DNA of 64,000 nt from Chitinophaga filiformis. Its GTDB lineage: Bacteria; Bacteroidota; Bacteroidia; Chitinophagales; Chitinophagaceae. The DNA lies in assembly GCF_023100805.1 (NCBI RefSeq), contig NZ_CP095855.1, positions 3,079,001-3,143,000 of the forward strand. The letters are read 5' to 3'. Numbering within the stretch: position 1 is the first letter of the stretch; each line of letters opens with the position of its first letter. The position numbers and the translations under genes were made by a program. The notes under the pieces are model-generated. The model worked only from the letters and a program-made list of their open reading frames with translations, did no database searches and was not told the DNA's origin. Shown one piece after another: positions 1 to 64,000 of the stretch.

Positions 1-395
1 TGCCGGTTATTGTAATATCTGAGGTTCTTCAGCATATTGAAAGCGGCTCCTTCAGTTAGTTTCTGAGCGAGTGATAATCTTTCACGGAAGTTTGAATGGA
101 CATTTGTTTGAGCGATGATCATTTTTCCTGCCAATAGATAATCTTTGGGCATATAGGAACCCGTGTAATGTTCATAGTAATCGAAGAAGTGAACACTTAT
201 ATGTTCTTTCCCAAGGAAGTTATACAGGGTGCTATTGGTGTCAAGGCTGCCAAAAACATATAGGTTGTCAACGGTTTCAACAGGGATGTACTTTGTAGAG
301 GATTCATTCCCATTATCGTCTGTTACAGCGAATTTAAGCGTATTATCTTCCCGGCTCATCCGACCGGGGTTGAACAAATAGTATGATTTTTTCAT
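1..395 (-). CDS. cas1: Cas1 integrase, N-terminal part (cut by window edge)
   Basis: About 131 N-terminal residues are visible, starting MKKSYYLFNPGRMSREDNTL, which is the characteristic beginning of Cas1 from subtype I-B systems. The segment SSTKYIPVETVDNLYVFG forms the beta-rich N-terminal domain; the C-terminal catalytic domain with its Glu/His/Asp metal site lies off the left edge. Cas1 with Cas2 inserts new spacers into the CRISPR array. It follows cas4 by 11 nt in the same direction, so it belongs to the cas operon. The start codon is the ATG ending at 395. The gene is truncated only by the window, not by mutation as far as can be seen. Confidence 0.9.
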   Translation of the reverse strand, partial: MKKSYYLFNPGRMSREDNTLKFAVTDDNGNESSTKYIPVETVDNLYVFGSLDTNSTLYNFLGKEHISVHFFDYYEHYTGSYMPKDYLLAGKMIIAQTNVHSNFRERLSLAQKLTEGAAFNMLKNLRYYNNR

Positions 396-406
396 CTGAC
401 GAGGTA

Positions 407-931
407 TTATTCAGAAGCGTAACAAAATTCATAGTAAGCGCATTTCTTACAGATTGAATTGTTCAAAAGTGGTGGACACATGAGATTTTGGACAATGTTA
501 GTGATCTGTTCCATGCAAAGTTCCAGATACACACGATCGCTATCCGAGAAAGATACAGATTGCGTTTGCCGCAATTTAGGGTACTCGATAATGCCGGTGA
601 CGCCATTCACACCGTTCTGTTCCAGCAGCCAGATATAATATTTAACCTGCCATTCATGTGCCTCTTCCATACTGCCCGATTGCTTTATTTCGTGAATGAT
701 CTTATTCTTTGCGTCGTAGAAGTCAATTTTGCTTCCCCCTATTTCTATTTCCGTATATTTTGCGGCTCTCTGAGGATAACTGTTTTCTCCTGTTAATTTC
801 CCTTCAGCGACCAGATCGGATGTGTGCTCAAGCGTAATGCCATTTGAGAATAACCATAGTTTCCGATGGCAGATGTGATAGTAGTTGATATGAGTTGCTG
901 TTAAATTCATTCCTGCCGGTACAATTAACAT
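407..931 (-). CDS. cas4: Cas4 exonuclease, spacer acquisition
   Basis: A 174-residue protein with the Cas4 opening THINYYHICHRKLWLFSNG and the RecB-like nuclease segment KIDFYDAKNKIIHEIKQSGS, in which the Asp and the E-x-K pair are the metal-binding residues. One Cys near residue 28 and three C-terminal Cys in SICKKCAYYEFCYASE fit the four-Cys Fe-S cluster of the family. Cas4 trims prespacers and defines their PAM end for Cas1-Cas2. It lies 10 nt downstream of cas7 and upstream of cas1. An alternative start is the internal Met at 910 (MNLTATHINYY), which fits the family start as well. Confidence 0.92.
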   Translation of the reverse strand: MLIVPAGMNLTATHINYYHICHRKLWLFSNGITLEHTSDLVAEGKLTGENSYPQRAAKYTEIEIGGSKIDFYDAKNKIIHEIKQSGSMEEAHEWQVKYYIWLLEQNGVNGVTGIIEYPKLRQTQSVSFSDSDRVYLELCMEQITNIVQNLMCPPLLNNSICKKCAYYEFCYASE

Positions 932-941
932 CGGATAGAAA

Positions 942-2015
942 TTAGTTCACCTGATGCTCAAAGTCAAACTGGCTGATCATTGCTGCCAATCTGTGCTCTG
1001 CCTTTTCCAGCGCATCGGCGCTGCCAACAGAACCAGCTATATGACTCGATGCAATCGGCGTGATAAACAATTCCGCTTGGGTTGATTCATCAATTTTAGG
1101 TACTGCCTGCGGACGTTCGGTGTCGTCTCTCAGATCCCCACGAATAGCATAGGCAATCTGGTTGGCATTATCACTTATAGCCAGGGCTACCGTTTCCATC
1201 AGGCTGAAAGTACGGGACTGGTTGGATGTTATTCTCCAGTTAATTAAAGCTTTTGCCAATGCAGGGATGATCTCATCTCTTTTTTCTTTCGGGCAGATCA
1301 GGCATTTGCCGAATATATTGGCCCCTTCCACCCATCCTTCAGACCGGAGCTTCTTTTCAACTTCCGGAAATAACTCCGGTTCAAGTTTATTGGTAGAAAC
1401 GCAGAACAATGTGCGTAGGTCAATAGCTACATCATAGGCAAATAGCCCGCTCACGCGGGTCTGATCCTGTATAAATGCCCGGCTGGGTAAGGTTCTTTTG
1501 TTGCTTGTCAACCACTCATCCAGTTCCTCTTTTGAGAGTTGCGCCCCACGTTTTTTGTTGTCTAACCAGAACACCTTCACTTCGTGATGCTCCGGGTGAG
1601 AAGTCCTGTCGAAAGTGAGATTTTCCGTTGGGTATTCAATCCCTCCCAGCAGCGGATGCAAAGGACGCATGGCAGAAAAGGAGAGGGGACTTCTTCTTTT
1701 AACCCCGAAACTGCCGCTTTCCGCTTTCATATAACCTCCCAGCAGTTGGTCAGTGAAAGATGGATCGCAGGGAGAGTGAGGCTCCTTCTGGCTGGCCTTG
1801 TTGTCTTTTTTGTCGATCTCCCAGTTGAATGTCATGGCGGAGAAAGGCATGTTTAATGCTTCCAGAACGGAACGCTTCACCTGTTGCCCACTGGAATAGG
1901 CCATTTTTTTTCCAAATTGCGGGTCAACATAAAACTTTTGGCCATCGTTGACAGCAAATACTGTATGCTGTGCATGACGCAGGCCCCTCAGGTAAATGAA
2001 TGGTGTATTTTTCAT
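942..2015 (-). CDS. cas7: Cas7 backbone subunit of Cascade (type I-B, DevR-like)
   Basis: A 357-residue protein starting MKNTPFIYLRGLRHAQHTVF, followed by the conserved YSSGQQVKRSVLEAL segment typical of type I-B Cas7 proteins of Bacteroidota. Cas7 polymerises along the crRNA spacer and forms the Cascade backbone. It lies 5 nt downstream of cas8 and 10 nt upstream of cas4, so it is co-transcribed. The family call rests on recognised sequence style plus position between cas8 and cas4; distinguishing the Csh2 from the Cst2/DevR subfamily would need a profile search. Confidence 0.85.
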   Translation of the reverse strand: MKNTPFIYLRGLRHAQHTVFAVNDGQKFYVDPQFGKKMAYSSGQQVKRSVLEALNMPFSAMTFNWEIDKKDNKASQKEPHSPCDPSFTDQLLGGYMKAESGSFGVKRRSPLSFSAMRPLHPLLGGIEYPTENLTFDRTSHPEHHEVKVFWLDNKKRGAQLSKEELDEWLTSNKRTLPSRAFIQDQTRVSGLFAYDVAIDLRTLFCVSTNKLEPELFPEVEKKLRSEGWVEGANIFGKCLICPKEKRDEIIPALAKALINWRITSNQSRTFSLMETVALAISDNANQIAYAIRGDLRDDTERPQAVPKIDESTQAELFITPIASSHIAGSVGSADALEKAEHRLAAMISQFDFEHQVN

Positions 2016-2020
2016 GTGTA

Positions 2021-3340
2021 TTAATTATTATTTACTTTTTGATAAGCATATTCAAAACGGATCAGTGTTACAAAGAGCGGGAAGTTATCCGAAGGCATCC
2101 TGATAACCTGGTCGACTACATTACGGAAAACTTCCCTGTTGTCTGCTTCCAGTATTTGAGTAAGCCGGTCAATAAATGTCCGGATATTGGAAGCACTCCT
2201 GGTTTCTTCTGAAAGTGTATCCAGGTCTTTTTTCCCTCTGTTTGGTTTGCGTTCAAAGTCAAGCAATGATTTTGCGACCTCTGAAGCCAATTGATGCAGG
2301 TCTGTTTTGTTAAGCATAGCAATTATCCATAGTTTTAAAAGGTGATAATGAATGAATGATGTCTCGTCCGAAAATTTGAAGTCTTTTCCCTGGGCATAAG
2401 GAACAGATCCCTTAGGCATGAATTCCCTGAGTTTAGCCGGTTCCATCGCCTTCAGGCCGATACTTCCATTCTTACAGGCAGATTTAAAATTGTAGAATGT
2501 TTCAAGTGATTCTATTTGTTTATCATTTAATACAACACCCTCTTTATTAATAAAGATCTTATCCCTGAACTCGTACAAATGCCGGATGTCTGGGAGATAT
2601 ACCTTAATAAATCCGAGGGTCGTATTGGTTTGGGAGAGATTATAAGCATATATGACAATCTCCCTGGATGGATATCTTTTAGACAGCCGGAAAAATACTT
2701 TAGACCATTTCTGGGTGGGAATAGCCAGACCGCCAATCCCTTCAACAGCTTCAATGTTACTATAGTTAAAGTCTTCTTCGTTAAAGTCTTCCAATAAGGC
2801 CAGGTATAGCCACTGTCCATTCCACGTCTCGATTTGTTTGTCTTTTACATTCGGGGTTTGCTGGAGATATTTCCTGTAATGTTTCCAGCCACTGAACAGA
2901 CTGAATAAGATCTCTTCTTCATCGATCAGCATCGCAAATCCGCCATTAACTCCTATGGCTAAGGCTTCTCCTATCCATGAGGCGTAGATCTCTTCTTCAT
3001 CGATGTTGAAATCCATATTTGTTAACTGGCCGGAAGAGGTAGCCTGTATTTCCTCCGCTGCAAATCCTACATAGGTTGCTCCACTAGGAACGCCGTTGCG
3101 GATCTTGTTTTTAAGGTTCTGGAATTGCGCAAGAGACCTGCCGCCATATCTGGCAACATCTTCCTCCCTGGGCCTTTGAAAGAAAGGCGAGTTACCTACG
3201 TGCATCAGGTGTGATTCGTCCCGGAAAAACAGCGGAAAGAATTCTTCTTCGAAGAACTGTGCGGCTGAATAGGTCTCACTTTTGTTATGCCGTTTTCTGT
3301 AAAGGTGCAGGAATTTCTTTCCTATATAGCTTGTATACAT
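2021..3340 (-). CDS. cas8: Cas8-like large subunit of Cascade (type I-B)
   Basis: A 439-residue protein beginning MYTSYIGKKFLHLYRKRHN, with the segment FEEEFFPLFFRDESHLMHVGNSPFF near residue 30. Its place between cas3 and cas7 is where the type I-B large subunit normally sits. Large subunits recognise the PAM and recruit Cas3. It is short for a Cas8 and has only one obvious cysteine, so a CXXC zinc-finger pair as in some Cas8b/Cst1 proteins is not seen. The identification depends mainly on synteny; sequence conservation in this family is low. The gene lies 1 nt after cas3. Confidence 0.75.
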   Translation of the reverse strand: MYTSYIGKKFLHLYRKRHNKSETYSAAQFFEEEFFPLFFRDESHLMHVGNSPFFQRPREEDVARYGGRSLAQFQNLKNKIRNGVPSGATYVGFAAEEIQATSSGQLTNMDFNIDEEEIYASWIGEALAIGVNGGFAMLIDEEEILFSLFSGWKHYRKYLQQTPNVKDKQIETWNGQWLYLALLEDFNEEDFNYSNIEAVEGIGGLAIPTQKWSKVFFRLSKRYPSREIVIYAYNLSQTNTTLGFIKVYLPDIRHLYEFRDKIFINKEGVVLNDKQIESLETFYNFKSACKNGSIGLKAMEPAKLREFMPKGSVPYAQGKDFKFSDETSFIHYHLLKLWIIAMLNKTDLHQLASEVAKSLLDFERKPNRGKKDLDTLSEETRSASNIRTFIDRLTQILEADNREVFRNVVDQVIRMPSDNFPLFVTLIRFEYAYQKVNNN

Positions 3341-3341
3341 T

Positions 3342-5528
3342 TTATAGAAAATTATCGTGTTCAGTTAATTGTAACCCATACATATTATACGCTTCGACTT
3401 GTTGGGGTATTACGAAAGGATATGAACCCACCTCTAACTGCTCATATTGTTTTTTATATCTCATGATAGTCTGGTATCTGATGGGGATCTCAAACTGCTG
3501 CCTGGTTTCCCAATCAGCATTTATATAAGTATCCCTGTCGCTTTCAAGGATGCAGGTAGCCCCTTCAATTTTCAGTGCATCTATCAGGATAGACTTTTTG
3601 TTATCGGTAAGTTCTTTAATAATATACCTGTCGTTTCTATAGATAAGGTGTATGTCGATCTCTTTGGTGTCAATATCCGGATAAACTGTGTCCAGTTTTT
3701 CCTGAAGGGAATTTTCTTTTAATAATCCAAAGTGCTCCGGTAGTTGATCAAAGCTGGCTTTGAGGATTTCCTGTTTGTATGGTAAAGGATTGTTTCCGGG
3801 GCTGATAACATGGATCGGTTTATATTTTCCTAATGTCTGCTCATTCCTTATCCTGTTTATCCGTCCAAAACGCTGTATCAGGCTGTCCAGGGGAGCGCAT
3901 TCTGTGATCATCCTGTCAAAGCTTATATCAAGACTTACTTCTACTACCTGTGTGGAAACAACAAGACAAGGCCTTATTCCGGGGCTGCCATTGCCGGATG
4001 CATCGCCATTAAATTCCTTTTTTAGTTTTCTTTCCAGCTCCACCCTGTCCGCTCTTTTAAATCTACTGTGAATAAGCATTTTAGGGATGTCGGGAAAATC
4101 GTCCAGCAGTTGCTTAAATGTAGACTGCGCCTTCCTGATGGTATTAAATACCAGCAGGACTTTTTCTCCTTTAGCGAATGCTTCTGCGAGTATACCGTTG
4201 ATCTGATCTTCATGCGCTATTTTATCAATGATATGCCTGTCGAATGTATCAAGCACAGGAGCGGGCAGCTTTACCTCATATATATTGTCTGTACCGCCTA
4301 AGATTTCGGACAGTTTTTTATAAAGCGTTGTGGGCATAGTTGCCGTGCCTATATGAACATTACAGTTTAATCTCACCAATGTTTTAACAAGATCTAATAC
4401 CATTGCCATGGAAAAATCAGAGTAGGTATGGATCTCATCCAGGATAATATCAGTTTCCTGTAAATCCAGTAATATACTTTCGTGGCCCTTTATCCCAAAT
4501 AAAACAGCAGCCAGTTGGTGAGGAGTGAGCACTTTTACCGCAGCACCAACCAATGGCTGCAGAATTTGCTCATCATTGTTGTCTTTCACGACGATCCTGG
4601 ATGTTGCATGCAGCAGGCGGACGTCTTTATTGGGCACATTTTCCTTTATTCTTTCCCACATGGCATTGATAGAGGCCTGGAATGGCAATAAATAAAAGAC
4701 CCTCCTGCTGCATCTTCTCAGGAGAAAGTCTGTTTTTCCTGCTCCTGTAGGTGCTACTACGAAGGTGTGTTTCCTGGTATTGTCAGATGGAAGTAATGAT
4801 AGGGGATAGATACTGCTCTTTCTTTTTTCACTATGGTAGTATGTTAAATCTGGGATTTCGAACAGTGATCCTAGTTGCTGCTGTGTGTTATGCGTAAACG
4901 CTGATGCAAAATGATCTGCCGATTTTAACAAGCCCCGCAGAAGGGATACCCCGTTTTTCTTTTTATCGCAATGGCTGACTACATATTCCAGCGCTGCTTT
5001 GGCCTCTTCTCTGGGTATATCTTTAACGGAATACCCAAAATGCCGGATAATTTCCAGTCCGTGGATGTACCATTCCTCCCAGTCTTTCAGATGATTGTCG
5101 AGCGTATCGCGGAACCTTGTAAGGTCAAGAATACCTTTTTCTCCAGGGTCATTAATAATTGATTTGTGATGTGCAATGACGAGATCTGTCAGAATATCCC
5201 ATTCAGATGCAGGAAAACAGGGGAGGAAGGCTAAGGATGAAATTTCATGCCTGTGAATAAAATCCCATTCAAGATTGTCCCGTAAAGATGTGCTTTTCTG
5301 GTGGTATATCTTTCGCTGGAAATGTGGATGCGCTTTGCCGAGATCATGTAAAACAGCCCCTTTCCTGGCTATTTCCGGATCTATATTCAAACCGGATCTT
5401 TTTGCAAATAGCGCCATTGCCAGCACTACATGCCGGGTGTGCTCCAAGAGGGATAAGTTTCCTTCAAGCGCACTTTTAGCCAGAATAGGACATGTCGTCT
5501 TCATACCGGGACCTGATGGGGTTTCCAT
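3342..5528 (-). CDS. cas3: Cas3 HD nuclease-helicase
   Basis: A 728-residue fusion of an N-terminal HD nuclease and a superfamily 2 helicase. HD residues include His30, the His61-Asp62 pair in VLHDLGKAH, His92/His94 and His120-His121. Helicase motifs are Walker A PTGAGKT at about 260-266, the DEIH box at 364-367, GTATMP near 394-399, STQVVEVSLDI near 525-535 and QRFGRINR near 552-559. All catalytic motifs look intact. Cas3 unwinds and degrades target DNA recruited by Cascade. The 5' end overlaps the end of cas5 by 53 nt; starting at the second Met (5504) would cut the overlap to 29 nt. Confidence 0.95.
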   Translation of the reverse strand: METPSGPGMKTTCPILAKSALEGNLSLLEHTRHVVLAMALFAKRSGLNIDPEIARKGAVLHDLGKAHPHFQRKIYHQKSTSLRDNLEWDFIHRHEISSLAFLPCFPASEWDILTDLVIAHHKSIINDPGEKGILDLTRFRDTLDNHLKDWEEWYIHGLEIIRHFGYSVKDIPREEAKAALEYVVSHCDKKKNGVSLLRGLLKSADHFASAFTHNTQQQLGSLFEIPDLTYYHSEKRKSSIYPLSLLPSDNTRKHTFVVAPTGAGKTDFLLRRCSRRVFYLLPFQASINAMWERIKENVPNKDVRLLHATSRIVVKDNNDEQILQPLVGAAVKVLTPHQLAAVLFGIKGHESILLDLQETDIILDEIHTYSDFSMAMVLDLVKTLVRLNCNVHIGTATMPTTLYKKLSEILGGTDNIYEVKLPAPVLDTFDRHIIDKIAHEDQINGILAEAFAKGEKVLLVFNTIRKAQSTFKQLLDDFPDIPKMLIHSRFKRADRVELERKLKKEFNGDASGNGSPGIRPCLVVSTQVVEVSLDISFDRMITECAPLDSLIQRFGRINRIRNEQTLGKYKPIHVISPGNNPLPYKQEILKASFDQLPEHFGLLKENSLQEKLDTVYPDIDTKEIDIHLIYRNDRYIIKELTDNKKSILIDALKIEGATCILESDRDTYINADWETRQQFEIPIRYQTIMRYKKQYEQLEVGSYPFVIPQQVEAYNMYGLQLTEHDNFL

Positions 5529-6084
5529 ATATTTTTAGCTCACCAAACATCTCAGCCGCGTTGTTAAAACGGTTGTACCCGACTTTGAAACCGGTTTCAG
5601 CCCTTGCTGGCAACAGTTCAAAGCCATCAATCTTCTCCAGCCTGTCTTCATTTGTTATAAATAGCTGTTCAGGGAAAAGCAGATCTTCATTCCTACATAA
5701 ACAAATTGTCTGTTTCATTGCAGTATCAGCATCAGATTGCTCACCGAAAGCGAGATACAGGTTTGGATTAATTAATATTCCCCGGTTGATGATGCCAATA
5801 TTGGTCTTATATTGATTCTTGTCTTTGTAGACGTTAATCCCACCTTTAGACCAGGTTCTTTCCTGTTGAATATCTATACCCTGGTAGTTGAGACGGTGCC
5901 GCTTAATTTTCAATATTCTTCCCAGGGTATCTTCATTTAATAACTCAGGGAATAACTTCTTCTCAATACCCTCAACTATCGAAGGTGTCAGGAATTGCTG
6001 ACTGAAAGTTTCGCTGTCTCTGACAGCAGTCCAGGGTTTGATAAACCCAAAAGGGCCGGAATACTTTACTATATAATAATTCAT
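5476..6084 (-). CDS. cas5: Cas5 subunit of Cascade
   Basis: A 202-residue protein starting MNYYIVKYSGPFGFIKPWTA, a typical Cas5 RAMP opening for type I-B systems. The Gly-rich stretch near the start and the beta-rich N-terminal fold are family features. Cas5 caps the 5' handle of the crRNA in Cascade. The gene is 6 nt downstream of cas6 and its 3' end overlaps cas3, consistent with translational coupling. In most type I-B loci cas5 follows cas7, so its place between cas6 and cas3 is a less common arrangement. Confidence 0.85.
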   Translation of the reverse strand: MNYYIVKYSGPFGFIKPWTAVRDSETFSQQFLTPSIVEGIEKKLFPELLNEDTLGRILKIKRHRLNYQGIDIQQERTWSKGGINVYKDKNQYKTNIGIINRGILINPNLYLAFGEQSDADTAMKQTICLCRNEDLLFPEQLFITNEDRLEKIDGFELLPARAETGFKVGYNRFNNAAEMFGELKIYGNPIRSRYEDDMSYSG

Positions 6085-6090
6085 GCTGTA

Positions 6091-6750
6091 CTATTTTAAT
6101 GCGCCAAAGCCAATGCCCGTACTATTGCCCACGCCTACATGCCAGGCAAATTCGATTTGTTCGGGACTGCCTTCTATAATGACGGGACAGATGTTGACCC
6201 TGTTCCCGATTTCTTTATACTTAACAATCTTTGTTCTCGGGCTGGGATAAGTCATATCAAAACCAATGCTGAGCCCTTCACCAGATAAACCGGCGATCGT
6301 CAGTTTTTTCTGCAATACTTCTGTCAGGTATTTGCCAGCGTGGGGATCATTATACTCAATGTGCTTTTCATTATTGTCTTGTCTCTTTTTTATAAGTATC
6401 GGACTGGCAGTACGAAAGATCTCCTTGTTGCTGAAGGCTGGTGGAGCTGTTATTTGTACGCCTGAAACTTTAATTCCGAACCCGATTACAGGGTCCTGCC
6501 TTATGCCATAGAGTATCTTTTTTATTAATTTGTCGTCATAGGCACTAATAAAAAAAGAAGATCTATCTGTCGTTCTGATGCCATCGGCATTGGTATTTAC
6601 TTGTTGCAACCAGGAAAAGGAATAGAGACTGGTTTTGTCATGTATGTCATTTTCAGCGCCGATCCATTTATGGAGTGCCCCCGTCAGATAGTGTTGGTAA
6701 TTGAAAGGCACCGTTTCAGTGCTCCTGGTGATCTGTAGGTATAATCTCAT
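6091..6750 (-). CDS. cas6: Cas6 crRNA-processing endoribonuclease
   Basis: A 219-residue RAMP protein with an early segment PFNYQHYLTGALHKWIG and the Gly-rich C-terminal loop GVGNSTGIGFGALK, which is diagnostic of Cas6. His in LTGALHKW is a candidate catalytic residue. Cas6 cuts the repeat in the pre-crRNA. It is the first gene of the operon, followed by cas5 after 6 nt. The 169 bp upstream separate it from a divergent DUF72 gene and contain no repeat array. Confidence 0.9.
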   Translation of the reverse strand: MRLYLQITRSTETVPFNYQHYLTGALHKWIGAENDIHDKTSLYSFSWLQQVNTNADGIRTTDRSSFFISAYDDKLIKKILYGIRQDPVIGFGIKVSGVQITAPPAFSNKEIFRTASPILIKKRQDNNEKHIEYNDPHAGKYLTEVLQKKLTIAGLSGEGLSIGFDMTYPSPRTKIVKYKEIGNRVNICPVIIEGSPEQIEFAWHVGVGNSTGIGFGALK

Positions 6751-6919
6751 AGTTGAGCAATATTTATTGAACGTAAAAATGTCAACAGGTATGGGAATAT
6801 CGCAGGGGCACGATATTACTAAATGAAGTGCTTGATTAAGTTAATTCCATGTTAATAGGGAAAAATCCCCCTGGCGTAATATTTGAACTATCCTCCAGTA
6901 ACAATGCCTACAGATCAAT

Positions 6920-7672
6920 ATGAACCCGAAAAGTAAATGCTACGCAGGTACAAGCGGACTGGTGCTGCCCGTTGCCAATAAGCTGGCTTTCCCACCGGCT
7001 TATCAGGATAAAAGCAGGCTTTCATATTATGCCTCCTTGTTTAACAGTCTTGAGGTGAACAGCTCCTTTTATAAAGTCCCCATGGCGACGACTACAAAGC
7101 GCTGGGCAACAGAAGTGCCGGAAGGATTTAAGTTTACGTTTAAATTGTTCAGAGGAATTACGCACAACAAAGGACTTATTTTCGAGGATGAGCTGGTGCA
7201 AAAGTTTATGCATGTCATTGACCAGGTAGGGGACAAGAAAGGCGCCCTGTTGGTCCAGTTTCCGGCCAGTATTGTTTTTGACAGTGTGGCACAACTGGAA
7301 CGCCTGCTGGCTGGTATCCAGCAGTACGATCCAAAGAAAACATGGCATTTAAGTATTGAGTTCAGGCATACGTCATGGTACCGGAAGGAGACATATAAGC
7401 TGTTAACCAAATATCATGCGGCCATGGTAATACACGATATGCCTAAATCCATTCCTCCTCCCTTAAGTTTCCGGCTTGATTTCGAATATGTGCGATTTCA
7501 CGGGCCGGCGGGCGATTATAAAGGCGGGTATTCAGATGAAGTGTTACAGGGATATGCCGATAGGATCAATGCCTGGTTAAAAGAAGGGAAGACTGTTTAT
7601 GTTTATTTCAATAATACCATTGGCGATGCGCTTAAAAACTTGATAAAACTCAATGAATCTATTTTAAAATAA
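6920..7672 (+). CDS. DUF72 (YecE-like) protein
   Basis: A 250-residue protein with the DUF72 opening YAGTSGLV, then the segment SYYASLFNSLEVNSSFYKVP and the central KGALLVQFP. The family adopts a TIM-barrel fold and has no established reaction. The predicted product is cytoplasmic with no signal peptide. It begins a plus-strand run with the bestrophin gene 15 nt downstream, so the two are probably co-transcribed. Family assignment is strong; function is unknown. Confidence 0.85.
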   Translation: MNPKSKCYAGTSGLVLPVANKLAFPPAYQDKSRLSYYASLFNSLEVNSSFYKVPMATTTKRWATEVPEGFKFTFKLFRGITHNKGLIFEDELVQKFMHVIDQVGDKKGALLVQFPASIVFDSVAQLERLLAGIQQYDPKKTWHLSIEFRHTSWYRKETYKLLTKYHAAMVIHDMPKSIPPPLSFRLDFEYVRFHGPAGDYKGGYSDEVLQGYADRINAWLKEGKTVYVYFNNTIGDALKNLIKLNESILK

Positions 7673-7687
7673 GCGCACATTTGTAGT

Positions 7688-8605
7688 ATGATCATCAGAA
7701 AAAGAGAAAACTGGTTCAGAATGTTATTTGTGTGGCACGGGTCGGTATTGCCCAAGCTACTGCCAAGACTGACACTCCTTTTTACTGTAGCCGTCGGAGT
7801 GGTCTATTTTCACGGAACATTCCTGACTTATAAAATCCCCCTCAACCCGGCGCCGTTCACCTTATTTGGGATAGCGCTGGCCCTCTTCCTGGGGTTCCGC
7901 AACAATGCCAGCTATGACCGCTTCTGGGAAGGGCGCAAGCTGTGGGGCTCCCTGTTGAACGACACCCGCTCTCTTGCCCGGCAGGCATTGTCTTTTACGA
8001 ACTTTGCAGATGGCGACAAGTCGGCCCTTAGCTTTGTACAGCTGTTAATTGCCTGTGCTTATGCCCTGAAGCACCAGTTGAGAGGAACGGATGCAGCGGA
8101 GGACCTGAAGAAAAGACTGCCGGGATCACAATTCGAGCTCATTATGAACGCACGGTTCAAACCTGTCATTATCATGCGCCTGATGGCGGAATGGGTGCAG
8201 CGCTTGAAACTGGATGGAAAGATAGATACTATTCAGCAGGCCGCCATGGATCAGAACCTGGACAAAATTTCTGATATAGTGGGTGGTTGCGAGCGGATTG
8301 CCTCCACGCCTCTCCCTTACAGTTATCGTGTACTGCTGCACCGGACGGTGTATATCTATTGCTTTCTCCTGCCGTTTGGCTTAGTAGACAGCTTAAGCTG
8401 GTTCACACCATTTATCGTGACCTTTATCGCCTATACGTTTGTTGCGCTGGAGGCAATAGCAGATGAAATTGAAGATCCATTTGGAATAGAAGCCAATGAC
8501 CTTGCCCTGAACGAAATGTGCCGGGTAATTGAAGGGACTTTGAAGGAGATGGCGGGAGAAACCTGGAATGGTAGTGAAGAGACGAGAGGGACGGTGATTG
8601 ATTGA
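7688..8605 (+). CDS. Bestrophin-family anion channel
   Basis: A 305-residue membrane protein with bacterial bestrophin features: basic N-terminus MIIRKRENWFRMLF, an early membrane segment, the segment ALALFLGFRNNASYDRFWEGRKLWG around residues 60-85, and a late pair of hydrophobic segments before the acidic stretch IADEIEDPFG. The last motif is conserved in bestrophin homologues. Homologues form pentameric anion (sometimes cation) channels in the inner membrane. It lies 15 nt after the DUF72 gene. The C-terminus after the EDPFG motif is short, as in bacterial members. Confidence 0.88.
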   Translation: MIIRKRENWFRMLFVWHGSVLPKLLPRLTLLFTVAVGVVYFHGTFLTYKIPLNPAPFTLFGIALALFLGFRNNASYDRFWEGRKLWGSLLNDTRSLARQALSFTNFADGDKSALSFVQLLIACAYALKHQLRGTDAAEDLKKRLPGSQFELIMNARFKPVIIMRLMAEWVQRLKLDGKIDTIQQAAMDQNLDKISDIVGGCERIASTPLPYSYRVLLHRTVYIYCFLLPFGLVDSLSWFTPFIVTFIAYTFVALEAIADEIEDPFGIEANDLALNEMCRVIEGTLKEMAGETWNGSEETRGTVID

Positions 8606-8797
8606 TGCCTTGGAGCAAGCCAGGACAAGGTCAGATAATAGCGTTGAGACCAGCGAAATGATCCATATACCCGCTCACTGTATTTCGTTAATCCCATCGC
8701 CATGACGCGATATTTAGAGCGCTCAGTTATCCGATATTCCATTCAATGTATTGATTGTCAATTATTAATCCCGGTGGCATAGCTGTTGCTCGAAATA

Positions 8798-9781
8798 ATG
8801 GAAACAAATGCCATGAATGTAGTAAACGTGGGATCAATACTGGATGACCTGCTTACGACAGTAAAAAAGGAAGCCATTCCGGAATATGTTTACCTGAACC
8901 GCTCGGCTACAGCTCCCCACAGGAATGCGTTAGGTATCAAGGAAGATACATTGCCTGAGCTGTTGCAGCTATTAGGTATTCGCAGTCTTATGATAAACAG
9001 CAGTTATGACCATACACCATTAAATGCATTACGCATTGACATTCCACAGGCAACCAGTGAAGAATATTTATGGCCTTACCTGAGAAAGGACAACGTGATC
9101 CGGGAATTACAGTCCTTATTCAGCAATTGCCTGATGGTAGGTTTTGATAACTGGTCTGCCATCTCAAGTGCTTCAAGTATATGGGATGGTTTGCTGAGCG
9201 ATGTGATCAAACCCCTTGAAAGAAATGACATCGAGTTCCTGTTCTACCTTGGAGACCCCGTTGCAAAGTTATCTTTCCAGGTCGGCGAAGCACTGGATAT
9301 TGTAAGCGACTTTTCACTACATGGTCAGGTGACTTTTGCCCTCGACGAAAGTGAGGCCATCAGCCTGTGGAAGATGCTGAATGGCGTCGGCAGGGACGTT
9401 TCGTTAGGGGAGCAGACCTACGTGGATCTGCAAAGGAAATACTATTCCATCTTCAGAACAATGGATATTGCCCGGGTGCTGATCTACTCCGCCTCTAATG
9501 CGCTGGTATTTACGGCGAAAGAACAGTTTGTGCTCACCCGCAAAATAGTAGACCATGAAATAGAAGCGGCCCCGGACGCACGCCTGAATTATATCGTTGG
9601 CTTTAGCACCGGCCTGGCTTTACATCTTAGTATGGCACACTGTATAGCACTGGGCCTGATCGTATTTGGCGCCCAGGGGGAAGTGAAGGCAAGCCCCGAA
9701 AAGAAAGACCTGGTGAGATATACGGAGGAATGGATCGCCGATCTGCAGAAAACCGCTACTATTCATCTGTATGGGGAATAA
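8798..9781 (+). CDS. Hypothetical protein, mostly helical
   Basis: A 327-residue protein from the first ATG (a TTG twelve bases upstream is also possible). I do not recognise the family. It has no signal peptide; the longest hydrophobic stretch, near residue 270-290 (GFSTGLALHLSMAHCIALGL), could be one membrane helix or a buried helix. No catalytic motif stands out. It is preceded by a 190-bp gap after the bestrophin gene and followed by an NTF2-like gene after 109 bp, so operon membership is uncertain. The base composition is like the neighbours. Confidence 0.6.
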   Translation: METNAMNVVNVGSILDDLLTTVKKEAIPEYVYLNRSATAPHRNALGIKEDTLPELLQLLGIRSLMINSSYDHTPLNALRIDIPQATSEEYLWPYLRKDNVIRELQSLFSNCLMVGFDNWSAISSASSIWDGLLSDVIKPLERNDIEFLFYLGDPVAKLSFQVGEALDIVSDFSLHGQVTFALDESEAISLWKMLNGVGRDVSLGEQTYVDLQRKYYSIFRTMDIARVLIYSASNALVFTAKEQFVLTRKIVDHEIEAAPDARLNYIVGFSTGLALHLSMAHCIALGLIVFGAQGEVKASPEKKDLVRYTEEWIADLQKTATIHLYGE

Positions 9782-9890
9782 CCCTGGTCATAGCCGGTAA
9801 AATAAAAATTTTGCAGCCCTGACAACCCTACTGACATAGGGTTGTCACTTCCCTGTTCCAACTTTGTCCTAAATACTAAAACGGACATAT

Positions 9891-10256
9891 ATGACTACAC
9901 AGGAAGTTGCAAACAAGTATTATGAGCTGGCTTGCCAAAACGAATACATCCGGATACAGGATGAATATTATGCTGACAATGTCATCTCTGTGGAACCGGA
10001 ACATGCAGCCGCAAGGGGTATGCAGGTTGTTACAAAAGGGAAACCAGCTGTTGTAGCCAAAGGCGTGGCTTTTCGTGAATCACGTGAAGAATTGCATAGT
10101 CAATCCTGTAGCGAGCCATTGGTTACGGTAGATTTCTTCAGTGTTATACTGAAAAGAGATATCACGTTTAAGAACAGAGGCCGCGTGCAACTGGAAGAGA
10201 TTGGCATTTTCCAGGTAAAAGACGGGAAGATCATATTGGAACAGTTCTTTTATTAG
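9891..10256 (+). CDS. NTF2/SnoaL-like protein
   Basis: A 121-residue protein with the layout of the SnoaL-like NTF2 fold: an N-terminal helix MTTQEVANKYYELACQN, the segment DEYYADNVISVEP, and a C-terminal beta sheet ending GRVQLEEIGIFQVKDGKIILEQFF. The family includes small cone-shaped enzymes and binding proteins, so no specific reaction can be given. No signal peptide. It stands alone before a shared bidirectional terminator and the convergent SusD gene. Confidence 0.7.
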   Translation: MTTQEVANKYYELACQNEYIRIQDEYYADNVISVEPEHAAARGMQVVTKGKPAVVAKGVAFRESREELHSQSCSEPLVTVDFFSVILKRDITFKNRGRVQLEEIGIFQVKDGKIILEQFFY

Positions 10257-10283
10257 ACAGATTCCGGACAGGGGTAAAACAAA

Positions 10284-10311
10284 GAAGGCCGGAGAAATTA
10301 CTCCGACCTTC
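10284..10311. terminator. Bidirectional terminator hairpin
   Basis: An 11-bp stem with one mismatch (GAAGG-CGGAG paired with CTCCG-CCTTC) and loop AAATTA lies between the convergent NTF2-like and susD genes. The minus-strand side is followed by a T-rich tail, so it best fits the end of the susC-susD transcript. Confidence 0.65.
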
Positions 10312-10409
10312 TACCAGTGTACCTGGTAACGTGGGTTGAAACCTGCCAGATATGAAATCTGTAAAAAATATTCAGTGCCCGATGCATTGCTAAGATTGTC
10401 TCATGACAA

Positions 10410-12125
10410 TCAATAGCCCGGATTCTGTTTCAATATTCTTGCGGCGTTCAGCACATTCTGACCTATAGGAAATATTGTTGTATGATCGTCTGCATCCGGT
10501 TGTTTGTCCCACCATGTACCTGTATGGAAAACACCCCAACGCACGAGATCAGTTCTCCTTCTGCCTTCTACCAGGAACTCACGGCCCCATTCATCCAGCA
10601 TTTCCTGGTCTGTCAGCTGACTACCATTCGCGTTGTACAGGCTGGGTGAACCGGCAGGATAATTACGCGTACGCACTGCGTTTAACAAGGCTGCTGCGCC
10701 TGGCCTGTCTTCAGCTCTGTATTTGCATTCCGCAAGGGAATAATAGATCTCCGCCAGCCTTATTTCTGCATAGGCAGAACTTATTTTATTGTCATCATCG
10801 TTTGGATAATAGGGATATTTTATAGGGAATACGCCTGAGTTATGATCGCCATGATTCATATTTGACTCTTTGTCACTGATCTTAACGCCCGGTGGTGTAT
10901 TCAGGAACATGCCTACCTGATCGCGCAGGAACAGCGCATAAGGCCCTTTGTTACCTCTTACGGTATCCGTCTTTCCATCTGCATTTACATATGGCAGGTA
11001 ACCATAGAGGAACATGCCTTCGCGTTTGCTGTTGCCCAGGTTCTTGTATTTCTTAAGACGGTAGTCATCAGGATAACGCTGGAACTTCACAAAAGGCTTA
11101 CCCATCGTGAAAGTATATTCTACGCTATCCACATCACGGCCTGGTTGTAAGGCATATTTCGGGTTGGCTTCGCCAAAATCAGTAAAGCCAAGATAGCGGG
11201 TGGCCTGATAAGGCATCATCCAGAAATACATATTGCTTGAATACTGCCAGTGGGTAAGTCCGAAACTTCCAGGGAAACCGAAAATGGTCTCGGCCGACTG
11301 ACTGTTGTTATAGTCAAACGGTGCATCCCACCTGTTTTCCAAAGCATAAGTACCATATTTGCCATCAATGATGTCCTGACATACCGTAGCACAATCAGTA
11401 AACCTTTCCTTACCGGTATATACCTTGGCATTCAGATAAAGACGTACCAGCAGTGCTGCTGCACCGCCTTTTGTCCACCGGCCGATAGCATTGGCGCCCA
11501 GGTCCTGCCTGGTAGGTAGGGCAGGGATAGCCTCTTTCAATTCTTTTTCAATGAAGTCAAAAGCTTCCTGTGGCGTTACCTGCGGCCCGGATTGCGTTTC
11601 TCCCTTTACCTTGGTAACAATCACCATGTTCCTGTAAAGATCAAGTACGCGGATATTGAGCCAGGCCCGTAACGTTTTCAGTTCGGCGATGTAGTCGTCC
11701 AGCTCTGCCTGAGTGAGGTTGAATTTGCCCGGGTTCTGAATGCCCTGCAGGTCTTCCAGTGAGTTGGTGGCCAGGTTGATACCCTGATAGAGGGCATTCC
11801 AGGCGTCACTGGTGTAATTGTCGTTAGGCGTCCAGGTATGGTAATGCACCCGCTGGTATTGTGCGCCATCGTACCAGTCGCCCTGCCTGTTGAGGGTCAT
11901 CAGTTCATCTGTACTGTTTTCCTGCAGCATGAAGGTAGCCCCTCCCTGTATGCTCCAGTAGGAGTGCTCGAAGGGCCGAAGGAAGTCGCGTATCACATCT
12001 GCCTTCGTTTGCAGAAAGTTATCGGAGGTGATCCTATCGTATAGTTTTTCATCGATATTAGTACAGCTGCCGCTTAACAGTAGGCCTGTCAGCAGGATAA
12101 AACAGCTTTTTATATTGCGTTTCAT
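10410..12125 (-). CDS. SusD/RagB nutrient-binding lipoprotein
   Basis: A 571-residue protein with a lipoprotein signal peptide (MKRNIKSCFILLTGLLLSGSC, lipobox Cys about residue 21). The helical TPR-type SusD core includes YQGINLATNSLEDL, the segment RAWLNIRVLDLYRNMVIV, and the C-terminal SusD signature EIRLAEIYYSLAECKYRAED and LDEWGREFLVEGRRRTDLVRWG. It is the surface lid of the SusC channel encoded 19 bp upstream. The substrate cannot be told from sequence; no glycoside hydrolase is adjacent, so the glycan or peptide target is open. Confidence 0.95.
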   Translation of the reverse strand: MKRNIKSCFILLTGLLLSGSCTNIDEKLYDRITSDNFLQTKADVIRDFLRPFEHSYWSIQGGATFMLQENSTDELMTLNRQGDWYDGAQYQRVHYHTWTPNDNYTSDAWNALYQGINLATNSLEDLQGIQNPGKFNLTQAELDDYIAELKTLRAWLNIRVLDLYRNMVIVTKVKGETQSGPQVTPQEAFDFIEKELKEAIPALPTRQDLGANAIGRWTKGGAAALLVRLYLNAKVYTGKERFTDCATVCQDIIDGKYGTYALENRWDAPFDYNNSQSAETIFGFPGSFGLTHWQYSSNMYFWMMPYQATRYLGFTDFGEANPKYALQPGRDVDSVEYTFTMGKPFVKFQRYPDDYRLKKYKNLGNSKREGMFLYGYLPYVNADGKTDTVRGNKGPYALFLRDQVGMFLNTPPGVKISDKESNMNHGDHNSGVFPIKYPYYPNDDDNKISSAYAEIRLAEIYYSLAECKYRAEDRPGAAALLNAVRTRNYPAGSPSLYNANGSQLTDQEMLDEWGREFLVEGRRRTDLVRWGVFHTGTWWDKQPDADDHTTIFPIGQNVLNAARILKQNPGY

Positions 12126-12144
12126 TTTCAGACGGAATTAGACT

Positions 12145-15100
12145 TTAGAAATTAAGTTGAGCACCAAAAAGCAGCTGGGTGGTGGCGGGATAGTAATTCA
12201 GACTGCTGTTAACGCCTGGATACAGACCATTCACCGGAACGAGATCAGGATCGCCCCCGGTAAATTTCGTGAAGGTGTACAGGTTCCTGGCGGTAACATA
12301 AACGCGCAGGGAACTGAGGTACCTGAACCGTACAGGCTGTGTGTATCCGAGCGACACATTATCTATCTTGACAAAACTGCCCGATTCCAGGAAATAGTCA
12401 GACAGGGCTGAACTGGTGGACGCACTGGTCAGCTTTGAATATTTACTGCCATCATAAGCGGTGGTCAGCACATTGGCGTCCGACTGTGTGGCTGGCGTAC
12501 CAAGATAGAATGCTACAGTGTTGAAAACTTTATATCCAAAGGAGCCGCGCAGGAATATATTCAGGTCCCAGTGTTTGTAGGTAAATGAGTTGCCCATGCT
12601 GGCAGTAAACTGCGGAAGACCGTTGCCGATAAACTGCTTATCGTCATTATTGGCTTTGTCTGCCGTAACGATCTCGCCTTTTCTGTTGTATACCAGCAGT
12701 GCGCCATTCTCATTCACACCGGCCGATTTCAGTGCATAGAAACTACCGATACGTTTATCTTCCTGTAAACGCTGCAGGTTGCCTGGACTGCCCGGCGCCG
12801 GCATACCCACTACATCCAGGTATTTCTGTCCTTTGAAAAGATCATTGGAAAAGGAAACGAATTTGTTGCTGTTGCTGGCGCCCGCGAAGGAAATATTGTA
12901 ATTAAAGTTCTTTTTCTTTATCACGTTGGCGTTCAGCTGTAACTCCAGGCCAGAGTTTTTCATGGTACCTACGTTTGCATAAGTCTGCCCCTGGATGTTG
13001 GGCGGATTTGATACAGCGTAATATCCCAGCAGGTCTTTGTTGGTGCGGATATAGTAGTTGATACTACCTGAAATGCGGCTGTCCAGTACTTCAAAATCGA
13101 CGCCCAGGTTAAAGTTGAGCGCTTTTTCCCAGTGCAGGTTGTAGTTCGTATTCTGGCTGGGGCCCCATACCTGGTAGGTCACCCCGTTGAATACATAATA
13201 GCCATAACCGCTATAGGTATCGAGCGACAGGTAATTATCGAAGTCCTGGTTGCCGGTTTCTCCGTAGTCAGCCCTGATCTTCAGTTCATTCAACCAGGAA
13301 ATGCCCTGCATGAATTTCTCCTGGCTGATCCTCCAGGCAGCTGATACCGCCGGGAAGTATCCCCATTTGTTATTGCGTCCGAATTTGGAAGACCCCTCTC
13401 TCCTGATGCTTGCTGCCAGGAAATATTTCTGGTCCAGGTCATAGTTCACACGACCGAAGAAAGCCACCAGCCGGGAGCTGTTCTTATACGAGCCTACGTT
13501 GTTCTGCCCTTCTTCCAGGTTCCAGAGGCCGGAGCCGAGGTTGTTCCAGGTCAGCACATCGGAAGGGAAGTTCTCGTTGGAGCCGGAGAGGCCGGAATAG
13601 GTGAACTGCTGGAAGGAATAACCGCCCAACAGCCGGATGGCATGCTTGCCAAAATCCAGGGAGTAGTTGCCGATCCATTCGAAACTCTTCTGGTCACTCT
13701 CATCATATTTCTGTGAGGCTGTGTTCCTGCCGGTTCCTCCGTTGATAGGAGCTACGTTGGTATTGGTGCTGGGCGTAAAATGCATTTCGCGGAAAACAGA
13801 ATTCACCTGGCCTACCGTAAGGATTGTATTCAGGTTCTTCAACAGGTTGATCTTGAAGGAGCCGTTCATATCCAGGTATTTGATATCTTGTTGCGCTAAT
13901 ACGTTTTTGGCTGCTTCTACCGGGTTGTTGGAAAAGAAACCGGTCCTGATATAGGCATATTTGCCCGTACTGTCGTAGGGAGACAGCGTTGGGTTGAGCG
14001 TCAGAGCATAGTTGAAGCCGGAATAGTCAGCCATGTTGGTCTTTGCCATCCTGGGCGCTACGTTCAGATTCACGCTGTACAGGCCATTAGCAGAATTGTG
14101 GTTCAGGTTGACGCGTGCGCCGTATTCTTCTTTGGATGACCGGTAGTCAATACCATTGGCCTTGCGGTAGTCGGCAGACGCCATGAAATTGGTACGATCG
14201 GAGCCTCCGGAAAACTGCAGGGTATGTTTCTGCGACAGCGCAGGATTCCTGCTTACCGCCTTCAGCCAGTCGGTATTGCCGCCGTGGTCTACGCCGCGTT
14301 TGTGTGCGAGGAACTCGTCCCTGGAAAGTACGGACAATTTATTGGTGATGAAATCCATGCCCATGTAGCCGTCATAGAACAGGCGGGAATCGCCGGTGCC
14401 CTTCTTGGTAGTGATAACGATTACGCCATTGCTGCCGCGTGTACCATAGATAGCGGAAGCCGCGCCGCCTTTAAGCACATCTATAGACTCAATATCGTTC
14501 TGGTTCAGGTTATCTATATTCCCGCCCGGAACGCCATTGATCACGTACAAAGGCCCAAGTCCCGCATTACGGGAGGAAACACCACGCAGCTGTATGCTGG
14601 GCGTAGAATTCGGATCTGCCGCGGCGCTGTTGGCGATGGTAAGACCAGCCACTTTTCCCTGCATGGACATCAGTGCGCCGTTGCCACCTACTGACAACAG
14701 TTCTTTGGAGGAAAGATGGGTAATGGCACTGGACACTTCCTTCTTATTCAGGGTACCATAACCAACACTTATCACATTTACGCCGCCCAGCGTGGTTCCC
14801 GAGGCGGAAAGCGCTACTGTGATCTGGTTCCTGTTGCCCACTGCAATGGACCTTTCGGTATAACCGATGTATGAAACAATAACTGTGATATTGGCTGCTG
14901 CATGTTGCAGGGTGAATTCTCCCTTCTCATTGGTGATAGCACCATTGGTCGTGCCTTTGATGGCAACTGTAGCCCCTGCCAGCGGAACGCCGTTTTCGTC
15001 AGTTACCTTTCCACGCAGGAGAAAACTGGCGGGAGTGCTTGTGTCCCGCTGTTGCCGTTGATTAGCTTCGATCAGTACCACCTTTTCCCGGATAGTATAG

Positions 15101-15420
15101 GTAACCGGCAGGCCCTTCAGCGTTTCATTCAGGGCGGTGGCAAGGGAAGCATCTTTAATATCTATGCTGATAACAGTGGATTTGTCCAGCACTGTTTCAT
15201 TCCAAAGGAATGAATAGTCAGTACGGGCCTCAAAGTACCTGAATACTTTCTCAAGCGTGATCTTTTTCGATGAGATGGTCAGGCTTTGAGAAAAGCCGGC
15301 AGCACATACATGCAATGATCCGAAAAGAAGCAGTGTAGCAGTGATCCTCATAATTAATAGCAATTTGGCAGGCAAACGCCTTCCCCTGGCGGGTACTTTG
15401 CCGCAAGCGAGTAGTTCCAT
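12145..15420 (-). CDS. SusC/RagA TonB-dependent transporter with STN domain
   Basis: A 1091-residue outer-membrane importer. After a signal peptide (ending near AAGFSQ) there is an STN domain (ITLEKVFRYFEARTDYSFLW), a carboxypeptidase-regulatory-like domain (GKVTDENGVPLAGATVAIKG), a plug with the SusC motif DVLKGGAASAIYGTRGSNG, and a 22-strand barrel. The STN domain normally signals to a FecR anti-sigma factor, and fecR plus an ECF sigma gene lie immediately upstream. The pair imports a nutrient and, when occupied, likely turns on its own operon. The barrel looks complete. Confidence 0.96.
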   Translation of the reverse strand: MELLACGKVPARGRRLPAKLLLIMRITATLLLFGSLHVCAAGFSQSLTISSKKITLEKVFRYFEARTDYSFLWNETVLDKSTVISIDIKDASLATALNETLKGLPVTYTIREKVVLIEANQRQQRDTSTPASFLLRGKVTDENGVPLAGATVAIKGTTNGAITNEKGEFTLQHAAANITVIVSYIGYTERSIAVGNRNQITVALSASGTTLGGVNVISVGYGTLNKKEVSSAITHLSSKELLSVGGNGALMSMQGKVAGLTIANSAAADPNSTPSIQLRGVSSRNAGLGPLYVINGVPGGNIDNLNQNDIESIDVLKGGAASAIYGTRGSNGVIVITTKKGTGDSRLFYDGYMGMDFITNKLSVLSRDEFLAHKRGVDHGGNTDWLKAVSRNPALSQKHTLQFSGGSDRTNFMASADYRKANGIDYRSSKEEYGARVNLNHNSANGLYSVNLNVAPRMAKTNMADYSGFNYALTLNPTLSPYDSTGKYAYIRTGFFSNNPVEAAKNVLAQQDIKYLDMNGSFKINLLKNLNTILTVGQVNSVFREMHFTPSTNTNVAPINGGTGRNTASQKYDESDQKSFEWIGNYSLDFGKHAIRLLGGYSFQQFTYSGLSGSNENFPSDVLTWNNLGSGLWNLEEGQNNVGSYKNSSRLVAFFGRVNYDLDQKYFLAASIRREGSSKFGRNNKWGYFPAVSAAWRISQEKFMQGISWLNELKIRADYGETGNQDFDNYLSLDTYSGYGYYVFNGVTYQVWGPSQNTNYNLHWEKALNFNLGVDFEVLDSRISGSINYYIRTNKDLLGYYAVSNPPNIQGQTYANVGTMKNSGLELQLNANVIKKKNFNYNISFAGASNSNKFVSFSNDLFKGQKYLDVVGMPAPGSPGNLQRLQEDKRIGSFYALKSAGVNENGALLVYNRKGEIVTADKANNDDKQFIGNGLPQFTASMGNSFTYKHWDLNIFLRGSFGYKVFNTVAFYLGTPATQSDANVLTTAYDGSKYSKLTSASTSSALSDYFLESGSFVKIDNVSLGYTQPVRFRYLSSLRVYVTARNLYTFTKFTGGDPDLVPVNGLYPGVNSSLNYYPATTQLLFGAQLNF

Positions 15421-15632
15421 ACTTTTGTGAAAGTGGATTTAAAAGTTAAACAGTCAATTCGTACAATCTTGGTTGGATAACGAAGAATCCATTACCTGCG
15501 GGTCCTGACTGCAATCAGGATCCGCTTTCTGTTATTCTCCGTATGCTGGATAAAAAGTCGGCTAATAGTCCATACGTGGTTCAGTTTAATTGTGGAAAAA
15601 ACATAATTCGTGGAAAAGTGGCCCTGTGGCCG

Positions 15633-16796
15633 CTATGGCAGTATTGTTATTGTTCTGTCGCTGATGCTGTAGTGTACACCGTTCGCTCCTAAAAATTCCA
15701 TTACTATCGATAAGTTCACGTTCCTGTGCAGGGAGCCGCCGATGTGGATGTCGGGGACTTTTCCCTTATAAACTACGTCTACGTCATACCATCTGGATAT
15801 CTGGCGCATCAGGTCTGCAAAATCAGTTTTATCAAAAGATAGCCTGTTCCTTGTCCATGCGGTGATCTGGTCAGTATCTACAGCCTTTGCTGACAGATGG
15901 CCGCTGTTCCTTTCCATACGTGCCTGCTGACCAGGTCTGAGCACCATTTCCTGTGCATCGGTGCGGAGTTTTACCGCGCCTTCCAGTAAGGTTGTTCTGG
16001 AATTATCTTCATCGCTGTAGTCAGTTACATTAAATTGTGTACCCAGTACCACCACTTCGGATTTGTTCAGTTGTATCACAAAGGGTGCATCTGCCGTCTG
16101 GGCCACCTCCAGGTATGCCTCGCCGGAAATCTCTACTCTTCTTTCGCTTCCTGCAAATACAGTTGGAAACCGGATACTGCTGCCGGCATTCAATAAGACC
16201 TGTGTACCGTCAGACAGCATCAGTTTGAACTGCCGTCCCCGCGGGGTGCTTACCATATTATATACAGGCGCGCCGCGTCCTACAACGCCATCTTTGTGAT
16301 AATTGAGCCGTCCTTCTTCTTTCAGCAGCCGGGCGCTGCCCTGCTGTGCCAGCACCCCGTTAGATGAGCTGTCCAGCAATATCTGGCTGCCATTGGCGAG
16401 TGTCAATACAGCGCCATTCTTACCAGGCGGTGCATCAAAATTCCCCGCGGCTGTTACATTAATGGGAACGGGCTTACTACGCGGTTGCCGTGAAATGGTC
16501 ACAAACAGGGTGATGACTGCTGCCGCGGCTGCCGTTACTGCTACTGCTTTCCACCAGCCGAATACAGGCTTTCTGTTGTCCAGCCTCGTTTCCAGCAAAG
16601 CAAAAACCTCCGCAGGATCGTAGTCCTTCGAATGAACGGCATATGCCGGATCCTGGAATGTTTCATCCAGCCACTGATCTATGACTTCCGGATAGTTACC
16701 TGCATGGATATAGGCATACAGCTTTTCCAGGTCTCCCTCCTGTAGCGTATTGTCCCGGTATTGTTTCAATAACTGTTCGAATTCCTCCTTGTTCAT
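15633..16796 (-). CDS. fecR: FecR-family anti-sigma factor
   Basis: A 387-residue single-pass inner-membrane protein. The N-terminal 80 residues are cytoplasmic (sigma-binding), a membrane helix follows (WWKAVAVTAAAAAVITLFVTI), and the periplasmic part carries the FecR domain including YNMVSTPRGRQFKLMLSDGT and the DUF4974 C-terminus ending VNLSIVMEFLGANGVHYSI. It receives a signal from the STN domain of the neighbouring SusC and controls the sigma factor encoded 71 bp upstream. Intact and of normal length. Confidence 0.95.
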   Translation of the reverse strand: MNKEEFEQLLKQYRDNTLQEGDLEKLYAYIHAGNYPEVIDQWLDETFQDPAYAVHSKDYDPAEVFALLETRLDNRKPVFGWWKAVAVTAAAAAVITLFVTISRQPRSKPVPINVTAAGNFDAPPGKNGAVLTLANGSQILLDSSSNGVLAQQGSARLLKEEGRLNYHKDGVVGRGAPVYNMVSTPRGRQFKLMLSDGTQVLLNAGSSIRFPTVFAGSERRVEISGEAYLEVAQTADAPFVIQLNKSEVVVLGTQFNVTDYSDEDNSRTTLLEGAVKLRTDAQEMVLRPGQQARMERNSGHLSAKAVDTDQITAWTRNRLSFDKTDFADLMRQISRWYDVDVVYKGKVPDIHIGGSLHRNVNLSIVMEFLGANGVHYSISDRTITILP

Positions 16797-16867
16797 AGTA
16801 GTATATCAACAGGGTATGCCCCATCCGTAGTATAGACGGATGAGCAACAAAAAGGAAAACATGGTTT

Positions 16868-17497
16868 TCAGAAAAAATAAAAAAAAATATGTCCCAGGTG
16901 TAGAAGTCCTATGATAATTAAACTGTCCGCTTCCTTTACGAGTATTTTTCTCAATAACAGCAGGGCGCGCACCATATAGGTTTTGGAGGAAAGGGGAGAA
17001 ATGTCCAGGCGCCCGGCAATCTCCTTGTGGCTCAGCCCTTCCAGCTGGCTAAGTGTGAATACCTGCTGCAGTTTGAGTGGCAGGCTGCTGATGGCAGCTT
17101 TGACCTTTTCGCTCAATTGTTTCTCCTCCAGTATTTCCTGTGGGGAAACCCCTTTGGCGGAAAAATAATGTAGCAGGAATTCCCGGTTAGATTCCCGGAA
17201 TATGGCAGTTCTCAACTGGTCACGTACGAGGTTGCGTGCGATTGTATATATATAACTGTCAAAATTTCTGACAGCCGGCAGTTTTTGCCGGTGATCCCAG
17301 ATCTTCAGAAAAATGTCCTGGGTCAGATCTTTGGCCTGCTCAGGAGACTTTGTCAGGTGGAGGCAGGCGCCGAACACCTGGCCCCAATATGTTTCAAATA
17401 AGTACTGATAGGCCTGCCTGTCGCCATCCGCCACAAGCTGCAACAACTCCTGATCTATATAATGCTTATTGTCCAATAGTACCCAAAAATAAGGCAC
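16868..17497 (-). CDS. ECF RNA polymerase sigma factor (Bacteroidota FecI-like)
   Basis: A 209-residue sigma-70 family protein with region 2 (YQYLFETYWGQVFGACLHLT, then DLTQDIFLKIWDHR) and region 4 with a helix-turn-helix (LPLKLQQVFTLSQLEGLSHKEIAGRLDIS). It is first in the sigma-fecR-susC-susD set and presumably directs transcription of the susCD genes when FecR is relieved. A hydrophobic C-terminal tail (IIGLLHLGHIFFYFF) is a feature of some Bacteroidota ECF factors. No TAnnTTTG promoter was clear upstream. Confidence 0.93.
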   Translation of the reverse strand: MPYFWVLLDNKHYIDQELLQLVADGDRQAYQYLFETYWGQVFGACLHLTKSPEQAKDLTQDIFLKIWDHRQKLPAVRNFDSYIYTIARNLVRDQLRTAIFRESNREFLLHYFSAKGVSPQEILEEKQLSEKVKAAISSLPLKLQQVFTLSQLEGLSHKEIAGRLDISPLSSKTYMVRALLLLRKILVKEADSLIIIGLLHLGHIFFYFF

Positions 17498-17657
17498 TAT
17501 ATAGGGCTTTTTTTTACATTAGACAAGCAGGCCGGCAATTTAATGACCGCTGATGACTACCTTTTTATTCAGATAGACAGGCCTGACCGCTGCTGACAGC
17601 AGGAAATGCGCCAGGTCAGGTCCGTGAGATCTGAAGCAGATAATTGCCAAAACAAAA

Positions 17658-17679
17658 GGCCGGTCTACACAGACCAGCC
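17658..17679. terminator. Terminator hairpin after lipase gene
   Basis: A 9-bp stem with one mismatch (GGC-GGTCT with AGACC-GCC, loop ACAC). T-rich tracts lie on both sides, so it can end the minus-strand lipase transcript and also read-through from the other side. Confidence 0.6.
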
Positions 17680-17760
17680 CTGGTTCTTTTTATATAACTC
17701 TTATCCTGACGGCTTGTTTTCAAACCATCGTTTTTCTATTTACATTTTTAAATGATCAGA

Positions 17761-18768
17761 TCAAACTGGCTGTAGCAATGGCTGTCTTGCCACTGATACA
17801 GGTAGTGTTACACCGAGGTAGTTCGCATAGTTGCTGAGTGCATGCTGGTCGCCCGCCTGGCCAAACCAATCCTGAACAGTGTTTTGATCATTGTCACCAT
17901 ACAGGTCGGTTTTAAAGATCGTGTAGTTATGTTGTGGTTGTTGGTATCCATAGAGGAGGAACACGCCTGCAAGCAGGAGGAAGGCTTCTCCGAGACTAAC
18001 GGTTTGTCCCTGATAGGTAACTGTAATTTGAGCAGCTTCAGGCGGAGCGGCGTACAGCGTGGCAGTGTAAACGAGGCCGGCAAAAACAGGGAAATTAGGG
18101 ACAATATCATTTGAATTCTGATAATGCCATGCGTTGGTTAATGGCAGCTTGGCATCGAGATCATTTGCAAAATCGCCGTTACCTGCAGCTGGTGCGGCAA
18201 AGGTGAAAAGAGAAATATTGTCGGCAGACAGTCCCTGTTGCTTCAGTGTGTCTACGTAAAAGGATGTATAAACATTGGCTATATTTCCGCCCAGGCTATG
18301 CCCGGCAATAATAAGCTGTTTGCCATTCCCGGTGGTATTCGCTAATAAATATTCGTTTATGGACAGGCCGGAACCGAGGGAATCCTGCATGAGCAACATG
18401 TTTGTGAAAGCAATATAAGCCCCCGTGCTGATCATGGGTTTTGGAGTACTGGCGTAAGGCCAGTGTGCCATTGTTACTACACCCAGATCTTCCAGAACCC
18501 AGTTTGCAAAGAGGTCCCAGTCACTAAAAATGCTGTGGGGTGGAACCGAGCCGCGTATGATCAACGCATAGTTGTTCCCCGTGGAGTCTACTGCAATAAA
18601 TGCGTAATTCGCATCGATCGTCTGGATACCATTCCAGACTATTTTCCAGCCCAGCTTTTCCATGTCTCCATTGGGGTCTGTAGAGAAAGGGATGGCGCAA
18701 AGTTGTACGGCAATCTGGGCATTTGCTGTTTGATTACTGCCACTTGTGTTGCGGGTAATTGTTCCCAT
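17761..18768 (-). CDS. Class 3 lipase-like alpha/beta hydrolase
   Basis: A 335-residue protein with the nucleophile elbow LIIAGHSLGGNIAN (Ser of GHSLG) near residue 157, a candidate acid in HYQNSNDIVPNFP, and a candidate His near the C-terminus in GDQHALSNYANYLG. The early segment YALIIRGSVPP resembles the oxyanion region of fungal-type class 3 lipases. There is no obvious signal peptide, so export is uncertain. It stands alone between divergent genes and has its own terminator. The ester substrate is unknown. Confidence 0.85.
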   Translation of the reverse strand: MGTITRNTSGSNQTANAQIAVQLCAIPFSTDPNGDMEKLGWKIVWNGIQTIDANYAFIAVDSTGNNYALIIRGSVPPHSIFSDWDLFANWVLEDLGVVTMAHWPYASTPKPMISTGAYIAFTNMLLMQDSLGSGLSINEYLLANTTGNGKQLIIAGHSLGGNIANVYTSFYVDTLKQQGLSADNISLFTFAAPAAGNGDFANDLDAKLPLTNAWHYQNSNDIVPNFPVFAGLVYTATLYAAPPEAAQITVTYQGQTVSLGEAFLLLAGVFLLYGYQQPQHNYTIFKTDLYGDNDQNTVQDWFGQAGDQHALSNYANYLGVTLPVSVARQPLLQPV

Positions 18769-19105
18769 AGTTATGGTATTTTGAAGATGAAAAATGACGG
18801 GATTAAACTGGTTACTTTTATTGTGGTCTGTGGTTACTTTGAGTATCTAATTTAACGAGTTTAAATGAATTCCAAATAAAATATCGTCCCGTTAACAATT
18901 TTCTGTCAGTAGACCAGACACAGCAGCATGGCGCGTTTCCGAATAGAATATCATTGTTCAGGAAGCTTATTTTATCTTGATATATGGAAAAATATATCCG
19001 CAATTTTTTTCCTTTACTCACAGTATCCGTCGAGTATGCGGCTTGTTAGACGGATCGTTATATAGAGTATATTTGCTGCAACTTTAACCCTAAAAAAACG
19101 CACTT
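18769..19105. other. Intergenic region between divergent lipase and DinB genes
   Basis: A 337-bp AT-rich gap between divergently transcribed genes. It holds the probable DinB promoter listed separately and presumably the lipase promoter, which I could not place. No RNA gene or repeat was seen. Confidence 0.6.
19043..19075 (+). promoter_or_regulatory. Bacteroidota-type promoter for the DinB gene
   Basis: TATATTTG at 19068-19075 matches the -7 consensus TAnnTTTG, and a TTG lies at 19043-19045, 22 nt upstream. The ATG is 30 nt downstream of the -7 box. Confidence 0.55.
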
Positions 19106-19651
19106 ATGTACAGACTTATTTTCTTTCTTGGTCTTAGCTGCTTAAGCTTTCAACAACTCATTGCCCAGGTGAAGGAAAGCAAGACGCCAGCTACCCTGAA
19201 ATCAGTGCTTCTGGCGCAATTTAAAACCACCTGGGACAAGCAGGAATGGTTTGTACCTGTTGCTAAAGGAATAGAAGGTATTACTGCTGAACAGGCCTCC
19301 TGGAAACCTTCAGATTCCAGCCACTCCGTTGGCGAACTGGCATACCACCTCCTGTTCTGGAATAAACGGCTGCTCAACGAATTCAATGGAAAGGCAAAAG
19401 ATGCATTCAGTGGCAACAATAATGAGACCTTCGATGCTTTTACTGAAGCTACCTGGAATGCCACCGTGCAGCAATTGAAACAGGTAATGGAAGACTGGGA
19501 AAAGGCAATTGCAGCAGCCGATGATGCAAAGATTCAAAGCTGGTATGAGAGTATCGCGAATATGAATACGCATAATGCTTATCATACAGGGCAGATACTG
19601 TATATCCGCAAGCAGGCGGGGAACTGGAATTCGGAGAAAGGTGTTAAGTAA
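19106..19651 (+). CDS. Exported DinB-family protein
   Basis: A 181-residue protein with a signal peptide (MYRLIFFLGLSCLSFQQLIAQ) and a four-helix DinB domain. His residues in GELAYHLLFWNKRLL and MNTHNAYHTGQILYIRKQ are in the places used for metal binding by the family. DinB-like proteins include thiol-transferase-type enzymes, but many have no known role; the periplasmic location here is predicted from the signal sequence. It has its own promoter and is followed 75 bp later by a QueD-like gene. Confidence 0.85.
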   Translation: MYRLIFFLGLSCLSFQQLIAQVKESKTPATLKSVLLAQFKTTWDKQEWFVPVAKGIEGITAEQASWKPSDSSHSVGELAYHLLFWNKRLLNEFNGKAKDAFSGNNNETFDAFTEATWNATVQQLKQVMEDWEKAIAAADDAKIQSWYESIANMNTHNAYHTGQILYIRKQAGNWNSEKGVK

Positions 19652-19726
19652 AATGACCCATATCATTCCTCCGTTTGACCAGGATCATGAACGGTCAGTC
19701 GCCGCGGTAGTACCTTAGCGGCGCTC

Positions 19727-20179
19727 ATGAAACAGATAATACGCATTACGAAGATATTCAGATTTGAAATGGCCCATGCGCTTCCGGGATATAATGGACT
19801 TTGCAGGCATATTCACGGACATTCCTATCAATTGGAGGTAACCGCCAGCGGAGAGCCGGACAACAGGCCGGGGCATGGCGGCGAAGGGATGGTACTGGAT
19901 TTTGCGGAATTGAAAGCCATTGTACAGCAGGAAGTCATTCAGCCACTGGACCATGCTTTGATGCTGAAAGAGGGCAGTATGGTATCCTTTATCGGAAATG
20001 ACAGTGAATTGTTGGGGAAGATTGTATGGGTGCCCTGGCAACCTACCTGTGAGAATATGGTGCTGGATTTTTCAAGACGTATTAATGGCAAGCTGCCGGA
20101 ACACGTGCAACTCTGTAGCTTGAAGTTGTATGAGACAGATACTTCCTATGCCGAATGGTATGCTAGTGATAATTTGTAA
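19727..20179 (+). CDS. queD: 6-pyruvoyltetrahydropterin/6-carboxytetrahydropterin synthase (QueD-like)
   Basis: A 150-residue protein with the three zinc His of the family, one in FEMAHALPGY and two in GLCRHIHGHSYQLEV, plus the catalytic Cys in GLCRH. The segment PTCENMVLDFSRRI and the Glu in LKLYETDTSYAEW complete the pterin-binding pattern. The enzyme converts dihydroneopterin triphosphate, usually to the queuosine precursor 6-carboxytetrahydropterin. Other queuosine genes are not nearby, so the symbol is by family only. A GAAA-loop terminator follows. Confidence 0.88.
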   Translation: MKQIIRITKIFRFEMAHALPGYNGLCRHIHGHSYQLEVTASGEPDNRPGHGGEGMVLDFAELKAIVQQEVIQPLDHALMLKEGSMVSFIGNDSELLGKIVWVPWQPTCENMVLDFSRRINGKLPEHVQLCSLKLYETDTSYAEWYASDNL

Positions 20180-20855
20180 AGCATGATTCCTGCTCTTCCC
20201 TGAACTAAGCGAAGCGGGTAGCTATTTCAGGTAGGGTTATAACAAAGGGGCTGACCGAAAGGTCGGCCTTTTTCATTGCCGGGAAGCGCGCCACTGTAAT
20301 TAATTGATGCGCTTATCTTGTTACCCGATCAGGCCGATATAATACTTTCCTGTTAAAAAAGAACCAGCTTTGGCGAAAATTGAATATTTAATATCATGGA
20401 TTAATCCCTAATTTGAGTTTTAAATAAATCCACGTTTTTTTTGAAAAGTTATGCTAACGTTTGCATAAATAAATATTAACTCTCAAAACCCGGAATTTTT
20501 TCAGCGCATCAGGATCGAAAGAAGAGAAAGAAAAGCAGCAATAACCAGCGGCGATGCGCATCATCTGTATATGATTGTATTCAACTTGTTCAGCGCTGTT
20601 ATCCTGGTGTGATCATCAGGAATAGCAGGCTGGTACAGGGAAAGGTTTGTACCTGCAACCGGTATTGATGCCTATTGTCATCAATACCGGGATAGATAGC
20701 CACTGTGTGAAATGACCTTGACTGATCACGATTCCGCTTGTGCGCAAGTTATGGATGCTTTCTGCGGGGAAAGTATAATTGTTAAGGTGTCGCAGCGGTA
20801 TCGGTAATGTAACAGTTCAGAGATTTTTAACAACCTATAATAATTGATCGTAGAA
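20180..20855. other. Long intergenic region
   Basis: About 675 bp with no convincing coding frame. It begins with the queD terminator and ends with the leader of the fucosidase gene. The middle is AT-rich with no RNA gene or array that I could identify. A long untranslated leader or a lost gene are both possible. Confidence 0.5.
20249..20273 (+). terminator. Rho-independent terminator after queD
   Basis: An 8-bp stem (GGCTGACC paired with GGTCGGCC, one G-T pair) closed by a GAAA tetraloop and followed by a T run. Confidence 0.8.
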
Positions 20856-22283
20856 ATGAAAAAACTTGCTATCCTTTTATTTGCGTTAGCGCTGACACCC
20901 ATGTTGCTTTCTGCCCAGCAGGATGCTGCTCATGACAAAAAAATGCAATGGTGGCGTGAAGCGCGTTTCGGTATGTTTATCCACTGGGGTGTGTATGCTG
21001 TACCCGCCGGTACCTATAAGGGACAGCGCATTAACCGTATTGGCGAATGGATTATGAATCGTGGTAAAATACCGGTGGCCGATTACCAGGAATTTGCTAA
21101 ACAGTTTAATCCTGTGAAATATGACCCCGATGCATGGGTAAGGATGGCGAAAGATGCGGGAATGAAATATATTGTTATTACCGCCAAACATCACGACGGA
21201 TTTGCTTTGTTCGATTCGAAAGCCAGTACCTGGGATATTGCGGATGCTACACCCTATCACAAAGACCTGCTGAAGCCACTGGCTGAAGCCTGCCGTAAAT
21301 ATGGTATCAAACTCGGTTTCTATTATTCGCAGGCGCAGGACTGGAACAATCCCGGTGGCGCCGCTTCGCGGAAGCTGACATCAGAAGGCTGGGCCAATCC
21401 GGATTCTGCCCGTATCGATGCTTACACCGCTGCTAATAATGGCCACTGGGATCCGGCTCAGACTACTAAATCCATGTCGCAATACATCAACGAGGTGGCA
21501 GTACCGCAGGTGAAGGAGCTGCTGACCAATTACGGCGATGTAGCCGTTCTCTGGTGGGACACGCCAACGAATATGACCGATGAATATGCAGAAAAGTTCA
21601 ATGAGCTGTTAAAGCTGCAGCCCAATATCATTACCAACGACCGTCTCAAACGACCTAATTATCCTGGGGACTATAAAACACCTGAGCAGAGGATACCGGG
21701 CCTGGGTGAACTAGATGGCAAAGACTGGGAAACCTGTATGACGATGAATGAAACCTGGGGATATAAGAGCTACGCAAACAACTGGAAGAGCAGCGAAACC
21801 CTGGTGCGTAACCTGGTGGATATTGCCTCTAAGGGCGGTAACTATCTGTTGAACGTAGGTCCCAAAGCAGATGGTACCTTTCCACAGGAGAGTATTGACC
21901 TGCTCAAACAGGTAGGCGATTGGATGAAAGTGAATGGTGACGCCATCTATGATACAGAAGCAAGCCCCTTTGGTTTGTTTGCCTGGGGACGTTGTACCAA
22001 AAAGGAGAACGCTGGTAATACCACGCTTTATTTTTCGGTATTTGAGTGGCCGAAAGATGGTAAACTGGTGGTGCCTGGGTTAAAGAATAAAGTGACATCG
22101 GCTAAATTACTGGCTAATAATAAGGAGCTAAAAACAAATGCAGGTGATGAAGGACTGGTGATCGAAGTACCTGGCAATGGCTTAGATAAGATTGCCACGG
22201 TGATAAAAGTGCAGGTAAAGGGGAAGGTGGACAATACAGTGCCCCGGCAAAAGGAAAAAATGAAGGCGGGAGCGATTGACTAG
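20856..22283 (+). CDS. GH29 alpha-L-fucosidase, exported
   Basis: A 475-residue protein with signal peptide MKKLAILLFALALTPMLLSA. The catalytic domain has FGMFIHWGVYAVPAG, KYIVITAKHHDGFALFDS, and VAVLWWDTP, whose Asp is at the position of the GH29 nucleophile. The C-terminal segment MNETWGYKSY and GGNYLLNVGPKADG is also typical of the family. The enzyme removes terminal L-fucose from glycans, probably in the periplasm. The ATG at 20856 is preferred over a TTG at 20844 because it opens directly with the signal peptide. No SusC/SusD pair is adjacent. Confidence 0.95.
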   Translation: MKKLAILLFALALTPMLLSAQQDAAHDKKMQWWREARFGMFIHWGVYAVPAGTYKGQRINRIGEWIMNRGKIPVADYQEFAKQFNPVKYDPDAWVRMAKDAGMKYIVITAKHHDGFALFDSKASTWDIADATPYHKDLLKPLAEACRKYGIKLGFYYSQAQDWNNPGGAASRKLTSEGWANPDSARIDAYTAANNGHWDPAQTTKSMSQYINEVAVPQVKELLTNYGDVAVLWWDTPTNMTDEYAEKFNELLKLQPNIITNDRLKRPNYPGDYKTPEQRIPGLGELDGKDWETCMTMNETWGYKSYANNWKSSETLVRNLVDIASKGGNYLLNVGPKADGTFPQESIDLLKQVGDWMKVNGDAIYDTEASPFGLFAWGRCTKKENAGNTTLYFSVFEWPKDGKLVVPGLKNKVTSAKLLANNKELKTNAGDEGLVIEVPGNGLDKIATVIKVQVKGKVDNTVPRQKEKMKAGAID

Positions 22284-22286
22284 GAT

Positions 22287-22428
22287 AACCTTAATCCCGG
22301 GCTTTCATATTAGAGGCTGACCCGGTACTGAAGTGCTCCCAAAAGTTAAACACTTTTGACGGCACTTCAGTACCGGGTCAGCCTCTTTTTATCCTGGTAC
22401 CAGGCGGAATCAGGGAGTCATTAAGGTT
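22287..22428. repeat. Nested inverted-repeat element, also a terminator
   Basis: Three inverted-repeat layers are nested: outer 9-bp arms at 22287-22295 and 22420-22428, a perfect 25-bp pair at 22312-22336 and 22362-22386, and an inner 7-bp pair at 22340-22346 and 22352-22358. A T run follows the 25-bp arm, and a 12-bp palindrome lies at 22393-22404. It separates the convergent fucosidase and T9SS genes and could terminate both. The stem is much longer than a usual terminator, so a dispersed palindromic repeat is a fair alternative. Confidence 0.75.
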
Positions 22429-22444
22429 TTTGTAACCAACGGTT

Positions 22445-23902
22445 CTACTGTACAACAACAACCTGCTTAGCTGTCCATTGCTTTCCGTTAAAAATATGTA
22501 CAATGTAACTGCCAGGTAAGATACCGGTCAGATCGAGCGTCGCTTTGTATGTACCAACTCCAAATCTCTCCGCCTTTATAATATTGCCTGTCTGTCCGAT
22601 AATTCTTACTTCACGTATTTCTTCCGCAGATGCTTCCGGTTTAGCTGTTTTGGTAGCCTTTGGCTGAACTGCTGATATAGACAGTGCTCCTGTTGCAGGA
22701 TTAGGAGAGATCATAAAATTGCTGGCTGCCTCCCGATCCCTGCAGCCGCCTGTTCTGGTAACACTGTTGCTTTGGGTGGAAGTGCCGCATTGATTAGTGA
22801 CAGTGCAATAGACAGTTGCACTTGTCCTGCAGGGGAAATACCAACGGAAGGTATTACTGGTAGAGGTCTCTCTTAATGTTCCGGCTACATACCAGTTATA
22901 AGTGGCATTGCTTACTGCAGTGGCGGTGAACTGGTATTCGGTTGGCTCGTCTGGGCCGGAAACCAGGGTAGATGTAACTGTAGGTGCTGCCGGAGCTGCG
23001 TTGACTACATTTAAGGCCCTGGTTGCAACAGGTGTACTACAGCCACTAGCATATGTAGCACTTACATAAAGAGTAGCTGAGACACCATTCAGTGTACTGC
23101 TAAATGCTGATACAGTTACAGATGGCGTAGTGGTAGACAGCGGAGCACTGGCACTACTGTATGAACCGCTGTTTAGTTTCAGCACATTGGCCGGTACGGT
23201 ATACCATTGGTAGGCAACCGGCGCTGGCGATAACGGATTTACTGCTACCGTTACGGGAGTAGTGGTGCAGAGACTCGCAGGACTTTCAGCAGTAAAGGTG
23301 AGTGCAGTCAGTGGATTTGACCTGGATACGGCAAAACGATCCGTATTCTGTGGATAATTAGCACAGCCATTATTGTATGTCAAAGCAGTTACCGTACCTG
23401 CATTGGCATTATTGATATTGTAATCAATAATATAGCCACCGGTACCACGGGGACCTCCGGCAACCGGCCAGCCTGCGTCATTGCTCCAGGTAACATTTTG
23501 GTCGGATTGGGGCACCTGCGGTAACTGGAAGGTGCGTACACCCTGAAAGTTACAGGGGATGTCTACCACTCCTCTGTTAATAGGGTCGTGCTGACCAATC
23601 ACCACTACATCCAGCGTGGTTTCACCCAGGCCTGTGTTACATGTATAATTAGCAAATATCTTAAATGACCTTTCAGTGGTGGCCTTAGGAAAGGTTATAT
23701 CTGCAAAAGTGCCTCCCCAGGTTCCGAGAGTTGCACCAATGACCTCCCATTTCGAGGCACTGCAATTGGTACCGCTGAACGTGTAACGGTATTTTACGCC
23801 TCCACATACCGTAGTTGGACCGCTGATACTTTGGGCTCGTAAAGAAGATTGAAATAATGTCGCAAACAGGAATAAAAATGAGTAACGAACAATAGTCTTC
23901 AT
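22445..23902 (-). CDS. T9SS-secreted surface protein with Ig/PKD-like repeats
   Basis: A 485-residue protein with signal peptide MKTIVRYSFLFLFATLFQSSLRA, several Ig/PKD-like beta repeats rich in Ser/Thr (for example YQWYTVPAN, and YNWYVAGTL), and a type A secretion tail of about 80 residues beginning NFMISPNPATGALSI and ending GSYIVHIFNGKQWTAKQVVV. This tail is recognised by the type IX system, which exports the protein to the cell surface or medium. No enzymatic domain is seen; an adhesive or matrix role is inferred. It is divergent from the RiPP locus barrel gene. Confidence 0.9.
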   Translation of the reverse strand: MKTIVRYSFLFLFATLFQSSLRAQSISGPTTVCGGVKYRYTFSGTNCSASKWEVIGATLGTWGGTFADITFPKATTERSFKIFANYTCNTGLGETTLDVVVIGQHDPINRGVVDIPCNFQGVRTFQLPQVPQSDQNVTWSNDAGWPVAGGPRGTGGYIIDYNINNANAGTVTALTYNNGCANYPQNTDRFAVSRSNPLTALTFTAESPASLCTTTPVTVAVNPLSPAPVAYQWYTVPANVLKLNSGSYSSASAPLSTTTPSVTVSAFSSTLNGVSATLYVSATYASGCSTPVATRALNVVNAAPAAPTVTSTLVSGPDEPTEYQFTATAVSNATYNWYVAGTLRETSTSNTFRWYFPCRTSATVYCTVTNQCGTSTQSNSVTRTGGCRDREAASNFMISPNPATGALSISAVQPKATKTAKPEASAEEIREVRIIGQTGNIIKAERFGVGTYKATLDLTGILPGSYIVHIFNGKQWTAKQVVVVQ

Positions 23903-24387
23903 GGTGGGTTTACATTTAAAGGTACTTAAGGGTTATAATTATCGCTTAAAGTAAATGAAAATAAATTCAAAATAACATTTATTGTAGCGGAAGTTTTTCG
24001 TATAAAAATTGCTGATATGATCATATATATGGTAACGCCTTCATTTACAACTACGCTTTTTATAATGATTGGATGGTAATGAAGAATATTTGTGTTAAAG
24101 TACCCTCGTTACCCGGGTATCACTTTGTCCAAAGTAGCTCCTGGAACACCCCGTTTCCTGTCTGATAAACTTTTCTCCGTAAATCTCCTTGAAATGTTGT
24201 TAATGTTTGATTATCAGTGATTATTGACTTGATTTCGCCCCCTCAAAACATAAGCTTGATCGAAGTACTACCCCTGCTCGTCGAAAAACCATATATGCTC
24301 ATCGAAGTCGTTTTCTATTCATGAGAATGTTTTAGAAATTCAGTTCAGAAAATGGACAACTGCTTAGGAAGCCACAAATTTTATTTT
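23903..24387. other. Divergent intergenic region with LytTR-type sites
   Basis: About 485 bp between the divergent T9SS and barrel genes. Its right part carries the three 21-bp-spaced TCGAA repeats listed separately. The remainder is AT-rich and shows no RNA gene. Confidence 0.6.
24260..24323 (+). promoter_or_regulatory. Triple 21-bp-spaced direct repeat and -7 element
   Basis: TCGAAGTAC (24260), TCGAAAAAC (24281) and TCGAAGTCG (24302) start exactly 21 bp apart, the spacing of LytTR-domain sites such as those of AgrA. A TAT-type -7 candidate, TATTCATG, begins at 24316, 14 bp after the start of the last repeat. The same geometry occurs before the peptide gene at 38452. I infer a binding site for the response regulator at 37579-38310. 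Confidence 0.65.
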
Positions 24388-26781
24388 ATGAAAAGTATAG
24401 TCTTTTATCTGGTGAGTATGTTTTTTGTTATAGGGGCGAGTGCCCAGGCAGTTTCTGTTGCAGGGAAAGTTGCAGATGAAACCGGGCAGCCGGTTCCTTT
24501 TGCCTCTGTTGCTGTATTAAAGGGTACTTCTGTTGTTGGTGAAAAAATAGCCGCTGAAGACGGCAGCTTTAAAATAATGATAGACAGTAGCGGTAAATAT
24601 GAATTGAAGATCCGTCATACATCTTACATAGATTTTTCAAAGGAAATAGAGCTACAAGCCCCACTTGATCTGGAAGCAATTGTGCTGAAGAAAAGTGAAA
24701 AACAATTACGCGAAGTAACAATAACAGCCAATAAACCCTTTGTGACCAGGAAGATAGACCGTGTTGTAATGAATGTGCAGGATAATGCCATTGCAACGGG
24801 AAAGTCTTCTATGGATCTGTTCCGCCTGGCTCCGGGAGTGTTCGTTAATAATGGCAATATTTCTATTAACGGCGTGTGGGGAACCCGCGTAATGGTTAAT
24901 GGAAGAATGCTCAATCTGAAGGGGGATGATCTGAAAAACTACCTGGCTAACTTAAGATCAAGCGATATTAAATCCATAGAAATTATCGCGCATCCTCCCG
25001 CAGAATATGATGCAGAAGGGAGTGGTGGTATCATCAATATCGTGCTGAAGAAAAATCTGAATAGTGGCCTGAATGGCTATGTAGGTGCAGATTATTCTAT
25101 CGGTATAGGAAAGTATCCTGCTTATCAGCCTTATCTGAGCCTCAACTACAGGAAGAAGAAAGTAGGGCTAAGCGGAAGTTATTCCTACGGAAGAGAGAAG
25201 AATTTCCAGGACATTACCCAGGACAGGACATTTACCGATAATGGACAGTATCATGCCACTACTTCTTCAACCGGGTGGAGAAACTCGAATAATGTAAAGC
25301 TGGGCGTTAGCTACGATATCAGCAACAGGGAATACATTGCCGTCGATTATACCGGTCAGTTTGGGTGGTATAAAGATACCAGCCATTCAGTAACAACCAT
25401 CAACTATCCGAACCAGCAGAACAATACGCTTTCTGACGGAATATTCCCTTCCTATACCAAAACAAAGTTTTCGAATATAGGCCTGAACTATGGGATCACT
25501 ACAGATTCTTTAGGCTCTAAATTTACCCTCGTGTCGGACTATACCTATAACGACAGAACCGGGATAAGTGGAACATACAGTAAAACGCTCGATTTTAAAA
25601 ATGCCGTAATAGCAGACACTGTTTTTAACTTTTTATATCCCAGCATTGCGAAGATTTTTACAGCAGACGCCAAATACAACCAGGTGTTTAAGCATGGAAG
25701 ATCCCTGTCTTTCGGAGGAAAGGCTACCGTCACTGATATTGATAATGACAATGCCTATGAGAACTACAATAACGGCGAATGGGGGCATATTCCCGGTCTT
25801 GGATTTAACTATAAATACAGTGAGAAGATCTATGCGGGCTTCGTTAATTTCAGCGGAAGCCTGGCAGGTGTAGAGTATAAATTGGGATTACGGGGTGAAA
25901 ACAGTGATATTACCGGCACCTTAAAAGGGGGAGGGCAGGACACTGTTGTGAAAAGAAGTTATTTCAACCTCTTCCCCTCAGTCTTTTTGAAGAAGAACCT
26001 GAATCAGGACGAAAGCAGTGCCCTTACACTTTCCTATAACAGGAGAATTAAGCGTCCGTCTTACTTTGAGTTGAATCCATATAAATATTTTATTGATAAC
26101 TACACTATACAAACGGGTAATCCCTTTTTAAATCCGCAATTCACCGATGCTGTAGAACTGGGTTATATTTTTGGCAGCCAGTATTATATCGGCATCAGCT
26201 ATTCTCATACAAAGGATGTCATTAACCAGGTGATAGAGAATGATCCTGCGCTGAAGCAAATGACCATCTTGCGGAAGAATACAGGTAGTAATACGGTATA
26301 CACCGGCACATTCAGCATTCCTGTTAAAATAACTGATTGGTGGAATACCAGTAACAACCTGCTGTTGACCTACACCGCATCTAAAGCGCCTGAATTTTCC
26401 ATCAAAAAAGGATCGCTGGTGTTGCAGACAGAACAGGATATTAGTCTTACAAACGGATTTGGCTTAAACCTGAACGGCTTTTATACACCGAGGGTTGTTA
26501 CCGGTAATATTGTTACGGGACACATTGCAAGTATCGACTTTGGTATACAGAAGAAACTCCTGAACAACAAGCTTACAGTAAAAGCATCTATCAGTGATAT
26601 TTTTTACACCAACAACTTCAGGGCAACCAGCTATTATAATGAATCGGTGATCAGGATAAGACAGAAAGAGCAAAGCCGTATGCTTTCACTGTCAACGGTG
26701 TACAATTTTAATATGGGTAAAGCCTTTAAATCAAAAGAGATAAAAAGTAGCAATGCTGATGAGAAAAGCAGGCTAAAATAA
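24388..26781 (+). CDS. Outer-membrane beta-barrel protein (TonB-dependent receptor-like)
   Basis: A 797-residue protein with signal peptide MKSIVFYLVSMFFVIGASA, a carboxypeptidase-regulatory-like domain (VAGKVADETGQPVPFASVAV), a plug-like domain (FVTRKIDRVVMNVQDNA, MDLFRLAPGVFVNNG) and a large barrel, as in the Bacteroidota outer-membrane barrel family. The internal ATG at 24388 is chosen because it opens the signal peptide. It sits directly before the duplicated precursors and shares its upstream control sites with the last peptide of the locus, so it may act in export, uptake or self-protection for the product. That role is inference. Confidence 0.85.
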   Translation: MKSIVFYLVSMFFVIGASAQAVSVAGKVADETGQPVPFASVAVLKGTSVVGEKIAAEDGSFKIMIDSSGKYELKIRHTSYIDFSKEIELQAPLDLEAIVLKKSEKQLREVTITANKPFVTRKIDRVVMNVQDNAIATGKSSMDLFRLAPGVFVNNGNISINGVWGTRVMVNGRMLNLKGDDLKNYLANLRSSDIKSIEIIAHPPAEYDAEGSGGIINIVLKKNLNSGLNGYVGADYSIGIGKYPAYQPYLSLNYRKKKVGLSGSYSYGREKNFQDITQDRTFTDNGQYHATTSSTGWRNSNNVKLGVSYDISNREYIAVDYTGQFGWYKDTSHSVTTINYPNQQNNTLSDGIFPSYTKTKFSNIGLNYGITTDSLGSKFTLVSDYTYNDRTGISGTYSKTLDFKNAVIADTVFNFLYPSIAKIFTADAKYNQVFKHGRSLSFGGKATVTDIDNDNAYENYNNGEWGHIPGLGFNYKYSEKIYAGFVNFSGSLAGVEYKLGLRGENSDITGTLKGGGQDTVVKRSYFNLFPSVFLKKNLNQDESSALTLSYNRRIKRPSYFELNPYKYFIDNYTIQTGNPFLNPQFTDAVELGYIFGSQYYIGISYSHTKDVINQVIENDPALKQMTILRKNTGSNTVYTGTFSIPVKITDWWNTSNNLLLTYTASKAPEFSIKKGSLVLQTEQDISLTNGFGLNLNGFYTPRVVTGNIVTGHIASIDFGIQKKLLNNKLTVKASISDIFYTNNFRATSYYNESVIRIRQKEQSRMLSLSTVYNFNMGKAFKSKEIKSSNADEKSRLK

Positions 26782-26855
26782 AATATTGGTTGCAACAATA
26801 TGGGGATGCCGAAAACCATTACAAAGAGTAGGCGCAACTTTTCAAATTTAAATCT

Positions 26856-27047
26856 ATGTCTACAGAAAAAAAATCAGCTGCCGAGAAAGCTGCTAAAGCG
26901 CTTGAATTTGAAAAATTGAGCGAAAATGAGGCCGGTCAATTGGCCGGTGGCTTTTCAGAAGCTATCTCTGAAAGTGACGCCGATGATGGTGGTTTTGAAA
27001 TCAATATTTCTAAATGCCACTGTACTTCTACCCCCGTTACAGACTGA
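26856..27047 (+). CDS. RiPP precursor peptide 1, GG leader, KCHCT core
   Basis: A 63-residue peptide with a charged helical leader (EKAAKALEFEKLSENEAGQ), a double-Gly site in QLAGGFS and a tail ending INISKCHCTSTPVTD. The leader resembles Bacteroidota double-Gly natural-product leaders; cleavage after GG by the C39 exporter would release about 30 residues. Ser, Thr and two Cys cluster in the last ten residues, suitable for dehydration or Cys-based crosslinks. It is the first of two tandem copies, and the conserved residues between them are in the leader and the C-terminal NISKCHCT motif. Confidence 0.85.
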   Translation: MSTEKKSAAEKAAKALEFEKLSENEAGQLAGGFSEAISESDADDGGFEINISKCHCTSTPVTD

Positions 27048-27204
27048 TCATATCAGTTAACGCTGTAGAAGCTATTAATTCAAAAGCGACAAGAGTCAGC
27101 AATGCTAAAGGAAAAGCAGGCTAAACTTACATGCTTGTTGCAACAATGTGGGGATGCCGAAAACCATTGTATAGAGTAGGCCCAAATTCTAAATTTTTAA
27201 AGCT

Positions 27205-27405
27205 ATGTCCACACAAAAAAAATCATCTATTGAGAAAGCAGCCAAATCTCTGGAAGTTGAAAAACTGACTGAAAATGAAGCAGGTCAGTTAGCCGGTGGG
27301 TTTTCTGATGCTTTGGAAGCAGAAAACCTCGCTGAAGCAGGTGACATTAATATTTCTAAATGTCATTGTACTACCACTCCGACCAAGCCTGCTGAGCCTA
27401 AATAA
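27205..27405 (+). CDS. RiPP precursor peptide 2, GG leader, KCHCT core
   Basis: A 66-residue paralogue of the preceding gene. The leader (KLTENEAGQLAGGFSDA) is nearly the same, the middle is different, and the end INISKCHCTTTPTKPAEPK keeps NISKCHCT then adds a Pro/Lys tail. The pattern of a conserved leader and C-terminal motif with a variable middle is expected if the leader binds the enzymes and the CHCT segment is modified. Followed by a hairpin before the radical SAM gene. Confidence 0.85.
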   Translation: MSTQKKSSIEKAAKSLEVEKLTENEAGQLAGGFSDALEAENLAEAGDINISKCHCTTTPTKPAEPK

Positions 27406-27464
27406 GTATATAGTAGTAGGGATGCCTGGACAGGTTCCGGAAGGCATTTCCTACACTGGATAAA

Positions 27465-27506
27465 TGAATAGCCTGTCGGATTAAGAACAGATAGGCTATT
27501 CATTTT
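27465..27506 (+). terminator. Hairpin between precursors and radical SAM gene (attenuator)
   Basis: A 13-bp stem with one G-T pair (TGAATAGCCTGTC with GATAGGCTATTCA), a 12-nt loop and a short T run. Placed between the precursor genes and the maturase, it could give more precursor than enzyme message. Confidence 0.6.
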
Positions 27507-27580
27507 AAGCTAAGATCTACTAATTGTCCGGCTACTGATCATCTTGTTTTATTTTTTTACTATACTTAAATGATTGTATT

Positions 27581-28906
27581 ATGAAGAAGAGCCAGTTTAA
27601 TACCAGTCTGGTCTATGAGAACAAAAATTATATTTATAATGCATTCAGCAATAAATTCATTGCACTAGACCCCACTATTGCTGAAATTTTAGCGACTATC
27701 AGAACGCCGGAGAATATAGAAGAACTTTCAGCATATCACCCAACGTTATATAGTTCGCTTTACAGGAACGGATTTTTTGTAGATGATGAAGTGGATGAGG
27801 TGGAAAAAGTGAAAGAACTGAGTGCTAAGGTCGATAAGAACGATACGCATTTTGAATTGATCGTGAATCCAACCATGAACTGCAATTTCAAATGCTGGTA
27901 TTGTTACGAATCGCATGTTAAAGGATCGAAAATGAATAAAGAAACGGTTAATAAAACCTGTTCTTTGATCGCCAATATCATTGAGTCTAACCCCAATCTT
28001 AAATCTTTTCATATTTCCTGGTTTGGCGGAGAGCCACTCATGTATTATCGTGATGTGATCGAACCTATCATGGATTTTGCGGAAGATTTCTGTGCCATTC
28101 ACAATATTTATCTTGACTGTCACTTTACTACCAATGGGTTCCTGCTGACAGACGAGATTATCCAATCATTGAAAAAATATACGATCACCGGTCTCCAGAT
28201 CACGCTGGACGGCAATAAGGAAACACATAATACCGTAAGGTATGTCAGTGCTACAAGAGGTTCCTACGATACCATTGTCAGCAATATCGTGAAATTGTGT
28301 GAGAACGATTTTCACGTGGGTATAAGGGTGAATTATACCAGTACCAATATGGATGGTTTTGAAGAGGTTTTTGATGACCTGTGTGCTATTTCTAATGAGA
28401 AAAGGCACCTGGCCACCATCGCATTTCACAAAGTATGGCAGGTGAGTGAAGACCAGGTAATGGCCGACAGGGTAAGAAGCCTGATCCGCCTGGTGAGAGA
28501 CATTGGCTTTGTGGCCGAAGAGGGCGCAGTTCCCGATAGTGTCAGGCATTCCTGCTATGCAGATAAAGTTAATAACGCTACAATAAACTATAACGGCGAT
28601 ATCTATAAATGTACTGCACGAAACTTTGCACCAGATGCCAGGGAAGGCGTGCTGAAAGATGATGGTAGCATAGAATGGAATTCAAAATTCCATAAGCGGA
28701 TGGATATCAAATTCAAGAATAAACCCTGCCTGGAGTGCCCTATTATGCCACTGTGTAACGGCGGTTGCTCACAACACGCTTTGGAAAATGAAGGAAAAGA
28801 TTATTGTGTATACGATTTTGATGAGGAGAAGAAGAAGGAAATAGTAATGAAAAAGTTAATGAATCTCATCGATAAAAGGAACAGCAATGAATACAGCCAC
28901 TCATAG
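27581..28906 (+). CDS. Radical SAM/SPASM peptide maturase
   Basis: A 441-residue enzyme. Residues 1-80 look like a peptide-recognition region (YNAFSNKFIALDPTIAEIL). The radical SAM cluster is CNFKCWYC (Cys101, 105, 108, CX3CX2C). The C-terminal SPASM region has CYADKVNNATINYNGDIYKC and CLECPIMPLCNGGC, binding auxiliary Fe-S clusters. Relatives form carbon-carbon, thioether or ether links, or epimerise residues, in RiPP precursors. It follows the two KCHCT precursors by 175 bp, so those are likely substrates. All cluster Cys appear present; the exact chemistry cannot be read from sequence. Confidence 0.93.
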   Translation: MKKSQFNTSLVYENKNYIYNAFSNKFIALDPTIAEILATIRTPENIEELSAYHPTLYSSLYRNGFFVDDEVDEVEKVKELSAKVDKNDTHFELIVNPTMNCNFKCWYCYESHVKGSKMNKETVNKTCSLIANIIESNPNLKSFHISWFGGEPLMYYRDVIEPIMDFAEDFCAIHNIYLDCHFTTNGFLLTDEIIQSLKKYTITGLQITLDGNKETHNTVRYVSATRGSYDTIVSNIVKLCENDFHVGIRVNYTSTNMDGFEEVFDDLCAISNEKRHLATIAFHKVWQVSEDQVMADRVRSLIRLVRDIGFVAEEGAVPDSVRHSCYADKVNNATINYNGDIYKCTARNFAPDAREGVLKDDGSIEWNSKFHKRMDIKFKNKPCLECPIMPLCNGGCSQHALENEGKDYCVYDFDEEKKKEIVMKKLMNLIDKRNSNEYSHS

Positions 28907-29729
28907 CATAGCCAACGACGACTTTTTTTCCGCCATATATTCCAGGGAGATCCTGGCAAAGGTTGCATGCGGGGAGGAACTATCGAAATACGATTATTAT
29001 GAGTCGGTTTTTCAGAACGCTTTAAACCTGGCAAAGCGCAAACAACTGGAGGAGAGTATCAGGGTTTTTGAAGAGGGCGAGAGGATGCTAGAAAAGGAGG
29101 AGAAACGATCAGACCTGGGCGCTGTTCTATCAGATACTTTGTATCCCAAGAAAGCCTACCTGTATTATAAGTTAAAGCGCATGCCGCTTGCGCGGCTGCT
29201 TACCTATAAATCGATCATTACGAATGAGGGGCTGAAGCGATCCCGCGGATTTAATTTCCTGGTATTTATTCAGACACAACAATATCACAACATCGCCCGG
29301 ATCTTTTTTGCTGAATCCAAATTAAAAGAGGGCATTCAGCTGAGTTACCGCTTGATATGGTTCCTGCTGACGAAAGAGTCGGCCGGAGTAAGATACCTGG
29401 ATACAATTGAGCATCCGGTAGTGGAGGAAGAATCGCAGGTGAGGTGTGCTATGACCTACCAGGTGCTGTTTGAATTGTTAGGGATACTGGCCAGAATGAA
29501 GAATAATGTGGCGTTTTATGTGAAATCCCTGATCGTTTTCCTGAAAGAGATCATTCAGTATTTCGATGTGTGTAACGACAGGGAAGAAACACTTAAGAAC
29601 TTTCTGATTGTATTATCAGGTATAGATCTTCATGACCGGAGCCATTATATCAACGCTGCCAATCATTTTTTACAGACTTCAAAGGATATGTTTCCTAATA
29701 CTGAAAAGGTTATTAAGTTATTCTATTGA
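28887..29729 (+). CDS. Unknown helical protein in RiPP locus
   Basis: A 280-residue protein with no signal peptide and no catalytic motif that I recognise. It is strongly helical with TPR-like segments (SVFQNALNLAKRKQLEESIRVFEEGERML; LYYKLKRMPLARLLTYKSI). Its start overlaps the end of the radical SAM gene by 20 nt, which implies translational coupling and a partner role. It may be a scaffold or precursor carrier for the maturase. It is followed 35 bp later by two small peptide genes. No function is assigned. Confidence 0.75.
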   Translation: MNTATHSIANDDFFSAIYSREILAKVACGEELSKYDYYESVFQNALNLAKRKQLEESIRVFEEGERMLEKEEKRSDLGAVLSDTLYPKKAYLYYKLKRMPLARLLTYKSIITNEGLKRSRGFNFLVFIQTQQYHNIARIFFAESKLKEGIQLSYRLIWFLLTKESAGVRYLDTIEHPVVEEESQVRCAMTYQVLFELLGILARMKNNVAFYVKSLIVFLKEIIQYFDVCNDREETLKNFLIVLSGIDLHDRSHYINAANHFLQTSKDMFPNTEKVIKLFY

Positions 29730-29764
29730 TCAGGGTAATATTAACACAATAAATCAGTTGAAAA

Positions 29765-29968
29765 ATGAAGAAGCTAAAAGATCTGTTTACTAAGAATACC
29801 ACCCCGGCATTGGAGCAATGCACCGCTTTTGCGATAAAGAATGAAGAGTCGGATACGGTGTACGGAGGATTTAAGGAATATAAGCCTCCTATCTATGAGC
29901 AGGATGATACTACTAACTGTTCATACAAAACGAACGACTTGTTAATCGATATTAATCAAACTAAATAA
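29765..29968 (+). CDS. RiPP precursor-like peptide 3, GG site
   Basis: A 67-residue peptide. The N-terminal part (MKKLKDLFTKNTTPALEQCT) and the site SDTVYGGFKEYK look like a double-Gly leader and junction, and the predicted tail of about 32 residues has Pro-Pro, Asp-rich and TTNCSYKTND segments. It is unrelated in sequence to peptides 1 and 2. The next small gene starts 7 nt downstream. Identification as a precursor rests on size, GG site and position before the C39 exporter. Confidence 0.7.
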   Translation: MKKLKDLFTKNTTPALEQCTAFAIKNEESDTVYGGFKEYKPPIYEQDDTTNCSYKTNDLLIDINQTK

Positions 29969-29975
29969 GTGTGTC

Positions 29976-30191
29976 ATGTCACAGAAGAAAAAAAACAAAA
30001 AAGACAAATCCAAAGACAAGAAGAGCCGCATCGTGGATATTGATAAGCTAAAGTCATTTGGCATTATTAAAGGTGAGGGTGAAGGCGAAGGTGATGAAAA
30101 TATAGAGGAAATTGACGGGGATAATGTTACCGGTGGCAAAACCGATGATGATACCACAGTCGATACGCATTGGCCTACCGGCAGGGAGTAA
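29976..30191 (+). CDS. RiPP precursor-like peptide 4, Lys/Glu-rich, GG site
   Basis: A 71-residue peptide with an extremely basic start (MSQKKKNKKDKSKDKKSR), an acidic centre (GEGEGEGDENIEEIDGDN), and a candidate double-Gly site NVTGGKTDDD. The tail after GG would be only about 17 residues (ending DTHWPTGRE), with several Thr, one Trp and no Cys. It may be a precursor or an accessory peptide; its composition is unusual for a leader. It sits 42 bp before the exporter gene. Confidence 0.6.
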   Translation: MSQKKKNKKDKSKDKKSRIVDIDKLKSFGIIKGEGEGEGDENIEEIDGDNVTGGKTDDDTTVDTHWPTGRE

Positions 30192-30233
30192 GGAATGGCT
30201 GAATGCGGCAACTGATTTTAAAACTCCAATGCA

Positions 30234-32534
30234 ATGGCTCTATTTAGTAAAAAATATAAGTTTTATAAACAGTTGGACTATATGGATTGTGGTCCGACCT
30301 GTTTACGTATGATTGCTGCCTATTACGGTGAAGAGTATTCACTGGATTACCTGCGTGCAAATTCATACATCACTAAGAACGGTGTCAGTTTACTGGGATT
30401 AAGTGAGGCTGCAGAGAAGATCGGGTTCAAAACGATGTCTGCAAAGTTAACTTATGATCAGCTAACCGGAAATGTGCCGCTGCCATGTGTGCTGCACTGG
30501 AACCAGGAGCATTACGTGGTATTGTATGCGGTGGAAAAGAAGAGTATTTTTCGCCCGGTAGAGCGGATCGTCATTGCAGATCCCGGCCATAACCTGGTAA
30601 GGGTAGACAGGGATGTGTTTGAAAAGTGCTGGATCAGTTCTGCCGACAAGAAAGGTATTGCCTTATTAATGGAGCCTACCCCGGAATTTTACCGGAACGC
30701 AGAGGAGGTACAAACTGTGAAGACCGGATTTGGTTTCCTGGTGGGCTATCTAAGGCCCTATAAGCGTTATTTTGTTCAGCTGATACTGGGAATGCTGCTG
30801 GCGAGCCTTATCAGTATGTGTTTTCCTTTCCTTACCCAAAGCCTGGTCGACTTTGGAGTGAGCCGTAAGAAGATGAACTTTATATACCTGATCCTGCTCT
30901 CCCAGTTGCTGCTTTTCCTCGGGGGAATAGCGGTAGACCTTATCAGGAACTGGATCCTCTTGCATATCAGCACCCGGATCAGTATCAGTATTATCTCGAA
31001 TTTCCTGATCAAGCTGATGAAACTACCCATTAATTTTTTTGAGTCAAAAAATGTGGGAGACATTACGCAACGTATCAATGATCATAGAAGGATTGAATCT
31101 TTCCTGACAGGGTCCACGCTTAGCACGCTGTTCTCCATTATCAACCTGTTTGTGTTCTCTTTTGTCCTGTCCCTTTATAATACAAAATTGCTGTTGGTAT
31201 TCGCGTTGGGAAGCGCCTTATCCATTTTTTGGATCTCCATTTTTCTTAAGAGAAGGAAGAATATCGATTATAATCGTTTTCAAAGAGCCAGGGAGAATCA
31301 GAACAGCTTGTTTGAAATTATAACAGGCATGCAGGAAATTAAGCTGTATAACAGCCAGAAAGCAAGGCGCTGGGAATGGGAGCGCATTCAGGCGAAACTG
31401 TTCAAAGTAAATATCAAGAGCCTCGCACTGGAACAATACCAGGGGATAGGCGCTTCTTTTTTCACGCAGCTTAAGAATATTGTCATCAGCTATTTGGCCG
31501 CCAGGCTGGTAATAGAGCAACAGATCACGCTGGGCGTGATGTTGAGTATTTCCTATATCGTAGGGCAGATGAATAGTCCGCTGGACCAGATCATTTCATT
31601 TATAAAGAATGTTCAGGATGCAAAAATAAGCCTGGACAGGCTGAATGAGATCCACAGCAAGCCCGAAGAAGAGACCAATGAGGACCTTATCGGGTACAAT
31701 GAAAATAAGTGGCCGAGGGAACCTGTGAATAGCTCGGATGCGTTGTATTTAAGCCATGAGCTTTTTACCAGGAGCATCAGGAGGAACACCGGTGATGGCA
31801 TTACTATTTCCAATGTTTCTTTCAGATATGGATCGCCTAAAAGTCCGCTTGTGCTGAAGAACGTCAGCATGCATATTCCAAAAGGAAAAGTTACGGCTAT
31901 AGTGGGCGCAAGTGGCAGCGGGAAAACCACTTTACTGAAATTGCTGCTGAAATTTTATCCGCCTTCCGAAGGGCAGATCCTGGTCGATGAAGTTAATCTT
32001 CAGGATATATCCGCCCAGTTATGGCGTAATAACGTGGGAACGGTTATGCAGGATGGCTTTGTTTTTTCCGATTCCATTGCGCGGAATATCGCAGTGGATG
32101 GAGAGCGCATCCAGGAGGAGAAGCTGTACGAAGCGGTGAGGATAGCCAATATGCATGAGTTTATTGCGAAGCTGCCTTTAGGGTTCACAACAAGGATAGG
32201 TAACTCCGGATCTGGTTTGAGCGGCGGACAGAAGCAGCGTTTATTTATAGCCAGGGCTGTATATAAAGATGCGAAGTATTTATTTTTCGATGAAGCCACC
32301 AGTGCGCTTGATGCGAATAATGAAAAGGTCATTATGGAAAACCTGAACCAGTTTTATAAGGGCAGGACCGTGGTGGTAATAGCGCATAGGCTGAGCACTG
32401 TTAAAAATGCGGATCAGATCATAGTGATGAAAGATGGCGAGGTGGTGGAAGAAGGACATCATACAGAGTTGACCAGGACCAAAGGCTATTATTTTGAATT
32501 GGTTAAAAATCAATTGGAATTAGATGTAGCATAA
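30234..32534 (+). CDS. C39 peptidase-containing ABC exporter (PCAT)
   Basis: A 766-residue protein. The N-terminal C39 peptidase has QLDYMDCGPTCLRMIA with the catalytic Cys and a His in LHWNQEHYVVLY, with Asp in IVIADPGH. A six-helix membrane domain follows (around residues 165-440). The ATPase has Walker A VGASGSGKTTLL, signature SGLSGGQKQRLF and Walker B YLFFDEATSALD. Such exporters cleave leaders after double Gly and secrete the core. Peptides 1 to 4 in this locus have GG sites; the last peptide (38452) does not. Forms an operon with the membrane-fusion gene 11 nt downstream. Confidence 0.95.
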   Translation: MALFSKKYKFYKQLDYMDCGPTCLRMIAAYYGEEYSLDYLRANSYITKNGVSLLGLSEAAEKIGFKTMSAKLTYDQLTGNVPLPCVLHWNQEHYVVLYAVEKKSIFRPVERIVIADPGHNLVRVDRDVFEKCWISSADKKGIALLMEPTPEFYRNAEEVQTVKTGFGFLVGYLRPYKRYFVQLILGMLLASLISMCFPFLTQSLVDFGVSRKKMNFIYLILLSQLLLFLGGIAVDLIRNWILLHISTRISISIISNFLIKLMKLPINFFESKNVGDITQRINDHRRIESFLTGSTLSTLFSIINLFVFSFVLSLYNTKLLLVFALGSALSIFWISIFLKRRKNIDYNRFQRARENQNSLFEIITGMQEIKLYNSQKARRWEWERIQAKLFKVNIKSLALEQYQGIGASFFTQLKNIVISYLAARLVIEQQITLGVMLSISYIVGQMNSPLDQIISFIKNVQDAKISLDRLNEIHSKPEEETNEDLIGYNENKWPREPVNSSDALYLSHELFTRSIRRNTGDGITISNVSFRYGSPKSPLVLKNVSMHIPKGKVTAIVGASGSGKTTLLKLLLKFYPPSEGQILVDEVNLQDISAQLWRNNVGTVMQDGFVFSDSIARNIAVDGERIQEEKLYEAVRIANMHEFIAKLPLGFTTRIGNSGSGLSGGQKQRLFIARAVYKDAKYLFFDEATSALDANNEKVIMENLNQFYKGRTVVVIAHRLSTVKNADQIIVMKDGEVVEEGHHTELTRTKGYYFELVKNQLELDVA

Positions 32535-32545
32535 ATAGTAATAAT

Positions 32546-33280
32546 ATGCCAGAGAATAATCAATCTTTTGAGATCAGGAGTAATGAAATGGATGAAGTGG
32601 TGGGGAATATTCCCGGATGGATCATCCGTTGGGGGATCAGTGTTTTATTTGCTGTGGCTATACTGGGTTTACTGATAGCCAACCTGATACGTTACCCTGA
32701 TATATTGCAGGCTACGGTGCTGATGCAGAGTGAAAACCAGCCAGGGAAGGTAACCATAAGAAGGACGGACGAAAATTCTAATTTTAAGTTTAACTACCTC
32801 GTGAAAAGTGGCGACGAGGTGACTCCTGGCGATACCCTGTTGACACGATATGATCCGAAGGAAGCTAAGAACTATTACACGATCACTCCTATGGCAGGTA
32901 AGATCTATATCACAAAGGGTATAGATGAAAAGAATACATTGGACCAGATCATATGGGTGGTACCTAAATCGTCCAAGGCTGAGATAAAGGTGAAGTATAA
33001 CAGTAAGCGTGCGGGTAACGTCAAGGTAGGGCAGGCTGTTAAAATAGAGCTGTCTGACTTTCCAAGTAATGAGTATGGATTTTTGGAAGGAACTATTTCT
33101 TCCATTCTCCCTGTACAGATGGATGGCGAGCATCTGGCCTATGTAGAGCTGAACCAGCAAAAGATCGTTACTTCCGAGAAAAAAGAGATACCTATTTTAC
33201 CGGTGATGGAAGGAAGTGCTGAAATAGTGCTGAGCGACAGGAGTATTTTTCAGAGAATTTTTGGAAGTATGTTTAATTGA
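32546..33280 (+). CDS. HlyD-like membrane-fusion protein (short)
   Basis: A 244-residue protein with one N-terminal membrane helix (ISVLFAVAILGLLIANLI), a biotinyl-lipoyl-like segment (LVKSGDEVTPGDTLL, ITPMAGKIYITKG) and a C-terminal beta domain (VKVGQAVKIELSDFPSNEYG). The long coiled-coil hairpin of ordinary HlyD proteins is lacking, as in some Bacteroidota exporters. It would link the C39 exporter to an outer-membrane channel, which is not evident in the locus except perhaps the barrel gene at 24388. Confidence 0.85.
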   Translation: MPENNQSFEIRSNEMDEVVGNIPGWIIRWGISVLFAVAILGLLIANLIRYPDILQATVLMQSENQPGKVTIRRTDENSNFKFNYLVKSGDEVTPGDTLLTRYDPKEAKNYYTITPMAGKIYITKGIDEKNTLDQIIWVVPKSSKAEIKVKYNSKRAGNVKVGQAVKIELSDFPSNEYGFLEGTISSILPVQMDGEHLAYVELNQQKIVTSEKKEIPILPVMEGSAEIVLSDRSIFQRIFGSMFN

Positions 33281-33324
33281 TCCCTGGTGTATCCTGTTTT
33301 TGAGAATTTATATTTATTGCATAT

Positions 33325-33344
33325 ATTGGTTACTGGTAACCCAT
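33325..33344. promoter_or_regulatory. Near-palindrome upstream of lanB
   Basis: ATTGGTTAC-TG-GTAACCCAT is a 20-bp near-perfect palindrome (one mismatch per 9-bp arm) in the 107-bp gap before the dehydratase. An operator or a small hairpin; function not known. Confidence 0.4.
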
Positions 33345-33387
33345 TTCAACCATATATATTATCTGCAATCCAGTACTTAAGAATAAT

Positions 33388-36300
33388 ATGCAGGAAGGAT
33401 CCTTTAAAGATTATGGTAAAGTTGTTGTAAGAACGCCACTATACTCCTACCGGCGTTTATTTGACGAGCAGCACAACACACTTGATCTTGACGGGCTTGT
33501 ACTTACCATGTTGGGCGATCCTGTATTTGTTGAAGGCCTCTACTGGAGTTCCCCGCAACTGCATGAAACAGTGCTGGCGTTTAAAAATGGACATCTTGAT
33601 ACTTCCCGGCAACAGAAACTGATGCATACTTTAAAAAAGTATGCTATTCGTGCAAGTACACGGTCTACTCCTTATGGTATTTATGCAGGATGCGCCCTGG
33701 CCGGTTTGGACGGTCAAGAGGCTCCTGTCGATAATGCCAGTGTGCGAAAGGTGCGCATTGATATGGGCTTGCTTCAGCAGATAGTAAGGAAAATAGAAAA
33801 GCATCCCGACTTGTGGGTGCACCTTCGGTATAAGGTAAACGACTCTTTATACCGTATTGCCGGCCAGTACCGTTTTATAGAGGCCATTGAGGAAGAAGGC
33901 AAATTTCAGTATCAGATCAGTTCTGTTGACCAGACAGCGGTGCTGGAAGAGCTCATTGCTTTTGTACGCCAGCATGCGGCTGTTACTATTGGCGATATGT
34001 ATGCTTTGTTTGGTGAAGACAATACCTATGAAGAGTTTGAATCGTTTGTGGGAGAGCTGATCGAAACGCAGCTATTGGTAAGTGAATTACAGTTAGGATT
34101 GACTGTTGAAAATGAGATAGGGCGTATCCGGGGCGTGCTGGAAAGAGTAGCGGAACAAGCTGTTACAACAGCCAGGGGCTTTATTGACTTGTTCGAAGAG
34201 ATTCAAAAAATACTAAGCAGATTTGAGGACCTTCCCCTTGGTGTTTTACCGATCGATGATATCCATCATCTGGAAATGGTATTAAAGGGGTTAAATATAG
34301 AAGTGGCACAACGCCATATTTTCCATGCCGATCTTAAACAACCAGCCTCCGCTCCATTTACCCTCCCCGGCACCGGGTTAAGGGAAATCGAAAAAGCCAT
34401 TTCCATATTAAGCAAGCTTTCGCATGCTGCATCTCCGGTGGAAGTGCAGCTGGAGCGTTTTAAAAAGAGGTTTGTCGAAAAGTATGAAACGCAGGAAGTG
34501 CCATTGGCTGAGGTATTAGATCCTGAATTCGGTATTGGATTTCCTGCTACTGACAACATTGGTAACGTGGCGCATAACTCCCTGGCGGAAAGGATGAATT
34601 TACCTGCTAAAAAAAAAGCGGGCAAAAGAGCCGGTGAGTGTAATGCCTGGCTGCAGGATAGGGTGGAATGTTGGGACAGAGAGACCTTGAGGAAAGGCAT
34701 CCGGCTGCATGATAAGGATTTTGAAAAGCTGGAAGACAAATCATACCAGCTTGCCAATTACTTCACCGTAATGGGTACCTGCATTCCTTCCGGCGATGTG
34801 TTGTTGCAGCATATCGGAGGTGCACATTCGAATATACTATTGGGAAGATTTGCACACCTTGGCGAGGATATGAGCGCTTTTTGCAGCGCACTTGCCCGGG
34901 ATGAAATGAAGGCCAATGAACACGTTATTTTTGCGGAGATCATACATATTCCTGAGGGTAGGGTAGGTAATGTAGCCAGAAGAGAACCTTTTTTCCATTA
35001 TGAAATTCCGTTCCTGGGCGCCAGTGCTATGGAGAGCGACAGGCAGCTGACCATTGAGGACATGATGCTTTCTATTCAACGGGACGAGATTATTCTCCGC
35101 TCGCGCAAATGGAACAAGCGTATAGTGCCGCGACTGTCTAATGCCCATAATTATGCAAACAGTGCTGTTGCAGTATATAAATTTCTGGCAACGCTGCAGT
35201 ACCAGGGAAAGTCCGGCTTCGAGATCAACTGGGGATCCTTGTCGCAGTATAAACGTTTTCTACCCCGTATCAGTTATAAGCAGTTCATTTTGCATCGTGC
35301 TACCTGGACCTTGCGGGAATCTGATATACGGGATATCCTGGATGCTGATGATCAACTGGCAGCACTCAGGCTGTTTTTATCCAGGTGGGAGGTAGCGAGA
35401 TTTGTATGTTTCTGTGAGGGCGATAATGAGCTATTCATGGACATTGAGAATGATACTTATTTACAGGTACTGCTGAAAGAGATGCGGGGATGTAATACAG
35501 TAAAACTGGCGGAATGGTTATTTGATAATGAGGCATCTGAACAAAGCAGCAGTGGCGAGCCCTTTGCACAGCAGTTCATACTTCCCCTGGCAAAGCGGAA
35601 GCCGGTGAAAATACATTCATGCAGAAAGGATGGGGACGACAAAATACAACGTGCTTTCGAGCCGGGCAGCGAGTGGGTGTATTTTAAAATATTCTGTGGA
35701 GCGAAGGCATCGGATAGGATCTTATCGGAGGCGATAAAACCTGTTATCGATTTCCTATTGCAGGAGCAGGTGATCGACCAGGCTTTTTTCATTCGTTATA
35801 CGGATCCGCATTATCACATCAGGTTCCGCCTGCACTTGAGGCATAATGAAGGGGGAGGGCAGTATGCTGCTGCCACAAAGTATATTTATAATATATTGCA
35901 TCCGTATCTGGAAGACAAGCTGGTATGGAAGGTACAGCAGGACACTTATCAGCGGGAAATAGAAAGATACGGAGAGGGCGATATGTTGCTGACAGAAACG
36001 GTTTTTTTCCACGATAGCCTTTCGTTTCTTTCCTGTATAGGAGAGGAGGATTTTGAAGATGATCAGCAGATAAGGTTTCTGACATCCATTAAAAATATGG
36101 ATAACTGGTTGTCTTTATATGGGATGTCAATACCCGAAAGGGTCGCTTTCTGTACTGAGATGTCTGAGGCTTTTGCCCATGAATTTGGACGGGATGTAAA
36201 ACGGCAATTGAATGTGCAATATCAGGAATGGAGAAAGCCGATAGCGGAGTTTTTGAACGGGGAACGTTTTAACGGGGTATTTGCCGAAAGAGCTGCAAAG

Positions 36301-36462
36301 TTGAGGCATGTGAAATTGCCTTTAGACAATATTTCAAGTTACATACATATGAGTATGAACAGGTGGTTTGCTACCGAGCAACGCTTAATGGAATATATGG
36401 CATATTATTTTTGCGGAAAGTATTATAATCAAATCGTGCATCAGAAAAATGGAGCGCAGTAA
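33388..36462 (+). CDS. lanB: LanB-type lantibiotic dehydratase, fused two-domain
   Basis: A 1024-residue protein joining the glutamylation domain and the elimination domain. The first shows the LanB segment RASTRSTPYGIYAGCALAG near residues 90-110. The C-terminal domain begins near residue 760 with EWVYFKIFCGAKASDR and includes FIRYTDPHYHIRFRLHL, the SpaB-type motif. LanB uses glutamyl-tRNA to dehydrate Ser and Thr to Dha and Dhb. Bacteroidota pinensin loci are described with a split dehydratase, whereas this one is fused. No LanC cyclase gene is visible in the window. The 3' end overlaps the kinase gene by 14 nt. Confidence 0.93.
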   Translation: MQEGSFKDYGKVVVRTPLYSYRRLFDEQHNTLDLDGLVLTMLGDPVFVEGLYWSSPQLHETVLAFKNGHLDTSRQQKLMHTLKKYAIRASTRSTPYGIYAGCALAGLDGQEAPVDNASVRKVRIDMGLLQQIVRKIEKHPDLWVHLRYKVNDSLYRIAGQYRFIEAIEEEGKFQYQISSVDQTAVLEELIAFVRQHAAVTIGDMYALFGEDNTYEEFESFVGELIETQLLVSELQLGLTVENEIGRIRGVLERVAEQAVTTARGFIDLFEEIQKILSRFEDLPLGVLPIDDIHHLEMVLKGLNIEVAQRHIFHADLKQPASAPFTLPGTGLREIEKAISILSKLSHAASPVEVQLERFKKRFVEKYETQEVPLAEVLDPEFGIGFPATDNIGNVAHNSLAERMNLPAKKKAGKRAGECNAWLQDRVECWDRETLRKGIRLHDKDFEKLEDKSYQLANYFTVMGTCIPSGDVLLQHIGGAHSNILLGRFAHLGEDMSAFCSALARDEMKANEHVIFAEIIHIPEGRVGNVARREPFFHYEIPFLGASAMESDRQLTIEDMMLSIQRDEIILRSRKWNKRIVPRLSNAHNYANSAVAVYKFLATLQYQGKSGFEINWGSLSQYKRFLPRISYKQFILHRATWTLRESDIRDILDADDQLAALRLFLSRWEVARFVCFCEGDNELFMDIENDTYLQVLLKEMRGCNTVKLAEWLFDNEASEQSSSGEPFAQQFILPLAKRKPVKIHSCRKDGDDKIQRAFEPGSEWVYFKIFCGAKASDRILSEAIKPVIDFLLQEQVIDQAFFIRYTDPHYHIRFRLHLRHNEGGGQYAAATKYIYNILHPYLEDKLVWKVQQDTYQREIERYGEGDMLLTETVFFHDSLSFLSCIGEEDFEDDQQIRFLTSIKNMDNWLSLYGMSIPERVAFCTEMSEAFAHEFGRDVKRQLNVQYQEWRKPIAEFLNGERFNGVFAERAAKLRHVKLPLDNISSYIHMSMNRWFATEQRLMEYMAYYFCGKYYNQIVHQKNGAQ

Positions 36463-37552
36463 CGAGTTTTCAATATATCCGAATCAGTCAGCGAAGCAGC
36501 TATTGCATATTTTATACTGGGTGGTCATGTTATTTTTCATCATGGCTATTACGTCCTACTCTTTCAAAGCCAGTATGTTTAATACCGAAAGTATGCTCTT
36601 TTCCTGCAGTGTACTATGCAATACCATGTTGATCCATTATTTTGTTTGTTATTTCGGTTTCAGGCATGTCAGGAAAAAGCGATGGGCTTTAATTATAGTG
36701 GACATTCTGGCTATATATTTATTGTCTTTATTTATAACCACCTGTTCTTTGACCCTATTGAAGTATGTGCGCCCTGATAATACGGTTATTGCCCGGTTGT
36801 ACAAGAACTTTGCGGTGAATAGTTTCGACAAGGTTTTTAATGGTGAATTGCTGCTGTGGATACTTTCATTAATAATATGGTTTAACACTGTTGGGATAAT
36901 TATAAAAATAGTGAAGGATTTCCACGAGAGTTCCCTGGAAAAGCTGGCCATTGCCCAGGAGAAGAATTCTATGGAAATAAGCTTTCTGCGGGCGCAGATA
37001 CAGCCGCATTTTTTATTTAATACCTTAAACAGCATATACGGGTTGATCATTCATAACGAGGAGGCGAGCAAGGTGGTCATCCAATTGTCCAATTTACTGC
37101 GTTTTTCCCTGTATGATAGTGCAAAGGAGCATATTACACTTAGAGAAGAAATTGAATTCCTGAGTAATTACCTCTTGCTTGAAAAAATGCGCTATAAGGA
37201 AAGCAGGGTGCAGATCGAGTACGATTTTGAGCGGATAGAGAACAAAGAAAAAATCATTAAACCCTTAATTTTAATTAACTTTATTGAAAATGCGTTTAAA
37301 CATGGAATAAATGCTACCATAAAAAACGCATGGATAAAATTATCTATGACGGAGCAGGAAGGCATTTTGACCTTTCATTCTGCAAACAATAAACCCATTG
37401 CAGCCTCCGGCAAAAGGAATAATGAATCTGCCGGTGGTCTTGGACTTAAGAATGTGCGACGCAGACTGGAGTTGGAATATCAAACGCGCTACAGCCTGGA
37501 TATAAAGGAAACGGAAGATGTTTATGAAGTGTCCCTGATCTTAAAGTTGTAA
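36449..37552 (+). CDS. LytS-type membrane sensor histidine kinase
   Basis: A 367-residue kinase with four predicted membrane helices in the first 150 residues, then the His_kinase motif ISFLRAQIQPHFLFNTLNSI, where the His is the phosphorylation site, and a C-terminal ATPase (INFIENAFKHGI, AGGLGLKNVRRRLEL). The gene overlaps lanB, so it is co-expressed with the biosynthetic genes, and lies 26 bp before its partner response regulator. It may sense the product or a membrane signal, as in peptide-pheromone systems. Confidence 0.92.
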   Translation: MERSNEFSIYPNQSAKQLLHILYWVVMLFFIMAITSYSFKASMFNTESMLFSCSVLCNTMLIHYFVCYFGFRHVRKKRWALIIVDILAIYLLSLFITTCSLTLLKYVRPDNTVIARLYKNFAVNSFDKVFNGELLLWILSLIIWFNTVGIIIKIVKDFHESSLEKLAIAQEKNSMEISFLRAQIQPHFLFNTLNSIYGLIIHNEEASKVVIQLSNLLRFSLYDSAKEHITLREEIEFLSNYLLLEKMRYKESRVQIEYDFERIENKEKIIKPLILINFIENAFKHGINATIKNAWIKLSMTEQEGILTFHSANNKPIAASGKRNNESAGGLGLKNVRRRLELEYQTRYSLDIKETEDVYEVSLILKL

Positions 37553-37578
37553 CCTATACCCTTTTTTAGCCTTTTACA

Positions 37579-38310
37579 ATGAAAGTCCTGATAGTTGATG
37601 ATGAACCCATAGCCCAGCAAATACTGGAGAATCTGTCCAGGAAAGTAAGCTATTTAAACATTGTAGGTATTTGCGACAATGCGATCGTTGCATTGGAATC
37701 GATACAGGAGTTGCAACCGGACCTGATCTTTCTGGATATACAAATGCCGGAAATGACGGGACTGGAGATGTTGCGTATTCTCCGCCAGAAAAATATACTG
37801 GTTATATTTACAACCGCTTTTCATGAACATGCCCTTGAAAGTTATGAATTGGATGCGGTAGATTATCTGCTTAAACCTGTTGCATTTGAGCGCTTCCTCA
37901 AAGCAGTCACGAAGGCAAGTGAACTCTTTAAACTAAAGCAAATACAGCAGCAGCAGGTCATCAATGTTGCCAGAAATGGCGAGAGCAAAAACTATGTATG
38001 GGCAAAGGAAGGCCGTAAGCGAGTGCAGATATGTATAGAGGATATTATCCTGGTGCAGGCCTTAAAAGACTATATGGAGTTACAGTTGCCGACCGGGAAA
38101 GTTATTTTGAACATCACTATGAATAAAATAGAGGAATTGTTGCCTCCCCCTTTTTTTCTACGCGTTAACCGCTCCTGCATTGTTCGTAAAAGCGCTATTA
38201 AGTATATCCAGGACATGCATATAGAAATTAACCATCCCACGGTTAAAAGAATCCCCATTGGTCCTACTTATTGGGAGGATGTGAAAAAACATATCGTGGA
38301 GTTATTTTAA
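37579..38310 (+). CDS. LytTR-family response regulator
   Basis: A 243-residue regulator: a receiver domain with LIVDDEP, Asp54 in LIFLDIQMP and the Lys of YLLKPV, then a LytTR DNA-binding domain (IEDIILVQALKDYMEL; FFLRVNRSCIVRKSAIKYI). LytTR domains bind pairs of direct repeats one 21-bp step apart. Such repeats lie before the barrel gene at 24260 and before the peptide gene at 38357, which makes this protein the natural candidate for both. That link is inference. Confidence 0.93.
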   Translation: MKVLIVDDEPIAQQILENLSRKVSYLNIVGICDNAIVALESIQELQPDLIFLDIQMPEMTGLEMLRILRQKNILVIFTTAFHEHALESYELDAVDYLLKPVAFERFLKAVTKASELFKLKQIQQQQVINVARNGESKNYVWAKEGRKRVQICIEDIILVQALKDYMELQLPTGKVILNITMNKIEELLPPPFFLRVNRSCIVRKSAIKYIQDMHIEINHPTVKRIPIGPTYWEDVKKHIVELF

Positions 38311-38356
38311 GTTGTGATCAGCAATTTAACATAATGAATTGTTACTCCTGCCTTTG

Positions 38357-38399
38357 TCGAAAAACAGTTGTGCTTGGTCGATTGGATTATGTATCTTTT
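38357..38399 (+). promoter_or_regulatory. 21-bp-spaced direct repeat and promoter of the last peptide gene
   Basis: TCGAAAAAC (38357) and TCGATTGG (38378) start 21 bp apart. A promoter overlaps: TTG at 38368-38370, 21 nt, then TATCTTTT at 38392-38399 (TAnnTTTG with the last base changed). The -7 box begins 14 bp after the start of the second repeat, exactly as at 24316. Confidence 0.65.
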
Positions 38400-38451
38400 T
38401 CATAAAAGCGAAACTTCGGATTAAATAATCATTAATCCTAAAACTAGCGCT

Positions 38452-38601
38452 ATGTCAACCAAGAAACTCCAAATCAAAAAACGTGTCGTTTGTAAGTGCA
38501 AAGCAGAAGAACGGCCTGTACTTCCTAAAAACAACCGTGACGCTAAAACAGCTCCTGACACCACTGTTACTATTCCTCCTACTGGTTTTACTACTTTTTG
38601 A
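38452..38601 (+). CDS. Class I lanthipeptide-like precursor, 49 aa
   Basis: A small gene of 49 codons. It reads MSTKKLQIKKRVVCKCKAEE at the start, then a Pro- and Thr-rich tail (DTTVTIPPTGFTTF). The leader KKLQIKKRVV resembles the short KKLxLKK-type leaders of Bacteroidota class I lanthipeptides; there is no double-Gly site. There are seven Thr in the last 17 residues but no Cys after residue 16, so rings would need Cys14/16 upstream of the dehydrated Thr. It has its own promoter, 141 bp after the regulator, and a strong terminator. A LanB substrate by position and composition. Confidence 0.75.
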   Translation: MSTKKLQIKKRVVCKCKAEERPVLPKNNRDAKTAPDTTVTIPPTGFTTF

Positions 38602-38942
38602 TTGCTGAGTAGGCTGATATCTGCCTGACACTTATACGACTAGTTTGATGGCTATGATGCCGCATTTTTCCTCCAATTTTATCGCCTTACTTAGAAAGCA
38701 ATTGAACAAAGCGCCGGGGACCATCTCCGGCCTTTGTTTTTATATAGAGAACTCCGGCCATCAAGGCTTTCGATTTGTAATGAATAAGTTGTTTGGATGG
38801 ATCAGGATGCATCCTGACAGCGGTATGTGAGGCGAACCTGTTTATCCGGAACGCATTGATCTGTTGTGGTGAAAACGGATTTATACGGACGATTCGCCTG
38901 AGCTATATATTGGTCATTGCGCGGGTTCTGTGAAACCAGTAT
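38602..38942. other. Intergenic region after the RiPP locus
   Basis: 341 bp with the terminator listed separately. The remainder shows no coding signal on either strand. Confidence 0.5.
38713..38742 (+). terminator. Rho-independent terminator after last RiPP peptide
   Basis: An 8-bp GC-rich stem (GCCGGGGA with TCTCCGGC, one G-T pair), a 3-nt loop and a T run. It marks the end of the RiPP locus. Confidence 0.8.
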
Positions 38943-39251
38943 TTAAATGGTTTCCGTCCGCTGTAGAAAATCCTGGATGAAGCGCCTGATCATGTATACG
39001 ATCTTCTTATGTAACCAGTCAATGGTCGGCAGATCCCTGTTCATTGAAATGTATTCCAGCGCTTTTCCTTCCAGTCTTTGCTTTAGCTTATCGGCATATC
39101 TTTGTATCCACAACTGGAAAATGTTCTCATTGCTCCGTCTGTCTACGTTTTTGACAGAAAAAGAGAATTCTACATATGTTGAGTTGACAAAAGCTAATGC
39201 CGTCTCGTCAAAATCAGTAAGGAGTGTTTCGCTTTGGCTATACATATACAT
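38943..39251 (-). CDS. Hypothetical protein, about 102 aa
   Basis: The open frame extends to 39398, but the ATG at 39251 (MYMYSQSETLLTDFDETALA) is preferred because the upstream part is a low-quality sequence. The rest (TYVEFSFSVKNVDRRSNENI; DLPTIDWLHKKIVYMIRRF) looks like a normal soluble protein. No family recognised. Next to another unknown small gene in the same direction 131 bp upstream. An opposite-strand open frame covers much of the region but has a composition less like a protein. Confidence 0.5.
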   Translation of the reverse strand: MYMYSQSETLLTDFDETALAFVNSTYVEFSFSVKNVDRRSNENIFQLWIQRYADKLKQRLEGKALEYISMNRDLPTIDWLHKKIVYMIRRFIQDFLQRTETI

Positions 39252-39382
39252 ATATTTTAATTTAATGATGAAGGACCGATATTTTGTGGTGGGCTGGAGG
39301 AATATTATTAACCGATTGGTAGTAGTATGTATTAGAAGAGGACGGGTACAATGGTGGAACCTGATACTGGTGAATGAATGGT

Positions 39383-39652
39383 CTATTGAAGGATCCACAA
39401 CGGGGTGTCCTTGTTTTCACCATATAGCATGATCTCATCTTCATTCATTTCCAGGCGAAACAGGCTGTCGTTCACAATTTGCTTTAATGCCTGAAGATAG
39501 AAAACCCCATCTAACATATGAATGACAAAAGGAACATTTGCGCGGCGGTCTAAAAAAACATTGCTTTCGCAGAATCTGAATTTATGTTGCCCTGTTTTTT
39601 CATAATAGGACTTGCTGTATAGCTTTGTGTATATGTCGCTTACTGTCATCAT
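39383..39652 (-). CDS. Hypothetical protein, 89 aa
   Basis: An 89-residue soluble protein (MMTVSDIYTKLYSKSYYEKT; FVIHMLDGVFYLQALKQIV) with no recognised family or signal peptide. It lies 55 bp downstream of the RRM-protein gene on the minus strand and may be co-transcribed with it and the next small gene. Confidence 0.55.
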   Translation of the reverse strand: MMTVSDIYTKLYSKSYYEKTGQHKFRFCESNVFLDRRANVPFVIHMLDGVFYLQALKQIVNDSLFRLEMNEDEIMLYGENKDTPLWILQ

Positions 39653-39707
39653 TGAATATTTAGGTTATTGGAAAGGGGGGAGATATTCCCCCTTTCATTA
39701 TTATAAT

Positions 39708-39989
39708 TTACCAACGGTTGTTGTAAGAAGACCTGTTGTTTTTCTCCTCTCTGGGCCTGGCTTTACTAGCTGATATTGCTTTCCCGTCAAAGGACGTTCC
39801 ATCCATTTCCTGAATAGCTTTTTCTGCTTCTGCATCGTTAGGCATGCTAACAAAAGCAAATCCTCTGCTGCGGTTCGTGAATTTATCCATGATCACATTT
39901 GCGGAACTAACGACGCCGAATTTGGAGAATTGATTCTTTAAATCCTCACTTACTACATAAGGACTCAGATTAGACACATAAATATCCAT
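39708..39989 (-). CDS. RRM-type RNA-binding protein
   Basis: A 93-residue protein that is essentially one RNA recognition motif. RNP2 is IYVSNLSP and RNP1 is RSRGFAFVSM, with the aromatic residues for base stacking present. The basic tail (KARPREEKNNRSSYNNRW) would add RNA affinity. Such single-RRM proteins are common in Bacteroidota and may act as RNA chaperones; targets are unknown. First of a small run on the minus strand. Confidence 0.92.
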   Translation of the reverse strand: MDIYVSNLSPYVVSEDLKNQFSKFGVVSSANVIMDKFTNRSRGFAFVSMPNDAEAEKAIQEMDGTSFDGKAISASKARPREEKNNRSSYNNRW

Positions 39990-40271
39990 GTCTTTTAAGT
40001 TTTTTATTTGAAAAGAGTTCGATTGAGGTAACGCAGGTGGTAAAAAAGAAGGCTACGGAAGGAAACTTGCTTACTAAGTGCAGATAAACTCAAACATTGT
40101 ATCCTATTAAAGGTATGGAATATTAGTATGGCATCCTAATTAATTATTTCTTTACCGTTGATTCGGAGGAATACAGGAACGGCTCTGCCGGCTCGTTGCC
40201 TGTACCTTACCATGACGCCGTTTTGCAGGGTTAACCCGGCTATTGTGACTTTGTATTCGTACCTTACGGAT

Positions 40272-40778
40272 ATGAAATGTAACGAAGAGGAAATGGCGGT
40301 CTTTAAAAAATGTATCGCTTTTCTTAATGATATAGGTGTCCAAACATCATTCAGGAGCATTGGTGACGATAGTTTCCTGCCAGGATTCCTGATCGAGAAT
40401 GGTATGGTTGTTATTGATATGGATCTGCTGCAGTACCCGGGGGATATTCTGCATGAAGCCGGCCATATCGCAGTAGTGCCATTCGCGGACCGTTCACGTC
40501 TGAATGAGAAGGCCATCATTAAAAGGAGGGACAGGGAGGCGGAGGAGGTGATGGCAATAGCGTGGTCATATGCGGCATGTATACACCTGATGATAGATCC
40601 TTCATTTGTTTTTCATGAGGATGGTTACCGGGGCGGTAGCAATAGCATAATGGATAGTTGCAGCAGGAACGAATATATGGGAATGTTTATGTTACAAAGC
40701 CTGGGTATGGCCACAGATAACAAAGAGGCCGCTCGTGGCGCGTCGACTCCACGCATGATAAAATGGTTACGGGAATAA
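40272..40778 (+). CDS. HEAGH-motif protein, possible zinc metalloprotease
   Basis: A 168-residue protein from the ATG at 40272 (MKCNEEEMAVFKKCIAF); the open frame begins at 40158. The segment QYPGDILHEAGHIAVVPF has the HExxH zinc motif, and a Glu in REAEEVMAIAW is a candidate third ligand, as in IrrE-like peptidases. I do not recognise the family. It may be a small protease or an inactive relative. No signal peptide. Confidence 0.6.
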   Translation: MKCNEEEMAVFKKCIAFLNDIGVQTSFRSIGDDSFLPGFLIENGMVVIDMDLLQYPGDILHEAGHIAVVPFADRSRLNEKAIIKRRDREAEEVMAIAWSYAACIHLMIDPSFVFHEDGYRGGSNSIMDSCSRNEYMGMFMLQSLGMATDNKEAARGASTPRMIKWLRE

Positions 40779-40959
40779 CCGATCTGCGCCGGGCATAATG
40801 GTTTCCCGGGCGTTTGGAAATACATCCTGTAAAATTTCCGGCACATTTTCACGGTTTTAACTACTTTTACGGGCAAAGCGGACGCTGGTTCAGGAACATC
40901 AGTAAGGCGGATGTGCGCTGATGTCCCGAATGTTCGAAATTATATGCAAACCATTGATA

Positions 40960-41244
40960 ATGAGAGCCAAAAAAGAGAATGTACGAGAGGTATTTCCTGC
41001 AACTATTGACAGACTGATAGAGCGGGCACAAGACGCCGGTAAAACCCTGACCGATACGGATATTGCGGCGGAACTAGGCCTTCCTATAGAAACATTTAAG
41101 ATCTACTATCAGAAGGACAAGGCGCCAGCCGAAATTTTTGACCTGATGCGAAAGAAATTCAAACAGTTTATTGGCACACTATACATTGAACGTGTAGTGC
41201 TTACTGATGAATTTGTTGAAGATGATGTAGATGATGAGGATTAA
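40960..41244 (+). CDS. Small helical protein, possible HTH
   Basis: A 94-residue protein starting at MRAKKENVREVFPAT (an ATG 39 bp upstream is also open). The segment TDTDIAAELGLPIETFKIYY has the spacing of a helix-turn-helix, and the C-terminus is acidic (EFVEDDVDDED). It may be a DNA-binding regulator or partner of the preceding gene; no family is assigned. It converges on the GIY-YIG-like gene. Confidence 0.55.
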   Translation: MRAKKENVREVFPATIDRLIERAQDAGKTLTDTDIAAELGLPIETFKIYYQKDKAPAEIFDLMRKKFKQFIGTLYIERVVLTDEFVEDDVDDED

Positions 41245-41269
41245 TAAAGTGAAAAGGGCGTAAGCCCGT

Positions 41270-41707
41270 CTATACAGATTTATTCCACTTGGGAGACACC
41301 CCGAAGATGTCCTGATGTTGCCCTAATATGTTCCGCTGTAAAACCTCAGGGCTGTCTGCATATCCGGTATCGATGGTGACGTACCAGTATATATCCAGGA
41401 CTTCAATATTTTCCCTGATCATTTGTTTTTTCCAGGCAATATGTGCCGGTTTTTTACCAAACCTTTGGCCATTGATGATTTCATTTTTCAGGCCACTTAG
41501 CCCTTTCTCTCTGGGGGAGAAAGTACCATCTTTTTGAATTTTTCCCGAATGTCCAATGTAGATCAGCTCAATTCTCCCTCTTTTTAAGGCATAAACGACA
41601 AACACGCCCTCTTTATCCGCAGGTGCATTGCATTCTTTTTGCAGGTCCTGTTCCGGCTTAAGGAAGAAATGGTCCTGTACTTTGTATTTATCTAAAATGT
41701 CAAACAT
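41270..41707 (-). CDS. GIY-YIG-like nuclease domain protein
   Basis: A 145-residue protein with segments that fit the first two strands of a GIY-YIG fold: GVFVVYALKR, then LIYIGHSGKI. A C-terminal helical part with KKQMIRENIEVLDIYWYVTI follows. The GIY sequence is degenerate (VVYAL), and the Arg and Glu catalytic residues are not certain. It could be a standalone nuclease, a mobile-element remnant or an inactive relative. No membrane or export signal. Confidence 0.55.
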   Translation of the reverse strand: MFDILDKYKVQDHFFLKPEQDLQKECNAPADKEGVFVVYALKRGRIELIYIGHSGKIQKDGTFSPREKGLSGLKNEIINGQRFGKKPAHIAWKKQMIRENIEVLDIYWYVTIDTGYADSPEVLQRNILGQHQDIFGVSPKWNKSV

Positions 41708-41912
41708 AGCATGAAAATATAGTATTTATCCGGACTATTTATACAGCAAGGTCCGTCTGGGGAGCAAATGTTGGCAGATAAACGATAGATCAACCCTTTT
41801 TTTTGAGTGCCGGAGAGGAGACATTACCTGAAATTGTGCTATCATTACCTGATTCTGTTTATTGATGATCCGGCTTTACTTTCATCTCTTTGCATTGATT
41901 AAAGACATTGAA

Positions 41913-42893
41913 ATGAGAATAGTAACGTTAGAGGAACATGTATCATTCCCAGAAATGACAGCACTTTTGCCGGAAGGCATCCTGGAAAACAGGAAGCAAT
42001 CGGCCGCCGCTTTGCATATGCAGCAACAACTGGCTGACGTCTCAGGTGAACGGCTCAAGTCGATGAAGGCGGCCGGTATATCCATGCAGGTGCTTTCGGT
42101 AGAGAACGTAGATGTTTACCTGTTGTGCGGCAATCAGGCGCGGGACTTCGCCGCAAAATATAATGATCTGCTGGCAGATCGGATCAAAGACTATCCCGAA
42201 GCATTTACGGCATTTGCACTGCTGCCAATGACGGCACCTGAAGCCGCGGCTGATGAATTGGAGCGTACTGTGAGAACATATGGCTTCCGCGGCGCGATGA
42301 TCAGAGGACTCATAAATGGAGAATTCCTGGATGCACCCAAATTTGCTCCTGTTTTTGAACGGGCGGAAAAATTGGGTGTTCCCATTTATATTCATCCCGG
42401 TATCCCGCCGAATGACGTTATCAATGCTTATTACAGCAATATAGGCGATAGCATAGGACCTAATGAAGCTATTGCCTGCTATGGCTGGGGATGGCATTCG
42501 GAAACCGCGATACATATACTGCGTCTTTTACTTGCAGGCACTTTCGATACCTATCCGCAATTAAAAATGATCATCGGTCATATGGGTGAGATGTTGCCGG
42601 CGATGTGGGCGAGATCGGACCGTGCCTTTCGACCTGGCAATGGTGGAAAAAACAAAAGAACACTTATTGATACTTTCCGGGAGCAGCTTTATATCACTAC
42701 CAGCGGTATGTTTACACAACCGCCCTTACAACTTGCCCTGGACACCCTCGGGATAGATAATATATTGTTTTCGGTAGATTATCCTTTCAGTAGTAACCAG
42801 ATGGGGATAGACTTCTTGCATAACATTTCCCTTTCTGCCGACCAGGTAGCCCAAATAGCCCACGGAAATGCAGATAGATTACTGGGACTGTAA
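41913..42893 (+). CDS. Amidohydrolase-2 family (ACMSD-like) metal enzyme
   Basis: A 326-residue protein from ATG 41913 (MRIVTLEEHVSFPEM). Metal-site segments are IYIHPGIPP, MIIGHMGEMLP and ILFSVDYPFSS, with His and Asp residues where decarboxylases and hydrolases of this family bind zinc. Substrate is probably a small aromatic carboxylic acid, but this is only by family. It lies 28 bp upstream of an AraC regulator, which may control it. Confidence 0.88.
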   Translation: MRIVTLEEHVSFPEMTALLPEGILENRKQSAAALHMQQQLADVSGERLKSMKAAGISMQVLSVENVDVYLLCGNQARDFAAKYNDLLADRIKDYPEAFTAFALLPMTAPEAAADELERTVRTYGFRGAMIRGLINGEFLDAPKFAPVFERAEKLGVPIYIHPGIPPNDVINAYYSNIGDSIGPNEAIACYGWGWHSETAIHILRLLLAGTFDTYPQLKMIIGHMGEMLPAMWARSDRAFRPGNGGKNKRTLIDTFREQLYITTSGMFTQPPLQLALDTLGIDNILFSVDYPFSSNQMGIDFLHNISLSADQVAQIAHGNADRLLGL

Positions 42894-42921
42894 TGTATAA
42901 TGGAAGGGCTAATTTTGTAGT

Positions 42922-43797
42922 ATGAAGCATGTTCCAGTACATAAATTGCGGGATAGAAGCAGCCTTGGGTTTCAACTGGCATTTTTCGACGAACAGTTTG
43001 ATTACAGGCAATCCAGGGATTTAGGAGCGCATCGGGATGATCATTACATATTTTTCATTATGATGGATGGATCCGGATCTACTATTGTGGACTTCCAGGA
43101 AAAAATTGTTGGTGCCAGTCAACTTTTTTATATCCTGCCGGAACAAATACACTACAGGATCCGGTCGCATAAAGCTAAAGGATGGTTCATAGCGGCAGAC
43201 CCGGCTTTAATAGATCCCGCATGCAGGAACGTTATTGAAAGCTGGTCAGGGTTCCAGGAGCCGATTACCCTGGCGCCTGATGAATTGAAGGATTATGATC
43301 TGCTGTTAAGTGTTTTGCATCGACAGACAAGCATGCAGCAACAGCAAGCCGGCAGGTTGTCAGTGCTTCATGCACTATTACGCTCATTCTTTGAAATGGC
43401 AGCCGGCACCATTCGCGAGCATTCTACAGTTGCAGCTCATAATTCAAGGCCTGCTATGTTATCCATGCAGTTTAAGAAACTGCTTAATGAAAATATAAGA
43501 AGGTATAAAAGTCCTGCCGATTATGCAGATATGCTCCATATTTCCGAGACCTATCTGAACGAATCATTAAAGAAAATTACAGGTTCCACTGTGTCGTTTT
43601 GGATAAAATTTGCTATTCTGACGGAGGCCAAAAGGTTATTGTATTTCACGCACCTAAACGTAAAACAGATAGCCGGTGAGCTGGGCTATGACAATCATTC
43701 TTACTTCTCCAGGTTGTTTTACAAGGAGACGGGGATGACACCGCTGACTTTTCGTAAAAAGATCAAAGGCGACGATAAACTGCTTTTCCCGCTGTAA
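42922..43797 (+). CDS. AraC-family transcription regulator
   Basis: A 291-residue protein: N-terminal cupin-like sensor domain (HRDDHYIFFIMMDGSGST) and a C-terminal AraC double helix-turn-helix (YADMLHISETYLNESLKKITG; VKQIAGELGYDNHSYFSRLFYKETGMTPL). It probably controls the adjacent amidohydrolase or an unlinked gene. A TAATTTTG box lies just before its ATG and may serve as a -7 element for a near-leaderless transcript. Confidence 0.92.
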   Translation: MKHVPVHKLRDRSSLGFQLAFFDEQFDYRQSRDLGAHRDDHYIFFIMMDGSGSTIVDFQEKIVGASQLFYILPEQIHYRIRSHKAKGWFIAADPALIDPACRNVIESWSGFQEPITLAPDELKDYDLLLSVLHRQTSMQQQQAGRLSVLHALLRSFFEMAAGTIREHSTVAAHNSRPAMLSMQFKKLLNENIRRYKSPADYADMLHISETYLNESLKKITGSTVSFWIKFAILTEAKRLLYFTHLNVKQIAGELGYDNHSYFSRLFYKETGMTPLTFRKKIKGDDKLLFPL

Positions 43798-44427
43798 AAA
43801 CCCAAACCGGAATACTGCCTGGATCATTCTGGCTGTTAAAGCTTATCTATCAGCATTTGATAATGTTTCATGCGCCTGTCCCGGCCAACCTGTGACCGCA
43901 AAGGTAGAGTCGCCCGAACTTTATAGACCGTACCTGATGGTCTGCAAAGACGGTTACGCGGTCAATGCCAGTGCCCCGCTCAATACACCGTTCAGAGAGG
44001 AGTAATTATACTGCTTATGCTTCGCATGTTGTTGTTTGTCATGAAGCCTATGGACGGCAATTGATATCGTATTCATTACCTGGCCCATAAGAGATCATAC
44101 AGTAGGATTGAGCTCGGCGGATGTTGGCAAGCCCCGCTCCGATAAACGCCCTGGCATTTTTGCCGGTGAGTGCTGCCGTAAGCGCTTGCGTAAATGGTAT
44201 TTGGTTGATTGGTTATCAATGCATATGATATTATATTTTGTATTAATGATGCCGGGTTTGAGCTGCTATGATGACATACGATAAAATGGGGGAAGGGACT
44301 GCAGGCAGGGTATTGCCAGTCTCTTATTTTCCGGTGCAGGCGCTTTGCCAATGATACAAGGCCTTAGAGAACCGGGGATTGCGATCATTGGCAATAGTTT
44401 TATACCTTTGCATCCCAATTGAAGATT
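43798..44427. other. Intergenic region before purK
   Basis: A 630-bp gap that has no supported gene. Open frames exist but lack start codons or look random. It ends with the purK promoter and an inverted repeat listed separately. Confidence 0.55.
44345..44410 (+). promoter_or_regulatory. purK promoter with an overlapping inverted repeat
   Basis: TTG at 44379-44381, 21 nt, TACCTTTG at 44403-44410, 17 bp before the ATG: a very good Bacteroidota promoter. An 11-bp inverted repeat TTGCCAATGAT/ATCATTGGCAA sits at 44345-44355 and 44384-44394; its right arm lies between the -33 and -7 boxes, so it could be an operator. Confidence 0.75.
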
Positions 44428-45546
44428 ATGCTTGAAAATTTGAAAATAGGAATATTAGGAGGCGGTCAGCTGGGAGGTATGCTTATACGGCATGCCATTG
44501 ATCTCGGTCTCAGCATTTCAGTAATGGATAAAGACGCCAATGCGCCTTGTGCACGTTATACTTCTTCTTTTTTCCAGGGCAGTCCCACATCTTATGAGGA
44601 TGTATTGGCTTTCGGTAAGGACCTTGATGTTATTACGATAGAAATGGAGGCGGTAAATATTGACGCCTTACGCGAACTGGAAAAGCAGGGGAAAAAAGTT
44701 TTTCCTGCTCCTGATACTATTAAAGTGATCCAGGATAAGTATACTCAAAAACAATTTCTACTGTCGCACAATATACCCGTAGTTCCGGGCGAAGCTATTG
44801 AAGACAGAAATGACCTGTATAAACACGAGAATAAACTACCGGGTTGTCTTAAAAAACGGAGAAACGGGTATGATGGTTACGGCGTAATGGTGTTGAAGAC
44901 AAGCGCAGATATTGCAGCTGCTTTTGATGAGCCATCTGTTCTCGAAGAGTTAGTGGATATAAAAAATGAAATTTCTGTAATCGTAGCAAGGAACGAGCAG
45001 GGTGATGTAAAATGCTATGATGCTGTAATGATGGTGTTTTCCGGAGAGAAGTTCGTACTTGATTTCCAGGAGGCCCCGGCTCAATTGGAGGAAGGAATAC
45101 TAAAAGAGGCTACCATCCTCGCTGAAAAGATAGCGGATGCGCTTAAGCTTGTCGGTATTCTTGCCGTAGAGATGTTTGTTACAAAAGACAATAAGGTTTT
45201 AGTAAATGAACTGGCTCCAAGGCCACATAACAGCGGGCATCACACAATAGAAGCCAGCAATACATCTCAATACGAGCAATTGCTCCGGGCCATACTAGGC
45301 TTGCCACTGGGAGATACGAGCCTCCATTGTCCATCTTTGATGATCAATATACTGGAAACCGCTGCATTGATCTCGAACAGACAGGAGAAACTGCAGTCCT
45401 TGTTGGCTGTAGAAGGCGCACATCTTCACTGGTATGGTAAGAAAGGCAATAGAATAGGCAGGAAGATTGGTCATATCACCATCACTGGCAGCACAATGGA
45501 AGGCGTCATCTCCAAGGCTGCGACCATTCGGAAAATTTTAAATTAG
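44428..45546 (+). CDS. purK: N5-carboxyaminoimidazole ribonucleotide synthase
   Basis: A 372-residue ATP-grasp enzyme starting [19 protein letters not shown]. Conserved segments include [14 protein letters not shown] in the ATP-grasp loop and [19 protein letters not shown] at the C-terminal domain, a purK signature. It makes N5-CAIR from AIR, bicarbonate and ATP in purine synthesis. The start is the ATG at 44428; a TTG nine bases upstream is unlikely. It is followed 5 nt later by purE. Confidence 0.96.
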
Positions 45547-45551
45547 AAAAT

Positions 45552-46049
45552 ATGAAACAGGTAGAAGTAGGCATTATTATGGGCAGTAGTTCCGATGCGC
45601 CTATCATGCGTCAGGCAATAGAGGTATTAAAGAGATTCGACATAGGCTACGAGTTTAGTGTTGTATCTGCACACCGCAGCCCTCAAAGAATGTTTGAATA
45701 CGCAGCTGCTGCCGAGGGGCGTGGCCTGAAGATCATCATTGCGGGTGCTGGCGGTGCTGCCCATCTTCCAGGTATGGTTGCTGCTATTACCACTTTGCCT
45801 GTAATTGGCGTTCCAATCAAATCATCCAACTCCCTTGATGGTTGGGATTCCCTTCTCTCAATAGTGCAAATGCCCGGCGACATACCCGTAGCAACAGTAG
45901 GTGTGAATGGCGCCCGTAATGCCGGTTTACTGGCAGTACAGATCCTGGGTACCAGTAACAGTGAGCTCAGGCAAAAGCTGGCAGCATTAAAGAAGGAAAA
46001 TAATGAAAAGGTCGCTAAACAGAATGAGACTTTAGATCAATTCGAATAG
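45552..46049 (+). CDS. purE: N5-CAIR mutase
   Basis: A 165-residue protein with [33 protein letters not shown] and [18 protein letters not shown], the three substrate-binding loops of PurE. It converts N5-CAIR to CAIR, the next purine step after PurK, and is in one operon with it. Normal length for class I PurE. A strong terminator follows. Confidence 0.96.
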
Positions 46050-46091
46050 GAGGGGCCTGTTCTGTCTTATGCTAAGAATTATAAATATTTG

Positions 46092-46132
46092 GAGAGGCCT
46101 GCAGACACAGTGTATGCGGGCCTCTCTTTTTT
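46092..46132 (+). terminator. purE terminator
   Basis: A 12-bp stem (GAGAGGCCTGCA with TGCGGGCCTCTC, one G-T pair) with an 11-nt loop and a T run. Confidence 0.85.
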
Positions 46133-46159
46133 ATATGTTCAGTGCGCATTCAGGAAAGA

Positions 46160-46185
46160 TTTCAGTCCCACCTGTCGGACTGAAA
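46160..46185. terminator. Second hairpin, possible GH2 terminator
   Basis: A perfect 9-bp stem TTTCAGTCC/GGACTGAAA with an 8-nt loop. On the minus strand it is followed by a T-rich tail and may end the GH2 transcript. Confidence 0.5.
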
Positions 46186-46338
46186 CCTTTATAACTAATA
46201 GATCTTTACTAAGCGCTCCTTCGTGCAGTCATCTCCGGCCTTAGCCAGGTGTCGGGTAATGAGGCTGTCAAACCAACCGGTAAGATTATTAGTAAGCTGA
46301 AGATCGATGCATGGGCCAGCTGCTGAATAATTTGTCGA

Positions 46339-48156
46339 TCATTTCTGATTTAACTCATTCCCGGCATTTATCACTGCTTCATTCACGGCTTTCACCCTTT
46401 TTATATCCATTTTTTCTACGGCCCTGTCATAAGTCAGTACACCATTCACCTCATGTTCAACATCCGTTGTCTGCGTATACACCGCAATGCTTAAACCCTG
46501 ATATCGCATCAGCTGCTCCACCTGGTCCATCAGCAGTACGTACCTGTCGGTTAGTCTGTCGCTGGTAGCCTCATAGTCATAAGCATTATTCTCTACCGGC
46601 CACATATGACCCCGTACAAACAAGCCCACGCCGCCAAATTCACCAAGTGATGCAGCGCGTTTGCCATCGGGTTTTGATGCACCATAGGGTCCGACATATA
46701 TATGCGTATCTACAAAATCCCCATTTCCGGGATCTCCGGCCGCCTTCTGATAGCCAGGATTATTGTTAAATCCTGAATTGCCGTTTACCAGTCTTGAGGG
46801 ATCGAGCTGTTTCACCCAGTCAGTGATCTCTTTTACATCAAACGCGCCCCAGTTCTCATTGAACGGCACCCAGGTAATGATAGAAGGGGAATTATAAAGG
46901 TCATCGATCATGGTTTGTAATTCCTTCCGGAAAGCGCTTCTTACCTTTGCGGTGTCTTCATGTTGATACCAGATAGCCGGCATATCCTGCCATACCAGCA
47001 GACCAAGTTTATCCGCCCAATAATAGAAGCGTTTGGGCTCAGTCTTCATATGCTTTCTGATTAAATTGAACCCCGCTTTTTTGGTAAATGCGATGTCGTA
47101 TTTTAAGGCCTCCTCCGTAGGTGGCGTGAGAATACCATCAGGCCAGTATCCCTGATCGAGTAATCCAAGCTGCATCACAAACTTATTATTTAACAAGGGT
47201 CTTATCACCCCGTTCACATTACCCAGTTTAATATCACGCATACCAAAGTAACTCCTGACCTCATCAGCGACATTGCCCCTGTTATCTTTCAGTGTGATGT
47301 TAAGATCATACAGAAATGGATTCTCCGGCGACCATAACTTCGGATCCTTTATCGGAATATATAATTTAGTTCCGGAGCGTCCTGAGGTCTCAGACACCAT
47401 CTTTTTTCCATCAAATGCAGTAGCCTGTACTTGCGCGGCATCAGCATCTACAACTACTTCAAGTCTGTTGTTTACCAGATCAGGCAATAGCCGGATGTTT
47501 TTAATGTAATGCTCACTCACCGGCTCCAGCCATACACTTTGCCAGATGCCTGAAGTAAAGGTATAATCTCCCCGTGGACCATTCTTACCGGAGGGTGTCC
47601 TGCCGTCATTAGCATCATGTGCCGCAACGACGATGGTATTGGTGCCTGCTTTCAAAAACTTTGTGATGTTTATATGAAACGAAGTATAGCCACCGGAATG
47701 TGATCCGGCTTTTTCGCCATTGACGAATAAGGTCGCATCATGATCAACTGCTTCAAAATTAATAATGATCTGTTTACCCTTCCAGGCAGCAGGTATTTCG
47801 AATGTCCGGCGGTACCACATATTTATCTCCTGCTTACGCTCAATGCCTGAAAGGACTGACTCCGGACAATAAGGAACAAGTATCTTTTCTGTTTTATCAC
47901 TAAAACTCACCGGTTTGATGGGATTCAAAGCGCTGGCAATATGTTCGCCGCCCATGTAATCCCATTTCCCATTTAGATTCATCCATTCTTTACGTTCCAA
48001 CTGTGGACGGGGATATTCCGGAAAAGGAGTTGTGGATTCCATTGCAGCCTTCGTCCATTGTGTAGGTAGTTTTGGCTGTTGTGCTAAAGAAGTTTTGACT
48101 ACGATACCGTGGAATAGCATGAGTCCCCAAAAAAGCAGGCATTTTTTTGCTGTCAT
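46339..48156 (-). CDS. GH2 family glycoside hydrolase, exported
   Basis: A 605-residue protein with a signal peptide (MTAKKCLLFWGLMLFHGIVV). It has a sugar-binding jelly-roll domain (MNLNGKWDYMGG; GKQIIINFEAVDHDATLFVNG), an Ig-like domain and a TIM barrel with acid/base Glu in WVPFNENWGAF and candidate nucleophile Glu in ASLGEFGGVGL. Beta-galactosidase or beta-glucuronidase type activity is likely, but the substrate is unclear. The upstream 25 codons of the open frame are dropped because the ATG at 48156 starts the signal peptide. Confidence 0.93.
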   Translation of the reverse strand: MTAKKCLLFWGLMLFHGIVVKTSLAQQPKLPTQWTKAAMESTTPFPEYPRPQLERKEWMNLNGKWDYMGGEHIASALNPIKPVSFSDKTEKILVPYCPESVLSGIERKQEINMWYRRTFEIPAAWKGKQIIINFEAVDHDATLFVNGEKAGSHSGGYTSFHINITKFLKAGTNTIVVAAHDANDGRTPSGKNGPRGDYTFTSGIWQSVWLEPVSEHYIKNIRLLPDLVNNRLEVVVDADAAQVQATAFDGKKMVSETSGRSGTKLYIPIKDPKLWSPENPFLYDLNITLKDNRGNVADEVRSYFGMRDIKLGNVNGVIRPLLNNKFVMQLGLLDQGYWPDGILTPPTEEALKYDIAFTKKAGFNLIRKHMKTEPKRFYYWADKLGLLVWQDMPAIWYQHEDTAKVRSAFRKELQTMIDDLYNSPSIITWVPFNENWGAFDVKEITDWVKQLDPSRLVNGNSGFNNNPGYQKAAGDPGNGDFVDTHIYVGPYGASKPDGKRAASLGEFGGVGLFVRGHMWPVENNAYDYEATSDRLTDRYVLLMDQVEQLMRYQGLSIAVYTQTTDVEHEVNGVLTYDRAVEKMDIKRVKAVNEAVINAGNELNQK

Positions 48157-48520
48157 TATAGAATATATTAGGTCAATGTTACGCTTGAAACAAAATACAT
48201 TTTTTTCTTCAATACCCGGATACTTCTGCAAACTGCCAGGGGAACTGGAATATCTTCAGGCTGCCTGTGTTCGCGAAGGCGTCATCTTCCTACCTTCACC
48301 ACCGTTAGTCGACAGGCAGCGTAAATGCCGGCGGATGACCTGCTGATTAGCGGCTCTTTATACTAGTACCCGGCCCTGAGATAAGGCGGCCATACACGCT
48401 CATGCCGGTGTATTTGGCTCTCCATATATCGGGCATCTTGTCTGGTTGCGTTCCCTCACGACACTGACGTGTACAATTTTGCGGTTCGTTTATTATTTTA
48501 GACACAAATTGACTGGCAGC
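48157..48520. other. Divergent intergenic region
   Basis: 364 bp between the divergent GH2 and membrane-protein genes. A 9-bp inverted repeat GCTGCCTGT/ACAGGCAGC lies at 48260-48268 and 48312-48320 (43-nt gap). Nothing else seen. Confidence 0.5.
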
Positions 48521-48994
48521 ATGCAGATCAGGAAAAGAATAAAATCTGATTATAGTTCTATCCTGAAGGCAAAAATTTATACGCTTTTAGCCAGGAGTAT
48601 ATGGATATACCTGATCTGTATGTTTGTAATCGCATCTGTCTTGCCTTTACCATCTGTTGGCATCCTGTTTTCAGGAATGATTTATTTCCTGGCATTGTTG
48701 ATCCTGGTCATCCTTCCGGGGTATCATTTCAGTGCAGTCCGCCTCGCTAATACCCTGAACTTTGACGCGGATGCAGTGTTTAGCGAAACAGACATTGTGC
48801 TGCGACACCGGAATAAAGATATGGTGGAGACGAAGGATTGGGCCTGGATTTCAAAAATCGCCTTCACCCGGGCGGCGGTAGTACTGGAAACCAGACAATA
48901 TCCTGGTTTTCTGATTTTTCTTCATAGAAGCGGCCTTACGGGGGAAGAAATGGCCTTTTTAAACCAAATGAATGTTCGGATTCGCCAAAAGTAA
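48521..48994 (+). CDS. Membrane protein with YcxB-like C-terminal domain
   Basis: A 157-residue protein from ATG 48521 (MQIRKRIKSDYSSILKAKIY). Two membrane helices near residues 27-70 (IYLICMFVIASVLPLPSVG; FLALLILVILPGYHF) are followed by a beta-rich segment (FSETDIVLRHRNKDMVETKDWAWISKIAF) that resembles the YcxB-like domain. Function unknown. Standalone gene. Confidence 0.65.
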   Translation: MQIRKRIKSDYSSILKAKIYTLLARSIWIYLICMFVIASVLPLPSVGILFSGMIYFLALLILVILPGYHFSAVRLANTLNFDADAVFSETDIVLRHRNKDMVETKDWAWISKIAFTRAAVVLETRQYPGFLIFLHRSGLTGEEMAFLNQMNVRIRQK

Positions 48995-49535
48995 GGCATA
49001 ATCATAACCGTTACCAATGGGCTGGTCTGGTTCATTCATTGCTATTGATATGTAATCAAGGAGCTCCTTCAATTATCAATTTATAGCATAGTTCATCTGA
49101 CTGGCTAGGCTTTTAACGACTACGCCAGGTGGGAATCAGGCTACTATCGCGGATCAGGGTGAGGGGGAATGGGAAGTAGCTAGTTATTAATAATATTTAC
49201 TATACTTTTGATCCTTATGAATACAATACCACGTACCCATATAGAAAAGAGAATAGCTACATATGCGATTGTTTTGGCAAGTATTCTTTTTGTCGGATTG
49301 GGAAGTGACCTTTAGTTTGGTGTTTTGTTAGTATTTTAGATAAATCCATTGAAGAGCGATATGAAGAGTGGGTAGGATTCTTTTTCTACATATGCCAGGA
49401 CCTTTTTAATAAAATAATGCCCTTAGATATAATCGAAAGGCGACCGTCTTCATAAGTCAATTTTGGGCCGGTTATACGATCTGTTCGCGCTTCGTCGCAG
49501 ATTTAATAGGAACACAATAACCAAAAATAAAATTC
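48995..49535. other. Gene-poor intergenic region
   Basis: 541 bp with only one weak short open frame, listed separately. No RNA gene, repeat or terminator was convincing. Confidence 0.5.
49217..49315 (+). CDS. Possible 32-aa membrane peptide (uncertain)
   Basis: A 32-codon frame beginning MNTIPRTHIEKRIATYAIVL with a single hydrophobic segment. Could be a genuine small membrane peptide or the start of a broken gene. Evidence is weak. Confidence 0.2.
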   Translation: MNTIPRTHIEKRIATYAIVLASILFVGLGSDL

Positions 49536-49970
49536 ATGAGAGCAATTAATCCCTGGATCAACTTCAATGGCAATGCCGAAGAAGCATTCACTTTCTACAA
49601 ATCAGTTTTCGGCGGCGAGTTTACAAAAATCACCCGCTTTAAAGACTTAGCAGGACCCGAGTTTCAGGTAGCCGAAGAAGAGGCGGATAAAATAATGTAC
49701 ATCGGCTTGCCGCTTGGCAAAAATAATGTGTTAATAGCCAATGATGTTCCGGCATTTTTAGGGCAGGTAAGCGAAAATGAAAACCGGTCTAAAATACACG
49801 TGAATGCCGAAAGCCGTGAAGAAGCAGATAAAATATTTAACGGGTTATCAGCAGGCGGAGAAGTGGAAGGGCCCATTGGAGATAGCCCATGGGGTACCTA
49901 CGCCGGAATGTTCAGAGATAAATATGGTATTGAATGGATTGTAGAATTTGACCCTGGTTTTAACGGTTAG
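49536..49970 (+). CDS. VOC-family (PhnB-like) protein
   Basis: A 144-residue protein with the PhnB/VOC opening INPWINFNGNAEEAFTFYKS and FGGEFTKI, then WGTYAGMFRDKYGIEWIVEF. The fold is a glyoxalase-like beta-alpha pair. Members include metal enzymes and binding proteins; many PhnB-like proteins lack a known reaction. No neighbours suggest a role. Confidence 0.85.
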   Translation: MRAINPWINFNGNAEEAFTFYKSVFGGEFTKITRFKDLAGPEFQVAEEEADKIMYIGLPLGKNNVLIANDVPAFLGQVSENENRSKIHVNAESREEADKIFNGLSAGGEVEGPIGDSPWGTYAGMFRDKYGIEWIVEFDPGFNG

Positions 49971-50281
49971 GTAAATACGAAAAATAAAACTGGTATGTAA
50001 ATAAATATAGCTCTAATGAAAATATCCCAAACGATTGTTCTCTAAAGGCACCGACCTTAGCGTACAATCGTTTAAAACAGTGGTTATGTTTGATATTTTG
50101 TTGCCGCATCGCATTAAGGGCCATAAAACCCAACAGGTGGAGTGGCCGTTCGTCCCTTTCTACCCTCGTGCCCGGTATAGTAGGCTTTCGAACCAAATAC
50201 TGTGGATGATTAGGAAGGTATCAATTGACGGTAATTATTACAGTACTGTTTGTAGATATTAACATCGGATTATAATGTAGC
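49971..50281. other. Intergenic region with a 10-bp inverted repeat
   Basis: 311 bp. AAACGATTGT at 50029-50038 pairs with ACAATCGTTT at 50064-50073. A plus-strand open frame covers part of it but resembles no family I know. Confidence 0.5.
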
Positions 50282-51205
50282 TTACTTAGGAATTTTAATG
50301 TATGCTATTTTTACAACGTCTGAATATACATTCCCAGCATCAACAAATGAAATGGCACTAATACTACCTTGCCCATTTTGGACGGCGTTGAAGTCATAAG
50401 CGCGCGAACTTCCGGGTGCTTCGCTAAATGTGCCTCCCGTTGCCATGGCTATATCAGGATTTATATACTGATACCAGAAGGGGTTAAAAATATTCATGGG
50501 AGCATATACCTGGTTTCTAATAGAAAGCCAGAAAAGGAATGATTTATCTAACGTACTTATATCCGCAACTGGTCCTTTATTGAAATGAACTGCTCTTTTA
50601 GTAGAAGTCACGTAAGTTACGGGGGGAGAGTTATTGATATGTGTATGATTGTAGCTTACATAGCTAACTGAGTCCAGACCAGTACTTCTGAAAAGCACAG
50701 TTTTTGTTAGTGTATCGCCGGTATACAGCCCTGTAAAAGTACCCCCATTTGAGACATAGCTGTAGGAACTTTTTATATGATTATTAGCATCATAGCTATA
50801 CACGTTGTTGACGCGAAAGCCATCGCTATAGCCTACATCATTCATTAAAATGCTATCCAGTCGCCACGAGGTATTGTAATAAAAATAATAATCCTGTTTT
50901 GTATCCCAATACAGCCGACTACCTTTTACAGTTGCAATTGTTCCATTAACATTGTAGGTAAATATCCAGCTGGCCGTATCCGTAGTGGAACGATAGACCT
51001 GGCTTATTTTTTTAATTCTATGGTCTGCATTATAGTCGATAGAAATTATATCTGGTGCAGCAGATGTATCTCCCATTGTATAGTATAATGCTTTGGAGAT
51101 GATTGCAATGGAGTCTTTAGTATCGTTTTCAGGGGATCTAAGAGAATCTTTTTTACAAGCTGTAAAAAGTATTGACAGAACAAAAAGCCAAAAAAAAAAT
51201 TTCAT
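50282..51205 (-). CDS. Lipoprotein, hypothetical
   Basis: A 307-residue protein with a lipoprotein signal (MKFFFWLFVLSILFTAC, lipobox Cys at 17). The body has repeated beta-hairpin segments like ADHRIKKISQVYRSTTD and DANNHIKSSYSYVSNGG, similar to the YD-type strands of DUF4595-like Bacteroidota lipoproteins. Likely exposed at the cell surface or periplasm. Function unknown. Confidence 0.7.
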   Translation of the reverse strand: MKFFFWLFVLSILFTACKKDSLRSPENDTKDSIAIISKALYYTMGDTSAAPDIISIDYNADHRIKKISQVYRSTTDTASWIFTYNVNGTIATVKGSRLYWDTKQDYYFYYNTSWRLDSILMNDVGYSDGFRVNNVYSYDANNHIKSSYSYVSNGGTFTGLYTGDTLTKTVLFRSTGLDSVSYVSYNHTHINNSPPVTYVTSTKRAVHFNKGPVADISTLDKSFLFWLSIRNQVYAPMNIFNPFWYQYINPDIAMATGGTFSEAPGSSRAYDFNAVQNGQGSISAISFVDAGNVYSDVVKIAYIKIPK

Positions 51206-51229
51206 ATGTATATATTATTTATGCGTATG

Positions 51230-51237
51230 CAAATGTA
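51230..51237 (-). promoter_or_regulatory. -7 box of the lipoprotein gene
   Basis: The minus strand reads TACATTTG, a perfect match to TAnnTTTG, 25 nt upstream of the ATG. No well-placed TTG was seen for the -33 box. Confidence 0.5.
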
Positions 51238-51484
51238 ATGCAATTTATATGAATAAAAGGCGTCCAAGCTTCACAATCTGAAGTCTTTATTTTTTGATAG
51301 GGGATATGCATGTTGATTTGGCAAATATTGTAATGAATTTTTAGCTGCAGCAATTGGCCACATCATTCAAAAGTGAGAGGGTAGGATCGTTTTTGAGGTG
51401 ATAAACTATTTTTCTACTAATTTTATAACATTATTGGTTCTTGTTACATAATGAAGCATAGACAGCTTCCAAATTAAAATTACT

Positions 51485-51832
51485 ATGGCTATTAAAATTA
51501 CAGATGAATGTATTTTCTGCGGAGCTTGTGAATCAGAATGTCCAAATAACGCGATCTATGAGGGGGGCGTACAATGGGCAATTGCAGATGGCACAACGGT
51601 TAAAGGTGATTTTGTGTTGAAGGATGGATCTATTATTGATGCCAGCCAGCGCAATGCTCCCCTGGCTACCGATCTGTATTATATTGTTTCAGATAAGTGT
51701 ACAGAGTGTCAGGGATTTCATGAGGAACCACAATGTGCAGTTGCTTGTCCGGTTGACTGTTGTGTACCTGACGAAATGTACCAGGAGTCTGAAGAAGAAC
51801 TGTTGGCGAAGAAAGATAAGTTACATCGTTAA
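51485..51832 (+). CDS. YfhL-type 2[4Fe-4S] ferredoxin
   Basis: A 115-residue protein with the first cluster motif CIFCGACESECPNNAI and the second CTECQGFHEEPQCAVACPVDCC, matching the YfhL family of dicluster ferredoxins with an insert in the second motif. It carries electrons at low potential; partner unknown. Standalone with a good terminator. Confidence 0.93.
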   Translation: MAIKITDECIFCGACESECPNNAIYEGGVQWAIADGTTVKGDFVLKDGSIIDASQRNAPLATDLYYIVSDKCTECQGFHEEPQCAVACPVDCCVPDEMYQESEEELLAKKDKLHR

Positions 51833-52007
51833 TCAGAAACTATAAGGAATTATTAGTACTGTCGTCTGACTGAATCACTGACTGGCATGCAGAATCCATT
51901 TCAATGATAACTTCCTCCGACACAGAAAAAGACAAGCTGCTTAAAGTAGCTAAAACAAATTAATCTGACCAAGAATGTTTCTCCGGACAGTAAGTACTAG
52001 AGGCAAG

Positions 52008-52032
52008 GGTCGGAGAAACATCTCCGACCTTT
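52008..52032 (+). terminator. Terminator after ferredoxin gene
   Basis: A perfect 9-bp stem GGTCGGAGA/TCTCCGACC with AACA loop and a short T run. It lies 175 bp after the stop codon. Confidence 0.75.
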
Positions 52033-52109
52033 CCGCTTTTATACCCGGTAAAGAATCATTTCCGAACCGGCTTCAGTTGACCTATGAAACTTTAGGTCCC
52101 CACTATCTC

Positions 52110-53660
52110 CTAATACCCATTATTCTGCGACAAACCAGGATTAATGTCGCGGTCTAATTGTGGTATCGGCAACAGCTCATCTTTATTTTTTGTGAAATGT
52201 GCAAATCCGGCGTCTCTGGCTGACAATTGAGCACTCAGGTCATTCCATCTCTGGAGATCTTCCCAGCGATGCCCTTCCCCGGCCAGCTCGGTGATCCGCT
52301 CATGTTTCAGTTGCCCGAGCAGCGCATCCTGGTTTAAGTCGGGCCTTATCAGAGATAATGGCGCCAATCCTGCACGCGCTCTTACCATATCTATCCACGG
52401 ATAGGCCTGTGCGGTTTGTCCGGCGCCATTAAGTGCTTCTGCATATAGAAGGAGTATGTCCGCATAACGCAGGTATCTGTAATTATTGCCTGAATGGAAG
52501 ACTTCACCAGGCATCGTAGCATCATTCAGTAATTTCCTGAAATAGACATCGTTTTGGTTGGGAACAGTGCCGGGATCACTGGGATAACCCAAAGATACAA
52601 ATGTCCTGCCATAGACCATTGTAAATGTCGGTCCTCTTTCATCCGTTGAATCGTACAGGAAAGAAGCTGCCAGGCGTGGATCGCGTTGATTACCCATTGT
52701 TCGCTCTTGTTCAAATTCAAGCACCAGCCAGCGTCGCGCCTGACCATCTGTAAAGCCAAAGGGGCGGGGAGCGAAGAATGGTGGAATAGACGTACCGTAA
52801 TTAAGGTTATCAGATCCAGGCTGGGTATCGTCATCGTGATTGTCCGTGGGATTTACGGCGTATTGTATCTCGAAAACTGACTCACTATTGTTTTCTGTAG
52901 CTTCAAGGAAATTGTTACGATAGTCACGCTGTAGACTATAGTTACTTTTCCCTTCTCCGGTAACCAGCCACTGAAGAGCAGTCACCGCCTGGGGATATTT
53001 ATGCTGCTGCAGGAATGTCTTGCCGAGCATTCCGTATGCTGCGCCCTTTGTAGCGCGGCCGATGTTGGCAGCGTCATAGGATACAGGTAAGCCTGCAGCT
53101 GCTGTTGTAAAGTCCTTTTCGACCTGTGCAAATACAGCCTCCTGTGTGGATGTTGCCGGTTTATCTACAGAGGTGGAGGTATGCAGCTGTAAGGGCACAT
53201 TGCCCCATAATGTAGCCAACGTATAGTAAAAGAATCCTCTCATGAAATAGGCTTCTGCCAGGAGTTGCTGTTTTTTGGTGTCGTCCATGGCAATGTTGGG
53301 TACGTTGTCCAGCACCTGGTTGGCCCTGTTGATCCCGATATATAAGTCCTGCCAGAGGTTAACAGTACTTGAATAATTATAGTCGGTTATATTAAAAGCG
53401 TCGTAGTTATTGACGATGTCAGAATTGGGGCTGCTACTGAAACCTTCATCTGACCTGATGACGGTGATGAAGAAGTACCAGCGGCAAAGCCCTGGGCGAT
53501 GAAATGTGCTATATACCGCATTGATGCCGAGTTGTGCATCGCTGGCTGTTTTCCAGAAATTAGCCGTCGTAGGCGTGTTAGGATTGGAAATATCCAGCTC
53601 ATTTTTACAGGCTGTTATTAGTAACGCCGATATCAGGACAATAAGTATTGTATTTTTCAT
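52110..53660 (-). CDS. SusD/RagB nutrient-binding lipoprotein
   Basis: A 516-residue protein from ATG 53660 (MKNTILIVLISALLITAC, lipobox Cys at 18); the 51 codons of open frame upstream overlap susC and are not used. SusD features include LYIGINRANQVLDNVPN, AEAYFMRGFFYYTLATLWGNVPL and the C-terminal LRYADILLLYAEALNGAG and RITELAGEGHRWEDLQRWN. It pairs with the SusC gene 10 bp upstream. Substrate unknown. Confidence 0.95.
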   Translation of the reverse strand: MKNTILIVLISALLITACKNELDISNPNTPTTANFWKTASDAQLGINAVYSTFHRPGLCRWYFFITVIRSDEGFSSSPNSDIVNNYDAFNITDYNYSSTVNLWQDLYIGINRANQVLDNVPNIAMDDTKKQQLLAEAYFMRGFFYYTLATLWGNVPLQLHTSTSVDKPATSTQEAVFAQVEKDFTTAAAGLPVSYDAANIGRATKGAAYGMLGKTFLQQHKYPQAVTALQWLVTGEGKSNYSLQRDYRNNFLEATENNSESVFEIQYAVNPTDNHDDDTQPGSDNLNYGTSIPPFFAPRPFGFTDGQARRWLVLEFEQERTMGNQRDPRLAASFLYDSTDERGPTFTMVYGRTFVSLGYPSDPGTVPNQNDVYFRKLLNDATMPGEVFHSGNNYRYLRYADILLLYAEALNGAGQTAQAYPWIDMVRARAGLAPLSLIRPDLNQDALLGQLKHERITELAGEGHRWEDLQRWNDLSAQLSARDAGFAHFTKNKDELLPIPQLDRDINPGLSQNNGY

Positions 53661-53670
53661 AGCTGAAGAG

Positions 53671-56600
53671 TTAAAATTCACATGTGATGCCCGCTGTATA
53701 GAATCTGCTCGCAGGCCAGTTACCGTTATCAAAACCACGTTGTAAAATGCCATTACCCTGTACATCCGGGTCCAGTCCTTTGTAGGATGTGATGGTAAAC
53801 AGATTCTGGCCACTTATGTAGATGCGGGCATTTGACAAACCGGCCCTGGATAAAAAGCCTTTTGAGACGTTATAAGCAAGCTCGATATTACGTAAGCGCA
53901 GATAAGTACCTTTTTCCAGCCACCTGTCGGTCTGCGCCATATTGTTAGCGGCAATAGCAGGATCGGAACCGGTGCTGACTGCAAGTCTCGGGTCAGTGCC
54001 TCCGGAGTTATTTTCTGACCATGGGTCAATGTCTTTTCTGAAGTTAGTCAGCTGGTAACTATCCAATACTCTTCTTACATCATTGTATAACTTGTTACCA
54101 AATACACCTACCCACTGCAGATTAAGTGTGAAGTTTTTGTAGAACGCATTGAACTGGAGGCCTGCCTGAACAGAAGGCCAGGGAGACCCCAGGAATTGCC
54201 TGTCGTCATTGTTGATAACGCCATCCCCGTTGGCGTCGATATACTTCACATCGCCAGGTTTGGCGTCAGGCTGTATCAGTCTTCCATTCTTATCAGTGTA
54301 AGCATTTACTTCTGCCGCTGAGTGGAAAATGCCGGCAGTCTTTATTACATACCATTCTCCGATGGCATGTCCCACCTGCGAGCGTAGAAAATTGGCCGGT
54401 TCGAGATAGTCAGCGCCACTGTTCTGATTGCCGACTGACAGTATCCGGTTTTTGATGGTAGTGATATTGCCGGATATATCCCAATGGAAAGGCGCGCTTT
54501 TACTTCTGTAGGTTGCTGTGAATTCAATACCCCTGTTACGTATAGAGGCAGCATTGATGGAGGGAGACCCGACGCCGCCAAGGTAATTGGCAATTGGAAG
54601 TTGCACCAGCACATCTTTGGATTTTGAATTGTAGGCGTCCAGGGAAAGCGACAGGCGGTTATCCCAGAAACCTGCATCTATTCCGATGTTTTGCTGGATA
54701 CGTGTTTCCCAGTGCAGATCCTCGTTTACAAGGGCTGCCTGGTATTGTCCTACCGCAGGAGTTTGCCCTGTTCCGTAGATGGCGCGCGGGTTATTATTCA
54801 ACACACCCAGGTAGTCCCAGGAGCCCAGTACATCACTAAACCCCAGCTTACCATAAGAGGCGCGTAATTTAAGGTCGCTGACAACAGGTACGTTGAAAAA
54901 GCTTTCCCTGTTTATCCGCCATGCCGCTGCGACCGATGGGAAGTAGCCCGTTCTGTAATCGGGACCAAACCGGGAATCCTGGTCTATACGCCCGGTTAAG
55001 GTCAACAGGTATCTATCGTCATAGGCGTAGTTGATGCGGCCCAGGTAACCATGTGCGCGCCACAGTAAAGAGGTTCCGCCGCCGGCAGCGGGAGCGCCAA
55101 GGGCAGAGCCGATAGTAGTGAAGAGTGTACCATTGACAGTCTGCAGGCCCGTGCGTCCGCCACTTGTGAACTCTGTCCGCTGTTGCGTTCTTGAAAAACC
55201 AAAGACGCCGTTAAGAGAATGCCGGCCGAAGGTTTTGTTGAAGTTCAGCGTATGCTCCATCAGGAAATTGGTGAACTGACTTCTGTTTTCATTAATACTG
55301 GTGGCAGCAGGCTGATTCGTATATCTCCAGATACCAGTATCCCTGACTTCACGATTATGGTCGAAGCTGGCTTCCACGCCTGTACTGAAACGGTAAATAA
55401 GCCAGTCAGTCAACTTAAATTCGACATATACATTGCCCAGTACTTTTACAAAGCTGTTTCTGATCTTATCAAGTGCATTGACAGCTGCATAATTGTTTGC
55501 GTAAGTAGGGATGTCTGTTGTCCCCATACCCCATCCACCTGGATTGTACTGTATCGACTTGTAATTTTCTGCCTGCACTGCTATTACCGGTAGCATCTGC
55601 GGCACTTCATAAAAGGCATTGATCCCGCCACCCGGATTAGCCCCATAGGATGTGCTTAGCATGAGATTTTCACCCAATGTAAGCCGCCCTTTTTTCGCTT
55701 CTGTATTGATACGCAAGCTGGCTCTTTCGAAGGAATTTCCGATCAGTACGCCGGTGTTTTTATAGTATCCGCCGGATATAAAGTAGTTTCCCGCTGCAGC
55801 ACCTCCTGATGCACTTAAATAATAATCCTGGCTGTTACCAGTGCGAAAAATGGCATCCTGCCAATCGGTGTTGATCGTGTTGTTGTTAAGTCCACCGGGA
55901 AGTCCCAGCCCTGAGTTTTGATATTGTTGTTTCACTGTCTGGAGGTATTGTGCCGCATCCATCATGTTCCAGCGCTTGGGGATCTGCTGCACGCCATAGC
56001 GTGCTGATAGATTAAGCCGCGTTGGGCCTTCCCGGCCTCTTTTGGTAGTAATAATAATTACCCCGTTACCCGCCCTGGACCCATAAATAGCTGCCGCCGA
56101 TGCATCTTTTAATACCTGAATGGATGCAATATCATCAGGATTAACAGTCACATTCGCATCTGCGAACATGCCGTCAATGACATACAGCGGATTGGAATTG
56201 CCGAAGTTGCTGACCCCTCTGATCTCCACGGCAGCATTGGTGCCAGGAGCTCCGGTATTTCTCACCGTTACCCCTGGTACCAGGCCCTGTATGGATTCCC
56301 CTACAGAAGCCGATGTAACACGGTTCACAGCTGTCATATCTACTACGCCCGTTGCCCCGGTCAGATCCTTTCTACGTACAGACTGATAACCGATGATCAC
56401 AACTGAGTTAAGATCATTCGCTTTTGACTGTAACTGGATATTCAGAAATGGAGCACTACCGGCGCTTACTTCCTGACTGGCATATCCCAGGAAGCTAAGT
56501 TCGATCAAGACACTGGTATCTTTTACAGACAGGGTAAAAGAACCATCTTCTTTTGTAAGCGTACCGTTTGTCGTACCTTTCTCATGTACACTGACGTTGG

Positions 56601-56733
56601 CTAATGGCTCGTTCTGTGTCCCGCTGACCCGCCCTCGTATGGTATTGGTTTGGGCAACAGAGGATTGGGAAATAGCACATAGAAGCAAAATAATCGCGCA
56701 GGCATTATATGCCTGAAGCATTTTTCTTTTCAT
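53671..56733 (-). CDS. SusC/RagA TonB-dependent transporter, no STN domain
   Basis: A 1020-residue protein with a signal peptide, a carboxypeptidase-like domain (GRVSGTQNEPLANVSVHEKG), the plug with QVLKDASAAAIYGSRAGNG and a barrel of normal length. Unlike the first SusC in the window it has no STN domain, and no sigma/anti-sigma pair is adjacent, so it is controlled in another way. Its partner SusD gene is 10 bp downstream. Confidence 0.95.
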   Translation of the reverse strand: MKRKMLQAYNACAIILLLCAISQSSVAQTNTIRGRVSGTQNEPLANVSVHEKGTTNGTLTKEDGSFTLSVKDTSVLIELSFLGYASQEVSAGSAPFLNIQLQSKANDLNSVVIIGYQSVRRKDLTGATGVVDMTAVNRVTSASVGESIQGLVPGVTVRNTGAPGTNAAVEIRGVSNFGNSNPLYVIDGMFADANVTVNPDDIASIQVLKDASAAAIYGSRAGNGVIIITTKRGREGPTRLNLSARYGVQQIPKRWNMMDAAQYLQTVKQQYQNSGLGLPGGLNNNTINTDWQDAIFRTGNSQDYYLSASGGAAAGNYFISGGYYKNTGVLIGNSFERASLRINTEAKKGRLTLGENLMLSTSYGANPGGGINAFYEVPQMLPVIAVQAENYKSIQYNPGGWGMGTTDIPTYANNYAAVNALDKIRNSFVKVLGNVYVEFKLTDWLIYRFSTGVEASFDHNREVRDTGIWRYTNQPAATSINENRSQFTNFLMEHTLNFNKTFGRHSLNGVFGFSRTQQRTEFTSGGRTGLQTVNGTLFTTIGSALGAPAAGGGTSLLWRAHGYLGRINYAYDDRYLLTLTGRIDQDSRFGPDYRTGYFPSVAAAWRINRESFFNVPVVSDLKLRASYGKLGFSDVLGSWDYLGVLNNNPRAIYGTGQTPAVGQYQAALVNEDLHWETRIQQNIGIDAGFWDNRLSLSLDAYNSKSKDVLVQLPIANYLGGVGSPSINAASIRNRGIEFTATYRSKSAPFHWDISGNITTIKNRILSVGNQNSGADYLEPANFLRSQVGHAIGEWYVIKTAGIFHSAAEVNAYTDKNGRLIQPDAKPGDVKYIDANGDGVINNDDRQFLGSPWPSVQAGLQFNAFYKNFTLNLQWVGVFGNKLYNDVRRVLDSYQLTNFRKDIDPWSENNSGGTDPRLAVSTGSDPAIAANNMAQTDRWLEKGTYLRLRNIELAYNVSKGFLSRAGLSNARIYISGQNLFTITSYKGLDPDVQGNGILQRGFDNGNWPASRFYTAGITCEF

Positions 56734-57096
56734 ATGTTTGTATTTACTTATTAGTTTACATCAAGGTGATTTTCGAGGTGAGTCAGCGTTTGTTAAATGG
56801 CGGTCCCATGTTTGATGTAATAGGGGACAATTGGATATGTCCTTCGAAGAGTCAGTCTTTACATAACGTTTTGTGCAAAGGTTTATCCAGGGGTGTCAGA
56901 TAATGTCACGCAAAAGATCATATTAGATTACGGCATACCGGATAAGGCCGGAAAAATCATGCCAGCGGACTGGCAGAGTGATTTTTATCGAGGTGGAGAG
57001 ATAAGTGAGTACAAGTGGAATTATATTGCAGAATTTTTGATACACAGATTAGCCGCTGTCTACCTACAGATTCCTCGTAGTATGTAATGGGGGGCG
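56734..57096. other. Region with a weak open frame
   Basis: 363 bp. A 64-codon frame at 56893-57087 starting at GTG could be a small protein, but composition and context do not support it strongly. The susC promoter should lie at the left side, but no TAnnTTTG match was clear. Confidence 0.4.
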
Positions 57097-57324
57097 TTAA
57101 AGGCATTCTTTACAGATCCGCCGTCCTACTTCGTCAATTAGTCCTTCTTCAATGATATTATCTTTGTAAATCGCCTGCAGGCAATCGTCTTCAGTAGAAA
57201 GGAATAGCAGCTCATGACCAGCGACGTTTGCTATGATCCTACAGTCATTGTTCTCGTGGGACAGTGTAACGGTCACTTCATAGTCCACTCCTTTATACGG
57301 TATTTGTAGTTTGTGAATGTCCAT
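57097..57324 (-). CDS. Hypothetical protein, 75 aa
   Basis: A 75-residue soluble protein (MDIHKLQIPYKGVDYEVTVT; GHELLFLSTEDDCLQAIYK) that ends with a Cys pair in RRICKECL. No recognised family; the beta-rich sequence and clear start support a real gene. Standalone. Confidence 0.6.
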   Translation of the reverse strand: MDIHKLQIPYKGVDYEVTVTLSHENNDCRIIANVAGHELLFLSTEDDCLQAIYKDNIIEEGLIDEVGRRICKECL

Positions 57325-57741
57325 GGTAGGTTTGTTTTAATGGGCTGCTGGTAGTTTTTTATATGCCTGGCATCCGACTAATATAAGCCAATAAGTATGC
57401 CGTTGAATATGGCTGAATCTGCTGGTATTTATTGTTTTTTTACTACTCATTCATTATTCCGCCTTGTCAATTGCATCAACCGGATCGTGTTGTTATGATT
57501 ACGGAAAAATTATCCTTTCACAGGCCATTTACTGCATAATTTCAGATGATTTCATGAAGCGTTGGACTCTTGATAAGCATTACTAATGAGATAGAATAAA
57601 TCGGCAACATAATTATGTAACTAAACCGCTATAGATGGAAGGTAATTACAGCACTGAAAGCCATACGAGGCCACAGCTGGATATGATTAAAGGGGATCAG
57701 TCAAATCTGTTTTAAACGAACGCAGGAAATAAATGGGTATT
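57325..57741. other. Gene-poor intergenic region
   Basis: 417 bp, AT-rich, between minus-strand genes. No gene, RNA or repeat was identified. Confidence 0.5.
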
Positions 57742-58467
57742 TCATTCCCGTTTGGAAGAAAGCAACTTTGCATTCACCAGTTCAAAAAAATCCTTTTTAT
57801 AGGCTTCTCCTATAACAATTGGCTTTGTTTCGTTCAGGATCCTCACCATATTACCTTCTATGGCAGTCAGATGACTGAGTGATATAATAAACGACTTATG
57901 TATGCGCACGAATCCCATCGTTGACAGGTGTTCAGCAAGTTCTTTCAGTTTCAGATACGCGGTGATCTTCCGCTGGTCGTCCATCTGAATGACAACATAA
58001 TTGCCCAGACCCTCGATGTATGTGATCCTGCCGGAATCGATCTTCAGTAACTTACCTTTTTGTTCTGTTTTTACAAATACATAACTATCCTGGTCATTTT
58101 TCAATTGTGTGGCATTGTGAAAAGTCCACAGGCGATTAACAGCTTTCAGAAACCTGACAAATGCTATCGGTTTTAACAGATAGTCTACCACGGCGTGTTC
58201 AAAGCCTTCCAGTGCATATTCTTTATAGGCCGTTGTCATGATGATATAACTGTCCTTACCGACGAGATTTAGTATTTCTATACCGGTAAGATTTGGCATC
58301 TGCACATCCAGAAAGATGAGCCGTGGTCGTAGGTCTGTTATCATTGTAAGTCCTCTTACCGGATCTGTGGTAGTGCTCACTAAACGTAGAAAATGTACCT
58401 GATCTATATGTTCTTTGAGGAGATCGATAGCATGCTGCTCATCATCTATAATGATACAATCTATCAT
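57742..58467 (-). CDS. LytTR-family response regulator
   Basis: A 241-residue regulator: receiver with IIDDEQH, Asp in RLIFLDVQMP and Lys in YLLKPIAF; LytTR domain (GRITYIEGLGNYVVIQM; FVRIHKSFIISLSHLTAIEG). Its start overlaps the kinase stop by 4 nt (ATGA type), so the pair is coupled. Targets unknown; the RiPP-locus regulator is a separate paralogue. Confidence 0.93.
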   Translation of the reverse strand: MIDCIIIDDEQHAIDLLKEHIDQVHFLRLVSTTTDPVRGLTMITDLRPRLIFLDVQMPNLTGIEILNLVGKDSYIIMTTAYKEYALEGFEHAVVDYLLKPIAFVRFLKAVNRLWTFHNATQLKNDQDSYVFVKTEQKGKLLKIDSGRITYIEGLGNYVVIQMDDQRKITAYLKLKELAEHLSTMGFVRIHKSFIISLSHLTAIEGNMVRILNETKPIVIGEAYKKDFFELVNAKLLSSKRE

Positions 58468-59504
58468 ATGTTCCAGTTTATTTTTAATGATACACTAAAG
58501 AATTGTTCCTCATTCTGCAATATGAAACTGCAACGGTGTCCATAGGTCAGACTGAGTCGCTGGCTGATATTCTGAAGACCAACCCCATTAGACAACTCCT
58601 TAATACCTTTTCCTTTCTTATTTCTGATGTCAAAAGAAAACTCGTTTACATTGGTACATACTTTTATAAGCAGGGGATGAGCTGCGTTATGCAGATCGCC
58701 ATGTTTAAAGGCATTTTCTACCAAAGTTATCAGTACTAATGGAATAATCCTGATCGACTGGTCATCGATCTGTTCTTCGTACTGAATATGTAACTGCCGG
58801 TTATGGCGGCGCTGATTAATTTCAACGACATTTTTCATATGCTCTAACTCATCCATTATACTCACCTGTCCGTCTGTTGCATCGCTTTTTCCCAGTGCAT
58901 ACCGCATAATGTTCGCCAGTATCAGTATCGAATCCGCAGTTTCCTTATTTAGTTTAATAACTTTTCCATAAATGAAACTTAACGAGTTAAACAGGAAATG
59001 AGGATTGATCTGGTGCTTTAACGCACTGAGTTCTGCTTCTGTTCTTTGTTTTTCCAACATGATACGTTCTTTCCCTTTTCGTACCCATTCCACTAACAGC
59101 GCTATTGAAAAACTTGTAATAAGATTAAATACGTACACTATCAGCAATAGCCAGCTCATACTGTTCAGAGATAACGAAGTTTTGGTGGAAACAACATTAT
59201 GCTCCCGCTGGATCAAAAAGTAGCCATAGTTCAATATGAATTTGATGAGGAAAAGCAATATTGTGATCATCAGCAGTTTGCTGTACTTACGCTCCTTATG
59301 CATCGCAGGAATGATCACTTTAAATATCAGTATATAATGGGTAATAACTGATTCGACTACAAAAAGTAGCAGATTCCATGGATTGGTAAATTCTTTAGTG
59401 GTTCGACCGGGATCCACTACGTAGGACAGGAAGAAGAAAGCGCCATATATAAACAAGGAGAATAATGTCAGTAAAAGCAATCGCCTGTAATTTACTTTCA
59501 ACAT
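58464..59504 (-). CDS. LytS-type membrane sensor histidine kinase
   Basis: A 346-residue kinase from ATG 59504 (MLKVNYRRLLLLTLFSLFIY); an in-frame ATG at 59594 would overlap the lipoprotein gene, so is not preferred. Four membrane helices are followed by ELSALKHQINPHFLFNSLSF with the phospho-accepting His, and an ATPase domain (LVENAFKHGDL; NGVGLQNISQRLSL). It signals to the overlapping LytTR regulator. Confidence 0.9.
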   Translation of the reverse strand: MLKVNYRRLLLLTLFSLFIYGAFFFLSYVVDPGRTTKEFTNPWNLLLFVVESVITHYILIFKVIIPAMHKERKYSKLLMITILLFLIKFILNYGYFLIQREHNVVSTKTSLSLNSMSWLLLIVYVFNLITSFSIALLVEWVRKGKERIMLEKQRTEAELSALKHQINPHFLFNSLSFIYGKVIKLNKETADSILILANIMRYALGKSDATDGQVSIMDELEHMKNVVEINQRRHNRQLHIQYEEQIDDQSIRIIPLVLITLVENAFKHGDLHNAAHPLLIKVCTNVNEFSFDIRNKKGKGIKELSNGVGLQNISQRLSLTYGHRCSFILQNEEQFFSVSLKINWNI

Positions 59505-59525
59505 CTGGTGATGGTTTTTATAAAG

Positions 59526-59557
59526 AGGAATTGCGTAAGGGTACTTACGCAATTCCT
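59526..59557. terminator. Perfect 14-bp hairpin between lipoprotein and kinase genes
   Basis: AGGAATTGCGTAAG at 59526-59539 and its complement at 59544-59557 with loop GGTA. On the minus strand the tail is T-rich but not a pure T run, so partial termination or RNA stabilisation are both possible. Confidence 0.6.
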
Positions 59558-59565
59558 TTATGGGT

Positions 59566-59976
59566 TTACTGATTGTACTTAATAAAGGTCGCAATTATCT
59601 TTGTTTCCTTAATATCCCTTGTTTGAGAGGATGAATTGGCTATTACCTTATCCTTCTTCGTTTTACTTGCAATGGCTGTGCCATTTTGCTGGGTAACGAC
59701 CACCTCTTCCGTGAGCGTCATAATTACGCCATCTGCTCCTTTGGCTTTTCCCATTTCTATCACCTTTTGCTGAGTGGCTTCTATTGAACCAAATCCTTTC
59801 TCAATGGTGGTAGAACCCATGGTGGTATATTGCTTTCTGATGTCAGCCTTGTCGAGATATACGTCAACATTTGAAGTGGGTGGATATGTGGTTCCAAAAT
59901 AAGATGGCTTGGCACATGCAGTCATCAACGTAATAAGCAGTATTCCAAATAACTGAATTAATGTTTCTTTTTTCAT
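59566..59976 (-). CDS. Small lipoprotein, hypothetical
   Basis: A 136-residue protein with lipoprotein signal MKKETLIQLFGILLITLMTAC (Cys21), then a soluble beta-alpha part (NVDVYLDKADIRKQYTTMGS; VIEMGKAKGADGVIMTL). The ADGVIM segment recalls YdgH/BhsA-like or DUF4156-like envelope proteins, but I do not claim a family. It lies 61 bp upstream of the LytS gene with the hairpin between. Confidence 0.75.
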   Translation of the reverse strand: MKKETLIQLFGILLITLMTACAKPSYFGTTYPPTSNVDVYLDKADIRKQYTTMGSTTIEKGFGSIEATQQKVIEMGKAKGADGVIMTLTEEVVVTQQNGTAIASKTKKDKVIANSSSQTRDIKETKIIATFIKYNQ

Positions 59977-60033
59977 TTTAGATGTTTTAAATGTGTCAAT
60001 TGCTGATTGCGCTATTTAGTGCGAAATCATGAG

Positions 60034-60041
60034 CAAATTTA
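60034..60041 (-). promoter_or_regulatory. -7 box of the small lipoprotein gene
   Basis: The minus strand reads TAAATTTG, a perfect TAnnTTTG match, 58 nt upstream of the ATG. No TTG at the expected -33 position was found. Confidence 0.45.
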
Positions 60042-60105
60042 TCCTGACACACTTACCTCTAAAACTTTGTTATTTGAAATGGCGTTTACTGCATGTAAAT
60101 GGGAT

Positions 60106-60174
60106 TTATTTTCGCCATTCGGCTACATCGTCGGCCACAGCAATCGCTTCGATCTCTACCATGGCAGCAGGTGG
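60106..60174 (-). pseudogene. Possible relic of a RidA-family gene (last 22 codons)
   Basis: The minus strand has an open end PPAAMVEIEAIAVADDVAEW followed by RK and a stop. The segment resembles the C-terminus of RidA (YjgF) enamine deaminases. A stop codon lies two codons upstream and no other part of the gene is found, so this would be a decayed remnant. The match is short and by eye. Confidence 0.35.
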
Positions 60175-60405
60175 ATACTACTCATAACAATACTGCTTTA
60201 TTGCCGGGCGTTAAATGAAATCTTAGGGAGTTAGCGAATCTTAAATAAGTTCCCTCATTAGGTTAGGCGATGGTTAATATCGCGTTAACTCTAATATCGA
60301 TGTCCTGGTGATAGGGGAGTTGTCGGAAGTACAAAGGAATATTAAGCGAACAGGCAAAATCGGCCAATTATGGATATGGTGGTAAATAATGGGCTTTACT
60401 TTAAT

Positions 60406-62721
60406 TTAGTTCGTCAGATATTTTGATACGGGCGGTAGCCCTCGTTTCCCTTCGACAATTGTTGTTGTATTGTAGACCTTGAAGGGAAATTTTAAAAGAA
60501 TAGTCAAACCATGATCATTTTCGATGGAAAAAGTTCCTTCCAGTTGTGTAATCAGTCCTTCCAAAAGTCTGATCCCAAGTGTATTTGAAGTTGTGGGATT
60601 GAAATCTTTGGGCAATCCTACCCCGTTATCGCTGATTTTTATCTCTATGAAGGCTCCTGCGCGTTTAACAAGGATATTGATATGGCCCGTTTGATGATCA
60701 GGAAATGCATATTTCAGTGCGTTGGTCACAGTTTCATTTAAGATGATACCTACAGGTATCGCCTGGGAAACATCAAGGGTGATATCATCAATCTCACACG
60801 TTATCGCGACCTTGTTCATGCTGTAATTTAAAGAACTGTTTAATGAATGGACTAATTCTTTAATGTATAATGAAAGGTTGATCTCCGTCGTGTTATCCGT
60901 CTTGTATAATTGATCATGTATCAACGCGATTGCCTGCACGCGGTTCTGGCTTTCAAGTATCGCTTCCTGTGCTTTTTCGTTCTGTACATAGCCCGATTGC
61001 GTATCCAACAGGCTCATCACGATCTGCAGATTATTTTTGACACGGTGGTTCACTTCCTTGAGTAGCAGGTCTTTTTCCCCGATGAGCTGATTCTTGTCCG
61101 ATACCAGATGCTGTAACGAAATATTTTGTTGGTCGATCTCAGATTTCTGAAGCAACAAAAGCGCATTGCTGCGTTGTTTTAACCTGTAACGGCTATAAAT
61201 AAGTGCAGTAATGATCAGTAATAACACAATTCCGCCAATGGTCACCTTATGGAGAAGTTGGTTACGTTTCAATTTAATATCACTTATCAGCGCTTCCCTG
61301 GTAAGCGAGTCTATGTGCCTGTTTTTTTCCAGTGCCTCATTTTCAATATGAAGTAGGGAGATTTGATAGTTTCTTGCGATATTATCAATTGAATCTTTAA
61401 TCTCCTTTTCTTTAAGAAAGTGCTTCATGGCAGACTTCGTATCTCCTTGTAAGGACACCAGCTTATAGTAACGGTATTCGGCCGTTCTGATACCCGCTGC
61501 ATAATTTAGTTTGTGCGCCATGGTGGCATACAGCTCCGTATAGCGATACGCTTTTTTCACCTGTCCTATCTCTGAATAATACGAAGCAAGCGAGTTATAG
61601 GCGTTCATGAGTTCTTTGACGTTTTGACTGGAGATTGCCGGTAACAGACTTTTTACTTCCAGCACATATTTTTCGGCGTCTCCGAAGCGTTTTGCATAGA
61701 TCAGATTATTTAAAAACTCCACTGTTATCGATAATTTTTCCAGGTTAGTAACAGCCCGGCTTTTCATTTCTTCGAGTACGGCTAAAGCTTTAGGGAGTTC
61801 GCCCGTGTGGGTGTAGGCTAATGCCAGTGTTGAAGATCCGGCATCCATAAAGCCCCGGTCATTGTAACGTTTTGCCAGTCTTAATTCCTCGATGGCATAT
61901 GGAATCGTCTGCTTATAGTCTTGAAGTTTAACATAAGTAGAAGCGATAAGGTGGTTGATTAAACTGACCTGTAGCGTTGTATCTCGGACCTCTTTGGCAG
62001 TCTGAAGCGCCAGTAAATTATATTTTAAGGCGTTGCTATAATCACCTAAGTCATACGATATCCTCCCGATATTCCAGTAAATCCCCTCAACCGTCCGGCG
62101 ACTTACTCCTTTCCCTAAATTTAAGGCTTCGAACAGTAATCTAAGTCCTTCGGTAATTCGATCTGCATTAAATAACAGATCAGCATTTGCCGTTAGCAAA
62201 AAGGAGAGCCAAAGGACATTTCCGTTTTTTCTGAATATGCTGATAGCCTTGTTAATATATAGTATCCTGTTTTGAAGCGAGACCGGATCAGAAGTGGAGT
62301 AGTACTGAGCGATAAGGTGATATGATCTTGCCTCCCCATCGCTGTTATTATGCATTTGAGAAAATGCAAGCGCATTTTTAGCAGTCTTTAGACCCGTTTC
62401 GCCGTCGCCTCGATTATAATAAGTTTCTGCACTAAGCAGCATGGCATTAATAATTCCAAAATGATAGTCGAGCCGGCGACTTAGTGCTGCAGCCTGTGTT
62501 GCTAATGAAACAGCTGAATCAATGTCTTTCCCGTCTTTGGTAGGTTTTAGAAGCATTAAATGTCCCAGGGCCAGTTGCACCTGGACCTTAGTTGTATCGT
62601 CGGCACTTGTTGCCAGTCTTTGCCGTAATTCCGTCAAAGGTAATTCATCCAAATTGCTGGTTTGTGCCAGTGATGGCATTGCAAAAAGAATCAGGAAAAT
62701 GCCTAATAATGCGTTCTTCAT
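60406..62721 (-). CDS. TPR-containing membrane histidine kinase (HisKA_2 type)
   Basis: A 771-residue kinase from ATG 62721 (MKNALLGIFLILFAMPSLA signal peptide). About 450 residues of TPR repeats are predicted in the periplasm, then a membrane helix (VTIGGIVLLLIITALIYSRY), a coiled coil, the HisKA_2 motif LLKEVNHRVKNNLQIVMSLL with the phospho-accepting His, and an ATPase (LNETVTNALKYAF; SDNGVGLPKDF; LGIRLLEGL). No response regulator is directly adjacent, so it is an orphan kinase; the LytTR gene at 57742 is a possible but distant partner. Confidence 0.92.
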   Translation of the reverse strand: MKNALLGIFLILFAMPSLAQTSNLDELPLTELRQRLATSADDTTKVQVQLALGHLMLLKPTKDGKDIDSAVSLATQAAALSRRLDYHFGIINAMLLSAETYYNRGDGETGLKTAKNALAFSQMHNNSDGEARSYHLIAQYYSTSDPVSLQNRILYINKAISIFRKNGNVLWLSFLLTANADLLFNADRITEGLRLLFEALNLGKGVSRRTVEGIYWNIGRISYDLGDYSNALKYNLLALQTAKEVRDTTLQVSLINHLIASTYVKLQDYKQTIPYAIEELRLAKRYNDRGFMDAGSSTLALAYTHTGELPKALAVLEEMKSRAVTNLEKLSITVEFLNNLIYAKRFGDAEKYVLEVKSLLPAISSQNVKELMNAYNSLASYYSEIGQVKKAYRYTELYATMAHKLNYAAGIRTAEYRYYKLVSLQGDTKSAMKHFLKEKEIKDSIDNIARNYQISLLHIENEALEKNRHIDSLTREALISDIKLKRNQLLHKVTIGGIVLLLIITALIYSRYRLKQRSNALLLLQKSEIDQQNISLQHLVSDKNQLIGEKDLLLKEVNHRVKNNLQIVMSLLDTQSGYVQNEKAQEAILESQNRVQAIALIHDQLYKTDNTTEINLSLYIKELVHSLNSSLNYSMNKVAITCEIDDITLDVSQAIPVGIILNETVTNALKYAFPDHQTGHINILVKRAGAFIEIKISDNGVGLPKDFNPTTSNTLGIRLLEGLITQLEGTFSIENDHGLTILLKFPFKVYNTTTIVEGKRGLPPVSKYLTN

Positions 62722-62796
62722 AATTTGTGCGCTTCGAAATGTCAAAAGCTTCTATACCAGATATAACGCCGGTTGAGCCCCAAACTCCAATTTATA

Positions 62797-62804
62797 CAAA
62801 ACTA
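62797..62804 (-). promoter_or_regulatory. -7 box of the TPR kinase gene
   Basis: The minus strand reads TAGTTTTG, a match to TAnnTTTG, 76 nt upstream of the ATG. No clear -33 TTG. Confidence 0.4.
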
Positions 62805-63362
62805 CAATACCTGACTCAAAATAACCCTAAAGGCATTGCATACCTTCCCCAAAAACATTCTTAATGGCCAACCGATTAAACATATATATCATTAAATATT
62901 CATAGCATTTTGTTTTAAAGAGTTAACAGCCAACTTTGTAAGGTCTTGCAGATTCAAATGGCCGTTGATTAGCCATAAGAAAGCCAATTAAGTATAGCCT
63001 GCATTGAACTGGTTAACCGGCTTTCTGCTTCATTGCCTTCTGCCCGTCGTCTATGTATCACTGGCGTGTCTTTTAAATTCTGTCAGTTAACCAAATTTGC
63101 CATGTTATCCCCGATGAGAAATTTATAATCCGGACAGCGATTCTAATGATGTTAAACCGTATTAACATGCCAGACATGTTTCATTAATGGAGCTGGAATG
63201 TAATCCATACTATCATTGGATATAAATCTTTTTTAGTTTTTTAAGTTTCGTCGTTTCCCTACAGGAGGCAACTCTCTCCTGTTGCAGGTGCTGCGCCTTT
63301 GTTTGCGATTCATGACACAATATTAGGAAGGAATTTAAAGGACCTCAAAAAAAACTATACGA

Positions 63363-63428
63363 GAGCCCGAAAATGGCTCATAAGAGCCGAAAAACGCCTC
63401 ATAAGAGCTGTCATTAAAACGCTATTAA
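63363..63428 (+). repeat. Imperfect 21-bp tandem repeats
   Basis: Units at 63363-63383 and 63384-63404 share GAGCC, a CGAAAA-type core and CTCATAA; a third, more diverged unit follows to 63428. GGCTC-ATAA-GAGCC is itself palindromic. Confidence 0.6.
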
Positions 63429-63533
63429 ATGACGCTCAAATCCTTTTTTGTAGCTTTTACGAGCGGAATGCTGCCTTTCTCACCTGTAAGGGTAATGTGA
63501 TGATCCTTCATGCTTAACTGGTATGGCTATTAG

Positions 63534-63638
63534 ATTCGTTCCGATAGGCTTTGAGAAAGCTTTATGCTACGTTCATTCCACGTCTTAAACGCAAGATGAA
63601 CGTAGCATAAAGCTATCTCAAAGCCTATCGGAACGAAT
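63534..63638. repeat. 43-bp inverted repeat (one mismatch)
   Basis: Arms at 63534-63576 and 63596-63638 start ATTCGTTCCGATAGGCTTTG and end with the complement; the 19-nt loop is non-palindromic. The stem is far too long for an ordinary terminator and has no T run. A palindromic mobile unit (MITE-like) or a hairpin RNA gene are alternatives. Confidence 0.8.
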
Positions 63639-63854
63639 ATGTATCGAACAGATCTCGTCATTCACCGATACACATACAAAGTGGTGATAATATTTTAAAA
63701 ACAGTATTGTCCGACTAGAATAAAAGATAGCATACAAAAAGAAGGAATTCAACTCGATCCCTGATAAGCAGACCCAGAGCGGGCTCAGACGACTATAAAA
63801 AGCAAAAGGTCGGGATCTGTAAAATAAACTGTGTCAATAATATTTAAGTACTAG

Positions 63855-63933
63855 CCTCGTTATTGAATGATATTTTTTCTGTTGCAGTTGGTCTGTGATC
63901 CAAAGATGCAAAAAATATCATTCAGTAACGAGG
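63855..63933. repeat. 24-bp inverted repeat (one mismatch)
   Basis: CCTCGTTATTGAATGATATT at 63855 pairs with AATATCATTCAGTAACGAGG ending at 63933; full arms are 24 bp with a 31-nt spacer. A T run follows the right arm. Confidence 0.7.
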
Positions 63934-64000
63934 TTTTTTATAGCTTCAATTTTGGCCTATCTGGAAATATAATAGAGAGCTGAGATACGGTGATACTCCA

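Follow-up and report, generated by a model that had tools for sequence, protein, structure and literature searches.

Several described systems for ribosomally synthesised, modified peptides (RiPPs) each share part of their make-up with the locus described here, and the reports cited by PMC number are drawn on for the portions available. The pinensin-type class I lanthipeptides of Bacteroidota share with it a two-domain LanB dehydratase and a precursor leader of the KLxLxK type (PMC7268733). Pearlins and pyritides also involve the LanB superfamily without LanC and have Cys-free precursors (PMC11002830), and LanB is truncated or split in the thiopeptides (PMC10676384). Radical SAM/SPASM architecture together with Cys-containing leader peptides is known from the maturases of ranthipeptides and sactipeptides (PapB, SCIFF/CteB, TIGR04463). 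In the same phylum, Bacteroidales combine a radical SAM enzyme, a GG-leader peptide (TIGR04149/TIGR04148) and a C39 exporter, and no LanB was reported from 1,136 Bacteroidales genomes in the available part of that study (PMC10352776). The dehydrazoles bring dehydration and a radical SAM enzyme together in one Bacteroidota pathway (PMC10676384). A large lanthipeptide survey, as far as its available text describes, took LanC as the starting point and threw out precursors with no Cys in the core (PMC7268733). By design it would therefore have missed LanB systems that lack LanC and have Cys-free peptides.

Gene content of the block

The DNA analysed, hereafter the window, is a 64,000-nt stretch of the Chitinophaga filiformis (Bacteroidota) assembly GCF_023100805.1 (NZ_CP095855.1, positions 3,079,001-3,143,000). 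It includes a co-directional block at 24352-38601, on the + strand as are all features given below. In order, the block encodes a barrel of the outer membrane, a pair of Cys-containing peptides, a radical SAM enzyme, a helical protein resembling TPR proteins and a pair of GG-leader peptides, then a C39 exporter with an HlyD-like protein, the full-length LanB, the LytS kinase with the LytTR regulator, and finally a peptide with a Thr tail. Gene calls and domain searches bore out the genes and coordinates that the original prediction, made from the sequence alone, had placed in 24260-38742, though it had missed one gene, that of the helical protein.

The barrel protein (24352-26781; OMP_b-brl_3, PF14905, 314 bits; CarboxypepD_reg-like plug, PF13715, 37.5 bits) is the upstream partner of the radical SAM module, and a relative of it lies within 8 kb of the radical SAM gene in 57 of 68 relatives outside composite loci of the present type. 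Next are the genes for the precursors R1 (26856-27047; 63 aa; LAGG cleavage site; core ..INISKCHCTSTPVTD), similar to peptides upstream of the radical SAM gene in relatives, and R2 (27205-27405; 66 aa; core ..INISKCHCTTTPTKPAEPK; pN/pS 0.23 against four relatives). Upstream of R1 is a DUF805b cis-regulatory RNA (RF02914, 26799-26834; 41.1 bits against a gathering threshold of 35.6), and a second DUF805b-like RNA upstream of R2 (27147-27182) scored 33.0 bits, just under that threshold. The radical SAM peptide maturase (27581-28906; PF04055, 70.7 bits) has a CxxxCxxC motif and a SPASM-like Cys cluster. As in ranthipeptide and sactipeptide loci, it adjoins Cys-containing leader peptides, and the radical SAM part of its earlier designation as 'SPASM-type' held, but the Pfam SPASM domain scored below its cut-off (14.8 vs 21.5 bits). 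Of 63 NCBIfam matches, the 25 listed all fall short of their cut-offs, named maturase families included, the top one being TIGR04463 (187.5 vs 525 bits); the closest solved chain by sequence is 5wgg (1.1e-17). The overlooked gene encodes P280 (28887-29729; 280 aa), a putative accessory protein predicted to be all-helical (AlphaFold2, mean pLDDT 87.8). The model appears TPR-like, the top Foldseek matches being TPR proteins, albeit weak ones (E 0.012); the Pfam match is also weak, and three of the ten rows of the P280 alignment are only 17-19% identical.

Two GG-leader peptides follow, PEPA (29765-29968; 67 aa; pN/pS 0.16), which includes a near-invariant GGFKEYKPPIY, and PEPB (29976-30191; 71 aa; pN/pS 0.20), with a Cys-free core and conserved Thr residues (DTTVDTHWPT); in alignments the cores of both are strongly conserved. 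The ABC exporter (30234-32534) carries a C39 peptidase (PF03412, 108 bits; also PF00664 and PF00005). The adjoining 244-aa product (32546-33280), previously taken for a membrane-fusion protein, is short and HlyD-like only (TIGR01843, 58.8 bits, under the cut-off of 208.65). LanB (33388-36462) has PF04738 (Lant_dehydr_N, 381 bits) and PF14028 (Lant_dehydr_C, 185 bits) in one chain, which aligns to NisB chains and retains the glutamylation and elimination residues. The last three genes encode a LytS-type membrane histidine kinase (36449-37552; PF06580, His_kinase, 90.7 bits), a LytTR-type response regulator (37579-38310; BtsR/LytR models, below cut-off) and PEPC (38452-38601; 49 aa; pN/pS 0.24), with the class I-like leader KLQIKKRVV and a Cys-free Thr tail, DTTVTIPPTGFTTF.

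The pN/pS values of 0.16-0.24 for R2, PEPA, PEPB and PEPC, obtained against four or five Chitinophaga relatives, identify these as coding genes under purifying selection, one for each of the four types to which the five small peptides had been assigned. R1, R2 and PEPB had no NCBIfam or Pfam match with an E-value of 1 or lower; weak Pfam matches below cut-off for PEPA and PEPC (WhiB, 0.017; DUF4629, 0.027) were read as chance. A promoter scan was at chance level. A terminator-like hairpin at 38713-38731 (8 pairs, 6 of them G-C, T-rich tail) could end the block, though such matches are not enriched in the region (16 vs 13.0 in shuffles).

LanB loci with and without LanC in Bacteroidia

The setting of LanB was surveyed at 86 loci of Bacteroidia that encode a full-length LanB and have flanks of 2.3 kb or more, 14 of 100 LanBs being excluded for short flanks; the LanB places G264 (a fragment) and G624:C22 were not taken in long form. 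LanC was not detected nearby in 42 of the 86, and a LytS/LytTR pair lies within 5 kb of LanB in 36 of these 42, the other six having neither. LanC is accompanied by LytS/LytTR in nine loci and occurs without it in 35 (Fisher p 6.7e-10, a value inflated by kinship among loci). Mapped on the LanB tree, the LanC label requires 10 changes, as compared with 33.8 when shuffled.

The peptides encoded beside LanB tend to differ between the groups of loci. A small ORF with a Thr-rich tail and no more than one Cys was found at 11/12 composite loci and 20/24 LanC-less loci with LytS/LytTR, as compared with 14/44 LanC loci, and the same scan also matches 4/6 LanC-less loci without the pair. A class I-like leader with at least two Cys was found near LanB at 26/44 LanC loci, 2/24 LanC-less loci with LytS/LytTR and 0/12 composite loci. 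Five or more of the LanC-less LytS/LytTR loci, in other genera, encode peptides with a single Cys close to the C-terminus. A DPT-like motif was matched at 14/24 LanC-less loci with the pair, 2/6 without it, 5/44 LanC loci and 5/12 composite loci, that of the window not included. The leader-motif scan separated the groups weakly (12/19 vs 11/44); obviously spurious ORFs are among its matches, and it is not counted as support.

Judged by gene neighbourhood, full-length Bacteroidia LanBs fall into two settings, a division that is new. Where LanC is present, Cys-containing peptides tend to adjoin LanB; in the LanC-less setting, LytS/LytTR and short, mostly Cys-free, Thr-tailed peptides tend to be its companions, with the catalytic residues of LanB largely kept. 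In its smallest form among the loci examined, the set comprises LanB, a kinase, a regulator and a peptide.

Probable two-module organisation and likely products

As far as the available sequence shows, 13 other loci share this gene set, which is rearranged in two of them (L048 and L058). PEPA and PEPB are each found in 13 of the 14 composite loci, the sequence of L048 ending before their positions, and PEPA occurs in 7 of 148 relatives, every one at a locus of the composite type. PEPC was aligned from 12 loci; a 13th copy is present in L146, and the L058 sequence ends before its position. A literature search of partial coverage found no described locus with exactly this gene set, and the statement in the original prediction that no such described locus was known is uncontradicted to that extent, though the set is not unique in nature.

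The two modules of the block also occur apart. A composite-type LanB was not seen within the available sequence of 68 of the 80 radical SAM relatives, 50 of these 68 being flanked by 8 kb or more at either end, and an ABC gene lies downstream of the radical SAM gene in 63 of the 68, its start overlapping that gene in 11. In the composite loci, no separate transporter gene accompanies the radical SAM module within the available sequence. LanB, LytS, LytTR and a Thr-tailed peptide are found with neither a radical SAM nor a C39 gene nearby (e.g. L148, L152, L157, L163 and L261), and in L268 the radical SAM gene is swapped for a different one while the remainder of the set stays. Hence, of the two options originally offered, two linked pathways sharing an exporter is favoured over a single pathway.

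The model of a radical SAM module and a LanC-less LanB module in one block with a common exporter is considered fairly probable, and the chemistry, peptide-enzyme pairing, export and sensing that we infer would be as follows. In the first module (barrel, R1/R2, radical SAM enzyme and P280), the enzyme would bind R1 and R2 via their leaders and join Cys to a second residue, most likely an Asn at the fourth position before it (NISKC). Precursors of this enzyme family favour Asn-x3-Cys, which suggests a Cys-to-Asn link: once similar cores had been merged (157 reduced to 115) and the spurious row L081 removed, 36.6% of Cys are in this pattern vs 11.7% in shuffles (z 13.6), with Asn enriched at several further offsets too and the pattern absent from 3 of the 12 composite loci listed (L045, L048 and L058). 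The targets of PapB are C-x3-D.

In the second module (PEPA, PEPB, exporter, HlyD-like protein, LanB, LytS, LytTR and PEPC), LanB would glutamylate and dehydrate Thr residues of PEPC, and probably of PEPB too. Since LanC is absent and the tails are Cys-free, these products would stay linear and rich in dehydrobutyrine. Linear dehydrated peptides, one of the outcomes suggested at the outset, are thus the most likely product of the window LanB, judging from the LanC-less setting, from peptides that have Thr tails and mostly no Cys, and from the conservation of its catalytic residues. The exporter would cleave at GG and release R1/R2, PEPA and PEPB. PEPC has no GG site, so its export is not explained by the shared exporter, and it would have to be processed by another route. 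Regulation of the block would fall to LytS/LytTR, which may sense a product. A wider reading is put forward tentatively, in which a full-length LanB, LytS, LytTR and a short Thr-tailed peptide, mostly free of Cys, would form a Bacteroidota-wide cyclase-free class making linear, dehydrobutyrine-rich signals sensed by the kinase, the window being a derived form with an added radical SAM module (Cys-to-Asn link) and one exporter for both.

Compatible with the two-module model, if rather doubtful, is a communication circuit, in place of an antibiotic pathway, in which modified PEPA, PEPB or PEPC exits the cell and is sensed by LytS. The proximity of LytS/LytTR to most LanC-less LanBs, the composition of the minimal set and the strong conservation of the PEPA and PEPB cores are consistent with such signals. 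However, the minimal loci listed have no noted export gene, LytS/LytTR pairs are common in Bacteroidota, and regulators are frequent beside antibiotic genes.

It is unlikely that R1/R2 are substrates of both LanB and the radical SAM enzyme, one after the other, so that a single peptide would carry dehydrated Thr together with a radical-made link. The linkage of the genes in 14 loci, at least three families and three arrangements would agree with a single pathway, as would the Thr-containing terminal stretches after KCHC in the Chitinophaga R cores; but the R cores of L043, L044 and L146 have two Ser, no Thr and a C-terminal Cys, most radical SAM relatives show no composite-type LanB in the available sequence, and the R leaders, by eye, do not include a leader of the PEPC type. 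L043-L045 and L146 combine a C-terminal Cys with a LanD-like flavoprotein, and AviCys formation was considered for them; in L043, L044 and L146 there is no Ser or Thr at close spacing.

That the LanBs of this group merely glutamylate or add an amino acid, as does a peptide aminoacyl-tRNA ligase, is improbable. Pearlin loci likewise lack LanC and core Cys, but the available account of pearlin LanBs describes short proteins with a glutamylation-like domain only (PMC11002830), whereas the window LanB has the elimination domain with its R, H and Y positions kept, and all 16 catalytic positions looked at are kept in 14 of 14 composite LanBs save for E to D in one.

Similarly improbable is an ordinary class I lanthipeptide pathway in which LanB partners a distant LanC and acts on PEPC: of the four PF05147 matches from a genome-wide profile search, three are kinase-LanC fusions and one (150 bits) is a class I LanC, and the window PEPC does have two Cys near the leader (VVCKCK), but this pair is not conserved among the 12 aligned loci, the sole class I LanC lies ~1.4 Mb from the block beside its own LanB and two Cys-containing peptides (L149), and no LanC was detected next to any of the 15 LanBs (the 14 composite ones and L148) that form one clade with support of 100, with the qualification that in L048 and L058 LanB is near the edge of the available sequence and a LanC further out would be missed. 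The original statement that the window has no LanC therefore stands, none of the four matches being inside it, and the genome-wide search shows that a class I LanC does exist elsewhere.

Comparison with described systems

If the 42 LanC-less loci among the 86 make linear dehydrated peptides, they would constitute a large overlooked group with test cases ready. The composite locus would also serve as a natural example of one exporter handling the products of two RiPP chemistries, and its radical SAM family stands out for an unusual precursor pattern, N-x3-C.

Like class I lanthipeptide loci, the block encodes a full-length LanB with glutamylation and elimination domains. It differs from the pinensin type, as described in the available part of PMC7268733, in having no LanC, in the presence of LytS/LytTR, in being a composite with a radical SAM module and in the Cys-free tail of PEPC, Cys being absent from the last 26 residues in 12 of 12 aligned sequences. 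The single full-length LanB with its elimination domain also sets the block apart from pearlins and pyritides, whose LanBs are truncated in the available account (PMC11002830), and from thiopeptides. Compared with the ranthipeptide and sactipeptide systems, the radical SAM enzyme is below family cut-offs among the 25 of 63 NCBIfam matches listed, its precursors have the N-x3-C pattern and a barrel gene lies alongside. Of the Bacteroidales GG-leader models, TIGR04149 matched one of six related precursors scanned, weakly (15.5 vs 25 bits), and neither R1 nor R2. The dehydrazole pathway differs in that, according to the available portion of PMC10676384, it relies on a LanM-like LanMbC, on YcaO azoles and on a radical SAM epimerase.

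Gene content and peptides of the block

All genes of the block lie on a single strand, from the start of the barrel gene at 24352 to the end of the PEPC gene at 38601, with short gaps or overlaps, and a terminator-like hairpin follows PEPC at 38713. The 5' part encodes a barrel protein (OMP_b-brl_3, 314 bits), the Cys precursors R1 and R2, their radical SAM (rSAM) enzyme (Radical_SAM, 70.7 bits), a 280-aa protein (P280), the GG-leader peptides PEPA and PEPB, a C39 exporter (Peptidase_C39, 108 bits, plus ABC membrane and ATPase domains) and a short HlyD-like protein scoring under cut-off. The 3' part consists of LanB (Lant_dehydr_N, 381 bits, and Lant_dehydr_C, 185 bits, in the same protein), LytS (His_kinase, 90.7 bits), LytTR and the Thr-tailed peptide PEPC. 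The genes and domains of the original prediction are present in the window. The rSAM enzyme scored 14.8 of 21.5 bits against Pfam SPASM, which is under cut-off, and the 25 NCBIfam matches listed for it all fell short of theirs, the best scoring 187.5 of 525 bits. For one peptide per type (R2, PEPA, PEPB and PEPC), pN/pS was 0.16-0.24 against 4-5 Chitinophaga relatives. It is a genuine, conserved locus with a modular make-up. A neighbouring protein (22445-23902) matches a T9SS sorting domain slightly under cut-off (22.5 vs 23 bits).

PEPC has a leader, KLQIKKRVV, resembling those of class I precursors, and a Thr-rich tail. All 12 aligned copies retain the leader pattern and lack Cys in their last 26 residues, and no Cys is conserved among them; L146 holds a 13th copy. 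In 13 loci, PEPB combines a GG site with a Cys-free core whose Thr are near-invariant (DTTVDTHWPT), and PEPA combines one with near-invariant GGFKEYKPPIY. Since they carry GG sites, PEPA and PEPB look like C39 substrates, as do R1 and R2; judged by sequence, PEPC does not. Near the Thr-tailed peptide gene, L042, L148, L152 and L268 also encode a small protein that is a stand-alone receiver domain; the one in L040 and L041 is receiver-like by eye only.

Precursors of the rSAM enzyme

Matches to the DUF805b RNA (RF02914) lie immediately 5' of both rSAM precursor genes (26799-26834 and 27147-27182), one over and the other under the gathering score. The whole genome holds 8 copies above cut-off and 3 at 30-35 bits (L270-L279), and 14 control genomes gave weak matches, 0 of them above cut-off. 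Four of the genome's other copies sit 5' of genes for short proteins that, by eye, resemble secreted ones. The core letters GCCGAAAA occur near the starts of 23/157 rSAM precursor candidates, mostly from composite loci (those with an rSAM module and a composite-type LanB block), as compared with 61/5190 background stretches.

In 115 non-redundant precursor cores, Asn occurs at -4 to Cys 145 times against 53.9 expected. Averaged over 72 loci, this is 36.6% of Cys vs 11.7% (z 13.6, exceeding all 300 shuffles), and at least one N-x3-C is present in 57/72 loci vs a shuffle mean of 33.5. Asn is also raised at -1 (z 7.5), -3 (z 6.4) and -5 (z 5.5), so that -4 is the peak and not the sole signal. R1 and R2 both contain NISKC. 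This pattern hints at a Cys-to-Asn link. The closest solved enzyme by sequence is 5wgg, the SCIFF maturase CteB, which forms thioethers. P280 is predicted with good confidence to be all-helical (mean pLDDT 87.8, 10-row alignment), and its top fold matches are TPR proteins, all weak (E 0.012; 0 below 0.001); a role in peptide handling would be a guess.

Composite loci and independence of the modules

A scan of genome contigs with the rSAM enzyme gave 118 relatives, of which the best 80 were analysed; 12/80 have a composite-type LanB. These are five Chitinophaga loci (L035-L039), two Chryseobacterium loci (L040, a MAG, and L041), and loci of Pedobacter sp. (L043), Filimonas zeae (L044) and a Bacteroidetes MAG (L045), together with rearranged loci in Sphingobacterium paludis (L048) and Pedobacter caeni (L058). 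Adding the window and L146 (genome G249) brings the composite total to 14. The L048 sequence ends before PEPA/PEPB and that of L058 inside the kinase gene. P280 counterparts in L044, L048 and L058 are no more than 17-19% identical to P280. PEPA was found in 7/148 relatives, namely the window's genome, G004 and five genomes with match positions fitting Chitinophaga records. In G004 (L268) the block is present with a different rSAM enzyme (449 aa), a different Cys precursor and a 331-aa protein at the place of P280. A LanB search at E 1e-150 gave a single match, 34% identical, in 394 other sampled genomes of the class, and among 293 other sampled genomes of the family, LanBs at 44-57% identity occurred in 3.

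In L043, L044, L045 and L146 the precursor has Cys at its C-terminal end, and the rSAM module also includes a nitroreductase-family protein, a LanD-like flavoprotein or both, called by domain scan in L044, by sequence homology in L146 and by position and length in L043; for L045 the flavoprotein alone was recorded.

The rSAM module and composite-type LanB are each seen without the other. L148 has LanB-LytS-LytTR-peptide, belongs to the composite LanB clade, and has neither rSAM nor C39 nearby. In 63/68 non-composite relatives, the rSAM gene is followed within 3 kb by a C39-type ABC gene in the same orientation (52 starting strictly after the rSAM gene and 11 with a start overlapping it), and the rSAM module therefore normally owns a transporter. 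For the rSAM module of L048 and of L058, which lies apart from the other module, none was seen. A barrel relative is found within 8 kb in 57/68; as full 8-kb flanks are available for 50/68 only, some absences may reflect contig ends. Another LanB, split in several cases, occurs ~10 kb or less from rSAM in 9/68 (L042, L057, L074, L085, L095, L103, L108, L111 and L114). L042 of Chitinophaga niastensis (11333-17546) combines rSAM with a LanC-like protein lacking the CHG motif and a glycosyltransferase-like protein. Two linked pathways with a common exporter, one of the options originally put forward, together with linear dehydrated LanB products, is now the best-supported reading.

LanB without LanC and relation to known systems

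The genome has four matches to the PF05147 profile, 0 of them in the window, in agreement with the earlier claim that no LanC is seen there. The single class I LanC is ~1.4 Mb from the block, next to a LanB and a pair of Cys peptides of its own (L149); the remaining three are kinase-LanC fusions, class III/IV-like (L002, L003 and L004). By alignment, the window LanB retains the residues corresponding to the NisB glutamylation and elimination sites. Across the 14 composite LanBs, the 16 catalytic positions checked are invariant bar one E to D, and LanC-less LanBs with a LytS/LytTR pair also largely retain them (22-26 of 26 per position).

LanB loci were drawn from 294 family genomes (E ≤1e-30) and 395 class genomes (E ≤1e-20), leaving out two places (G264 and G624:C22), which gave 100 unique full-length LanBs, those at rSAM loci included. 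For the 86 flanked on each side by 2.3 kb or more, LanC was scored up to 8 kb away and LytS/LytTR up to 5 kb away: 9 have both, 35 LanC alone, 36 LytS/LytTR without LanC, and 6 neither. Because of shared descent, the Fisher p of 6.7e-10 overstates the evidence, and the fairer guide is the LanB tree (FastTree, with long-branch warnings), on which the LanC label needs 10 changes vs a shuffled mean of 33.8. In this tree, L148 groups with the 14 composite rows in a single clade (support 100); for the 19 rows of a second, distinct clade, LanC was seen in none and LytS/LytTR in 16.

Small ORFs that have no more than one Cys and a Thr-rich tail occur close to LanB in 11/12 composite, 20/24 other LanC-less LytS/LytTR, 4/6 LanC-less loci without the pair and 14/44 LanC loci; for a class I-like leader combined with two or more Cys, the respective counts are 0/12, 2/24, 2/6 and 26/44. 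In L261, six Thr-tailed copies, five of them 48 aa long, stand in tandem between the kinase and the regulator; L259, L185, L256, L074, L152 and L157 have one each. 'Cys-free' is not absolute, as at least five loci (L173, L176, L178, L180 and L181) have a single Cys close to the C-terminus. What might turn out to be a separate class is the wider LanC-less LanB-LytS-LytTR-peptide pattern.

The literature searched, mainly non-subscription and by title and abstract start, gave no description of a locus with this gene set. One survey used LanC as a mining handle and discarded ORFs lacking core Cys (PMC7268733), another reports LanB in none of 1,136 Bacteroidales genomes (PMC10352776), and a third paper presents LanC-less pathways with truncated LanBs (PMC11002830). 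The block is a variant on RiPP kinds already known.
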